Shown in pieces: positions 1 to 64,000 of a stretch of 64,000 nt of DNA. Numbering within the stretch: the stretch's first letter is position 1; every line of letters starts with the position of its first letter. The notes under the pieces are model-generated. The model searched no databases and was not told the origin of the DNA. It was given only the letters and a program-made list of their open reading frames with translations. Location: contig NC_088300.1 in NCBI RefSeq assembly GCF_032854445.1, positions 5,828,001-5,892,000 on the forward strand, written 5' to 3'. Source of the DNA: Liolophura sinensis. Its lineage: Eukaryota; Mollusca; Polyplacophora; Chitonida; Chitonidae. The translations under genes and the position numbers were made by a program.

Positions 1-496
1 GCAATGCGCAGCAGCATATTCTGTAACAGCTGTCTGTTGTTTGAAACTATACATGTTTAGACTAGGCTAGTATATAAACGTTTCATACATTGCATGTACA
101 TGATTGAATATATGACAGATCTTAAGTTAAAATATGTTCTTTTAACCAATAAATCATTATCAACAAATAATTTGTTTCGTTTCTTGTCAGTGTACTACAT
201 ATAAGCTTCAGACTGAATTTTTAAGGTTCCCATTAATTCACTGTTCATGGATCTTTGGTGGGTTTACGCCATTGACTGCTTTTAAACTCCTTTTTGCATG
301 GTGGGTTTCCTCGGCGCTGGATATATATTGCCGTATACCATTAGAAGGGCACACACAAGTATTTATTGTTTCCTTTTGCGGGTGGAAATATATGTGTCAC
401 TTGTAAAAATGTGCCCGTTACTTGCGAACTGCTGGTGGTATATTCTGAGCTCTCCAATTGCCCCCACCCGTGTAAAAGACCTTTAGGTGAGTAGAG
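1..496. other. no gene seen
   Basis: AT-rich sequence. The only open frames are short, with no splice context or recognisable domain. I see no gene, RNA or repeat here that I can support. Confidence 0.5.
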
Positions 497-757
497 ACCT
501 CCGTGGCTCAGTTGGTTAGCGCGCTAGCACAGGGTAATGACCCAGGAGTCTCTCACCAATACGGTCGCTGTGAGTTCAAGTCCAGCTCATACTGGCTTCG
601 TCTCCGGCCGTACGTGGGAAGGTCTGCCAGCAACCTGCGGATGGTCGTGGGTTTCCTCCGGGCTGTGCCCGGTTTCCACCCACCATAATGCTGGCCGCCG
701 TCGTATAAGTGAAATGTTCTTGAGTACGTCGTAAAACACCAATCAAATAAATAAATT
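497..757 (+). mobile_element. tRNA-derived SINE, near full length
   Basis: The 5' head is tRNA-like, with an A box around GTGGCTCAGTTGGTTAGCGC and a B box around GAGTTCAAGTCC. The body reads through CAGCAACCTGCGGATGGTCG and CACCATAATGCTGGCCGCCG. The 3' tail reads GTCGTATAAGTGAAATGTTC, then AATCAAATAAATAAAT. This is one of the best copies of the family that recurs through the window on both strands. It is a non-autonomous retroposon and not a working tRNA gene. Confidence 0.9.
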
Positions 758-2702
758 TAGGTGAGTATGACTTCAGCACCAATCTTCAGTACGAAGATGC
801 ATTTATAAGTACGTAATATAGGATGCGGAATGGTTGCAGGTAGTCACATGCAAGAAGGGCCACTTTTATTCTGAAAGCTTCGTATATCTTTTTCATTAAA
901 TCATACCTTACAGTGTTTTAAGGTCATTTCCGAAAATGGGTAGGCCACAAGAAGTTGCATGGTTTATGTTTTGTCACTGTGCCCCCTTAGCATGAAGGCC
1001 TGCATGAACAAGTTTGAGCCATATGAATCGGGATCCTTAATTCTGCGATTTGTCACCATTCTAAACACTGAATCTGACGAGGTAGCAATTCCCATCAACA
1101 AACAACAGCTGATGAAATGCAGCAGTACGTACATGGGTATTTTGAAAACGGGATATTTCTAGTTCTGCATTCAGTGTTAATTCAATCCTACCTTCCGACA
1201 AAATTTTCAAGGTGTCATTGTTTCTGGATCATTTGTAGCTGTATAGGATCGACGGTGTTTTAACCCCGTATTTGGTTGTTTTCATGAAGTTGTTTGGAAA
1301 TCAATCATGCAACGTAGGGCATATAAATATAAAGTTTGAATGGTATGCTTTGTGAGTAGATCGAAATATGGGCGCCGAATGTGGGGATTTCCATGGATTT
1401 TCATGCAATATAGGCCTAAGTCGGGGGTTTTCTGCTGCCGACTTTTGAACTGAGGGAGATGAAATACTGATGAGTAGTCCACGTTAACTTCTAATGATGT
1501 GAATGAAACACTGACAAGGTCGCCATTAACAAGTATGGATCTGTGAGGTGCATGCGGTAGTGCACTAAGGTGAAACTCAAACTGGATATTTTCAGAAAAT
1601 GGCAATGTTATTGATCCCGGTTCTGGTTTCGAAGAGATAGGGCCTACATACGTGTACTGAAACACCAAAATTCAGCAACATTAGGCCTATAGGCCTACAA
1701 CAGTGACCAAAAGGCAAAGGTGTGTGTCACGGATGCCACATATGATAATGTGTATAAAAAATGCATTCGTAGCAGCGTGTAATCATTATACAGCAAACAG
1801 GCCAATAAAAGTCGGTCTCGCGCAGTGTTCGTCGCAGTCGCTTGTTTTTGAAAAGAAAAAAGCCATTAACTATTGTTAATTCCTTGCCAATTTCACACGG
1901 AAGATGGCTTACGGCACCGTCCTCTACTTAGTGCAAAATTTTGTTCTGTTTTAGTTTTGATAGATTAGGCCTATGTAACTTTATTAGAATTAGGGAATTA
2001 GTCTATACGCTCTATTGTTAACATCACCCTTAGCCCTTTAACATCAGTAAGCTTAGTTTTCAACAGTCATGTGTTAATGCTGCCGTACTGTCGTGCATAT
2101 GCTTTTTCTGTACTAATACTTCGCACGTATATGTTTATTAACCAATATTCACCAGGTCTTATTCATCTTAAAAGCAAGAAGGATGTTCAAAAGATTTTGC
2201 ATCAATAATGTTATATTCGCCACACAAAAGCGGTCGCTGTGTACCTGTGACACACCTTTGTGACTTTCTCCCAACCGTGTCTATACAGGCCTAGACCGAG
2301 AGGTTAAAAGAACCACAAGTATTGGCCTATAGTATATTTATAGTTTATTTGTTCTACCATGCTATAACATCTACTGGCTTCAGTCATATACTCCTCAAAC
2401 CCCTGCACATAGGCCCACTTCATCATCAGTTGCATTAATACTTTTCCACAATAGCATTCATGAACGCCACCTGACTGTGAGTGAGAGCGACTTGCTAGGC
2501 GTATTTCGCTTGACTGATTCAAGTTTCTCATTCGTGAGGGTATTGACACTGAACCTACAGTGTGCCAACATTTTATGCACCTTCATGCATTCTGTCATTT
2601 GTTTTCAGTGTTGTTCAGATGTAAAATCTTGCAAGTTGAGCCACGTCAACAGTGACAAACTGTCAGAGTTGTCTCCCCTTCACTACTTGTGATAAATCCA
2701 AC
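758..2702. other. upstream region of the cornichon gene, no recognised gene
   Basis: A 128-codon open frame on the - strand (1282-1668) is the longest here. I do not recognise its product and see no partner exons, so it is not called as a gene. The last few hundred bases before 2703 must hold the promoter and 5' UTR of the cornichon gene. I see no distinctive TATA box or other motif there. Confidence 0.4.
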
Positions 2703-5700
2703 ATGGGAGTCGACGCGCCGCTTTTCATTTTTGCCCTCCTCGATGGGGCTGCCCTCCTCTTTGTGGTGGTGTATTTTGTATCCTTTTAGTTATTGTTATA
2801 TTTAATTCCGAATGTGTGTTCTTCGAAGGGTTTTGGTTACTAGAAATAACTGTATTTTTCAGACGCAGTGGTTTGAACTTCCTGCATTTAGAACAACAAC
2901 AACCCCGTAACTTTCCCGTTTGCGACTGACAGTTAATCTCGGCATTGATTGGGAGTGGATTTTCTTGTACCAGAGAGATTAATGGTGTTAGAACAGCCAA
3001 CCATCCTCATGGCGGCTATCGAACTGTTAAAGATAAAGATGGCCTTGAGCAGTTACGCACATATCCTGCTTCATCTTGGAGTATTGGGGAGATATCTTCT
3101 GTCTATTCTATCCCCTAATGTGACGTAGGTGATGTGGGCCAGTGTAGACAGAAGAGAACAGTGTTTTGTCCAGATAAATCACTAATCTACATGCTGACGT
3201 TTTGCTGGATTCTGTTCACATTGTGGATGTTTTCGACAAACCACTGGTTGCGTGAGATTTGCTAGTTGTCTACAACTATGGAAGAAATGGATTATTTCTA
3301 AAGTCGATAAAACTTTGTTTGTGACCTTAGCTTTTGTATACACCACATATGTAGTACTATGGCTGAGCCTGAAACATCCATATGAGAGCCTGTCATAGAA
3401 TTCAGTAATTCAAAATTCAATTCCATAGCCAGTTGTTGCCCTTACTACTGCATGCATTATCATGAGCTGTGTAATAAATTGAATTAAAATTCGTAAATTT
3501 GGCTGTTTTTTTTTTTTTGTCATAGGGGAAAACTATGTTGAAAGTTGAGGTCACAGAGTTCAGACTAGCTCTTGTACACGAGAGCCCCGAAACAGTATGA
3601 TGAATGAAAGCAAATGACGAATGACTATATATAAATGAATGCTTCCTTACAATAAGAAAATGAATGACAATGTCAATCCATATTCCTAGAGTAGCATTGG
3701 TTCCTAGATTGTGGTGTGGTGTGGAATGACAGGTGATATCAGTTTCATTCCATCTGAATCGCTGGGATTCATTTTCTTATTCTGAGGGGGCATTTATAAT
3801 ATGAATACTGTGTTGTCATTCGTCATTTGCTTCACAAAGGTGACTTCATCAGGTGCCTGTTATACAGTCATCTTGGGGGACTGAAGTGTTGGGGTTGTTT
3901 TTGTGGAAGTATTCCCTTGTTGGTTCCTTAACTATATCCTAGATTATAACGCTGTCTGATCTGGAGTGTGATTATATTAATGCAACCTCCTGCTGTGACA
4001 AACTTAATAAGGTATGCATCATGCTGGTTTGCTCTTAAATGTAAATTATTGGCTTTTAATATAAAACAATCCTAGCTGTTACCTGTATGTCTAAATCTGT
4101 CAATTTGTACATTCTAACAGTCAATATATTTTCTTTGTGTGACTAAACACTGCTATTTCCACACCATCAATGCATACAGTACAGAAAAATTGAGATATAT
4201 TTTACTGTACAGTTAAATATAGCAGTCGTCCTGTTTTCAACAGTGCATATGTGTACATATAAGACAAAATTTGTTGCTTGTAATTATAAATCAACATTAT
4301 GCTATTTATATATTCGGCTTTTTTATTGTACAACTTAGTTTCTTTTTCTAATTTCAGTGGATTTTTCCAGAACTTCTGGCAAATTGTGCAGTCACATTTC
4401 TTTTGCTGGTCACAGGCCATTGGCTGATATTTCTTCTCAACTCACCACAAACAGCTTGGGTTGTCTACAAGTAAGCCTCTCAGTGATATGAAGTTTACAT
4501 TAAAGGATAACGAAAAGGAACTCTAAAACAAAGATTATGTTTCTATGGCAAATGAAGAAAGTTATGCCCCAGAATTTTTGTTAAAAAATTTCATTTTTAT
4601 GGATATTTTTATACCTGTTAATTTCCCCTCTGTATTATGCATGTTTTCTGTCAACGGTCAGATTTTGTCGGAAATGATGTTATTGTTGATCTTGATCGGA
4701 GCCTTGAACCACCCCGAAGTGCCCCAAGCCCGGTGAACCGTTTCTCTACATTGTGGACATGGTGACATGTTCACAGATACTACATGGCTTCTTCGGGCCA
4801 GCTAGCACCTCCCCTTCGTCCCTACATATGCCCCAATTCGATCTGTTTCTCACGCCCCTGCCCCATTCGGTCTGTCCTCAACGGAGTTCTTTTTAAACAG
4901 GGATCATCGTTGACGTCACTGCTGCAAGCTACTTAATTTCTAGACTGACTGCGGGGGCCTTAAAAAAACTGTACTTTGAAGCCATTTTACCCCCAAAGCA
5001 AAGGCTGAAAAATTTGTTTGTACTGTTATATGTTATTACACACCATAATCTGCATATTAAGAAATAAAACCAAAGCGTTTCATGTATCCTTTAAGAACAA
5101 AGTTGGAGCTAAGCACCGTCATTGATATAAAGTGTACATTAAGAAAAAAGTTGTATACAGTATATATTAAGAACAAAGTTGTCTGCAGCTAACAAGGTTG
5201 TCTACATCTAAGCCCCCTCAACCATACAAAATGTACATTAAGAACAAAGTTGTTTACAGGTAAGCCCCTCAGTGATAGAAAGTGTACTTTTGGAACAAAG
5301 TTGTCCACAGCTCAACCCCCTCAGTGATATAAAGTGTACATTGAGAGCAAAGTTGTCTCCAGCTAAGCCCCTCAGTCATATAAACTGTACATTAAGAACA
5401 AAGTTGTTTACATATAAGCCCATCAGTGATATAAAGTGTTCATTGATTACACATAATTATTTGATATATTGTAAGTTATGCATAATTTGTTAAAGTATGA
5501 CCTATTGATTCAGTTCATTCATGTTGTGTTTTTGGCAGATTTTTCACAAAACCATCTGGTAATATAGGAGTGTTTGATCCAACGGAAATTCACAACCGCA
5601 ACACCTTGAAAAATCACATGAAGGAATGTATGGCCAAACTGGGCTTCCATCTTATTTTCTTTTTTATATATCTTTACTGGTAAGTGACGATTTCTCGTTT

Positions 5701-8416
5701 TGCATTTCTGAACTGGAACAAAGTAGCCTATAAAGTTTTCTCCAGCTGCAGCTCTCATAATACTAGGCAGCAACCTGCAGTTGGTCGTGGGTTTTTCCCA
5801 GGCTCTGCCAGGTTTCCTCCCACCATAATGCTGGCCGCAGTCGTATAATTGAAATATTCTTACCAGTCAAACACCAATCAAATAAATAAATAAATAGATA
5901 ATGCTTGTGATTTTAAGTCTCTTTTTTTTTTTTGAAGGATTAGTGTTGAGATTGGTTATTTATTCATAATTACCTACCACTGTATATATTGTTAAATTGA
6001 GTGCAAAGCAATTTTCAGAAAAGTACATTAATCTGAGTAACATGGCACATAATGAGTCTGAGTTTATGCATTTTTTCCGCCAACTCTCGGTAATCTCAGC
6101 TGAATGACATCACCCAGGTCCAACCTTTAAGAGCTGTCAGAGCTTCACCATTTAGTTCTGTGATGAAAAAAGCCACACAAGTGACAAGAAGCATGTCGAA
6201 TTTCTGCATGAAATGGGTTGCTGAAGGGAAAACGGAAGGGTTTTATACCCACCACAGCCAATTTTTGCCGGGCTGAGAGGAGTTGGGATAAGAAATCCTG
6301 GCGGGCAGCCAAATTTTAATAGCAGGGAGGAAAAGTTAGGCTTTAAATATATATATATATAAACTCTTGTGATGCTGCTTGGTGGGTGTAAAACAAAGTA
6401 GCAGTTTATTCGTTGATTGTTTGATCAATCTTCGGTATGCCAGTAAAGTGCTAAAAGTAGATACAACCATGTGATGGCGTCCAATGAATGGCGCTTTGAT
6501 ACACGCCATCCCATTAGCTGTGTCTCTCAGGTGGGCCAATGAGTAAGCTTCTAACAAATTGTGAACACTGTACAACAAGGCAATGTCCGTTTGACAGCTA
6601 CGGCAATGCTGTCGTTTTCTGACCAGCTACAGAGAACGAATAAAAAACCCAAAAACTATCCAAAACCAATTGCGTTGCTTAACTGTGTTAATCGAGAATT
6701 AATGACGGATTGAAATACTGGTTGGTGATTAAAATTACTCATCAAAGGTGCGAAAACAGGTGACATCTCTATGAACACTGCTCAGAGTAGGTGCGAAAGC
6801 AATCTTACATTGTGATAATCCAGTCCCCATTGTTTTAATCTCTGATCCACATTACAAGGATTAAAGCCACCATTCTTATACCTGTGTGACATGATTGAGT
6901 AACTCTGGCTATAATATAACTAGACAAAAAAAAAACAGTTGTAAGAATTTTTTTTCAGTACTGCCTTGATTAATTGCACAAAAATTAATTCTCCTGAAGA
7001 GATTTTTGAAGTAAAGTCACTTGGGGAATAGAATAATATTTATTGTGAAGCTGACAGATGGAAAGAACAGTAAATATTAAATCTGATATACACACGAAAT
7101 GTAGGCCTACAGTCTAACACAGGATAAAGCTACAGCTTACCAGTCCATATTGCTAGTGCGGTTGGAAATGCCTGGACAAAGATCAAATCCACGTTTGAAA
7201 ACTTGGAATCTGAAGTCTGACTAGAGGTGTCGGTGACATAAATCGGAACTTGAGCATCGTCCACTATGGGTTCAAATTGATATGGTTGTATATTTGCTCC
7301 TGTGTATCTAGAATCCATCTTGAAAATGACATCGTTTTGATTTATTTATTTATTTGATTGCTGTTTTACGCCGTACTCAAGAATATTTCACTTATACGAC
7401 GGCAGCCAGCATTATGGTGGGAGGAAATCGAGCACAGCCTGGGGGAAACCCACTACCATCCGCAGGTTGCTGGCAGACCTACCCACTTAGGATGAGAGGA
7501 AGCCAGCATGAGCTGGACTTGAACTCACAGCGATCGCATTGGTGAGAGACTCCTGGGTCATTACGCTGTGCTAGCGCGCTAACCAACTGAGCCACGGTGG
7601 CCTCGACGCAGTTTTGATACAAATTCCAAGGTTATATAGGCCAGCTAGACTTGGGTTGGCCATCTATGACGTCGCCTGGCTGGAGATTGGCTAGGCTAGT
7701 AAATCTATTGTTTTTAGTGGATTTAAAGTCATAATAACATTTCTCAGAGGCCCTCCTGGTAACATACTGTTAAACTGGTTATAATCTTCATACATAGGAC
7801 AAGTAGCTAAATCTGGACACTAAACCGTTAAAGATCCTGGCCAAATGTTTTGAATTTGCCATGTAATTGATTGTAAAAAAACTTTAAACTACTCATTTCC
7901 TGAAGAAGAGGAATGTTCAGACAAAATTTGTAACTGTGGTATGTAGAAGGGTACTGTATGATATTGGTCATGTTGTATGAGTAAATCTGTTGACTGTACA
8001 TGGCTGTTTTAGAGTATTAGAATGTGAACAGTAATTTCTTTTTTTTTTTCCCAAAAGTTTTGTTCTTATCCCACCTGAAGTATTTCCTCCCTAAATTTCC
8101 TGTCCCCACCCAATGGAATGATTTTTACGCTGTCAAATCCTAAAGATAGTGACCAAGGCCCAATGGATTATCCCTCCACATTCTCCACAACTCCCTGGGG
8201 AGACGTCCTGTTATTTACTGAGGTGCATTATGTTGCCCCCATTAGCTCATCCTCTGATTGTAGGTGTGTGCTCTCAATATTTTATTCCTAAAATGAACAT
8301 TTGCTTTTTACATACATGCAATTAAACTATTGCATTTTGATGTCCATGTAGATAATAAAAAACTAATTTTCTTCTGCAGCATGATAATAGCTCTGATAAA
8401 AGGAGAAGTGGGTTGA
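2703..8416 (+). CDS. CNIH4: cornichon family cargo receptor, CNIH4-like, 5 exons
   Basis: Coding exons are 2703-2777, 3943-4011, 4358-4470, 5539-5679 and 8380-8416. They join in phase (0, 0, 2, 2) into 144 aa; human CNIH4 is about 139 aa. All introns are GT/AG, though the exon 1 donor (GTATCC) is weak. Diagnostic blocks are [19 protein letters not shown] (exon 2), [10 protein letters not shown] (start of exon 3), [16 protein letters not shown] and [14 protein letters not shown] (exon 4). Hydrophobic segments lie at about residues 6-28, 50-78 and 112-135. Family knowledge: cornichons sit in the ER and early Golgi and recruit membrane cargo (CNIH4 recruits GPCRs) into COPII vesicles. The CNIH4 assignment rests on the [10 protein letters not shown]...SCC block and the short length. 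Intron 4 is 2.7 kb because a SINE fragment and a DNA transposon sit in it. The start is the only ATG in frame with the first hydrophobic segment. Confidence 0.95.
3606..3833. mobile_element. hairpin (MITE-like) element in cornichon intron 1
   Basis: The two ends are inverted copies: AGCAAATGACGAATGAC at 3608 onward and its complement ending at about 3832. An inner pair around AATAAGAAAATGAAT (about 3651 and 3770) keeps the same order. The arms are about 75 bp around an unrelated centre. It has no coding capacity and fits a short non-autonomous DNA transposon. No clear target duplication was found. Confidence 0.7.
4504..5090. mobile_element. TTAA-flanked non-autonomous element, about 590 bp
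   Basis: The ends AGGATA...TATCCT are flanked by TTAA at 4500-4503 and 5091-5094. The sequence around the insertion matches the neighbouring 52-bp repeat unit (ACATTAAGAACAAAGTTG), which gives the empty site: a single TTAA has been duplicated. TTAA targets are typical of piggyBac-type transposition. The inverted match is short (about 6-10 bp). The interior is GC-richer and includes a CRE-like TGACGTCA at about 4913. Confidence 0.7.
5091..5452. repeat. 52-bp minisatellite derived from an exon-intron junction
   Basis: About six degenerate units carry the core GTCTACAGCTAAGCCCCTCA, then GTGATATAAAGTGTACATTA. A first unit lies at 4461-4503, before the TTAA element. It overlaps the end of cornichon exon 3 and its donor (GTTGTCTACAAGTAAGCCTC), so the array seems to have grown from that junction. 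One unit (about 5250-5280) still reads ACAGGTAAGC, a good donor consensus. Confidence 0.75.
5766..5896 (+). mobile_element. 5'-truncated SINE
   Basis: Only the 3' half of the common SINE is present, from GCAACCTGCAGTTGGTCGTG through the TCGTATAATTGAAATATTCT tail and ATAA repeats. It lies in cornichon intron 4. Confidence 0.85.
7130..7318 (-). pseudogene. exon-like frame carried by the transposon, unknown product
   Basis: This frame of 62 codons begins ATGGATTCTAG and reads [20 protein letters not shown]... A good splice donor (GTAAGC) lies within its last codons, at about 7136-7141. The copy at 15440-15628 keeps the frame, the start and the donor, and most differences are single residues. 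The YQFEP stretch recalls the N-termini of P2X7-like zinc-domain proteins found in many invertebrate transposons and multigene families, but that is only a resemblance. I do not recognise the product with confidence. Confidence 0.4.
7342..7610 (-). mobile_element. SINE inserted in the transposon, with target duplication
   Basis: Full-length copy on the - strand, running from the ATAA tail at about 7342 to the tRNA-like head GCCACGGTGGCC at 7602. Both sides carry GTTTTGAT (7334-7341 and 7611-7618). The paralogous transposon copy has a single GTTTTGAT at the same place (about 15650), so the insertion is confirmed by an empty site inside this window. Confidence 0.93.
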
Positions 8417-10435
8417 ATGGTGGAAGATTTCATGCGAAGAAGGAAGAGTAACAGTGCATTCAGCCAGATCCTGACAGAAGGCATTGTGATTATTACAGCG
8501 GCATTATTGACTAATCAGACTGTAGGTAACACAAGGGAAGAACATGTTCAGAAGGTTGCAGTTAAACACATATGTAGTCATTGGTAGTTTGCAGTCTCAG
8601 GTAGAAGGCCGGTCATAGAATGTGGGATTAAGGAACAGGATTGGCCGTTCCTGGGTATTGCAGAGAAATTTTGAAATAATGAATGGATGTAATGAAAGTA
8701 TTCAGTGCAGTGAAGTGGTAGGTGACTTTATTGTATGCAGCTTAAATACCAATGGCTATTACACACAGTGTGAGTAGTGATTTGGAATTATCTGCCATCC
8801 TGTAATAGACATATTACTCACCTTTCCTTCAAGTTTCTAACATGTCAGCTTTTTTTTAACTGTGAATAGTAAAAAAAAAAAATTCTGACGCTTGCAATAC
8901 ATACAGATATGATTTATTTATTTGATTGGATTTTTATGCAGTACTCAAGAATATTTCGTAATAGCATACAAATATGACGGGACTGTCTTTGGGGATAATA
9001 CAACAGTGTAGGTGTATCTCCTATTATGTACTGAGTCTGTAGAAGGTGCAGCTGATTGTATAGAGCATTGTGTAAACTGTAAGCTGACAAACATGACTAA
9101 GTGTTCCCAATTTATTGACTGAGATTAATAGTTTATTAACAGTGTGAATGTGTTCACACACTTTGCATCAAATTAATGACATATATTTTTTCATCTGTCC
9201 AATGACATTTTGTACTACATGTAAGTATATTTTTAGTGTTCATGTATTAGATAGTCCGTCCTTTCCTGTTCCATATGTACCAAAGTATGAAAGACAAATC
9301 CACCTGTTGGTCTAATCTCGGTGGAAACGTGTTGATAAAAAGAGGACATTTCAGCTCTCACACTAAAGATGTGTGAAATATGGGCTGGCTCTACTCTTGG
9401 TAAGGTTGAGTAACTTGAATGTTGTCCATTTCCCCTTTCTTTTAATACTTCAAATGAAGTTGTTTGAAAATCTGTTTCAATTTTCATTATCTGTGCTCTT
9501 TGAAATTTTTATATAAATTTTTATTAATCGTACCTTTCCCATGTAATGTAGAATTTTTGAATTTTCTGGTTAACAATGTTGGGCTGTCTCAGAGAGATTC
9601 AAAGCAGTGTGTCTCAAGCCAGTTTATTTTCAAGGATGCTCTGGCTCTAGGTTAGTGCTCTACACCAGCTCACAGCCACAGTGCTATAACAGAATAAATC
9701 AAAATGTTACAAATTTTTTTTTTGTCCTCACGAAAACCCAGTGTCGGACTTATAACGGTTGATTCGGCAGGCACTGTATAATGTGTGATATGTATTTGGC
9801 ATTTCTCATCTACTACGTTCTAGCGACCATAAGACGTTAAACTCAAATCATTCATGTTCTCATTCAAACGTTAAGTTATTGTCGAGAGTGGATGTTAGCT
9901 CCCAAGGCATTATTAATTGGTTCATTTACCTGCACACTGATTTGAGTCAGATCTACGTGTCTTTTTGAACGAAGCCATAAAGAATGTGAACTGTAAAGCA
10001 ATGGTTTATAAAAATGAGAGCAAACGTAACCCACATACTGGTGTATTTTTGTCTGTAGCTTTTGATTTTTCTGTGCTTAATTTGGTCGTAAATAAAGAAG
10101 AGGAAATATAAATTCCTACAGGGCAGCAGTCGATACAGCCAGTGAAAATAATAATCTAAGTTTGCTTGGCACATCGAATGGTTTGTGCATTACATTATGT
10201 ACATATGAAGGTGGTATCTCCAACCTATCTCTGAACAGTTCAACACGCACTGTAACAATTGTAACAAAGACATTTCTAGTTTGTCATGTTTTCCAATAAA
10301 TTTTTTTTCACCGAAGATTCAGTTTCATTTAGTTTTTTTCTGGAAAGGGCGTGAATGTATTATATAATTAAAGAATGAAAGTGTGCAGTTTGTTATATAG
10401 CGGTGAACCTAATTCTGTTGTGTGCAGTTCAGTAA
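8417..10435. other. cornichon 3' region and unassigned sequence
   Basis: The 3' UTR of the cornichon gene must begin here, but its poly(A) site cannot be fixed. Candidate AATAAA motifs occur as late as about 9693 and 10296. A - strand frame at 9233-9487 (84 codons, ending LVHMEQERTDYLIHEH) has a mixed, protein-like composition and a possible acceptor before it. I find no partner exons and do not recognise it. A short - strand SINE tail lies at about 8911-8965. Confidence 0.4.
8911..8965 (-). mobile_element. SINE tail fragment
   Basis: TTTATTTATTTGATTGG followed by a degenerate ACTCAAGAATATTTCG matches only the 3' end of the common SINE. Confidence 0.7.
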
Positions 10436-10722
10436 ATCAGTTATGGCGTTCCTCAGTGAGCCAGGAATACGGTTCCTCGCCGCTGTACACACAGAGTGCG
10501 TGAGTTCAATCCAGTCGTTTGCGCAGTATTGCATTTATTTAAGAGAATCGTCCACTAAAGTAGCGTACTCATACGTTACAGATGGTAAAGTTACTCTGTG
10601 ACTTCATTCGCAGAGATATGTGGTTATCGGGTCACCGGGGTTTCCTTCAACCATGAAACTGATGGCCATCGCGTAAGTTAAAAATTCTTTAGTGTGGCGT
10701 CAAATAACAATCAGTCTGGGAT
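10436..10722 (+). mobile_element. possible divergent SINE relative
   Basis: The tail (GCCATCGCGTAAGTTAAAAA, then TTCTTTAGTGTGGCGTCAAA) is a degenerate version of the common SINE tail. The upstream part contains GAGTTCAATCCAG, which resembles a B box. It may be an older or different subfamily. Confidence 0.45.
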
Positions 10723-10819
10723 ATTATAGTAAGCCTTCCATACAGGCATTAATCAGGGACATCGATGCTCTTGTATGCAATTCTTGCCATCTCTCTTACA
10801 TGTGTGTGTGTAAGTATAT

Positions 10820-11082
10820 TTATATTTATTTATTTGCTTGTTGTTTTACGCCGTACTCAAGAATATTTCACTTATACGACGTCGGCTAGCATTATGGTGG
10901 GAGGAAACCGGGCACAACCCGGGGGAAACCCACGACCATCCGCAGGTTGCTGGCAGACCTTCCCACTTACGGCCGGAGAGGAAGCCAGCATGAGCTGGAC
11001 TTGAACTCACAGTGACCGCATTGGTGAGAGACTCCTAGGTCATTACGCTGTGCTAGCGCGCTAACCAACTTAGCCACGGAGT
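10820..11082 (-). mobile_element. SINE, near full length
   Basis: It runs from the ATAA tail through TTTTACGCCGTACTCAAGAA and the CCGCAGGTTGCTGGCAGACC body to the tRNA-like head GCTAACCAACTTAGCCACGG. Confidence 0.9.
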
Positions 11083-11286
11083 AACTATATATATAGGAAG
11101 GACGACAAAACTTAACAGCTGCAGTTAGAGGACTGTATGCATGTTTATTTTTGTTTTAGTTTATGTACCCAAGTATATCAGTGCCACTCTGACACACAAG
11201 GTGTAGGTTCAAATGCAGCTTTTCACTGAGGTTTTCCGAGATTCTCTTGTCTCAGCCGTTCTTGGAGTAATTGTGGAAGTAAGTGG

Positions 11287-11468
11287 TCCCTATGTTTAGT
11301 ATTATCGGTGCGTGGGAAGGTCTGTCAGCAACCTGCGGATGTTCATGGGTTTCCCCAGAGGTCTGCCCGGTTTCCTCCCATCACATTACTGGCCGCCGTG
11401 GTATAAGTGAAATAGTCTTGAGTACAGCGTAAAGCACCAGTAAAATAAGTAAATAAATCAAATAAATA
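11287..11468 (+). mobile_element. 5'-truncated SINE
   Basis: It starts in the body (GCGTGGGAAGGTCTGTCAGC) and ends in a degenerate tail with AAATAAAT repeats. The tRNA-like head is missing. Confidence 0.85.
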
Positions 11469-11647
11469 GAGTGTTACATGGAGCGCTTTGGAGAGTCCGT
11501 GTGAAATATTTTTGAGTACCGGTTTATACGACGTTAACACCAATCAATAAATTATTGAATCGAAAACTGTTTTTTTTTATAAAAACGATTTGGTGCACGT
11601 GAAGACAAAAATGGAGATACATACCTTACAGTCAGCCATGTTAACCG

Positions 11648-11700
11648 ATCATGTGCAGGTTGCTGGCAGACGCTACCACGTATGACCAGAGAAGAAACGC
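11648..11700 (-). mobile_element. SINE body fragment
   Basis: GTGCAGGTTGCTGGCAGACG and the following CCACGTATGACCAGAGAAGA match the body of the common SINE only. Confidence 0.6.
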
Positions 11701-11705
11701 CCCTT

Positions 11706-13060
11706 CAAGGCAAGCATTTTATTTTTGTTTGTGCTACACGCTAAGATTATATTTTTTTATAAATGGTGCAAATGTGTTGTAATTTCTTTTACATAGTAAA
11801 AGTTGGCGACCAAAACTGATAATGACATTAAGATAATCACACTTGCGTAACTCACTGACTGGTGTTTACATTTTTATTTTATGAAATCAACAATACATTG
11901 TCACACACACACCAAGGACACATGTCAGAATAGGCCAGTTTATAAAATCATCACATTTTCAACCTTTGAAAGCAAACTGTTCTGCTCTGTAACTTAGCCC
12001 ATACTAATCTGGTATTTGGGCTATACTCCTTTATCTCCACGCAGGCGGTATTAGCAACATGAGCGCTGCCATCCGATTGTGCCATACTTAATGCGTTATC
12101 ACACAAGAATGGCAAGTCTGATACAGTCAGGATAGGCGTAGACCATGTGTTTTTACCTACTTGGCGTTTTTACCAATTTATAGTTTAAGATCTATTCGAT
12201 TATATGTAAAGCGATACCGATGATCTACCAAACCCATGCCCTTTCATCTGAGAACTAGCTGTTGGGCGCTAACATTTTGCACTGAACCAGTATACATGTA
12301 TATAACGAAACAACATAAAGTAAACAAGTACTGATCTAGATTCGTATTGCTAATGCACTTAAGGCGCGTTACCGACAGACTGGAGAACTGGGATTAAACA
12401 TAAGCTAGGTGATGACACAAGTATTATTAGTCGTGTTTCCTTCATAATATCCACTGGCTGTCATGCCTGCTCCCAATGGTTAATAAAATCAGTGATCTCG
12501 TAGAGTTCTCCACATGGTTATTCGCACAGTTTAAATTATTTTGCACAAAATATAAGGAAATTGTTTGCATTGACCAGTAACCATGTGATAATGGACAACA
12601 AGGCCTGGCAGGCGGAATTACATACATAGAATTCTCCATATAGTTTTATGTGTCAAACACTGACTATACATACATGGCATTGAATAACATATGTCCTCAT
12701 CATCTATCGTGAGTTACACATTTCCAAAGATATCCGTGCTGGAAACGCTACTGATGTGATTTGTTTGAAAGAAATGTAAATTCTACAAAAACACACACCT
12801 TCTCCCCAAATAAGGTATGTGAATCATCTATTAGGCAAATATGTTAACCAGGTGTAGGCGACTATGTCCTCCACAGTATATCTGTCCATATGTATTGTTG
12901 AATTGTTACGCTGACCCTTGGACCGACTGAGCAAACTAGCAATGAAATATTTTACTGAGAGATATAATACAATACATATCTGGAAAGTTTTGTAAAATTA
13001 GAAATTTATGAATGAATAATTCCCACCATTGTATACAGTGTAATTAATAAATCTTATATT
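11706..13060. other. no gene seen; downstream of gene A
   Basis: AT-rich sequence without recognisable exons or repeats. The 3' UTR of gene A must begin at its right edge, but I see no convincing poly(A) signal on the - strand close to the stop. Confidence 0.4.
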
Positions 13061-13289
13061 TTAAGGAACATCTTTCATGGCATCTCTGTCACCGAACCAG
13101 ACGAGCCTGTCCTCGCGAATATGGCCGGGCTGGGTTATAGCAGTGTCCAGTGATCGTATACTGATGATAAAGCGCCCCCCTGTCAGGTACAACCGTGGGC
13201 TTTCCCACACACTCGCCCGTCACTATGTACGGCGGTAATTCCAACATGTCCACATTTGTGGTGTACACGCCATAGCTGATATAGTAACT
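13061..13289 (-). other. last exon of A: frameshift hides a conserved C-terminus
   Basis: As written the frame stops at 13089 with an unconserved tail. One frame over, after the six-C run at 13175-13180 (G on the coding strand), the exon reads RFIISIRSL and GHIREDRLVWFGDR and ends at a TAA at 13063-13061. Paralogue B has GHIRADRYLWFGDR at the same place. A run of five instead of six would give 415 aa, against 416 in B. Either gene A is genuinely altered at its end or the assembly has one extra base. Confidence 0.85.
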
Positions 13290-16200
13290 CTGAAAACACA
13301 GTGCAGTATATCAACTTTACACTATATGCATAACACTTGCAAAGGATCCAAGAGAACATTTAAAAGAAACTACGTATGCGAGTCCCACAGAGGGCCATAA
13401 CTGCATACTGAGGTAAGTTGTGCAAATACGAACACGTAATTTGTCCTTCTTGAAGAACACTATCTTGAAAAGATTTTGAAAGTAATCTAAAATTTTATGA
13501 AAATGGATTCTTAGGATTTAACGAATTAATATGGCCTGATTATAGCAACCGATTTGAAACCTTTTCTTTACTCTGACTGTTACCCATTGACGAACATTCT
13601 GACGAGTTGTTCATATATACATATTTGACCAAAAACAAAATACAGCGTGGATACAGGCCCTGTCAACAGACTTCCCGTATCCGTTAATAATGATCAGGAC
13701 TCACAAAGCAATATAGGATATTAAGTTGGTTGTAACTGACATGGAGACACATGTTAGAGATACATGTATGTGCGTTAGCCTACATACAACGTAGCCTACG
13801 GTCGCTTTCCATTCAGTGTTCAAACCAGCCCTACATCTAAATGAACACATTGGCTGATTAACGTATTATTTTATATCATGCAATCATAAATGACAATAGC
13901 GGCCAACATTTTCCAGAGATAATGAAAGGACGTGTATGGTTTCCCATCGGGAGCGTACTCCATATAAAGTTTTGAATGTCTTAACTCGTTAGCTAGATTG
14001 AATAAAAGTTACTTCATATAGTCTCGCTTGATTTCTAACTTTCTATATACACGCTAATTCTCATATTTGTGTCTACAGACTCTCTTGTTAACAGGAACAG
14101 AGCCTCGAAAAAGAACAATAAAGTATCGAACAATACTTACTTTCATTGCTTTAAAGGAATCAAATAAAGCCTGTTTTACAGGCAACAGCGCGCTGGGTGT
14201 AAACTGGAAATTTTCTGGAGTATCTCTACTCAACTGTAGCAGCCCCCATCTGGATAACACAAATTGTATCATTGTTTAAAAATGTTGCATGAAACAGCTT
14301 GCAATGAACCCATTTCGAAATTATTTCCACTGAATCTATGCGTATGCTAGCCGTCAACCAATCAGGACGTTCCTGGTCAATAATCGTAGGGCCAATTCCC
14401 AAAGCGACGTTTAAAGGATTAGTGTCCAGATTGGTTATATATTCACAATTAGCTACACGTGTATATATATTGTTAAATGGAGTGTGGAAAAATACTGGAA
14501 AAACTACAGTAATCTGAGTAATATGGCATTAAAATCATTAGATAATGAGGCTGGGTTTATGCATTTTTTCCGCCAATACACGGTAGTCTCCTGGCAAGAG
14601 ATGGGATAAGGAATCTTGACGGGCAGTTAAATTTTAACAGCAGGGAGGAAAATTAGACTTTAAATATATGTATGTAAACTCTGGTGATAGGGCTTGGTGG
14701 GTATAAAACAAAGCGGGGGCTCATTCATCATGAGTTTGATCAATCTTCTGTATGTAGGTAAAGTGAAAGAAAAGTAGATACAGGCACATTATGGCTTCCA
14801 ATGAATGGCGCTTTGATACACGCTATCCCATTGGCTGTGTCTCTCCTGTGGACCAGTGGGTGGACTTCTGACAAATTGTAAACTGTGTACAACAAGACAA
14901 TGGCCGTTTGACAGCTACGACACTGGTAGCGGTATTGCCACCCCAGAAGCAATCCAAGAATAATCATGTTGCTTAACTGCGTTAATCAAGAAGTAATGAC
15001 TGGGTTTGAAGTACTGGTTGTTGATTAAAGTTAGTCATCAAAAGTGGGAAAACAAGAGATATCTTCTTGAGTAAGGCTCAGAGTAGGTGCGAAAGCAATC
15101 TTAAAGTGATAATCCAGCCCTCATTGTTTTAATCTCTGATCCATATTACGAGGCTTAGAGACACCGCAGGTAACAAAAGACGATTAAAGCAACCTTTCAC
15201 AACCCCTTGAGTAATTCTGACCATAATATAACTAGGAAAATTAAACAGGTGTAAGAATTTTTTTCCAATATTGCCTTGATTAAAGGAGTGAATATTAATT
15301 CCTGCGGACCCATTTTCGAACAAAATCCACTCGGGGAATGGAATGATATTTATTATGAAGCGGACAGAAGGAAAGAACAGTAAATATTAAATCTGATATA
15401 CACACGAAATGTAGACCTACAGTCTAACACAGGATAAAGCTATAGCTTACCACTCCATATTGCTAGTGCAGTTGGAAATGCCTGGACAAAGATCAAATTC
15501 ACGTTTGAAAACTTGGAATCTGAAGTCTGACCAGAGATGTCAGTGTCATAAATTGGAACTTGAGCATCGTCCACTATGGGTTCAAATTGATATGGCAGTA
15601 TATTTGCTTCTGTGTAGCTAGAATCCATCTTGAAAATGACATTGTTTTGATGCGAATTCCAAGGTTATATAGGCCAGCTAGACTTGGGTTGGTTACCTGA
15701 CGGCCGGCTGGAGATTGGCTAGGGTAGTAAACCTACTATTTTTGGTGGACTTTAAGTCATAATTACGTTTCAGAGGCCCTCCTGGTAATATACTGTTAAA
15801 CAGATTATAATCTTTATACATAGGACAAGTAGCTGAACCTGGGCACTAATCCTTTAACACAAACCACCAATGAATTAAAAAAATATATAAAGTACGAAAT
15901 TAGGACGGGATCATACAAAGGGAAGCAGTCAACAGTTTTCACTGATGTTGGAAAGGCGTGAGGTATGTTCTAGGCGAATGAGTGAAATCAGTATTCCAAT
16001 CGCGTACCGTAATATTATATAAGTTGTCGATAATAAAATATTGATTGCAACGGATTCAAATATTCAAATAGTTTTTGTTGTATTATAACTTGTGGCGTTA
16101 ATTGAGACGTGAGGCGGACACATCAACCGCATTTAATTTTATTCAAATTTTTAGCACCCAAACTAATCATAAACTCAAAAACAAGTGTGGGAATTAAAAC

Positions 16201-19200
16201 TAATTTCTAAAGACGCCATTTCATTACTTCACTTAGTATTGTCGCGCTAAGTAAAGTCAAAACACATATACAGGTTAGGTACTAATTTAATCGTAATAAA
16301 CATCAGAATCGTAAATTCAGTAAAGGCTAATGATTTCGTCATACTCAATTCAAGTTAGGTAATGGAATTCTGTTCATATTTACATACACGGAAGTATATT
16401 TCACTGACGCCATGTTAATCAGTGGATTCAGACTAAGACACAAGCCCTGGACGAGGCCCAACATGATTATCTCGGTGTTCTGCTACGTTTACTTCAACCC
16501 TCAAGCAGAAAACACAATACTATCAAAGACCGCTAACACACTCAAGGTGCACGTTCAATTCTGACGTTTGACAGGTAGTTTCTGGATTTCCCGCTGTTCG
16601 TGCATGGGACCTTAGTAACGAAAAGCAGTCAACGGCGCTCATGGTGTTATTTGCACAGTGGCCTCATGGATAGAGCGTCCGCCTCGAAGCCGGGAGACCT
16701 GCGGATCTAACCTGGGTCGGGTCATACCAAAGACTTTAAAAATGGTACTTGGAGCTGCCTCGCTTGACGCTCACCAGAGAGAGGTGAGAGCAAGGAAACT
16801 TGACTGGTTAGCCCGGTGTCCAGTATAATGTGACTGGGTGGAGTATTATGTCTAATGTCTTTGACACGATACTTCAGTGGCGACAACAAAATTAGCGGTG
16901 TGGATTCGCCCTGCTACAAGAGAACTCACTAATGAATCCTCGTTAACTGACTGAAAAAATATTGAGTACATGTGCGACGCTAAACCCCAAGCATGTATAA
17001 ATGCATTTACGTAGTCTTTCTTTCGTTGAAAACCACTTTGTATTCCACCAAAATGGCGTACAAAAACGTGTGTCACAGCTGATCAGTAGTTTACCCTTGA
17101 CGCCCCGGTTTCTTCTATTCGTAAGGGAAATGACTTGAATGTACCATTAAGTTGCAAATCAAATGATTATTGTTCTTGGTGATATACTAGTATATGAAGC
17201 CGTCTTTACCAAAACTACTAATGACATTCACAGAGTACTGCGCGTGTATACCAACAGGCAATCAGATAAGCATTCACAAGGTTTTATTATGACAACCCAC
17301 CTATCTGGTAAATGTAAACTCACAGCTCCATGTGGTTGCCATGACCACCAATTCGCTTCCTTTGATTCGTCCTGAAGAGAGATATGTAATTATAGGACAC
17401 CATTGTGCAAGGTAAGGATGTCGGATTCAAGTTTTAATGCATTGCCATAATGATACATGCTTACACGTATATGTATACAATATAATTTTATGATGAGTTA
17501 AAACTATGAAAGGAAAGCTACTAGCATGTCTTCATTGAAAATCATTCTACAGAGAGAATTTTTGTTCGTTAAACTCGAAGAAGACATAAGCTAGATTGTA
17601 GACTAGTCAGTATAGTATTTGAACCAGGAGCTTTGCATAATCATTGGCTGACTTACCTTAACATATTGTCCGTCTACAATTTTATGGGCCCAATGCGATC
17701 TGAAATGGAACGAAGTTGTTAATAGGTCCAAAAATGCCAAACCAAAGATACACCACAATTGTTACAATACTGAACACTCATCAAGTCAAATTTTCAGGTG
17801 TATTGCGAATAATTTATTCCTTTATTTGGCTCACCAAGCACAACGTTTTCAGAGTGACGAAGAGCACGTGGCAAATTCAACTGCTTACTACTATGTATTA
17901 AGACTTATTCTGACCCTTACTTTCGTCACTCATAGGAATGTAAAATAAAGCAAGGTTTTATGAATGTATAAAGTTGTTCACTTTATTGTTAAAATTTGTT
18001 CATGCACCAGGCTGCTGGTGAATTTAGGGAACCGTCCCAGCTGAGCTTTCAGAATGACACAGTGGAAGCCAAGAGGGAAACATTACTATCCGATCGCAGA
18101 GCTGTGACACATGAAACCCGTGGATAGCACAGGTCAAATGACACCACGTGCACATTTACAGGAAATGACGATGGATCTGCATCTTTCTCGAATAACGGTC
18201 AGCGCATACATGCAGCATGACGATGTCACAGTATACGACCGAGTACATTAACTACATGTACTTCATAATTCTAGCTGTGAAAAAAAGAATCATGACCCGT
18301 GATCAAATGAATGACTTAAATAACTGTCATCGAATTATGTCGTGGAATTTTTAAATGTGTCACGTGTACTTACCTGGCCAAAACCATTCTCCACGTCTCC
18401 TTGTCTCTGGGAATACTGTTCACGTCACGTGTCGTACCTGAACGTAGTCTGCTCAGAGGAAACTTCATCTCCACTGTCCAAAACTTGTCTACAAACCCAC
18501 ATAGTTTGGTTTGAATCTTAAGACTGGTTTTGAAAATTTACCAGGTCCGAAATGTCGAAGAAAGCACTGGAAGAGTTGTCAGCCTATTCCATTTTTTTGT
18601 TTATTTATGTGATTGGTGTTTTACGCCGTACTCAAGAATATTTCACTTATACGACGGCGGCCAGCATAATGGTGTGAAGAAACCGGACAGAGCCCGGGGG
18701 AAACCCACAACCATCCGCAGGTTGCTGGGAGACCTTCCCACTTACGGTCGGAGAGGAAGCTATCATGAGCTGGACTTGAACTCACAGCGACCGCAGCCTA
18801 TTCCAGGATACCATATTATCATCATATGATGACAGCTCAAGTTGACATCTTTATGCATTTTTAGACCCTATAAGATTTGCATCATTTAAATACTTTGGTT
18901 ATCGGAATGATCTCGAAATAATAATAATAAAAAATAATGCCAGAATGTCATAGATGCATTAAATTCATATTGGACACAACGAGAAGAAAATATTTACTTA
19001 AAAATGGAGAAAATGAAGGCCCCTCTTACTTGGGGAATCTGGATCGTTGATATTTCCGTCAACTAGAATAGCCTTTTCCACGTCACTCTCCCAGTTACTG
19101 AGAGCCCGGCCTCCGTCAATGTAAGCCTGGAAGAACACAGAGAATATGTCAGCAACACTGAGCTGTAACAGACACTATATTATTTGTGTTTATTGTAGTA

Positions 19201-22200
19201 AAAAATCACCGATTAAATATTTCAAATTTATGAAGCAGCCTAGTCAAAGAACGGAGTTCATAGGAATTCTGGGGAGGTTGTATCTGTTACAATTCAGTTC
19301 GATTGCATTTCCTTTCTTGTTTACAATAAATAAGCATCATTTTTCGAAAGCTGACAGCGTAATAGTGAAGTAAGTAAAACGATCAATTTGGTTGTTGTTA
19401 AAACAGTTAACATTTTCTCAGTGTGGTTTTAGGTAAGACCATCGTGATAGGCAAATCAATAAACATCGAAAACCAGACACAGATGTCTATTATTGCACAA
19501 ATCTATATTGGAATATGAACATTTTCTGTTTATATATATTTATTTATGTATTGACTATATTTATTTGATTGGTATTTAGTAGGACGTTGGCCAAGGCAGG
19601 CTTTGTGGGGAAAATTCATTATTAAATACAAACATGTAGGTCAATATGTCTTTGTATTACTCTACCTTTGTTAACATCAAATCCCAGATTGTCCCCAAAG
19701 CATTAATCTCGATTTCTTTGTAGCTGCAAATATAAAAATAAAAAAATATTTTTAAAGTAATTTTTACAACTGCGTACTGTGTATATAAAGCAATATGGAG
19801 AGAAGATCCACTGTTGTTAATCAGGTAATTTTATTACTCCAGTAAATTGCCTCTCGTTACAAAGGGCATTTGAACACAGTGAATGTCTACAGTTAACACC
19901 TGAGCTTTGGTGATGATATACAAGGGCGACATCACCTCCGACAGAACTCTGACCTACAGTTAATACCTGAGATTTGGCGGTGATATACAAGGGCGACACC
20001 ACCTTCGACAGAACTCTGGCCTACGGTTGACACCTGAGCTTTGGTGATGATATACAAGGGCGGCACCACCTTCGACAGAACTCTGACCTACGGTTAGCAC
20101 CAGAGCTTTGTTGATGATATACAAGGGTGATGATATACAAGGACAGAATTGTCGTTTACAGTTCATACCCGGGCTTTGGTGATGCTATATAAGGATGATA
20201 GATAATCCGTCAGAAATTTGCACCTATGAATCTAAAGATGACATTAATGACACTGGCCTCCGCTGTGCGAAATAGGGCCATCTAATTTACGTCTACTGTC
20301 CGCTGTCAGCGACGCAATAAACGACCTGATTCTCTGTTGACAAAACATGTCCTATCCCTCAAACATCCTCCAGAAAAAAGACCAGTTTATTTACTCACTT
20401 GTGCGTGCTTCCGTCAACATCCACAAAGATCTAAAATTGAAGTTGAAACTAAAGTTACATAGCAAGAATTGAACAGTAGTAAAATAAATAGGTGTTTCTA
20501 AGTATGTTTATGGCAACAATAATGACTGATATCACACCAAGCTGTGTGACTATGTATTAGGCCTATAAACAGTTAGGGGAAGAAAACGAAAACTGTTGAC
20601 AAAGAATTTTGTGAATCCTAAATCAGTTTACTTCGTACGCAAATATGGTCCATGATAAGTCATTTCTGGACGGTATCATTTATACGGAGCTGTTTAATAG
20701 TCGTGATGTCGAACCACGCATGTGCAAATAATTTCCATCTCTTTGTCGAAACCTGATTGATCACTGCGGTAAACTCATAATACTAAAGCGTGTCTCTCAA
20801 ATGCTGTCAACGATACTCAAAAGCATCACATCTGTGTTAAAACTTACCTCAAAGGCGTTATCGTTGAAAACTGTTGACAGAAAAAAATAAGACATCAGCC
20901 GTGATCTTCCAAAGCAGAGTATATGACGAAACATATTTTTACACCAACACTATTTATTTTGAGGAAAATAAGTAACGTGAGTGGGCCTCTAAATTTCGTG
21001 ATCCCTTTGCACTGCTTTAATGTTATTGTATGTAAAATGTTTTGGCCACGCAGACATTTGAGTAATTCTGGACAAGTGACGTCTAAGAAATTGCAATTAA
21101 GATCACTGTATTTTTCGTACCTTTTTTACCTAGAGTCATGGTGCTGAGGAGTGGGTGCCATCTGCTACTATTTCAACCCTGACTGAGGTAAATTGTCAAG
21201 AGGCCATATTTCACCGGTTACGTGTGACCACTTGCCAATTATCACACCACCGTCGCTGCTCTGATTTTGCTCATTATGCAGTAAGCCTGTTATTATATTT
21301 TCACAAAAATTTTAGGACGAGCTCTATTTTACAATGAGTCAAGTAAAGAATTGCTATGATTATAAAAATAATTCTATATTACAATAAGTAGGCAGGCAAA
21401 TTCAATAGTATAGGTCTAGTTATAAAATGGAAGACCTCGCTTAGAAGTAAAATGACTTTAATAACTGTAAATGAGATTTACACGTGTCGTTTGGATTGAT
21501 CTTCGAAATATTTTCATTGACTGGGTGAATCCAAATATGGATGTCTCCACAGAACTCACACCTACATCCGGCCAACATATCAAAAACTTGTGCAATGTTA
21601 ACCATGTAACATCGATACTTTGTCCACATATTCACCTGATGAACTGTTCTCTACCGGGACCGCGCTCTTATCTGAGATCAAGGAGGGCAGGGAAATCCAT
21701 GTGACATATCACAGTCAATCCGGCTGACATTATTGTGGTGACGTTAAGACAAACAGGGATGTGAAGCTGAGTCAAGCTCGACTAGACGGTCTCCAGACAA
21801 CAACAAACAGTTTTTACGCATACTTTGCATCTAATCTATATTTGTCTGAAGAAACGTGGGTGAACTAGCCAAGTGCGTAAAACATCAATCGCTTAGTTCA
21901 AATCCCAAAGATCCGTTTCATTGAATAGAACTCCGTTCCTATGGGTATTTCAGTATTTTATTATGACTCAACTGTGCTCTTGATCACAATACATGTAAAA
22001 AAGACCTAGAATGTTAAACAGTAGTATTTTTGGATTATAAAATTTCAACTATGTTTTTCTGATAAAACAAACATAGGCCTATCATCTGTTCAAGACAGGC
22101 AGGCGGCTCCTGGACAAGCGTATGGGTTACATACGTCTTCAAAAGATGTAGTTTTGAGCACTGCGTTATATGGACTTTACTTCTGCTCATTTGTAACGAC

Positions 22201-25200
22201 AGCCATGTTTATCATCTTACCATGAGAGTCATGTTTTGTTTTGTTAGCCCAGACGTGTTCGTCCTGTAAGTAGGCACCCACATACAGGTGCGTGTCGTCC
22301 CACCGAATCTTCACCCGTGTGTCATATAACGGTTTGGGGTAGTCCGTCCCACGCAAGTCTGCCACAACAAACATCACATGGAAACGCTACAAGGTACAGC
22401 TATAACAACAAGTGTGTCCTGGTACAAGTATAACAACAAGTGTGTCCTGGAACAAATATAACAACAAGTGTGTTCTGGAACAAATATAACAACAGGTGTG
22501 CTCTAGAACAAATATAATAACGGGTGCATTCTGGAACAAATATAACAACGGGTGTATTCTGCATCAAATATAACAACAGATGTGTTTTGGTGACTAATAT
22601 ATTTCCATGGGTTGTTTTGTATCCATTCCAGGTGAAATGAAATCGGCAGTATGAACAAATAAACGTTTTTGATGTCACTGGTGAGAAACACTCTTAATAT
22701 GGTTTAAACTGTCTATTGTAGAGGTAAACGTTTGATAATTCATTTGTATAATTTGTGGCAAAAATATAATGAAATAAATAATCCATATCTTGTGATATAT
22801 TTTCAGCACTCTGCCAAGCGATCCTGACTAGTGAATTTACCTCCATTTAAATAATGCTAAACGTGTGTAGACACAAAATCGACGTACAGTTGTTAAAACA
22901 TTCATTTGGTTATATACAACTGCATTATGAACGAGTTAATTTTACCAACAGGATGTGTTTGAGTATTAGCTGCAAACCTTCTTCGAAGTTACTTTGTGTA
23001 TGACTGCCTATATCATACTGGATTCAGATCACTGATGCTGTAAACAAATGTATTTCAGCCACAGAACTTATCAGCGTATAGTTTGCCCATTTATTAAGAT
23101 GTATGAGGCTCTTTGATGAATGATAAGATTTCCTAGATGAATTTAACATGAAGAAGCATTGACATGATCATTATGTTCACCAAATTGTAATTTATGAGGT
23201 ATCAGCTATATGAGGTATGTTTGTAATATGTAACTGTAACTTTTGATAATCTCTGGTGAACGAATTGGTTGGGTGTAATCTGTTTCTGTTCATTCATTAT
23301 AAAGTATTTTCACCCAAAGGATGGCTAAACCTGCCTGTGAAAGGAATGTCCAGGCAGGCAGGAAACCGCTACAGTTTATAAAGTGAGCAAAGAGAGATGA
23401 CTTCAGTTGGTCTCTCGATTTAATGCTGTAATCTTGTTGGGATCACCAAGTACTCATCTCAGAATGAAGTGTGATCTGTGCTGGAAAATCGTAAGTAAAA
23501 TTATTATAACTCATATTATAATGCGAAGCCGAAGGATTCCAGTTTGTGCACGTGGAGAACGTACTTCACAGTTTTTGTGTGACAGTCACCAAGTTGTCGC
23601 CAATGGTTTGGTGAGATTGATTTCGTTTAAGCCATTAATCTCTATAAGAAATTGTGAGCTAGGTTTTTCTGGTTCAGTCCAGTGAGGGCCTTTATTCACC
23701 TGTCAGTGACCGACTCACCCACGAACTTTTCCGTCCAAGGTACTTCCTCCCAGGCAGGGTCATTGAGGTCGCCGTCAACGGCTATCGTCTGCTCCTTCAA
23801 GTGGTAAGCCACGTAACTTCTGGGTAATGGAATGTCACATGTTTCTGCCCGACACGCCGTCACCTGACAACTTTCTAGGAATCTGAATGACAAGATCATT
23901 TCCATATGAAAGTCACATTTAAGTATAGCCTACTGATTACTTCATATAGTCACTGTGATAACGTTTATCTAATTTACATTAAGGTGTCATATCAGTTGTG
24001 TCTAGGAAAGTGATATTTAGGAATTTAAGCAATGTTCAGTATAACTAATCTATAATCCCGGTAATTGTCTTGGAATGATTCTGAAGGAGAATCATTTATC
24101 CAAGGTCTTTATTAAGACACCAAAGGATCAGAATGCATGCCCCAAACATCACGCTCAGAAATCAATAATCTTTTCGTTTTGACATCAAGGAAACAGCAGA
24201 AACCTTAACTTCCTAAAAGATAAGGTACTCCATTCCAACATCACTCAATGCATGTTAAGTCAGTGGCCCGATTAATGTTTTAAAAAGCGATGCGTGTCCA
24301 CATGTATTTGGACAAGAGCATCTAATGGATGTATAAGTTGATATTTATTTATTTGATTTGTGTTTTACGCCGGACTCAAGAATATTTGACTTATACGATG
24401 GCGGACAGCATTATGGTGGGTGGAAAGCAGCCATATAAGTTGATAGTTCTAATGTATGTATAAGTTGACAATTCTAATGGATGTATATGTTGACAGTTCT
24501 AATGGATGTATATGTTGACAGTTCTAATGGGTATAAAGGTTAACAGTTCTAATGCATGTCTAAGTTGACAGTTCTAATGGATGTAAAAGTTGAAGTCCTA
24601 ATGATGTATAAGTTGATAGTTCTAATGAATGTCTAATTTGACAGTTCTAATGAATGTATATGTTGACAGTTCAATGGATGTATGTGTTGACAGTTCTAAT
24701 GGGTATAAAGGTTAACAGTTCTAATGGATGTATAAGTTGATAGTTCTAATGAATGTCTAAGTTGACAGTTCTAATGGATGTCTAAGTTGACCGTCCTAAT
24801 GATGTATAAGTTGACAGTTCTAATGTATGTATAAGTTGACAATTCTAATGGATGTATATGTTGACAGTTCTAATGGGTATAAAGGTTAACAGTTTTAATG
24901 CCTGTCTAAGTTGACAGTTCTGATGGGTATAAAGGTTAACAGTTCTAATGTATGTATAAGTTGACAATTCTAATGGATGTATATGTTGACAGTTCTCATG
25001 GGTATAAGGGTTAACAGTTCTAATGCATGCCTAAGTTGACAGGTCTAATGGGTATAAAGGTTAACACTTCTAATGGATGTATAAGTTGACAGTTCTAATG
25101 AATGTCTAAGTTGACAGTTCTAAAGGATGTCTAAGTTGACAGTTCTAAAGAATGTATAGGTTGACAGTTGTAGTGGATGTATAAGTTGACAGTTCTAACG

Positions 25201-28058
25201 GATAAAAAGTTGACAGTATTAATGGATATATGAGTTAACAGTTCTAATGGATGTATAAGCTGACAGTTCTGATGGTTGTATAAGTTGACAGTTCTAAAGA
25301 ATGTATAGGTTGACAGTGTAGTGGTTGCATAAGTTAACAGTTCTAATGCCTGTCTAACTTGACAGTTCTAATGGGTATAAAGGTTAACAGTTCTAATGCA
25401 TGTCTCAGTTGACAGTTCTAATTGATGTAAAGTTGACAGTCCTAATGATGTATAAGTTGACAGTTCTAATGAATGTCTAATTTGACAATTCTAATGAATG
25501 TATATGTTGACAGTTCAATGGATGTATATGTTGACAGTTCTAATGGGTATAAAGGTTAACAGTTCTAATGGATGTATAAGTTGACAGTTCTAATGAATGT
25601 CTAAGTTGACAGTTCTAATGGATGTCTAAGTTGACAGTACTAATGGATGTATAAGTTGACAGTTCTAATGGATGTATAGGTTGACAGTTCTAATGGTTGC
25701 CTAAGTTGCCAGTTCTAGTGGAATGTATAAGTTGACAGTTCTAATGGATAAAATGTTGACAGAAATTCGGGTTCCTTTAGAAACATGGCATATAGTGTAA
25801 ATTTTGTTATAGAAATAGCAGAATGCATCCGAGTTCATCGAGTGCCCTTTCAGCTTCACTACACTTTCATCTCACTTTTTCTCATATCACATGGATGGTT
25901 GTGATTCAAACGTTCATGGCCTACATCAGGGTATTATCAGGCGGTTTTCATGTACCCAACAACAGACTCGGGTAGAAACAGATCACGGTTTTGCCAGTGT
26001 AAATCTGCAAATGAGCAGTCTTTGAGTAAGGATTTTATCGCAAGCCAGGAACACTGTGGTTTTGTCACGAATCTCTGTCCCGTGTGTTGTACTGAGCCCG
26101 AGCCCGTGTGAGCCTGAATGTTACACTGGAGCTTGTTCATAGCGTCAATGTCTAAGTCTCAATACACCCCGTTGTCGGACCAGTTTCCAGAGGATCAACA
26201 GGCGACGTGACATGAGCTTCAGCTAGTTAATTTGAAACTTTCGTAATTTGGTGTAAGCGTTTAAGCTGGCACGACAAGAGCTAGTTTTCTAATCGCCTTA
26301 ATTTTTAAATGCATATACTGGTCAAGACTTTAAAGCATGGGTTAAAAAGGCAGGCATGTATAGTCCATTTAGTACAGAGCAGATCACACTATCATGAGTT
26401 GTTTGTAAGCTATAGCTTTTAATGTCAGTACATGGTTTTTGGCATCGATAAATGGATAAAACATCGAGTTTTGTTGTTTGTTTACACATTAAATCTGATT
26501 TAATGGTTACGCTTAAATTTATAGCTTAAGCAATTACTTTTATAATTACTTTTACAAAAATAACTTCGTTTGTTTCTCGTACGTTTATAATAAAATTATC
26601 AAATTTAATTATTTAATTTATCAAATAAATTATTGACTTTCGCTTATAAGGACATACATTCAAGTATATATTGCTTTCTATGGTAAGAAATTATTGGAGG
26701 GCCTCCGCGGCTGAGTTGGTTAGCGCGTTAGCGCAGCATAATGACCCAGAGGCCTCTCACCAATGCGGTCGCTGTGAGTTCAAGTCCCGCTCATGCTGGC
26801 CTCCTCTCCGGCCGTAAGGGGGAAGGTTTACCAGCAACCTGCGGATGGTCGTGGGTTTTCCCCGGGCTCTGCCTGGTTTCCTCTTACCATAATGCTGGCC
26901 ACCGTCGCACAAGTGAAATATTCTTGAGTACGGCGTAAAACATCAATCAAATAAATAAATAAATTATTGATTTTCGCTAGTTGTTACATCTAAGCATACT
27001 GTATGCTGTAAAGAATCAAGGAAAGGAAACATTAATTAAAATAGTTAGAAACAATGAACTGTGAAACTTGAAATTAGCAGCCAAACTTATCAAATCAAAC
27101 TTATTTTCCAATCTAAAAAATCTATGTACACATATGTTCTCTCCGAGAGAGAAAATTTTAAGAAAATTTTATTTCAGTACTCAACCTAACTATTACATGC
27201 GGCTGTATCATGGAAGCGGAGAGAAAGTTTCAGGAAGAGATAAAGAATGCTTTAGCCTGACATGGGTGTGTAAGCGAATGTTTGCCGATCACACCTGTCA
27301 ACATGTATATTTTCTTCCCTGCTACAGAAGAAGTGCCTTCTACATGTCATTTACGTTAACTACACCTCTGAATTGTGACAGTATCCATTCATATCTGTGT
27401 GCTTTAAATTAATGACACATCCATACCGGTAATACTTTAAATACTTTAAAATTTTAAATCTTCTTTTAAATTAGCGTATATTAAAATTATAAGAGTATTT
27501 AGATCAGCATACAGAAAAAATAAAGATATTTGGTTTTAGATCCCGGTGGATATACTTTAGATACGGTATAAAAAAAAACATATGGCACAATGCAACCTTT
27601 GCGAACACCTGCACAGTTCTAGAATGATGCATTGGTAGTTATTACATTCCCCAAAACATATTTGGGGAAATATATTACCCAAGATATTTTTTAATCACGT
27701 TTACTTTATGAATTATCCAAGCTTTCAGTTTTGAGCATTAAAAACTGGATCCTGTATTCAAGCTCGACTTTTGATGGGTTACATGACTGTTGCTAAAACC
27801 CATGCTCGTAAGCCAGAGGTACAGTTTACAACAGATCGTTCACACAATTTAGGGAAAACTTAATAAGTGAAGAAATGCTTATTCTCACCTATCTATTTGA
27901 GGAATATTGCTGCCAGATCCTGTGCCACAAGCGCGTCTGTCTCGCCTTGGTAGATCCTGACCACCTTCTCGCACGAAATAACCAATAATTACCCCGATGC
28001 CTAAAGATATGCAGGTCACAACCAAACATATCACGATCACTATCCTTCCAGTGGCCAT
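13089..28058 (-). CDS. CBM9-like type II membrane protein, paralogue A, 12 exons
   Basis: Exons in transcript order are 28058-27889, 23882-23719, 22358-22221, 20870-20848, 20430-20399, 19723-19666, 19126-19030, 18488-18374, 17699-17657, 17371-17301, 14249-14141 and 13289-13089. All have GT/AG borders and agreeing phases, giving 406 aa as the frame stands. Residues about 5-28 form a membrane anchor (start MATGRIVIVICLVV, then GVIIGYFVRE). After a short cysteine-bearing linker the domain begins at RSYVAYHLKEQTIAVDGDLN. Further blocks are DTRVKIRWDDTHLYVGAYLQ, NDNAFEIFVDVDGSTH, EINALGTIWDL, TVEMKFPLSRL and WWSWQPHGAVSLHLPDRWG. That order is the layout of bacterial CBM9-like proteins as I remember them. 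Without an N-terminal signal peptidase site, the domain should face the lumen or outside. The ligand is unknown. The last exon carries a frameshift (separate entry). Confidence 0.88.
14415..15853 (-). mobile_element. TTAA-flanked DNA transposon relative, copy 2 (uninterrupted)
   Basis: The ends AGGATTAGTG...CACTAATCCT are perfect inverted repeats of at least 10 bp, flanked by TTAA at 14411-14414 and 15854-15857. It is 1439 bp and homologous to 5936-7827. It lies in intron 10 of gene A, on the gene's strand. No transposase domain is recognisable. Besides the exon-like frame at its right end, a second conserved stretch at about 14740-14967 (around [16 protein letters not shown]) has a counterpart at 6336-6578. 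Confidence 0.82.
15440..15628 (-). pseudogene. exon-like frame in transposon copy 2
   Basis: Counterpart of 7130-7318 (62 codons, [20 protein letters not shown]...), again with a GTAAGC donor near its end. Conservation of frame and donor in two diverged copies suggests it was an exon of the element's gene or a captured host exon. The product is unknown. Confidence 0.4.
16661..16872 (+). mobile_element. second tRNA-derived SINE family
   Basis: The head GTGGCCTCATGGATAGAGCG and CTGCGGATCTAACCTGGGTC is tRNA-like. The body contains TTAGCCCGGTGTCCAGTATA and GTGACTGGGTGGAGTATTAT. It differs from the common SINE and is seen once here, in intron 10 of gene A. I recall similar bodies from other lophotrochozoan genomes. 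It is not a functional tRNA: the sequence after the B box does not close an acceptor stem. Confidence 0.75.
18597..18797 (-). mobile_element. SINE, head-truncated
   Basis: Tail, body and B-box side (GCTGGACTTGAACTCACAGC) are present. The tRNA-like A-box end is missing. It lies just upstream (transcript sense) of gene A exon 8, within intron 7. Confidence 0.88.
19870..20195. repeat. 67-bp tandem repeat, about 4-5 copies
   Basis: Units contain GAGCTTTGGTGATGATATAC, AAGGGCGACACCACCTTCGA and CAGAACTCTGACCTACAGTT. They lie in intron 5 of gene A. Later units are degenerate. Confidence 0.85.
22394..22590. repeat. 28-bp minisatellite, about 7 copies
   Basis: The unit is close to CAAGTGTGTCCTGGAACAAA plus TATAACAA. 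It starts about 35 bp upstream (transcript sense) of gene A exon 3, in intron 2. The corresponding intron of gene B also carries a minisatellite with a different unit. Confidence 0.88.
24343..24425 (-). mobile_element. SINE tail fragment beside a minisatellite
   Basis: TTTATTTATTTGATTTGTG, TTTTACGCCGGACTCAAGAA and GCATTATGGTGGGTGG match the 3' end of the common SINE. The minisatellite of intron 1 begins directly after it. Confidence 0.85.
24430..25765. repeat. 25-bp minisatellite, about 50 copies
   Basis: The consensus is near AGTTGACAGTTCTAATGGAT plus GTATA, with 23-26 bp variants. It occupies 1.3 kb of intron 1 of gene A. Groups of variants recur in the same order (a short GGGTATAAAGGTTAACAG unit following longer ones), which points to expansion of multi-unit blocks. 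Confidence 0.93.
26701..26967 (+). mobile_element. SINE, full length, in intron 1 of A
   Basis: The head GCCTCCGCGGCTGAGTTGGT leads through the complete body to the tail GAGTACGGCGTAAAACATCA and ATAA repeats. AAATTATTG just before the head and just after the tail is a probable target duplication. Confidence 0.92.
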
Positions 28059-30408
28059 TACGGGTTAGTCAACAAACAGAAATAGGTCAACACAGGTTAA
28101 CTTTGTTACAGCGAAATTCTCGTCACCTGTGCTGAGATACAAACGTGTTGTCCAGCAAAGTCCTGCTATTCGAGCCTTTGCACCTAAAGTGTTGTCTTTT
28201 TCTTTAAGCCCTACTCGTTGTGGATTTCTGTCTGTCACTCCAGCTTGTCATATAGGTCCGATAGGAAGACGGATAAAGATGAAGAAAAAACTGCTTTGAA
28301 TTTCGACAACAGGAGGGGCATCGAATGAGTTAATTCATTGAGATGTCTAGGAGGCTGAATTTCTGACGTAACTAGAGATGGCGTTCTCGTCAGTGGTACA
28401 ATAGACGACCCTCTCAGCTGTCGATGGTGGCAAAGATGTGTGGAGATAGAACCACTGGGTTTTAACTTTGTACCAGGGCTTTGGGAGGACACACTCAAAC
28501 GTCTGGTGATGTTACGCGGCTAGTTATTGGCCCATTACCTGTTTGTCCAATGGGTGTCATCTATACATACAGCCCGATGGAATGTTGGCTGCTGTGTTCA
28601 AATATCCAGTGAGCAGACGACGGCCAGGGATTGAGCTAGGCTGTAATCTGTGTTTGTTCCCATGCGGTTAACAAACAGCTTCCATGGCCGTTCGTAGGCT
28701 GGATAATCGGAAGAGTGAAGAGAAGCCGCCAGGACAGCTCCGGTCAACAGATATTGTCTTAAACCTTTAATTCTGTCGTAAAACTGTGGCGATTAACTCC
28801 TTAGTCCTCGGACTGACCATCACCAGCACGAATTATGAGAATCATTTACTTTCTATAAATTGACACGAGTTCGAACGTTGTACTCCGGAGAATAGGCCTA
28901 TCTTTTCCCCATTGCGCGTACTTCGCTAAGTTCAGCTCATATCTTAAAACTATATACTTTTCTGAGTGAAGGGAACGTAAAAAATAGCACTTGAGGACAG
29001 TTTCACTGTCAAAGTGGTTTATTATTATATATATGCGCAATTAGAATGGCAACCAATACTGTACTAATAACACATTAAACACCACGGTTGCTTTCTGAAA
29101 CCGAACGTTTATATTTAGTGTACGTGCAACTGAAGATGTTCCGATTTATGACGTGTTTGCTTTATGATCGAAAAATGACACAACCTTAAGTTGCGCAAGG
29201 AACACAAAACTTCTCATTCACGTGAAGTGTACTTGTATGCCAAGTACAGGCCCAGAACTATTTGTTATTTGTGCCATATAGAAGAGAAACACAGACAAAG
29301 AAAAGACATGCTTAATATGTATTGACATATTTGTTGCGAGCGTATGTCTGTACACTACACCTGAACTACATGTAGCTTTGTTATAGGCGTTTATCTTGCA
29401 ACTGTGGCTCGTTATTGTATGACCGTGTTTTCATCGATCAAAATGCAAAAATTACCAATTTCCAGTCATAACTTTCTATGCATACATTTCACACCGTTCG
29501 TACTTTCGCACCATTGGCTATTTAACTATAGTAGTCCACACCAAAGCTCAGATAGTTATAGAAAAGCAAAAATGTCCCAGATGAGGCACTGATGGAAATA
29601 TTGTAGCTGTGCAACCTGAGACTGCTTGTATGTTAATTTGGTCTGATCAGTTCTGGAAAGACCTTAATGTGGAAAACTTATTATACTTGTTATGTTACCA
29701 AAGGTTGCTAAAGCATTGTAGGCCTAACCATCGATTAAATGTCAGTCACTTTCAATGAAAGTTGCAGTTTTGTCTTGTAGTCAGGTACGTTTAACAGAAA
29801 TTTCCGGTGCACTTTAACCCCTATACCTTCTACATATTAGATGACACAAGTAAGGGAATTTAGTCGATACCATTTCCGGGTCAAACTTGAGATAAGTACA
29901 TGTACTTCTTCCGGTTTGAGGATATAATCTCACAGGTCATTGGTTAGGACATTAGAACACTAGCGGAAGTCAGCTGGAGTAGTTTGTACTGGATATTAAC
30001 ATTGGTCACGCCCAACACGCTTCGTATAAGTCACTGTACTCCAGATGTACTCGTAATTCTCAATGTGTGACACCTGCGGGTAGGAAATGGCAAAGGCTAC
30101 TACGATTGATTGAACATCTTTTACACTCTAACGCTCATCTAGATAGTTGAATGGTGGGTTATCCTCAATGTCACGAACTGCGGTCCTTAAGCACTAACTG
30201 TGGTTACAAAACTTCCCCAAATTTCGTCTGTTACCTGCAACGAGACATCTGTCACGGCATTGTCTTGAGCTCATTTTACCATCCGCTTGTCGCTATCCAT
30301 AAATATACCGAGAAGCAGTGCATTTCATGGAGCTTAAAAGCACCTTCGTATTCATGTTCAGCAGTTAAATAGATATCCATAGTGTACTATCAACACAACG
30401 CAACCATT
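28059..30408. other. intergenic: upstream of gene A, downstream of gene B
   Basis: The promoter and 5' UTR of A should lie directly right of 28058. I find no exon with splice-compatible coding sequence and no known repeat. The open frames here, such as 28235-28498 on the - strand, have no recognisable domain. Confidence 0.45.
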
Positions 30409-30426
30409 TTTATTTAATTCTTTATT
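30409..30426 (-). terminator. candidate poly(A) signals of gene B
   Basis: Two AATAAA hexamers on the - strand (30414-30409 and 30426-30421) lie about 350 bp after the stop of gene B, a plausible 3' UTR length. There is no transcript evidence. Confidence 0.45.
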
Positions 30427-30771
30427 TCTGCCCTTGAATTGTCGAGTTAGGAAGTGGAAATACGTCTTACGATTAACACCTTTCAAAGACCTTTTTAGTT
30501 TGACACTTTTAAGTTGTTGGTCATCAGCAAATACACATGATGTCCATATACAGCTCCGAGACATGCGTTTTGTTCGTGGACGTGTATAAAAGGTCATGAG
30601 GTAAATAGGATTTAAACAAAGGCTGTGGGCTTGAGAAAGATTATGTTTCGAACATGTAAAGCCCAAGATGTTACCCTTTTAAACATTAACCTTTGAAATA
30701 ATGAGTAATTCGTCTCTATACGACGAAGCTGAAGTGGCCAGTGGACAGATAAGTAAAAGGCAAACGTTTTT

Positions 30772-33700
30772 TTATACTTTGGCTAGCCCGGTAGCTCTAT
30801 CCCCGAACCAAAGGTACCGGTCAGCCCGAATATGACCTTGCAAAGCCCTATTTTTTGAACTTATAGATACAACAAATCCTGAATCCAGGAGAGATATTTG
30901 TGGAATCTCTACGCAATACCCGGTTAGCAAATACTGCGGTAGGTCCAGCATGCTTTTGTCGTCCGTGTACAACCCGAACACGCCGTGGTATTTCTGAAAT
31001 TTGAGAGAGATAATTAATCATCTGCAGAAAGATATTTCTAAAAATGTCAACATACGTTACCAAATTTTGGAGAAAGTCATATAAACCTCTCCAATGGAAA
31101 AAAACTTTAATGTCTCTAAAATGAGCTTCTTACACTGAACATTGTGTCTACAAGCCCACACTTGTGGTGATATATCTGAAGGAATAATGGACAGATGTAT
31201 CTGAACGTCTAGGGAATTATATGGGATAGACGACACAGAGGAAAAGTTGACAAATAAATCACAGGTACTAGAATAGATGTCATCTCGACAAGAGGCTAAA
31301 ACTGTTATTGATGTCTCAACGTACAGAACAGATTTTGAGCCTGCAAAACAGCCGGCCGAACAATGACCTGATGTCATTTTAGGGTGTATGATGCCAAGTC
31401 TTCCAACTTTTCAGTTGGTTTTAAAGAACTGATAATAAAGACGGCAGATCGTCGAACGAATTTACTACTATGAGTTTCATCTTGCAATTATAAACATGTC
31501 CTTACATAGTTAAAATTTGTCATTGGTGATTTTGAGCAGTTTAATCAATGCACAGACTATTATTAGAGATCGCGATGACGAACAACTCTACAACCTGCTG
31601 GTATAGCCACGGAGGCTCACATTCAAGGTGTAACACGATGGGTAAGGATAAGAGCATACTCGAGCATAGGAAGTATAGGTAAGCATTTTTGACATACACT
31701 GGAGTTTGATTTGACTTCATGGAAAATCGATTAATAAGAAGGAAAATAATCCATCTTTCCCTTCAGTGAACGGAAGAGAAATGCAAGGTCGTAGTTATGA
31801 ACAGTACAGATATTACGTGTTATCTGAGGCATGCTGCCCTTCATTTAAGATCTGCTCAATGGGATATGTTCTCTCCATGGATCCCTATGGGAATTATGCA
31901 TTGCGAGCTGGTCTTCACTTACCAATTTGTAAAACAAATAGGCTTGTGAAGTCGTTCTAAACGAGCGTATACATACATATCAGTTGCATCGATATGTAGA
32001 GAAAGAAAAGACGCTCCTATGAGACAGGGCTTTGGTAGGTATGTACGTACACTTGGGGTATAACGTCGTACTTCGGAAGCTCCTTGGGTATCACACTAGG
32101 AATAGAAGTCTCTAAGACATAAAACCAAAGACGACTCCGCGAATGATTCGAACCCTTGATGTGATTAGTGAACGCTCGATATATGGCCACCAACGACAAG
32201 TATTTTAGTATGTTTGCCCCAGTGCATGAGCCACGCATTAAACTTCTGATATCTATGGCACAAAGGAGTTTTATTATCCGTTTAATTATTTACCTTCATT
32301 GCATTGAAAACATCAAATAACGCCTGGGAAATCTTCCACTGTTCATTTGGTGTGAATGACGTTGACTTCACGGCTCCTCGACTGAACTGAAGCAGTCCCC
32401 ACCTGTAAACAGTGTTCAGAAGAAACGAATCATTTATTTACAAGTGATAATGTTTATCCAAAGTGGCAGATGGGCGGAAGCCTGTTTTAGCAAGACGAAG
32501 CACAAAACAGATAGAAAGAAGCAAACATAAACAGTGAGCGCAACAATCTTTCTCTCGTGGGCCCCACTCTTTAAAATCATTGCATATATACCCGATATTT
32601 TGCTGTATGAAAGAATATTACAGAAAATATTTTACAAACACGAATGGAGTAGATTTACAAGGCAAGCTGCACAAATACAAATAGCTCCTACTATTGGGGT
32701 TTATTTATTTATCTGTTTCTTTATTTAATTGGTGTGATACTCCGTTCTCAAGAATATTTCACTTATACGACGGTGGCCAGCATTATAGTGGGAGAAAACT
32801 GAGCAGAGCTCGGGAGAAGCCCACGACCATGCTCATGTTGCTGACAGACCTTCCCACGTACGGCCGATGAGGAAGCCAGCATATGCATGAGCTGGACTCA
32901 ACTGGTTGTAAATTTAGTCAGAATTAATAGTTGTTTATTTACAGGAAAATACATTGTACTCCAAACTGCCAGTAAATTTTACTGAAAAGAAAAACACGCT
33001 GTTCGTTACCAAACCATGTGGTCGCTGTGAGTTCAAGTCCAGCTCATGCTGGCTTCCTCTCCGGCTGTAAGTGGGAAGGTCTGTCAGCAACCTGCGGATG
33101 GGGGTGGCTTCCTCCCACCATAATGCTGACCGCCGTCGTATAAGTGAAATATTCTTGAGTACGGCGTAAAACTCCAATCAAATAAATAAATAAATAAATA
33201 AATAAATAAATGAGCTATGGTTTTCTTAAATGTTGGCAACCACAAAGGCATGTATTTTTTTGTAATTGTTACATTTCGTTTTCGGAGAACAGTGACTGCA
33301 AACGAAGTGTTTTTGCAATTCTGTGCATCTGAGGCAATGGCAAAATCTGTATACTTTAGAACGTGATACTGTCCAATAAGTACTACGCTAGGCAATACCC
33401 TGTGTACGCACCGAATGACGCTGTGGGTGTACGTCATAGTAATGTCACTAAACTCGTTATTTCCTCGGTAATTCTAATCGCTGTTTGCTTACCTATCCGG
33501 AAGATGTAGACTGACGGCGCCATGCGGTTGCCATGACCACCAGGAAGCCTCCACTGATTCATCCTGTAAAATATTCACAAAGTCGTGAACCATAGGTGTA
33601 AGAAACGAAACACATGAAGAAGAAAATGCTTCATTCCTTCATTGTTAAAGGATATATTAATTATCGGCATGCATGGAATATCTATGTTCCTGTATACTTA

Positions 33701-36700
33701 GTAGATAAGAATCATGTAAACGGTGGAGGTAATATCAGCTACAGTATTAGCTTTAATTCAGGCAAATTAATTGTTGGTTGAGACCATACCGAAGCTGTTA
33801 CTAGAGAAATACATTCTATTCTGTAAATTTATTTATTTATTTGATTGGTGTTTTACGCCGTACTCAAGAATATTTCACTTATACGACGGCGGCCAGCATT
33901 ATGGTGGGTGGAAACCGGGCAGAGCCCGGAGGAAACCCACGACCATCCGCAGGTTCCTGGAAGACCTTCCCACATACGGCCGGAGAGGAAGCAAGCATGA
34001 GCTGGACTTGAACTCACAGCGACCGCATTGTTGAGAGGCTCCTGGGTCATTACGCTGCGCTAGCGCGCTAACCGACTGAGCCACGGAGGCCCCTCTATTC
34101 TGTAAATAACACCTATTGTAAAGTAAATAGGAGCCTAATACAAAGAGCGTTAATCAGACGTATTTGCACGGTCACTGTGTGGTTCTGTCGTGCCTAAGGA
34201 TGATATGCCTCTCATATTGGTGTTTTTGACACCGTAAGCCTACAGATACAAGTGCCGCATGGTAAACCTGGTCCTTTCTACCAAGCACATGTTACGTTTA
34301 ATCAGATTCACTACTGTGTATCTTCACCTTCACGTATTGTCCATCAACAATTTGGAAACCCCATTCAGGTCTGAAAGAAATGAAAGAAAAATAATAAAAC
34401 GACAAAATACAACGAACACAAATGATGTCTATACGCTCGGATGTTTTCTGTCCATAAACATGTTTTCATACGATAGTTTCACGAGTTGTCTCCCCTGAAA
34501 AGGAGATTCTTTTACGAAATAGTGAGCGTTAAATAGGGAGATGTGACAATGTTCTAACCTCCCTGTCATCATGGCATTCCAAGGTATAAACCTACAACAT
34601 GGAAATACTGTGACCTAGTTTTAACATACTAACAGCAAGATATCAGTAGATAGAATGTACTCTTAGAATAAGTTATCATTCAAAGGAAGAAAAAAACGTG
34701 TGTTAATAGCATATATAATGTTTGCACCTGGCTAATACAATTTTCCAGATGTCCATATCTTTGGGCGCGCCCTCATTAGCCTGGAGAGTCTTCCATCGTA
34801 ACTGGGTGAATGGCAGGGCGATTTCCACTGACCAATACTCATCTGCAACATAAACATCATAAGATAGACCAATGCTTACCAGATACACTGAAAACGCATA
34901 GCCAACAATAAACGTGCTGATTTAGTTATATTTCTCCTCTAAGATGCGGGTGTGTGGTTATCCATATATATTAATCCACGAAATATACTGAATTGACAGA
35001 CTGAATGAAAATCTGACGTGCTTGATTTGTCACGGTTTGTGGCATGTTTACAGGCCATATCATCGCACATTGTAAATACATGTAGGGTATTACAGAAGCT
35101 ATCTTGAGTTTTTTCTTATCTAAGTTTAAACAATTCCTTTGAAGACCAATGAAACCACAAAATATGTACCATGCACAACGTCTAATACATTTTTCATCTG
35201 AGATCAATATTTGCACGATGGTGAGCTATGGGAAAGTTATTGTCCTCCAGGCGCATTATACAGGTATCAAATTACAGGGATTCGTCAACGGGATCTATAT
35301 TAGACGTGTGTAAGGTGGGCGATTAAATCAGAGCACTTAACTTGTAATGATTCAAGCTAATAGGACGCCTAAATATGTAGTAATGTATCACTGAATTTAC
35401 TGTTAGAGTTGGGATCGTTGACGGCACCATCCGTATACAGGCCAATCTGAGCATTGCTCTCCCACGAACTGTCTGCCTGTCCCCCATCAATGTAAGCCTG
35501 GAACGCAAAGGCGCATATTACCTTAAATCGACTTTCACAATAAATCGGACAGTTTTCATATTGACATTGCCGCGAGCTGAGAACTAAATGTATGTTAGAA
35601 GAACTTAGATGTAGACGTTTCCCGCCGGATGCATTTTGACACGATCATGCCACAAGGGTTCGAACCAATACTTGTACCCCTCCAATAAAACTTTCGGATG
35701 GACCATATAAATGTGCCATTTATTTTAACAGAAGGCTTAATTGTTAATAAACAACATGGCAAAAGTTTTAGTGAAATCGGTGAATTTTATTAAAGCTGGA
35801 AAAACTGCTTTGACTATAAAAAAACTAATGGTTTGTGAATGGGCCATTCGGAAAGCGAAGGAAGTATTAAACATTCTGCTCTGAATGCGTGTGCAGGACG
35901 GACCTCTGCTGATGGTGGTTCACAGGTAAAACATGAATACAAGAATTTTGTACTCAAGTGTCTAAAACATATAGATCCTAAACTTTCCTTCACGTAATTA
36001 AATTAATCCAAAATAAAATCTCTTTAGAACTGACCTTTGTTAGCAACAAGTCCCAAGTGGTTTTTAATGCATTAACCTGGAACTCTTTATAGCTGTAAGA
36101 AAAGACACCAAAGAAATGTTTGCATAAATGGAGAAAACTCAATAATCACAAATCCAAGAAAATATAAAAATGTAGAACAATCATTCTTATGACTAGAAGT
36201 GGGATCACAATCCGATTGATTTCTATGCTTTTACAGAGTGATTTGATTCTATTCAACTGGGTATTCAATTCTGCACTGAGAATTAAAGATAATTTTTAAA
36301 GGCGGATCTCACTGGGCCATCGACTTTCAATCTTGGATACAATTTTATGGAAATATTTATGAGATCGCCGGGTAATTCAATAGCGTTCGGTGGTTCAGAA
36401 AAATCAATGGTCGTGAAATGTGGCTGGGATCTGAAGACAAGTAAGCAGGTTCTTTTCAAATTATCGATATGAAGCAGTATCAAGTTGGTATTTCTAGTTA
36501 CTAAACTCCACCCAATCTGCTTCCACCACTTGTCAAAAGTTTATCAGATAAAGATTTTCTTCAATTTCTGTTTGTTTTTTTTTTGCAAAATTAGGAAATT
36601 GGCAGGTTTATGATTTAGTTATTTTTGCTGTTTCATACTTAATACTGCTAGCTAGTACAGCAGATATTGTGGTGCTCACGCATTTGGTGCAATCGGCTGT

Positions 36701-39700
36701 TTTCAACCGACGCTCATATGATATGTATTAAAGGGGAGATAATTCTGACAAAAGCGCAACAGGATGGTGTATAGCAAAGCGGAACATAACTGATGCCCAG
36801 TCGTTCATGAAACATTATATTGTAGTAAGGAAAACCATAATACACATACTTGTGTGTTGACCCGTCAGTATCCACGTAAAGCTGGAAACGAAATAATAAC
36901 TTAATGCACACTTTATAATGAAATAATGCAGACAACATTATTGCTAGATGAGTATGAAGACCAGTTCCAAACTATGTATAGTACGTTATATACCCGAGAG
37001 GTAAGAGAGTTCATACGTGAGATGAAATCAAATTTGAAACTCGTAATCCATGACAAATCCGTGCTTATAATTACTAATGTTACAGATTTTACCTCCATAG
37101 CCTACAAATGAAGTGAGATTAACTACAACAAAGGGCGGATCCCTAGTCAAGCTGAACGCACTACATTTATTCATTTTATAGAAATATCAAAATGGACCTA
37201 CCTCAAAAGCATTGTCTTGCCAGACTGAAGAATAAATAAAAACATATAATTAGGTTTGAACAGTGGGCAAAAGAATAAACTGTCATACTGTGTCATGGAT
37301 GTTTTAGACAAGGTGTTGAGATGTGACTATGTTATGGATGTTTTAGACAAGGTGTTGAGATGTGACTGGGTTATGGATGTTTTAGACAAGGTGGTGAGAT
37401 GTGACTGTGTTATGGATGTTTCAGACAAGGTGGTGAGATGTGACTGTGTCATAGATGTTTTAGACAAGGTGTTGAGATGTGACTGTGTTATGGATGTTTT
37501 AGACAAGGTGGTGAGATGTGACTGGGCTATGGATGCTTTAGACAAGGTGGCGCCATGTGACTGTGTTATGGGTGTTTTAGACAAGGTGGTGAGATGTGAC
37601 TGTGTTATGGATGCTTTAGACAAGCTGGGGCCATGTGACTGTGTTATGGATGTTTTAGACAAGGTGTTGAGATGTGACTGGGTTATGGATGCTTTAAACA
37701 AGGTGGGCCCACGTGACTGTGTTATGGATGTTTTAGACAAGGTGTTGAGATGTGACTGTGTTATGGATGTTTTAGACAAGGTGGTGAGATGTGACTGTGT
37801 TATGGATGTTTTAGACAAGGTGGTGAGATGTGACTGGGTTATGGATGTTTTAGACAAGGTGGGGCCACGTGACTGTGTTATGGATGTTTTAGACAAGGTG
37901 GTGAGATGTGACTGTGTTATGGATGTTTTAGACAAGGTGGTGAGATGTGACTGTGTTATGGATGTTTTAGACAAGGTGGTGAGATGTGACTGGGTTATGG
38001 ATGTTTTAGACAAGGTGTTGAGATGTGACTGTGTTATGGATGTTTTAGACAAGGTGGTGAGCTGTGACTGGGTTATGGATGCTTTAGACAAGGTGGTGAG
38101 ATGTGACTGTGTTATGGATGTTTTAGACAAGGTGGGGCCACGTGACTGTGTTATGGATGTTTTAGACAAGGTGGTGAGATGTGACTGGGTTATGGATGCT
38201 TTAGACAAGGTGGGGCCACGTGACTGTGTTATGGATGTTTTAGACAAGGTGGTGAGATGTGACTGGGTTATGGATGTTTTAGACAAGGTGGTGAGATGTG
38301 ACTGGGTTATGGATGTTTTAGACAAGGTGTTGGGATGTGACTGTGTTATGGATGTTTTAGACAAGGTGGGGCCACGTGACTGTGTCATGGATGTTTTAGA
38401 CAAGGTGGGGCCACGTGACTGTGTTATGGATGTTTTTAGACAAGGTGGTGAGATGTGACTGTGTTATGGATGTTTTAGACAAGGTGGGGCCACGTGACTG
38501 TGTTATGGATGTTTTAGACAAGGTGTTGAGATGTGACTGTGTTATGGATGTTTTAGACAAGGTGGTGAGATGGGACTGGGTTATGGATGCTTTAGACAAG
38601 GTGGTGCCATGTGACTGTGTTATGGATGTTTTAGACAAGGTGTTGAGATGTGACTGTGTTATGGATGTTTTAGACAAGGTGGTGAGATGTGACTGGGTTA
38701 TGGATGCTTTAGACAAGGTGGTGGCATGTGACTGTGTTATGGGTGTTTTAGACAAGGTGGTGAGATGTGACTGGGTTATGGATGCTTTAGACAAGGTGGG
38801 GCCACGTGACTGTGTTATGGATGTTTTAGACAAGGTGTTGAGATGTGACTGTGTTATGGATGTTTTAGACAAGGTGGTGAGATGTGACTGGGTTATGGAT
38901 GCTTTAGACAAGGTGGGGCCACGTGACTGTGTTATGGATGTTTTAGACAAGGTGTTGAGATGTGACTGTGTTATGGATGTTTTAGACAAGGTGGTGAGAT
39001 GTGACTGGGTTATGGATGCTTTAGACAAGGTGGTGCCATGTGACTGTGTTATGGGTGTTTTAGACAAGGTGGTGAGATGTGACTGGGTTATGGATGCTTT
39101 AGACAAGGTGGTGCCATGTGACTGTGTTATGGGTGTTTTAGACAAGGTGGTGCCATGTGACTGTGTTATGGGTGTTTTAGACAAGGTGTTGAGATGTAAC
39201 TGTGTTATGGATGTTTTAGACAAGGTGGTGAGATGTGACTGGGTTATGGATGCTTTAGACAAGGTGGTGCCATGTGACTGTGTTATGGGTGTTTTAGACA
39301 AGGTGGTGAGATGTGACTGGGTTATGGATGCTTTAGACAAGGTGGTGCCATGTGACTGTGTTATGGGTGTTTTAGACAAGGTGGTGCCATGTGACTGTGT
39401 TATGGGTGTTTTAGACAAGGTGTTGAGATGTGACTGTGTTATGGATGTTTTAGACAAGGTGTTGAGATGTGACTGTTATGGATGTTTTAGACAAGGTGGT
39501 GCCATGTGACTGTGTTATGGATGTTTTAGACAAAGTGGGGCCACGTGACTGTGTTATGGATGTTTTAGACAAGGTGTTGAGATGTGACTGTGTTATGGAT
39601 GTTTTAGACAAGGTGGTGAGATGGGACTGGGTTATGGATGCTTTAGACAAGGTGGGGCCACGTGACTGTGTTATGGATGTTTTAGACAAGGTGTTGAGAT

Positions 39701-42700
39701 GTGACTGTGTTATGGATGTTTTAGACAAGGTGGTGAGATGTGACTGTGTTATGGATGTTTTAGACAAGGTGGTGAGATGTGACTGGGTTATGGATGTTTT
39801 AGACAAGGTGGGGCCACGTGACTGTGTTATGGATGTTTTAGACAAGGTGTTGAGATGTGACTGGGTTATGGATGTTTTAGACAAGGTGTTGAGATGTGAC
39901 TGGGTTATGGATGTTTTAGACAAGGTGGTGAGATGTGACTGGGTTATGGATGCTTTAGACAAGGTGGTGAGATGTGACTGTGTTATGGATGTTTTAGACA
40001 AGGTGGGGCCACGTGACTGTGTTATGGATGTTTTAGACAAGGTGGTGAGATGTGACTGGGTTATGGATGCTTTAGACAAGGTGGGGCCACGTGACTGTGT
40101 TATGGATGTTTTAGACAAGGTGTTGAGATGTGACTGTGTTATGGATGTTTTAAACAAGGTGTTGAGATGTGACTGTGTTATGGATGTTTTAGACAAGGTG
40201 TTGAGATGTGACTGTGTTATGGATGTTTTAGACAAGGTGGTGAGATGTGACTGGGTTATGGATGCTTTAGACAAGGTGTTGGGATGTGACTGTGTTATGG
40301 ATGCTTTAGACAAGGTGGGGCCACGTGACTGTGTCATGGATGCTTTAGACAAGGTGGGGCCACGTGACTGTGTCATGGATGTTTTAGACAAGGTGTTGAG
40401 ATGTGACTGTGTTATGGATGTTTTAGACAAAGTGGGGCCATGTGACTGTGTTATGGATGTTTTAGACAAAGTGTTGAGATGTGACTGTGTTATGGATGTT
40501 TTAGACAAAGTGTTGAGATGTGACTGTGTTATGGATGTTTTAGACAAGGTGGTGAGATGGGACTGGGTTATGGATGCTTTAGACAAGGTGGTGCCACGTG
40601 ACTGTGTTATGGATGTTTTAGAAAAGGTGTTGAGATGTGACTGTGTTATGGATGTTTTAGACAAGGTGGTGAGATGTGACTGGGTTATGGATGCTTTAGA
40701 CAAGGTGGTGAGATGGGACTGGGTTATGGATGTTTTAGACAAGGTGGTGCCATGTGACTGTGTTATGGGTGTTTCAGACAAGGTGGGGCCACGTGACTGT
40801 GTTATGGATGCTTTAGACAAGGTGGTGCCATGTGACTGTGTTATGGGTGTTTTAGACAAGGTGTTGAGATGTGACTGTGTTATGGATGTTTTAGACAAGG
40901 TGGTGCCACGTGACTGTGTTATGGGTGTTTTAGACAAGGTGTTGAGATGTGACTGTGTTATGGATGTTTTAGACAAGGTGGTGAGATGTGACTGGGTTAT
41001 GGATGTTTTGGACAAGTGGTAAGAAATGAAACTGTCCCGTGGATGTTCTGTTCAAGGGACATATTGCCGACGACAAACAAATTGTGCAGTTATATTGTAG
41101 ACGTCATTTACATAAAGTTAGGACTTCCAGATGCCTACTGACATGTATCTGACTTCGAATGTTTACTCTTATACGGCGTTTCCTGTCGACCATCAACTCA
41201 CTCAAGTCGCTATATTTAGAAACAAATACGAAGACTAACTTTTTTGACTGGGTTACCTCCCATACTTATCTAGGCGGCGGGAGATGTTCAACTAACTTCA
41301 AATGTTAGTCACTGTATTGTGTTGTAATTATGCGAAGTACGATGTAATTACTATTCCTCCGTACTGGTCGTTGGGAATTACAAATACTTCATAATACATT
41401 ATCCATACAAAGGACGATTGTATTTGGTTTACTAGACCTATAATTCGCTTTCAATCTGTCATATTGTTTACATGTGCGATCCACGAGCGAACGTTTCATT
41501 GTGCGAATCTGCGCTGCCTCATTTGCTCGTCATCTCGTCTAGCGGACAGTTTAGACCAGTGACGGATTTCCCCGAATAATTCTAGGAGATTTAGTTGGGA
41601 GTCAAAAGCAACTCATTTTCGTAATTGGCTGAACCAACTAAAAAATTCACGATTTCTTTCGCCGGTATGCCTCTTTAAGATAACATGGTGCTTAATATGG
41701 GCGTTTGAACAAATGCAAATTACGTTAAGATTAAGATAGCTCGATGCTCAAAGATGGAAATATGTGAGTGTGTGATTGATGTTCATTGTGTAGTGTCACG
41801 ATGTGTGTAATAATGTAGGCCTACTCATGGAAGAACATGAGGTGAGTACCAGTGCCCGATAGAACACAAATTATGACATTTGTTCAGGCCTTAATTACAA
41901 AGAACAATCAGATGTACACCGATTGGCGGCATCAAACACGTCAAAGGAGTTTAACAGAAATCACACGTCGATTTTAGCTTATCGGAAAGACTTACCCTTT
42001 GAATCGTGAAGTGTTTTATTTGCCCAGATGTCATCCTCTTGGAGAAAGGCGGCCACGTAAAGGTTTGTATTATCCCACCTTATTTTTACCCGGGAGTCAA
42101 AGCGAGGTTTCGTATATTTTAACCCTCGTAAATCTGTGGAAAAGATAAAGATATTTACATATCGCAGTCGTGGTTGAACCTTTGAAAAGATTAGCATTTT
42201 ATTACTCATTGTTGAGTACCAACAAGCTCAGGCTCCCATTCAGAGTACCAACATGCTCAGGTTCCCATTCAGAGTACCAACAAGCTCGGGTTCCCATTCA
42301 GAGTACCAACAAGCTCAGGTTCCCATTCAGAGTACCAATTAGCTAAAATTCCCATTCAGAGTACCAACAAGCTCAGGTTCCCATTCAGAGTACCAACAAG
42401 CTCAGGTTCCCATTCAGAGTACCTATCAGCTCAGGTTCCCATTCAGAGTACCACCAAGCTCAGGTTCCCATTCAGAGTACCAACAAGGTCAGGTTCCCAT
42501 TCAGAGTACCAACAAGCTCAGGTTCCCATTCAGAGTACCAACAAGCTCAGGTTCCCATTCAGAGTACGAACAAGCTCATGATTCCATTCAGAGTACCAAC
42601 AAGCTCAGGTTCCCATTCAGAGTACCAACAAGCTCAGGTTCCCATTCAGAGTACCAACAAGCTCAGGTTCCCATTCAGAGTACCAATTAGCTCAGGTTCC

Positions 42701-45700
42701 CATTCCGAGTACATATTAGCTCAAGTTCCCATTCAGAGTACCAATTAGCTCAGGTTCCCATTCAGAGTACCAATTAGATCAGGTTCCCATTAGCTCATGT
42801 TCCCATTCAGAGTACCAATTAGCTCAGGTTCCCATTAGCTCAGGTTCCCATTCAGAGTACCAATTAGCTCAGGTTCCCATTCAGAGTACCACCAAGCTCA
42901 GGTTCCCATTCAGAGTACCACCAAGCTCAGGTTCCCATTCAGAGTACCAACTCGCTCATGTTCCCATTTAGAGTACCAACAAGCACAGGTTCCCATTCAG
43001 AGTACCAACAAGCTCAGGTTCCCATTCAGAGTACCAACAAGCTCAGGTTCCCATTTAGAGTACCAATTAGCTCAGGTTCCCATTCCGAGTACCTATTAGC
43101 TCAAGTTCCCATTTAGAGTACCAATTAGCTCAGGTTCCCATTCCGAGTACCAATTAGCTCAGGTTCCCATTAGCTCAGGTTCCCATTCAGAGTACCTATT
43201 AGCTCAGGTTCCCATAAGCTCAGGTTCCCATTCAGAGTACCAATTAGCTCAGGTTCCCATTCAGAGTACCAACAAGCTCAGGTTCCCATTCAGAGTACCA
43301 ACAAGTTCAGGTTTCCATTCAGAGTACCAAGAAGCTCATGATTCCATTCAGAGTACCAATTAGCTCAGGTTCCCATTCAGAGTACCAACAAGCTCAGGTT
43401 CCCATTCAGAGTACCAACATGCTCAGGTTCCCATTCAGAGTACCAACAAGCTCGGGTTCCCATTCAGAGTACCAACAAGCTCAGGTTCCCATTCAGAGTA
43501 CCAACTTGCTCATGTTCCCATTCAGAGTACCACCAAACTCAGGTTCCCATTCAGAGTACGAACAAGCTTCGATTCCCATTCAGAGTACCAATTAGCTCAG
43601 GTTCCCATTCAGAGTACCACCAAGCTCAGGTTCCCATTCAGAGTACCAACAAGCTCAGGTTCCCATTCAGAGTACCAACTAGCTCAGGTTCCCATTAGCT
43701 CAGGTTCCCATTCAGAGTACCAATTAGCTCATGTTCCCATTCAGAGTACCAACAAGCTCATGTTCCCATTCAGAGTACCAATTTGCTCAGGTTCCCATTC
43801 AGAGTACCAACAAGCTCAGGTTCCCATTCAGAGTACCAACTCGCTCATGTTCCCATTTAGAGTACCACCAAGCTCAGGTTCCCATTCAGAGTACGAACAA
43901 GCTCCGATTCCCATTCAGAGCACCAACTATCCCAGAAAACAACCAAAAGATTTAATTTTTTTTACACATGCATTCTCTTTGGTTTATCCAATCATAGGAG
44001 TAAGTGACGCCGTTTTTATTATTGTTAGTTATGTAATCTTGAATATCACTTTAACCATAAATTACAAAGAACAAAAAAAAATTGATAAATAAAAATAATC
44101 AACATTTTATTAAATGCCATACCAACAAAGTCCTCGGTTTGTGAGACCTCGGACCAGGCTTCCTCATCAATCCGTCCATCTAAATTGATAGTCTTCCCCT
44201 GAAGGTGATAAGCGACGTAGGTGCGGGGTAGTGGTATCTCACATGAATCAGCTTGACACGCCCCCTCTCGGCACCCAGCGATACACGTGTCCAGGTGACT
44301 GTAATGAAGCAGATAAATGATTGTAGGAAATAAAATTTTATCCAAACTTCTTCCTTTCAGAGAAATATGTGACTAGAAGGCCTGCATGCTATATTAGAGC
44401 AAACTGCAAGGAAGGAGAAGAAAACATAAAAATGATGCCAAAATCAGATGAAAGAGCGCCAAAACTTATTTACAAATATGATCTTTAATATATTTTTTGT
44501 ATTTTTTTTTCAAGAGAAAAGGGTATTTGAAATTTTTTTTTGTATGGTGGGTATATGGGACCAACTTTTGGTATTTATAGTTGTGGATAATAATGTTATA
44601 AACAAGGATATGATGCTTGTCTAATAAATTTATTTGAATGTAAATTTGTTGTTTATATAGAAACATATGCATTCAACCTAAATTATGATAATATTTATGA
44701 ACATATTAAAAATATAAATATCATCCAAATTGAGGTTAAATACATTTGTTAGCTGAAAAGAACAAATTCTAGTGCAAAAATATTTATTAAAATACGTGTT
44801 ACATCCTCATTTATGACATTATTAAACATTATTAAAGACTATCAATACCAAAAGTTGGTCCAAAATACCCACCATACAAAAATTATTTTCAAGTTTCTTT
44901 TTCTCCTTAAGGAAAAATCGGAAGACCATATTTAGGAATAACTTTTCGCACTCATTCATCTGAACTTTGTTATTCTTATGTTTTCTCCACCTTTAAAACT
45001 TTAAAGTGTTCATAATACACTACATATAAGACAAACACGTACAGTACAATAAGTATACTACTCCTCAGTATACTGTACACACTGCGATGTCGCCGCATAA
45101 TTAAAAATAAGTGAAACCGACGAAGGCTTACATACTGTGGGATTGATAGCACTTAGAGCAAACCATAGATCCGTGAGGTGTATAAATAGCCTGACCTCAT
45201 GCCTATATTAAACATTCACTTAGAAGCGGCAGATCTATAAATAAAACAATTTCTCACATTTTCTCAACTTTCTAGTGTCTGCATTTTGGTAATTATATAA
45301 GTAGGCCTATATAATTGATACTTGTATACATACATTTACAAACCTGTGGTATATCCTCATTTTATTATGACAGCCAGGATTGATTGAATTCACAAAGTAT
45401 GACGTCTTGAAGAATTAATGAAACAAATATATCTTCAGTATTTAATAAAAATTCCAAACATACTCGACCACTTAGGCTACTAGGTTTATTGTCTTCTCCA
45501 GGTCATGTATTATGAAAAAAAAAACATGCCCCAGGGAAAAAATGCACGCTATTAGGATGGCTACAGGTAAAAACGCTTTAGAATATTTTGCACACACCAT
45601 TGTATACGTTTATACTCTATCACGTGATAAGACACAAACTCTTGGTAGAGAACTTTAGAATAAACTATAGCAACGCCACGGTCAATCCTTCTTATCTCGT

Positions 45701-47315
45701 CTCGCGATCTCATTTCGAGATTAGTGTCAGTCGAGCTCGTTTTGGGTGCGAATGTTTTTACACCATTCTTTTATAATATTAAATTCGATTGAAGTGTTTT
45801 GTAATTCACGCGTATAAAGAGCTGAAAATAATAAAAAATAGTGGGCCCTACTGATTAAGCTTGTTAGTCCAGACGCTTGACACGATTGACATTTAAGGTC
45901 AAGTACACATCACTGCTTCAGCGACACCATTCTTATTGGCTGTTGGCAAACTTCTCTTCAAATCATGACAGCCTTGTTTTCGCAAACAGCGTGTACAGTT
46001 ACCAGTATCATCGTTATCAGAATCATCATTATCAGTATCACCGTTAGTAGATTCATCCTCTCCTGACCCAACATTTGTCCCTAAAACGAAAACAAATCTG
46101 TCGTACATTATCAAAGTAAGGAACGCAGAATTTAATTTCCTTCGTTCCAAACAGGCGGATTGTTTGAAGATATGTTTAGATAACATTGTTATATTGGCCA
46201 ACGGGTTACGAAAAATCTTTCATTTTCGATATTATTCCCTATCTGGAGAAGAACAAACAGCTTGAATTACATTTCGTGGAGCTGTCATGGTTGTGCTGCT
46301 GGTCCTGTTCACATAGGCCTACACATATTTCAAAGGTGTCAAACCTTGAAGGGATTCCCTCACTTTGTAAACGATGTACTTTCCTAGCGAAGGTGATACA
46401 TAGTATAGCACAGTAATGATTGCGCTCTCCCTCGCAGTTTCTAATATTGAACTGAACGCCTTAACCCTGAGAAAAGCCCAGCCAATGAAACAGCGGCAAG
46501 TTGCTTACTCCCTACAGCGCATGCACCGCTTCCTTCGTGTGCTTTAAATCAGTATCACCACTATGAAATTTTGTACAGAACAACGCCGAAGTCATGTAGG
46601 CCTACTTGGTTCATTCTCTTCTGCATGTCGCGTATTGTGAAAGAAAAGTCCAGACGCTTGACCCGCTGGGAAAGGACCTGGTACGATAAGGCAGAGAATC
46701 GGCCCCAGAGAGGTACGATAAGAAAGAGAAAATTTCAAAATCCCAGCATAGTTCTGAAAATTTCCAAATGAAAAGTATAAAACTTGATCGAATCAGACAT
46801 AAAAGTTATATGGCTATAAAACACGTGATGCTCGGTAATAACCCGCCAAAAATAGTCTCTCGATCAAAAACGCCAATGTTTCGTTCAGACGAGGCACTGT
46901 GTCTTGAATTTACAGTTTGAAGATCAACGTTAACCTCAGCAATATCTTTACTGAAACTTTTAATACTGTGTTTATTTCTACGTGGTGGTAAAGTTTCGGT
47001 CTGGTTAACGTTCATCATCGTATGTAAAACATAAACTTTATAATGTGATCAGTTTAGCCATATTTTGCCAAGTTTAAACTTCGCCTTTTGGACGTACCCG
47101 TCAGGTATCCTTCATAGTACAGTGAACTAACGAAGTTAGTGTGGAGAATAGGTTGTATTAAATAAGTGTTATCATGGATTAAAATTGATAAGTTATGGTA
47201 TTACATAACATGTGGCAACTATAGCGAAATCACACGTGAATTCTGGTTGAGAATACGTGTTCTTGTATCTATCATTAACATGTCATGCGTAGTGGAAGTA
47301 TAAAGCTGAACATTT

Positions 47316-47374
<59 letters not shown>

Positions 47375-50300
47375 GTATATATTCAGAAAGTTTTGTGTTT
47401 TGCCCCATTCTACAGTGTCTGATGCAAAAAATTTCAGTGCGACTGGAGCAGACCATTTTTCGATTTTAATTGCTTCAGTGTATTCTTGGAGCTTTATAAG
47501 TCACATGCTTGCCATATAATAGGACAAGAAGAGTAAAACAGAACTGAAAACAGAAGAAGCCTGACGAAAATGTGAGTAGTTGTCACTCATAGCTATCATT
47601 AGTTTCGCTTCTTGAGGTGCACAGCTTCTTGCACTGGTCCGATTCCCCGCCTTACCATACCAGGTCCTTTTGTACAGAAATCTTGACTAACGCTGAGGTT
47701 ACGGGAATTATGTACTTAGTTCATTGTCTTCTCCATGTTACGTATCATGAAAAAAACATGCTTTACGAAAAATACATGATATTAAGATCGCTCAGCCAAT
47801 GAAACATCGGCAAGTTGCTTACTCCCTGCAGCGCATGCGCGCCGCTCACATCTTTCGCTGTACATCACCTCCACCACTAGAAAATTTTGTACAGAAATCT
47901 TGAACAACGCTGAAGTCACTGGGATCATGTACGCACACCTAATGACTCCTCGTCGTCAAATGACTGGAAAACTGTTAAGTACGATTAATTAAGTTAAAAC
48001 CAAACATACATACATACATACATACATGTAGTAGCCTACGAGAGCCTATGTTGTTAGAGAACGGCACGTAACAAGGTCCAGGTTGTGGAAGACGAACTTG
48101 AAATAATTTCCGCTGATCTTACAATTTCCAGTTGGTGAGGGTGGGAGTGCTTTGGGATCACATGATGAGATGTCATTATTTAATTTTTTTCCAGTTCAAT
48201 TTTCTCTCATAAACAGAAGAACCTCTAGGCCACAGATGGTTTCCCAGGGTCCGCACGCGTTTTATTACCTCTGCCTTTAGGGTGACCTGACTTTCTGAAC
48301 CTCATATCGGATGAGGTGTTTGCCCTTTTCACTGCACAGTAATAACAGACAGAGCATTTGCACGGTAACATTTCCTGAACTATACATTGCATTTTCCAGT
48401 AGATAAACAACTTCTTTTTTACTGTAAATTTATAGCCAATTGCCTCTGTACATAGACAAGGTGCTGTAAACGTCAACATTGTTTGACGTTTTTTTTTTCG
48501 CCGCCTGTGTTGTAAAAGTACATGTACACACACCAGTCAAATACACAAACACGATGTAAAATTACAGCTAAAATGAGTGCATATTAAAGAGCTACTATGC
48601 TCAAAAGCATGATTATTTTAGTGATATTGAGGCATTTCTGTAAACCTGCTTAAATGCAGCGGTGAATAGAGCTTTCTGTAGATCTACTCTTTTCGTCTTT
48701 GGGGTGCCTCCGTGAACTATAGTGTTCGGTGTGCAAGCGCAGAGCAATGACACACGAGACTCTCACCACCGCGGTCGCTGTGATTTCAAGTCCAGCTCAT
48801 GCTGGCTTCCTCTGCGGCCGTAGGTGGGAAAGTCTGCAGCAACCTGCGGTAGGTCGTGGGTTTCCCCCGGGCTCTGCCCAGTTTCATCCCACCATGATGC
48901 AGGCCGCTGCCGTTGTATACTCTCGATTATATAAAACGTCTGTGTACAAATTTGCACAATCAACAATGATATGTGTATCACCGGTACCCACATACATACA
49001 CAAGTCGCTGTGGATATTTTACATGAATTACACAATTTGTGTACTGCTAGTACACACAATAATGTGGATGTGCATTTTTGCCGCAGCACTGTGTACCACT
49101 AGTGCACAGTAGTTTTTAGAGAGTAAGTAAAATATTCTTGGGCACGGCGTAAAACACGAATAAAAAATACAAAAAAAACGCATATACATGCATGCAGACA
49201 TTTTATGCAGTGAATTAAAATCAATTTATGAATGTTCTCCCAACGTATTTGTTCTTCAAGATAACTTTCCGTTGCAATACGGTAGATTAAACAAAAAAAA
49301 GCTGCCGTCTAAGTGTAGGCTGTGGTTGTCTGGCTCTGCCACGACTGATTTTTAGGAAAACGTTGTTGTTTCAACCAGTTGATATTGCGAAGACTTACCA
49401 GGGGCTGGAGGTTAAAAATAGAATTTCTTGAGTTGCCGTACTCAAGAATTTGTTTATTTATTTATTTAATTTGTGTTTACGCTGTAGACAAGAATATTTC
49501 ACTTTTAAGGCTGCGGCCAGCATTATTGTGGGAGGAAACCCGGCAGAGCCCGGGGGAAACCCAAGACCATCCGCAGGTTGCTGGTAGAACTTCGCACTTA
49601 CGGCCAGAGAGAAAGCCAGCATGACATGGACTTGAACAGCGACCGCATTGGTGAGAGGCTCCTGGGTCATTACCCTGCGCTAGCGCGCTAACCAACTGAG
49701 CCATACTCAAGAATATGTTACTTATACACCAACAACCTTCATTATGATGGGATGCAACTGGACAGAGCCTGGTGGAAGCACACGACTCAAAGTGAATCTT
49801 TCTACTTATTCCTTACCAAATAAGTTTAAAAATTGTGCTAGTGGAAATCACTATTTAGACGGCTTTATATATATGAAGCTGTCGCATATTAGTTTATTCA
49901 AAAATAATAATAATCATAATAACAACAACAACAATAATGATAATAATCAAAGCTACGTTAGTTACGTTCCTTACAGAGACAACGGTAGCCAAGCATCAAG
50001 GCCCAATTGAATGTCAAGTAAGAAAACACTATGAAAGTGTTGCGCTGAACTAATTTGCCACCATCGGAAAAAATTAAGCTTTGGCAACAGATGCTAACAC
50101 ACATAACAGCGAATAGATAAAAACAAATTGAAACAGTATTTACAAAAATAGACAACATGGAAAAAAGCCTGACAAAAAAGAAAAATAATCAACTGGATTT
50201 GAACCCTACACTAACAGATATAGTATACAATGCGTCTAATGCTGAAAACCACTACAGCGTCTTGATCAAGTTATGCCTTGGAGATCACCGCACCTGGTTA

Positions 50301-53300
50301 AGTATGTACATTTCAGGTTGCTTGACATATGGTGTGCAATCACCCCCATCTAGTGTCCCATCTGGTTTACTTAGGCTCAGTTCAGCTTTGAGAGCGGACG
50401 AGGACAGGTTGCATGTACGTGACAAGAAATGTTAGGAGACCATAAAGATATGAAATTGATGGCCAAAAAGTTAGAAAGAATAAGCGGTGTTGTGTGTTGC
50501 TTTCTTTACAAAATTCATGGCGTACGGTTTCGTAGTTACTTTTCTGTGCGGCATCCTAATACCCGTCTCTTCCTCACGTTCATGTAAGGTCTTAAACTGG
50601 AAACCCTTATATTTCTTTAACTATTGAATTTGTAACATGTTGTGGGCTCGTCATGTCTCAAGGTACATATGTGGGTAGACATTTTTCGTATATTTGGCCA
50701 TGGCTTTGGAGTTATATTCCTGATAGGGAAATGTCGTCGGTATTATTGAGTATTACCCATCATGCATTGCTTATAGGGCTGGCTTTATATGCAAACATTG
50801 AAAATTGTCCGTTGATGGCTGTGGAGAGGACGGGGAGTTGTTCATTTCTCGGTTTGAGTGACAGGCGGCCGACCTATGGGGCGGGTTGCCTGCAGCACAT
50901 ATATAGTAATACACATATACCCCCAAAATTTATGTTAACTGTACAGGCTTACATTTCTATTTCTGAAGTAAGGTGGTGTCATTTAAACATCTAGCGAGAA
51001 AACTATAGATCGTAGCTGAAATCCATTGGCATGCTTCAGGAACTACATGTCTTGGGCTACAATTTGATGCAAGTCTCAAATTTTTAGCTTCCGTAGTTCT
51101 CGAGTTACAGACAATTGAAATTACTTTAACGAAAAAGTCTTTGGCCATATCTCAAAAAGTTATAAAGATAGGCAAAAACTGAAGTAGATTCGGAATCAGC
51201 GTGGCCAAATACACCGAATACATGAAAACATTATCAAACTTAGACACTTTTTATGACGTCATAGCTTCGACGAATGCCGAGCTTCCAAAATTTTCAATGC
51301 ATGTCCATGATATTTTTAAACTTGTTCTAACTGGGATCACTCCAAAAGTATATCAAATTTCAAAAGAATCCGTTGGTTGGTTCTTGAGAAGAAGTTTTTA
51401 AAAAGTTTTGATCAAAATCCAAGACGGCCGCAATGTCACGTGACTAAAGTTAATAAAAAACAGCCAAAATTTGTCTCGTGACCTTGTTCCTAAAATCACC
51501 AAATTTCAACAACATCTAATGAAAACTTTTCTTTTTACAGCTAGTAAAGCTTTCAAAAAAAAAAACGGAAGAAAAATTCGAACCGCATATCATTTGTCAT
51601 TCTGGATTATGTTAAGTAGCAACTGTATTTGATTTGCGAGTTATTTCAACATTGCTAGTAGGTTTTGAACCTAAGGCTGCCAAATATTATGTGCCAAAAA
51701 AGGAAGAAAGTAAGAATGGCAAGGAGTAGATTGGATTTGAACTCCAGGCTGTTAGGACTGGTAGTCTGGTGTCTAATAATTTCATGGTATTTGAAGAAAA
51801 AAAAAACCAAGACTGGCAGGAATGAACTGGATTTGAACCGGTGACTGTTAGGTTTACCGATGTTCACTGGGACTATGGTGAAAGACAGCGAAAAGAAAAA
51901 AAAACATTGCTCTCAAATAGCAGTGCTGGGCTACATGTACAGAGAGATGTGTTCCTTTCATCTAGTGCTCCCGTCGCCCAACAGAATTAGAATACGCGCC
52001 CTGTAGCCAGCACTCTACAGTGAACGGGTTTCATGCAGTTGGGACACCTGTTGAAATCATTCGGATTTTTATTATTTTTCTTCCGTTTTCAGGAAAGCTT
52101 TTTGAAAGCTTTAAGAGATGTAAAAGTTTTAATTGAATGTTGTTGAGATGTTTGCACGTAAAGCCAGCCTGTTCGCAATGCATCATGGATAATTCATAAC
52201 AAATCCGACGGCATTCCCCATACCACCGTGCTATCAGAAATATAAGTCCAAAGCCATAGCCAAATGTCTATTCACACATGTACCTTGAGTCATGACGAGC
52301 CCAAAACATGTTACTCTTATTAGGTCAAATTCAACCGTTAAGAAATATCTTGGTTACCAGTTTCTATTCAGGTCTTGACCTTTCATGCCCGTACTGAAAA
52401 GGCGGGCTTTAGGATGCTTTGGAGTGGGAATCTTTTGTAAAGAAAACAACATACAACAAACTGAACTTAAACCAGGCAAACCAGACAGGACACTAGAGTG
52501 GGGTGACTGCACAGCATATGTCGAGCAACCTGAAATGTATATACTTAACCGGGTGCGGTGATCGCCAAGGCATAGCTTGATCAAGACGCAGTAGTGGTTT
52601 TCAGCACTAGACGCATTGTATATTATATCTGTGTGTGGGGTTCAAATCCAGTTGATTATTTTTCATCTTTGTCATATTTTTCTCCAACGTAATTTTGTAC
52701 ATGCAGGTTGAATGTGTTGAATTTTCCATTGTCTATGTACTTTGGCAGTTCAATGAAGCTATTCGTTATACTTTCATAGTGTCATCTTATTTGCCATTTA
52801 ATTGGGCCATGATACTTGGCCACCGGCCAGCGGTTAGGAACGTAACAGCTTTAAATGGACCTTGACGCTTGGCCACCTGTATTTCCATAAGGGACGTAAC
52901 AGCAGCTTTAATTGTGAACTTAAAATTGAAATGAAATCTTATGGAACACATTTAAAATCCTGAATCATTCTGAAGATTTATTCCTAAGTGTATGATACTG
53001 TCCGACAAAACATCCACCTCTGCTTTTTCGTGCTCAAGCATATATACAAGTCCGTGCAAGGTTCTTTGCTGTTTTGCGTCCAAAAAGCCAGATGCCGGCA
53101 TCTGCCCCGATAGCTCAATCCGTACACACTTACATGTAGTCCGTGTAGTATCCAACAATGCCGAGAGTTTTTGTTTGCCTTAGGTGTAACGGCGACGTCA
53201 AAATGATTTTGGCAATAGTTTTGTTCTGGTGGGTAGCTAGTGAATAGCGTTGTGCTGTTTTGGCCAGGTTTTTTTTTTTTTACATTTTTTTTAATCCGTA

Positions 53301-55045
53301 AAGCTATGTAGGCCGTATTCATCAAAACTTTATAGCCTACACTGCTGAAAGTGATACAGGTAACTAAAAAAATAAAAAGAAAATAATAAAAAAACTTGAA
53401 AACTATGGCATCCATTCCACTTGGATAAGCTGTTTCTGACCAGTCAAATACGAGAATGTGCTATAGGTGATTGGGACGTGGCTTGAAGGAATCTCACTGA
53501 GTGGGAAAACTTAATGACCATGTATAACAAGATAGGGTCACAATCTCGAAGGGTGTAGAGTCGATTATAATTCAGGATGGGTAGCGAATGTAACTGTGTG
53601 ACTGAGAGCTACACAGCACTGTGTATGGTATGGTAAACCGTAACTATATACAGTGATAGTTTACTGTAATGCCAAGCAGAAAGTTTTGCTGACTATTTTT
53701 GATGTCTTTCAGTTCAGTTCACCTCTGCGAACATAGACGCTTAAGACCTCTGTGAACTGTGTAGCACCTCTTCAGCAGGGTAACATGTTCAGGGAATTCT
53801 TATGTATACCCAGAGGGTAGAGAAGATTAAGTCTGACAACATGACCTGCACGACTGAGACGGTCCTACGGCAAACAAAGTAGTACCCGCTGTTTTGCAAC
53901 GTTGATGACGTGGCCGGTATACTTCAGAAAACAGCACGAGGAACCTAACAGGTAGCTTCAAACTATTCAGTATTGCTTGAGCTCGATGACTGTCTGAATG
54001 TCAAGATAATAGTAGATACCTGAAGAACTGCATGGAAAACGTATGTGGTGTCATAAGGATGAAACTTTTCTGCTCAAATATAGGACTGCAGACACAGTGT
54101 GATGAAGAACTTTGTAAAACATGTATTGGGCTAATTATACACATTTACTAGGACGAGTCCTGAAAGCCACGAAGCAAAAAATATTAAGGGTATTAGGATG
54201 GATCATCAACTGGAGAAGAAGATATGGCCCTGGGATCACGAAGCGATCTTAAACTTAAGCCAAAATTTCAATCATTAAACTTAGTATGTTCCTTTATGTT
54301 TAGCTGAAATTTTTTTACAATAACTTACCCAGAGTTTACGTTGTCAAGGAAATATTTTGATCTTGTTACGTTAGAAATAACAATTTTAAAGTGATTTGAA
54401 ATTTTGGCTTAAGTGTAAGATCGTCTTTTGATCCCATGGCCTGGGCCTGGTTACGCAAGGCGCTCTTAACGTTACGTTCACTTAACTACCACGGCAACCA
54501 GTACTGTGGGCATTACGTCGTCAGGGTAGTTGCGATCTCCTAACGTCAAGAGAGCTTCGTGAAACTGAACCCAGCTGGTCTCCAATGATTTATGACAGAA
54601 TATTGCGGATGAAAAGCCTGGTTTGTCTCACTGTAAGGTACATATACAGCAGACAGACCGGAATGTCCAAGGTTATCTAAGCTTATCACATTGTGCTTCC
54701 GGAGTTTTGTATAGCCTTGGTTATACATCTTGAAAAGAGTTGGAACAGTTTCCATCTTATGACGAACTGGCTGTGATGAACTTACCAGCTCAACTCTACA
54801 CATGACATCACAGACAATTACACCCAGAATGTGAGATTCGGGACTTCAGTTTAAAATGCCCCTTACGGTGTCACTTACCCTTTAACTGCAGCGCTGGTGA
54901 AGGTACCTCCCTGGTCACAAGACCTCTTCACTCGGTTCGGGGGAGCCACTGGCGATCTATTCGCCACGAAGTATCCAATGATAACTCCAGAACCAAGGCA
55001 AAGCATGGCCAAAACGCTCGCTATGGCAATCACCAGCTTCTGCAT
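30772..55045 (-). CDS. CBM9-like type II membrane protein, paralogue B, 12 exons
   Basis: Exons in transcript order are 55045-54879, 44298-44123, 42133-41996, 37224-37202, 36881-36850, 36092-36035, 35497-35401, 34842-34728, 34370-34328, 33563-33493, 32402-32294 and 30993-30772. They join into 416 aa. Exons 3-11 match those of paralogue A in length and phase. The N-terminus MQKLVIAIASVLAML...GVIIGYFVAN is a membrane anchor. A cysteine-rich linker (LDTCIAGCREGACQADSCEI) leads into the CBM9-like domain: RTYVAYHLQGKTINLDGRID, DSRVKIRWDNTNLYVAAFLQ, WQDNAFELYVDTDGSTH, VNALKTTWDLLLTKAYIDGG, SVEIALPFTQLRW and WWSWQPHGAVSLHLPDRWG. It ends GHIRADRYLWFGDR plus a short tail. Linker and domain should be lumenal or extracellular. 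The ligand is unknown, and a catalytic role is not indicated. Introns 1-3 are greatly enlarged by repeats. Confidence 0.88.
32700..32897 (-). mobile_element. SINE, head-truncated and diverged
   Basis: The tail (TTTATTTAATTGGTGTGATA), body (ATGCTCATGTTGCTGACAGA) and GAGCTGGACT are present with several changes. It lies in intron 10 of gene B. Confidence 0.85.
33013..33212 (+). mobile_element. SINE, head-truncated, with long ATAA tail
   Basis: It begins at GTGGTCGCTGTGAGTTCAAG, lacks the A-box end and has a shortened centre. It ends in about eight AAAT units. It lies tail-out next to the - strand copy at 32700-32897, so the two are in opposite orientation about 115 bp apart. Confidence 0.88.
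33828..34093 (-). mobile_element. full-length SINE with a 13-bp target duplication
   Basis: A complete, little-diverged copy lies between perfect 13-bp direct repeats TCTATTCTGTAAA (33815-33827 and 34094-34106). This marks a recent insertion by target-primed reverse transcription. It lies in intron 9 of gene B, antisense in sequence terms to the SINE's own promoter (SINE on the - strand like the gene). Confidence 0.96.
37291..41020. repeat. 39-bp minisatellite, about 95 copies, 3.7 kb
   Basis: The unit is near GTTATGGATGTTTTAGACAA plus GGTGGTGAGATGTGACTGG. There are four main variants at the second half: GTTGAGATG, GGTGAGATG, GGGGCCACG and GGTGCCATG. Because 39 is a multiple of three and the unit lacks stops in one frame on each strand, frames of several hundred codons run through it in both directions; these are not taken as genes. 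About 19 units hold CACGTG. The array fills most of intron 3 of gene B, just upstream (transcript sense) of the 23-bp exon 4. Confidence 0.97.
42205..43930. repeat. 29-bp minisatellite, about 59 copies
   Basis: The unit is near CATTCAGAGTACCAACAAGC plus TCAGGTTCC. Variants replace CAACAAGC with CAATTAGC, and some units are shortened (CCCATTAGCTCAGGTT). It starts about 70 bp upstream (transcript sense) of exon 3 of gene B, in intron 2, and runs to within 200 bp of exon 2. Confidence 0.96.
44408..44995. mobile_element. palindromic element (hairpin), about 590 bp
   Basis: The left half from AAGGAGAAGAAAACATAAAA through GTATGGTGGGTATATGGGAC and CAACTTTTGGTATTTATAG is mirrored by the right half (CAAAAGTTGGTCCAAAATAC and CCACCATACAAAAATTATTT, ending near ATAAGAATAACAAAG in complement). 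The similarity continues almost to the centre at about 44700. It has no coding capacity. It lies in intron 1 of gene B and fits a foldback or MITE-type element. Confidence 0.8.
45899..46080 (-). other. acidic low-complexity open frame, not placed in gene B
   Basis: It reads an Asp/Asn/Thr-rich stretch (TNGDTDNDDSDNDDTGNC) after an AG acceptor-like site. Its reading frame does not fit the phase 2 intron between exons 1 and 2 of gene B: joining it would give an early stop. It may be chance or a non-coding repeat of GATAAC-like units. Confidence 0.3.
47319..47371. repeat. TA dinucleotide microsatellite
   Basis: About 26 uninterrupted TA units. Confidence 0.97.
48001..48030. repeat. CATA tetranucleotide microsatellite
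   Basis: Six CATA units in a row (ACATACATACATACATACAT). Confidence 0.9.
48706..49165 (+). mobile_element. SINE split by about 210 bp of other sequence
   Basis: A degenerate head (GGGGTGCCTCCGTGAACTAT) and body run to GATGCAGGCCGCTGCCGTTG at about 48916. The tail resumes at about 49129 (AAATATTCTTGGGCACGGCG). The sequence between is unrelated to the SINE and unidentified. Confidence 0.8.
49448..49704 (-). mobile_element. SINE, near full length
   Basis: Tail, body and head (CTAGCGCGCTAACCAACTGA plus GCCAT) are present, with a small deletion near the B box (CTTGAACAGCGACCGC). Confidence 0.9.
49705..49795 (-). mobile_element. second SINE fragment directly abutting the first
   Basis: Immediately after the head of the previous copy the sequence restarts at TACTCAAGAATATGTTACTT and continues to GACAGAGCCTGGTGGAAGCA, the 3' half of the same SINE. 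The first copy appears to have inserted into this older one. Confidence 0.75.
49949..52909. mobile_element. 3-kb foldback element with long imperfect inverted repeats
   Basis: The left arm begins AAAGCTACGTTAGTTACGTT and the right arm ends in the complement, near GGGACGTAACAGCAGCTTT. Further mirrored pairs in order are GCCAAGCATCAAGGCCCAAT (about 49989) with 52803-52825, CAACTGGATTTGAACCC (50189) with 52632-52648, CAGGTTGCTTGACATATGG (50315) with about 52517-52535, and TCATGTCTCAAGGTACATAT (50651) with about 52277-52296. ACGGAAGAAAAATTCG (51567) pairs with 52075-52095. The left arm holds about 700 bp (50810-51490) absent from the right. No transposase was recognised. It lies in intron 1 of gene B. 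Confidence 0.85.
52910..54224. other. intron 1 of gene B, nothing recognised
   Basis: No exon, known repeat or tRNA-like element was recognised, apart from a poly-T stretch at about 53270-53292. Confidence 0.45.
54225..54441. mobile_element. MITE with about 46-bp terminal inverted repeats
   Basis: The left end GGCCCTGGGATCACGAAGCG, then ATCTTAAACTTAAGCCAAAA and TTTCAA, is mirrored at 54396-54441 with few mismatches. It is 217 bp long and has no coding capacity. It lies in intron 1 of gene B, about 440 bp downstream of exon 1. Confidence 0.88.
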
Positions 55046-55544
55046 TTTGGAAGAATTTGATTAACGAGACTACTTGTATACCTGTCTGGTTGTACTCTGG
55101 GGTGGCAGCTTAGTGCTCTGACACCCGAGTCCACCGTTACTCCTTTTGTGCTCGTCACTAGAGGCAGGACTAACATCGTCAGACAATGTTTACCTAAACC
55201 TTCCATTTCAGTCTTGAGACATACATGGTACACATGCTGACCTAAGTCAACAGAAAGTCGAAAAAGCCTAATTATATGAAGTAAGGCCTATACGAAACAT
55301 AGAAATGTCACGTGACCCAGTGAGGGAATTATTGTGAAAAGTATTATTTAAACACGAGACGATGCAATTTATCTGCACACGACACTTATGTGTGAAGACA
55401 AGTCTAGCTGTATTTACCCCAGCACGTTCACGGTTGAGTATCAAAGCTGTGCATAGACACTTGTGGAAGTGTTTAATCAAGCCATTTGGCTTACGAACAA
55501 GCGTGGAACAAACAGGGATTCAGCCTCTGAGTTCCCAGGTACCT

Positions 55545-56240
55545 CCCTGAAACACGCAAGTTTACGATATCACAGAACAAGCTGGCACCGGCAATTCAGT
55601 TGATGATGTTACAAACCACACAGTGGTTCACGAATCTGGAACACGCAGGTTTACGATATCACAGAACAAGCTGGCACCGGCAATTCGGTTGATGATATTA
55701 CAAACCACACAGTGGTTCACGAGTCTGGAACACGCAGGTTTACGATATCGTGGAACAGGCATGTAGGGACTAGCCATTGAGTCAACGTTATGGTGGAAGA
55801 CGCAGGTTTACGATATCGTGGAAGAAACATACAAGCCACTGAGTTCACGATAATCTGAAACACGCAAGTTTACGATATCACAGAACAAGCTGGCACCGGC
55901 GATTCGGTTGATGATATTACAAACCACACAGTGGTTCACGAGTCTGGAACACGCAGGTTTACGATATCGTGGAAAAGGCATGTAGGGACCAGCCATTGAG
56001 TCAACGTTATGGTGGAAGACGCAGGTTTACGATATCGTGGAAGAAACATACAAGCCACTGAGTTCACGATAATCTGAAACACGACAAGTTTACGATATCA
56101 CAGAACAAGCTAGCATCGGCGATTCGGTTGACGATAATACAAACCACACAGTGGTTCACGAGTCTGGAACACGCAGGTTTACGATATCACAAAACAAGTT
56201 GGCATCGGCGATTCGGTTGACGATATTACAAACCACACAG
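55545..56240. repeat. about 90-bp tandem repeat with higher-order structure
   Basis: Units contain ACGCAGGTTTACGATATCAC, AGAACAAGCTGGCACCGGCG and ACAAACCACACAGTGGTTCA. A larger block of about 220 bp (including GGGACTAGCCATTGAGTCAA and CATACAAGCCACTGAGTTCA) is itself repeated. The array lies about 500 bp upstream of the 54879-55045 first exon, between it and the alternative first exon. Confidence 0.9.
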
Positions 56241-56689
56241 TGATCAACCATTCGGTTCTCAGTATTATGACAGACACAGGCATATGTCATTGAGTTCGCC
56301 ATGCTCTGAAATACGGATACATCAGGCATTCTGTTTACGACATCCGGTTTACGATGCCCTATGGGCTGTCGTAAAGAATTATGCTGTATCACGAACAGCA
56401 AATCAAAATATTTATGCATCAGCTCTACTTACGTGATGTACACAAAGGAGACGTGGACAACTGGTGGTGTAACGTTTTGACCTATGCCTCCGTCAGCCTT
56501 TTGTTTTTCATTGTAGCATGATTAGCTGAAGCATACATTGTATACTCAACCTGTCAAGCCATTAGAGATCTTCGCATATGTGAAAGTGTGGGGTACAGGA
56601 TCTGGTTCACTTGCAAATTGCGCGACCTTGACGTGCGAGGAAGGGGTTCAACTCCAGCACTGGACATTTTCGAGAAACCCCGGTTCCGT

Positions 56690-57140
56690 TTTCCAATATT
56701 TTAGCTGTTTTCATTCCTCATGTATTGAAGGCTACAAGCTATCATACTGTCTTCGCTGTTTCGTCGTTAATGTGTTAGAGCTACCAATTATCATAGTGTT
56801 TTCGCTGTTTCCTCGTTTACGTCTTAGAGATTACTAAATATCATACTCTCTTGGGCGTTTCAACGTTTACACGTTAGAAGCTACCAGTTATCATGGTTGT
56901 TTTCGCTGTTGCAGTATTTACATGCGGGAGGCTACCAATTATCATACTGCCTTCGCTGTTTAATGGTTTACTGGTTAGAGATTACCACTGGACATAGTTT
57001 CATTGATTACATGTTAAAGATTACCAATTATCATACTGTCTTCGCTGTTTCATTCTTTAGGTGTTATTAATTACCAAATGACATAAAGTCTTCACTGTTT
57101 TATTGTTTACGTGTTAGAGATTACTCCTTCATTATTACTG
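56690..57140. repeat. about 50-bp degenerate tandem repeat
   Basis: Units contain TTACCAATTATCATACTGTC, TTCGCTGTTTCATTGTTTAC and GTGTTAGAGA. About eight copies, several with small deletions. Confidence 0.8.
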
Positions 57141-57604
57141 TAATGACAAATCCACGCCATTCAAACAGCATTGACTAAAAGCATCATTTCTTGTTCGAAA
57201 ATATTAAATACTTTAAACTCCTCGATCTCAAGGGTTGAAGCAAATGGAAAGATTTATTGAATAATTAAAGTGATTCACTGAATATTTTTCACTGAACTCA
57301 ATTATTCATTAAATTATACTTGTATATTGACAGGGAGAAGGTTACAGTACATCGTAACGTTTGCATTGAATATGCTGCTATATATGCAATAAGACATGCC
57401 CAAATAATTGATTCCCATATTACAACATTTGTTTTCGTAATCATTTGGTTATCGGTATGTAGATGTATCAAGTGCACGTGTTCTGTCCGTAGAAATCGAG
57501 AAATGGATACTGAAAGAAAGGTTTGTATCCTACTTTAGTTCGTAATATTAATTAATAAATAGTCCAGGACTCAGTGCAACTTTCGTTTACCTGTATATAT
57601 GGTA
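57141..57604. repeat. duplicated segment, copy 1 (empty site for the LINE)
   Basis: Homologous to 59455-59497 plus 63432-63842. It holds an open frame of 72 codons (57320-57538, MYIDREKVTVHRNVCIEYAA...) that is also open in the other copy. Nothing about the frame identifies a protein family. Confidence 0.85.
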
Positions 57605-57728
57605 TTAAAGGTGATCGTCACAAGCACACCCACACATGTACACTGTGTTTGTTGTTCTTCCTCGCGTTGGGTCACTCTACCTTACAGCAAACATTGGGCT
57701 GTTAAAACAATAGATGACAATAGCTTAC

Positions 57729-57874
57729 CTGTCTGAAGGTTTGTCGGACACATCACACGGATTTTCCCGAGAGGTATCCGGCGAGCGGTCGATGGCAAAG
57801 TAACCAATGAGGATGCCCAATCCAACACAGATGGCTGCCACTATCAACGTGACAAGAATGGTCGATTTGTCCAT
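57729..57874 (-). CDS. alternative first exon of gene B, or remnant of a third paralogue
   Basis: It starts ATGGACAAATCGACC and encodes MDKSTILVTLIVAAICVGLG, then ILIGYFAIDRSP and a short linker with one cysteine. It ends at a consensus donor (GTAAGC) after two bases of a codon. That is the same design and the same phase 2 exit as the first exons of A (27889-28058) and B (54879-55045). Joined to exon 2 of gene B it would give 409 aa with a different anchor. No other CBM9 exons lie between it and 55045. So it is either an alternative promoter and first exon of B or what remains of another gene copy. Confidence 0.72.
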
Positions 57875-59454
57875 GGTGCGAAGATAAGTCAAATACGACG
57901 TATGTACCCGGGTTCTCTACACAGATTTCACACTGTCGTTTAAACGGGTGACTGAAAACGTGTCTCCGTCGCTGATCTTTCAACCGTGCATATGCTTAAT
58001 CTATTTATGGCGAGGCAGTTCAAATGCGTCAACACAGGAATACAGACACAACCTACAGCGTACTGTGTGGAGTATAAAATGTAGAACTAGTATAAGATGT
58101 GGCGCTAATGAGATAGCCATCTACCCAAACACGAGACTCTGCTGTGTTAGCCTACAGAAGTTGTGTCCCTAGACTGACAAATATTACGTACACGTGCTAT
58201 ATACATTATAGATTTGGGGTTCATTCGACTTACACAGCCGTATGGACATTTCACCGTGTTTTGATAAAAAAAAATATCCATCTTCAAGCTTGTGATGAAG
58301 ATGGCCTATACTGCACATTTTCGCACACATTTAGTTTTCCCGATCGCTTCCTATACTTTACACTTGTACTTGGTTTCCGTTGAAATACCGATACACGCTA
58401 TGTGAGTTTTAAGGTTATCATAACCTTAAAAAAAGTATCAAGAACAAAAATAATTCTTACAGATGTTTAATCCTGACGTCAATCAGTACTGGACAGTGTG
58501 TTTATTTAATAATTTCGAGCAGTTTTTAGACTTGACCTACTTCTAAGCTAATCCCATTGGTCAGTTACAGCACAACTACCAAACTAAACAAAAAGTACAA
58601 TATACCTAAAACTTGCAAGTGAAATTTCATTCAAAGATCATTAGCCTATTTTCAGAAAAACATGGTTAAGTTTATCAATAGAATTCAAAATAGCACCCGA
58701 ATCGCGTGACTGGCCAAACAGCAGAACAACGTCAAAGGCTACTTGGTGTGTTCGCTATTAAAATTGCCAGGTTTGTTTTTCTACCTTTAGCGGTTTTGGA
58801 AATATTGCAATTTTACGAGCTGACTATGAATAAAAATAACAAGTTTTTAAACGCATTTTAATGGCTAAACTGTCAGTCGTAGCTCTGTGGTCTTACAGTC
58901 AAAAATGAAGATCTGTGGATGATCTATAGACTGACCAATTTTCAGCTTCATAGCTATTACGGTGGCCAATCAGGTGACATTTGAAAAATGACATTAAAAT
59001 GAGCTATAATTGCAATTATAAACTATACATTGCAGGAAAAAACTAAAACCACGGTTGTTTTCAGCAGACCAAATTACATCTAATTGCTATCCCGTTTCTT
59101 CAAAATTCAAGCACAGGTCATCACGCGACTAAATCGACCAATAGTGAGCTTCCACATTTCTCCACCGATTTGCATAAAACTTTCAATCCTGATACCCCCA
59201 GTAGTCTTGTACATGCGTATCAATTTTCAATGGAATCGGATCAGCGGTTCTGGAGAAGAAGTTTTCTTCAGATTTCCATACTTCTCCAATATGGCCAAAA
59301 AGTGGTCACAGGTGGGTAAAATTTTATACTCCAGCAGGTAGCCCGGCGATTTGGTAATGAACATGTGTAGAAAGTTAACAGCTGTGAGACGCAGTTTTCT
59401 CGCAAAACGAGAAAAACAGTTGTGGGAGAAGAAAAATCATGTGAACGAGAACAA
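57875..59454. other. upstream of the alternative first exon; unassigned
   Basis: A presumptive promoter region lies next to 57874. A stretch at about 59140-59315 (AATCGGATCAGCGGTTCTGG and AGAAGAAGTTTTCTTC) is loosely related to 51290-51450 inside the foldback element. No gene was recognised. Confidence 0.4.
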
Positions 59455-59497
59455 AAGTCCTCGCCATTCAAACAGCATTGACTAATTGCATCATTTC
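59455..59497. repeat. duplicated segment, copy 2, left part
   Basis: TCGCCATTCAAACAGCATTG and the bases after it match 57150 onward. The match stops where the LINE begins and resumes at 63432. Confidence 0.8.
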
Positions 59498-60061
59498 CAG
59501 TTGATTGATTGATTTGATTGATTTTTTATTATCCATGCAATTATAAATATATGCGTTGGATTTTAAGACATCAACAAAATACAGACACAATGTGATAACA
59601 ATAAAGTCTAGAAAGATATAATACATGGAGAGAATAAAACTCAGGTTGAGCTTGTTCTATCGTATGTATAATAAATAACAGCATTGGAAGGGTGAGGCTG
59701 ACATTTTAGTTTGTGTCTAAATAAATTTTTTTCTCTCTAAATATATATGTATTAATTTTACCTCAACTATGCCTTAATTCTTTAACGTAAGAATGAAGAT
59801 TGCGGCTCAGAAAGTAGAAGAGACTGAATGTGCGATTTCGAAGAAACTGATCTTAATGTTAAAGGAAGCCTGTTCCATTTCCTAGGACCGGAAGTTCTGA
59901 ATAAATGATATGATAGATGTCTATCTCACGTGTGATAAGGATTTAAAATTTCATGTTTGATTAAACAGGGCTTTAAACTTACAGGATTAGTGTCTATGGA
60001 ATAAAAGTAAATATGAGTTTGTAGTAGAAAAATATAGATAGTTCGGCAAGAGGTAAGACTT

Positions 60062-60499
60062 TCAGTTCGCAAAAAAGCGGTTGGGTATATGGCAAAGGCG
60101 GCCTGATAAAGTGATTGTTCTAATTGCCCTTTTTTGAACAATGTACAAGGGCTTGAGATGTGTCTGATATACGTTTCCCCATGATATACCGCCGTATAGT
60201 AGATATGGATAAATAAGTGAGTAATAATGGATTAGGAGGGTCTTTTTATTTACAGAGTGTTTAATGTGTGAAATAAGGCCTATATTTCTTGACTGTTTGG
60301 ACCATACGGAGCTTACATGAACAATCAAGGCCAGTTTCTCACGGAAAAATATACCAAGAAATTTGAATTTATCAACTTTTTCAATTTCGTTACCAGAGAT
60401 AACCAAACTGGGAAATGCAGTTATTTTCTTGTTATTGGGTTCGATTAACATATATTTGGTTTTGCAGGTATTCAGAAATAACCAGTTGGCCAGAAACAT
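60062..60499 (-). pseudogene. LINE reverse transcriptase C-terminal part
   Basis: An open frame of 145 codons with the usual late-RT blocks: CKTKYMLIEP, EKVDKFKFLGIFF, HYYSLIYPYLLYGGISWGN and LKPLYIVQKRAIRTI. The upstream catalytic region with the YxDD motif is absent from the adjacent sequence, so the enzyme is not functional. Confidence 0.88.
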
Positions 60500-60949
60500 C
60501 TGACACTAACTTCATGAGTGATGTATGATGCACAGATTGAACAAAATTTGGACAGACATGCGAAAAGTTGAACTCTTATCTAATTGGTTGTCCAAGAAAA
60601 TCTGTAAATTCTTCATTTGCGGAGTCCATGTTGCTCACTAGTTGGTTTGCTATTGTACTGAAGTACTCATTAAAGTTGTTAGCAATCATGGTCTCATCAC
60701 AAATGTCACTATCATTTATATGGAAGACTTAACGCTTACTTTTTTATGTCGACACTGTAGTTCATTAATAATTTTCCAGGTCTTTTTTATGTCTTGATTT
60801 ACTTCGTTGAACTGACGTTCGAAATATTATTTCCTTGTAAAACGGAGACTATTAACTTTAGGTTAATTATGTCCAAGGTTTAATTCTGTTAATTTTTTGG
60901 AAGTCATGGTTATTACTGGAAAACACCCGTCATATATAGAAGTAAACTG

Positions 60950-61930
60950 ATCCAGAAAAGTTAGAGAGTGCCGAATTTGTATCTTGATTAGTTAGTATAT
61001 TATCCCAGTTTGTGGCTCTAATTTGCTGGAAAAAGTGTTCCTTGCTATTGGTGTAAACTTACGATAGCTTACGTTTGCTGTGCTGACATCAATTTATGCT
61101 GGTCAGCTTTTATTATATAAAAACTGGAAAGCGATCTGTAATATCCGTTAGTAAAATTTCTGATAGAAGGTCTGATAGAAATTTCTGATTAGAAAAAAAA
61201 CTGTCAATTAAAGTAGCAGATCGAGATTGGAGCCTTACTGGTTTGGTTACCTGAGGGAAGAAATTACAGGATTTCATTATTTCAAGAAAGGATTTAGTTG
61301 GGTGATCATATTAGCTTAAAAAGGTCTATATTATAGTCACCCACGATAATACATTTTCCCCTTTCATTTCCGCTTGTTTTGAGAACAGACAATAAGTGCT
61401 CATTAAAAATATTGACATCTGTACCCGAGGCCAGCACATATTTCTAAACAGATAACTAATAGACAATTAAAATAGACATTCAAAATTACCATTTTCATCG
61501 ATACTGCTCAAGTCTCCTCTGAGACAGCAACTACTTATCCTGTCATTCACATGTAAAACGAGGTCTCCACCCTTGCGTTTAGACCGTGACATAAAACAGG
61601 ACTTATAACCAGGCAGTTCAAAAAGTGATGAATTCCTATCAGAGACCCAGCTTTCAGAGAACCCAAGGACGGTGAAGGGAAAATTTAGATTATGAATAAA
61701 GCTGACTATTTTGTCAGTGCTTGTTAACGCTTCTTGCGTTCATATGTAGGAGAAAAATGTAGCTGGTATCAGGGATTTGTAGAATAGATTCAAATATAAA
61801 GGATGAAGGCAAGTAGTAATTACAAGTAGTATTTTGTACTTCCTGGCAATGGGCCAATTCATAATCACTATCGTCAGTGCTGGTGTGGGTGGCATGTGTA
61901 TCATTTAGGTCTAGTGGATCGAAACACATG
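60950..61930 (-). pseudogene. LINE endonuclease remnant
   Basis: It begins with FLLHMNARSVNKH (61750-61710), the usual start of an apurinic-type endonuclease. In shifting frames it continues to GYKSCFMSRSKRKGGDLVLH (about 61610-61555) and CIIVGDYNIDLF (about 61350-61315). Several frameshifts and stops interrupt it. Confidence 0.8.
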
Positions 61931-62873
61931 TTATCCAGATCGTTAAGATCAAAAGTGTTAGCTGACAGGGATTGTTTGCCTTGATAAGTATTAACACATC
62001 CATGTCAATAGAAAGGTGAATGTGAGGCTAGCCCCAGGAATGGATCACTTATTTCATCATCTATCATTCGAGTCCGAGAAGATATTACCATTAGCTGCCT
62101 GTACATTCGTGGATAGAATAGTACAACGAAAACACACGCATACATGATATCAGGCAAATCGGCAGGGGCATTACATGGCATGAGAAGTACGTAGTGCTTG
62201 AGGCAGCGGAAACCTGGTGGTTATATAATACAGTCTGAGACCTTCCAGCACATACAATAAATAACAAATTAGTGCATAGCTCGGTGCATAACATTGGGGG
62301 AAAACAGTTACAAACAGTAACAAGCATGCAATATGTGAAGTGAGCCCCGTGCGTAAGTTGCATAAAAACAAGAAAATACATTTAACACAATTAAGGCTGG
62401 ATTTACAAATCACGATATATCCACGTGCCGGCCAGCGCATTCCGGTTAGGCATGAGTTAAATATTCGTCACACGTAACAGTACACATTTTGTGTATTCAC
62501 CACTGAGCCTATGCATAGAACAGTGTCACATGAATGAACTGAACTGTGAATAGGGCATTGGTGTCTGTGAGCATAGGCTTATATACAGGGGGGTGCTGTA
62601 TTAAGTTTGTGTGCATAAACACATCTGTTCAAAGATCATGTAGCAGAAATACTTTTACGGGTTGCACTGAAAAAATCACACATCACACTGTTTCACTTCC
62701 CTATCGTTCACATATAACCTGCCGTTCACAAATCGAACTTTTTACCCCCATGGTAGCATTTATTCATGTAGGCCATTAAGAAGGTCTTGCTTATCCTGTC
62801 TTCTTGAATAAGATCTTCCATGACAAACGCTGAGTCATTTAACAGCACTATACGTTCAGGTTTGTGCACAAAC

Positions 62874-63116
62874 TTAAACAAGTAGGCCTATGTGGCGTGT
62901 TCGGTCCGGTTTATGAGGGCCAACTCTGTGCTCATTCTGAATAAAGGATCGGGGTAGATTTAACTTTTCCGTGATAATGTTCTGAATAATGTCATTTACA
63001 TTTTCACCGCCTGTTTCCACGATGCCCCCGAAACGAATATTATGCGATCTACTGTAGCGCTCTTGATGTAAAATCCTATCGTTCAGTAGGCTGTTGTGTT
63101 GTTCCAGAAACGACAC
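62874..63116 (-). pseudogene. LINE ORF1 remnant
   Basis: It reads RYSRSHNIRFGGIVETGGEN and IITEKLNLPRSFIQNEHRVG, the RNA-binding part seen in ORF1 proteins of many LINEs. A heptad-rich, coiled-coil-like stretch precedes it at about 63400-63130 in broken frames. Confidence 0.75.
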
Positions 63117-63431
63117 ACGTTCATTAAGTTTTTTTTAGTCTCCAGCTGAATTTCTGCAACTTTCCCTTTTAATTTTGAAATTTCATTGTTAGCTATCTCC
63201 ATACTATCAATAATGTCAGTTTGTTTTCGCTCAAATGTGGTGAGCCGTGACTCAACTTCCATTTGCGTTTGTTCAAGTGTGTTTAGTGCTTTCTGAATAA
63301 CTCACCGAGTTCGTCATGAATTCCATAAACTTATCCAGTTTTGAGGACTCACCGCCAGTTTCACTGACAAATTCAGCATCATTACCGACATGTGGATTCT
63401 GTACTTTTCTTGTTGCAGCGGAGCGAGGCAT

Positions 63432-63842
63432 TCGAAAATATTGAATACTTTAAACGCCTCGACGTCAAGAGTTGAAGGAAATGGAAAGATTTATTGAATA
63501 ATTAAAGTGATTCACTGGATATTTTCACTGAACTCAATTATTCATTAAATTATACTTGTATATTGACAGGGAGAAGGTTACAGTATATCGTAACGTTTGC
63601 ATTGAATATGCTGCTATATATACAATGAGACATGCCCAAACCATTGATTCACATGTAACAACATTTGTTTTCGTAATCATTTGGTTGTCGGAATGTAGAT
63701 GTATCAAGTGCACGTGTTCTGTCCGTAGAAAGCGAGAATTGAATACTGAAAGAAAGGTTTGTATCCTACCTTAGTTCGTAATATTAATTAATAAATAGTC
63801 CAGGACTCAGTGCAACTTTCGTTTACCTGTATGTATGGTATT
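63432..63842. repeat. duplicated segment, copy 2, right part
   Basis: Matches 57197-57604 closely, including the 72-codon frame (63556-63774 here). It is then cut by a SINE at 63843. Confidence 0.88.
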
Positions 63843-64000
63843 ATTTTTTTATTTATTTGATTGGTGTTTTACGCCGTACTCAAGAATATTTCACTTATAC
63901 CACCCACGACCATACGCAGGTTGCTGGAAGACCTTCCCACGTGTGGCCGGAGAGGAAGCCAGCATAAGCTGGTCTAAAACTTTCAGCGACCGTATGGCCT
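63843..64000 (-). mobile_element. SINE with internal deletion, at the window edge
   Basis: The tail ATTTATTTGATTGGTGTTTT and ACTCAAGAATATTTCACTTA joins directly to CACCCACGACCATACGCAGG, so about 60 bp of the body is missing. It continues to GGAAGCCAGCATAAGCTGG. It interrupts copy 2 of the duplicated segment, which copy 1 shows uninterrupted. Confidence 0.9.

Follow-up and report, generated by a model that had tools for sequence, protein, structure and literature searches.

Bacterial proteins of the "carbohydrate-binding family 9-like" type, such as Parabacteroides WP_011966800.1 and Aureibacter WP_309940891.1, have no catalytic domain and no introns, and begin with a bacterial signal, a lipobox-like motif or, by the crude rule used here, neither. 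The putative carbohydrate-binding protein 4JPQ of B. uniformis, for which we know of no published ligand, is a chain of 219 residues. CBM9 domains can carry a sugar clamp of two aromatics, Trp71 and Trp175 in T. maritima and Tyr89 and Trp191 in C. kristjansonii; these are not strictly defining, the CBM9.1 of the C. kristjansonii enzyme being without them and reportedly binding none of the natural carbohydrates tested (PMC8280721).

Two genes (copies A and B) were rebuilt in the window, a stretch of 64,000 nucleotides from the chiton Liolophura sinensis, and with a third copy outside it (copy C) they make up a family for which gene structure, homology, shared domains and the folds of a bacterial relative are established here. 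On balance, if with some reserve, the three copies are read as type II membrane glycoproteins with an ectodomain of CBM9 and a pilin fold, most likely membrane-tethered and lectin-like. No report of CBM9 in an animal protein came up among the papers listed in a literature search, a weak test of absence as the terms also matched CBM94 and CBM91; a GT54 paper among the results was discarded, being about CBM94 and not CBM9. In searches on pilin-like domains in eukaryotes and on CBM9 together with pilin, none of the listed papers hinted at the present combination in its title or the start of its abstract. Animal CBM9-like entries presumably go under the name polyhydroxyalkanoate depolymerase, and the literature search on that term returned no paper carrying it.

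Gene structure and selection

Copies A (28058 to 13089) and B (55045 to 30772), rebuilt from the sequence, both lie on the minus strand and comprise 12 exons each; GT...AG borders are found in all 22 introns of the two together (Table 1). The pair of 12-exon genes with equal lengths of exons 3 to 11, described in an earlier note on this DNA, was thereby recovered, and the exon phases agree as well. Over the 228 codons shared in exons 3 to 11, A and B are identical in 71%, 77% and 40% of the first, second and third positions, and coding constraint is seen in a pN of 0.25 and a pS of 0.84; the conservation by codon position points to selection on the protein. Exon lengths, phases and codon-position pattern are beyond chance, and the two window genes are real.

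The earlier note had missed the third paralogue, copy C, which lies 31 Mb away on the same chromosome-scale contig, and in the gene models of all three copies the splice borders and exon phases are intact. That the copies are bacterial contamination or dead, and not animal genes, is extremely improbable: copy A does lose its frame near the end, and the relatives within reach are all bacterial, with this chiton as the sole animal genome searched, but each of the three copies has 11 introns, with dispersed repeats inside them, on a contig of 82 Mb, and the chiton copies group together in a fully supported clade on a long stem. For B and C the introns and intact frames refute it.

Upstream of B there are two possible extra first exons, also overlooked earlier. 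One is included in Table 1, and the other lies just beyond the window (C6:5892897) in a segment 90.7% identical to that of the first. A candidate exon at about 46082 in the first intron of B was rejected, its open stretch being GAT-rich and its phase a misfit to exon 1.

Table 1. Exons of copies A and B and a possible alternative first exon, in window coordinates.
Feature	Position	Strand	Content
Copy A exon 1	27889..28058	-	Start codon, short cytoplasmic end, predicted membrane anchor (residues ~6-29, hydropathy), first linker
Copy A exon 2	23719..23882	-	C-x4-C-x4-C linker, beginning of CBM9 domain
Copy A exon 3 (138 bp)	22221..22358	-	CBM9; NKT sequon common to all three copies
Copy A exon 4 (23 bp)	20848..20870	-	
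Copy A exon 5 (32 bp)	20399..20430	-	
Copy A exon 6 (58 bp)	19666..19723	-	
Copy A exon 7 (97 bp)	19030..19126	-	
Copy A exon 8 (115 bp)	18374..18488	-	
Copy A exon 9 (43 bp)	17657..17699	-	
Copy A exon 10 (71 bp)	17301..17371	-	WWSWQPHGAVSLHLPDR block, close to CBM9 end
Copy A exon 11 (109 bp)	14141..14249	-	Last CBM9 strand and helix of pilin-like domain, by alignment to bacterial relative
Copy A exon 12, in-frame reading	13089..13289	-	Ends ...GQARLVR-stop; frame unlike B and C after G run
Copy B exon 1	54879..55045	-	Start codon, predicted membrane anchor (residues ~4-28, hydropathy), first linker
Copy B exon 2 (176 bp)	44123..44298	-	Cys linker and CBM9 start
Copy B exon 3 (138 bp)	41996..42133	-	NKT sequon
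Copy B exon 4 (23 bp)	37202..37224	-	Trp162, at the position of clamp Trp71 of T. maritima CBM9-2
Copy B exon 5 (32 bp)	36850..36881	-	
Copy B exon 6 (58 bp)	36035..36092	-	
Copy B exon 7 (97 bp)	35401..35497	-	
Copy B exon 8 (115 bp)	34728..34842	-	
Copy B exon 9 (43 bp)	34328..34370	-	
Copy B exon 10 (71 bp)	33493..33563	-	WWSWQPHGAVSLHLPDR block
Copy B exon 11 (109 bp)	32294..32402	-	CBM9 end and helix of pilin-like domain
Copy B exon 12 (222 bp)	30772..30993	-	Beta-sheet of pilin-like domain, ADRYLWFGD end, stop
Possible alternative first exon of B (MDKSTILVTLIVAAICVGLGILIGYF...)	57729..57874	-	GT donor, phase fits B exon 2; coordinates counted by hand

Bacterial relatives and phylogeny

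The three best tblastn relatives are encoded on plasmids and align to B from residue 80 through 360-405 with 30-34% identity. A pattern scan of genomes from the two chiton copies alone gave nothing, because the patterns were poor; in the productive scan, made from the chiton copies plus two bacterial proteins, the patterns picked out 257 stretches of prokaryote genomes, of which 193 code for relatives, and 80 were kept. The profile built from all three chiton proteins matches 79 of these 80; 77 score 225-296 bits, and the remaining pair, one with a cut frame and one fused, score 51 and 21 bits. L022, a misread frame, is absent from the matches. For profiles and trees alike, copy A was trimmed before its frame change. 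By sequence comparison the chiton ectodomain is homologous over its full length, C-terminal domain included, to the bacterial "carbohydrate-binding family 9-like" proteins, and the likeness to stand-alone bacterial forms pointed out in the earlier note is upheld by both tblastn and profile. Stand-alone describes 68 of the 80 relatives, which are shorter than 480 residues in the reading frames set here. The C-x4-C-x4-C stalk and NKT sequon of the chiton proteins are absent from the two bacterial family members aligned with them, and one scan for viral relatives found none.

The first, quick tree held 77 bacterial locus rows, two plasmid proteins and the three chiton copies, and the second, whose careful search was finished, held 42 bacterial rows picked for spread and the three chiton copies. 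Both were built without L046, whose frame stops early, and L017, which is fused and matches partially; L058, flagged as a long branch and meeting the chiton clade in the first tree, was left out of the second. The chiton clade joins by its long stem with no bacterial group as supported sister, and the idea of a bacterial donor group was rejected on these grounds. A tentative but quite possible account is that animals of this lineage took over a bacterial surface protein of CBM9 plus pilin fold and added the anchor, the disulphide stalk and the introns, which would give a family of tethered glycan receptors and would mean that an animal protein makes use of a type IV pilin fold.

The CBM9 domain

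Both spliced proteins match Pfam CBM9_1 (PF06452) above its cut-off of 23.4, A with 38.0 bits and B with 32.9 bits, and the same scan of A and B gave no attached enzyme domain, so that the CBM9-like assignment and the claimed absence of an enzyme were both borne out. A six-frame CBM9_1 search of the chiton's own genome returned nothing, probably because the exons are short. L010, a bacterial relative modelled with confidence (pLDDT 91.8), has the beta-sandwich anticipated for the domain, and both structure models of this study are of that relative and not of a chiton protein. Its top structural match is 4JPQ (Z 22.3 over 207 residues), followed by the xylanase CBM9 domains of C. kristjansonii (7NWN, Z 20.3) and T. 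maritima (1I82, Z 19.9), which share the fold at 18-19% identity to the bacterial relative in the structure alignment. The match of the L010 model to CBM9 structures stops near residue 279; the 4JPQ chain ends where its CBM9 fold ends and is therefore without the pilin-like domain described below.

The first clamp position is aromatic in all three chiton copies (W in B, F in A, Y in C), as in the CBM9 of xylanases, and is followed by Glu in A and B, again as in xylanases, and by Q in C. The second, placed less surely through two Paenibacillus CBM9 domains, reads Leu, Leu and Ile next to an invariant His. Of the clamp's two aromatics just one seems to be kept, and with Leu or Ile in the second position the classic binding of cello- or xylo-oligosaccharides, at their reducing ends, is not to be assumed. 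The chiton proteins thus differ from xylanase CBM9 in the seemingly absent second clamp Trp, in having no enzyme joined and in the presence of another domain behind.

The C-terminal pilin-like domain

According to the earlier note CBM9 runs through to the WWSWQPHGAVSLHLPDR block and an EDRLVWFGD-type end. The end is in frame in B (ADRYLWFGD) and C (TDRYLWFGN) only; in copy A the six-G run of exon 12 precedes it and it is encoded in a different frame, and A's own frame terminates as ...SRGQARLVR-stop at 13089, where the noted feature starts. The extent of the domain did not stand, as CBM9 stops earlier and the last ~90 residues, formerly read as its end, are on the modelled structure of the bacterial relative a separate domain of type IV pilin fold, new here.

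Modelled alone, the C-terminal domain of L010 (pLDDT 91.7) has a helix packed on an antiparallel sheet. The best 23 of its top 50 structural matches are all type IV pilins at Z 10.5-5.1 (9 score at least Z 8), with the next match at Z 3.6, in a re-ranking of 1000 Foldseek candidates whose best Foldseek E was 0.07; they include PilE (4NOA, Z 10.5), PilA (8TJ2, Z 9.1) and ComP (Z 6.9). The structure alignments took in 40 and 37 of the 80 loci. A motif of the LYxxQxxYxxxxGxY type is common to type IV pilins and the domain. Against PDB sequences the C-terminal profile has a type IV pilin as its best match (E 0.0015), with a designed repeat protein nearly as good (E 0.0033). Of 37 bacterial members 9 matched Pilin_GH, with E 0.01 at best, and a planctomycete pilin, ordinary by its N-terminus, gave a weak 10.4 bits against the profile (best of 2000 shuffles, 6.4). 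The likeness to pilins is strong in structure and weak in sequence. The chiton C-termini match the bacterial C-terminal profile with 49.0 bits (C) and 31.0 bits (B), the best of 3000 shuffles being 5.4, and a Pfam scan of two chiton C-terminal pieces gave no family. In a Pilin_GH search of six bacterial genomes the matches were confined to a single genome, at two sites that score under the cut-off of the family; one of the two is the planctomycete pilin mentioned above.

The domain is not itself a pilin, since it sits mid-chain behind CBM9 and has neither the N-terminal hydrophobic polymerisation helix nor a prepilin leader and cleavage site; past residue 60 no 19-residue window exceeds a KD of 1.6 in B, C or A up to its frame change. 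It provides a second recognisable part for a bacterial family present in many phyla, and makes glycan binding, assembly, or both testable for such proteins.

Predicted membrane anchor and stalk

Each protein has one uncharged N-terminal run of 24-25 residues, whose length and hydropathy fit the predicted anchor of a type II membrane protein, and behind it a C-x4-C-x4-C linker; the single hydrophobic run and cysteine-bearing linker of the earlier description are thus confirmed. One C-terminal Cys and a WA-NKT sequon are likewise present in all three copies. We infer topology, disulphides, glycosylation and location of the chiton proteins from such features, and the anchor, the linker cysteines and the sequon fit the secretory pathway. 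Cleavage of the N-terminus as a signal peptide, with secretion into, for instance, mucus, the lumen of the gut or the shell matrix, is improbable. A hydrophobic N-terminus or lipobox-like motif occurs in 49 of 74 bacterial relatives by the crude rule, which makes export a habit of the family, but usual signal peptide cores are shorter than 24-25 uncharged residues, and the GxGxxIGYF end is conserved across all four first-exon types seen.

In the favoured membrane-tethered, lectin-like protein, a very short cytoplasmic tail would be followed by a single signal-anchor helix, a stalk that forms disulphides and a two-part ectodomain. Its CBM9 face would bind a glycan, either extracellularly or within the secretory pathway. 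Alongside, the pilin-like domain may pack as an element that is rigid or that binds a partner, and the stalk, with the partner Cys of the pilin-like domain, could keep the protein folded or dimerised. Should microbial or algal glycans be bound by the animal copies, this grazing mollusc would have put a bacterial tool to use at the surface of its own cells.

Neighbours and fusions in bacteria

At 32 of the 80 bacterial loci a neighbouring or fused protein is glycosyl-hydrolase-like (13) or transglutaminase-like (19), 7 of the 32 having also been used in building the neighbour profiles. The Pfam scan of neighbours covered 10 + 10 proteins picked from 20 loci. Fusions among ten bacterial proteins scanned were to a transglutaminase-like core, an M61 peptidase, an amidohydrolase and a SnoaL-like domain, and none to cellulases or xylanases. 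These fusion partners, the Leu or Ile beside the invariant His and a fold common to cofactor-carrying subunits (ethylbenzene dehydrogenase, Z 14.7; nitrite oxidoreductase, Z 13.0; cellobiose dehydrogenase cytochrome, Z 8.2) would suit an ectodomain now without sugar binding, serving in adhesion, as a scaffold or as a peptide- or metal-binding module. Such a role is unlikely in view of the one clamp aromatic retained in every copy and of the glycan enzymes near some bacterial loci (GH92, alpha-L-fucosidase, GHL10).

The enzyme-like neighbours suggest that the family works beside enzymes in bacteria. Golgi enzymes have a short tail, a single anchor and a stalk, and the type II layout of the chiton proteins is the same without a catalytic domain; with topology, stalk and NKT sequon common to all copies, a Golgi or ER resident that aids a glycosyltransferase, sulfotransferase or hydrolase in its substrate choice can be envisaged. 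We consider this not very likely either, as no catalytic partner gene was noticed in the annotated part of the window and neither the transglutaminase-like nor the GHL10-like neighbour known from the bacteria yielded a homologue in the chiton genome, a search by two queries with no positive control that shows little. The remodelled hydrolase accessory proposed in the earlier note is not favoured, most relatives being stand-alone, yet enzyme-like neighbours or fusions do occur at the 32 loci. A chiton GHL10 gene (C6:81062204-81063109) was rejected as a CBM9 partner, for it lies 44-75 Mb away and the profile of the bacterial GHL10-like neighbour gives no match to it. This gene resembles an animal-gene exon, with a splice acceptor ahead of the open frame.

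Gene structures and genomic surroundings

Copies A and B are real genes. Identical lengths of exons 3-11 in two neighbouring genes had been claimed in the earlier note, and the rebuilt models bear this out without exception. Over the 228 codons of exons 3-11, A and B are 71%, 77% and 40% identical at codon positions 1, 2 and 3, with pN 0.25 and a saturated pS of 0.84, and the proteins share 53% identity over the alignment. The positions of both, of the third chiton paralogue, copy C, and of the other features discussed are given in the table.

Positions of genes, exons and repeats; plain numbers refer to the window, C6 is its contig NC_088300.1 and L-numbers are fetched genomic stretches
Feature	Position	Strand	Description
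Copy B	55045-30772	minus	12 exons, 1251-base reading frame, 416 residues, intact
Copy A	28058-13089	minus	gene plan same as copy B
Copy A, frame-change stretch of exon 12	13089-13204	minus	within the last exon
Copy C	C6:36727673-36737242	plus	12 exons; exon 8 three bases shorter
Extra first exon 1	57874-57729		upstream of B exon 1; start codon, GxGIxIGYF anchor, donor
Extra first exon 2	C6:5892897		just beyond window, upstream of B; start codon, GxGIxIGYF anchor, donor
Duplicated 824-base segment	57596-58413 and L001:619-1413 (chiton)		two units spaced by about 7 kb, 5′ of copy B
Minisatellite, B intron 3	37287-41024		39 bp x 96 copies
Minisatellite, B intron 2	42214-43927		29 bp units, at least 51 copies
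Minisatellite, A intron 1	24434-25749		25 bp x 53
Open frame	60062-60505	minus	
Dispersed repeat	33830-34090, 26700-26960, 18600-18780, others		in several introns
GHL10-like chiton stretch (L099)	C6:81061748-81063142		465 open codons
Second CBM9_1 protein, Parabacteroides bouchesdurhonensis	L040:3761-4867		directly upstream of CBM9-like gene

The genome searched comprised 609,464,459 bases in 632 contigs; the published Liolophura genome has 609.5 Mb, 632 scaffolds and 14x HiFi coverage (PMC11068029), and its authors now use the species name L. sinensis (PMC12441733). Whole-genome searches with B and C as queries found no copies beyond A, B and C, the remaining rows being first-exon matches 5′ of B and a single row with E 8 on another contig. 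The donors of both extra first exons have a phase that fits B exon 2, and both exons lie within the duplicated segment, the two units of which are 90.7% identical. The genome search with B found no more B-like exons between them and B, and the two may provide B with alternative promoters.

Read in frame, the last exon closes with ADRYLWFGD in B and TDRYLWFGN in C. The EDRLVWFGD-type end proposed earlier stands for these two copies, but in A it lies in a different frame, downstream of six consecutive G, and the frame carried on from exon 11 reaches a stop at 13089 after unrelated letters. Since the out-of-frame stretch still resembles B (47.5% likeness over 40 columns), the frame change in copy A would be either recent or an assembly error in the homopolymer.

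Family membership and fold

CBM9 is the correct family, and the ectodomain is common to chiton and bacteria end to end. Both spliced proteins were over the cut-off of Pfam CBM9_1 (A 2.1e-9, B 7.6e-8), as the earlier note had anticipated; CBM9_2 was below its cut-off in the same scan, and an NCBIfam search with B found no family. Animal CBM9-like proteins have entries in InterPro and PANTHER.

A tblastn search against plasmids gave 12 records, the top three of which, from Bacteroidota, span B residues 80 to 360-405, at 30-34%. In prokaryote genomes relatives were found in 193 of 257 stretches, and the best 80 of the 193 were retained, with titles naming Planctomycetota, Verrucomicrobiota, Bacteroidota, Balneolaceae, Bacillota/Paenibacillus, Armatimonadota, Acidobacteria and others. 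The match begins at B residue 77-80, right behind the cysteine linker, in 52 of these 80 loci, and a profile from the three chiton proteins matches 79 of them, 77 scoring 225-296 bits. One scan of viral contigs gave zero relatives. In a careful tree the three chiton copies group as a single clade (100/100), within which A pairs with B (100/99). The stem of this clade measures 0.92 changes per column, and no bacterial sister of the clade is supported. A quick tree of 82 rows agrees, with a long bacterial branch adjoining the chiton clade.

The fold was predicted on a bacterial carbohydrate-binding family 9-like relative, L010 from a Verrucomicrobiales MAG, whose best segment against B shows 36% identity. 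With an alignment of 40 bacterial sequences the model reached pLDDT 91.8. Its residues 42-279 matched B. uniformis 4jpq (207 residues aligned at rmsd 2.6, Z 22.3) and the CBM9 modules 7nwn of C. kristjansonii (Z 20.3) and 1i82 of T. maritima (Z 19.9), followed by ethylbenzene dehydrogenase (14.7) and nitrite oxidoreductase (13.0) subunits. As the first three top the structure matches, the predicted beta-sandwich is that of CBM9, the fold that the earlier note had expected.

A pilin-like C-terminal domain

The CBM9 domain does not run through to the protein end as had been supposed, the sandwich being without the residues of L010 past about 285 (about 320-416 of B), which form a separate domain. 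Modelled alone from 37 sequences (pLDDT 91.7), this piece gave one long helix and four strands. A second-look alignment re-ranked 1000 Foldseek candidates; in its first 50 rows, every one of the top 23 was a type IV pilin or minor pilin, from Z 10.5 (PilE 4noa) down to 5.1, nine of them with Z 8 or more, and the first non-pilin row had Z 3.6. Foldseek's own top two were ComP minor pilins, with E only 0.07 and 0.18. Pfam Pilin_GH was matched by 9 of the 37 bacterial members (best E 0.01) and ComP_DUS by one (0.0028). Against PDB sequences the domain profile matched M. xanthus PilA best (E 0.0015), then a designed repeat protein (E 0.0033), no single stretch of which passes alone, and PilE third (0.52). 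The second domain of the bacterial relative is read, on its model, as a pilin fold, and common descent with pilins is likely, not proven. Unlike type IV pilins, it has neither a prepilin leader nor a hydrophobic first helix, which rules it out as an ordinary filament subunit.

The bacterial domain profile scored 49.0 bits in C, 31.0 in B and 18.9 in the truncated A, against 5.4 for the best of 3000 shuffled pieces; judged by these scores, the chiton C-terminal domain is the same domain. Pfam found no family in the C-terminal pieces of B and C.

Animal additions and the sugar site

All three chiton copies have an N-terminal uncharged run of 24-25 residues, a C-x4-C-x4-C linker, one cysteine in the pilin-like domain and an NKT sequon directly behind a conserved Trp-Ala. 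Two aligned bacterial proteins, in contrast, lack the linker cysteines and the sequon, and one of them has a C-terminal-domain cysteine but in a different column. These features fit a secretory-pathway or surface protein.

In solved CBM9 modules two aromatics clamp the sugar, Trp71/Trp175 in T. maritima and Tyr89/Trp191 in C. kristjansonii (PMC8280721). The first position is Trp162 in B, Phe in A and Tyr in C. The second, less certain, was located by comparing a profile with two xylanase CBM9 domains of Paenibacillus and by a count back from the conserved Gly; adjoining an invariant His, it is Met in L010 and, whereas the solved modules have Trp, Leu, Leu and Ile in B, A and C. Classic CBM9-type sugar binding by the chiton proteins is not assured because of this Leu or Ile, and any function proposed for them would be a reasoned guess.

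Bacterial gene context

The bacterial family often adjoins glycan- or peptide-handling enzymes, as judged from neighbour and fusion counts. In a Pfam scan of ten relatives, four carried a transglutaminase core, one an M61 peptidase, one an amidohydrolase and three SnoaL-like domains. Ten chosen downstream neighbours included four with a transglutaminase core and three with GHL10, and ten upstream neighbours one GH92, one alpha-L-fucosidase, one further CBM9-like gene and seven unrelated or unassigned. Within the fetched stretches, neighbour profiles found GHL10-like proteins in 13 and transglutaminase-like proteins in 19 of the 80 loci (three and four of these loci, respectively, had contributed to the profiles), in every case on the strand of the CBM9-like gene.

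Among loci L008, L011, L014, L018 and L048, those of Planctomycetota and Verrucomicrobiota have the CBM9-like protein joined to a large transglutaminase-core protein, some fusions in these phyla having a DLH-like domain as well, and Paenibacillus loci encode a relative of that large protein downstream. The Parabacteroides locus has a second CBM9_1 protein. Neither the GHL10-like nor the transglutaminase-like neighbour found a match in the chiton genome, in searches run without a positive control. A chiton stretch elsewhere on the contig (L099) has a GHL10 glycosyl-hydrolase-like domain (E 8.1e-63) behind an AG resembling a splice acceptor, and was not matched by the profile of the GHL10-like bacterial neighbours.

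Repeats in the window

Since its unit length is divisible by three, the 39-bp minisatellite stays open on both strands, for as many as 518 and 533 codons. The translation of the open frame near the window's end looks like the closing part of a non-LTR reverse transcriptase. The dispersed repeat, which we take to be SINE-like, bears GTTTTACGCCGTACTCAAGAATATTTCACTTATACGACGGCGGCCAGCAT with small changes.
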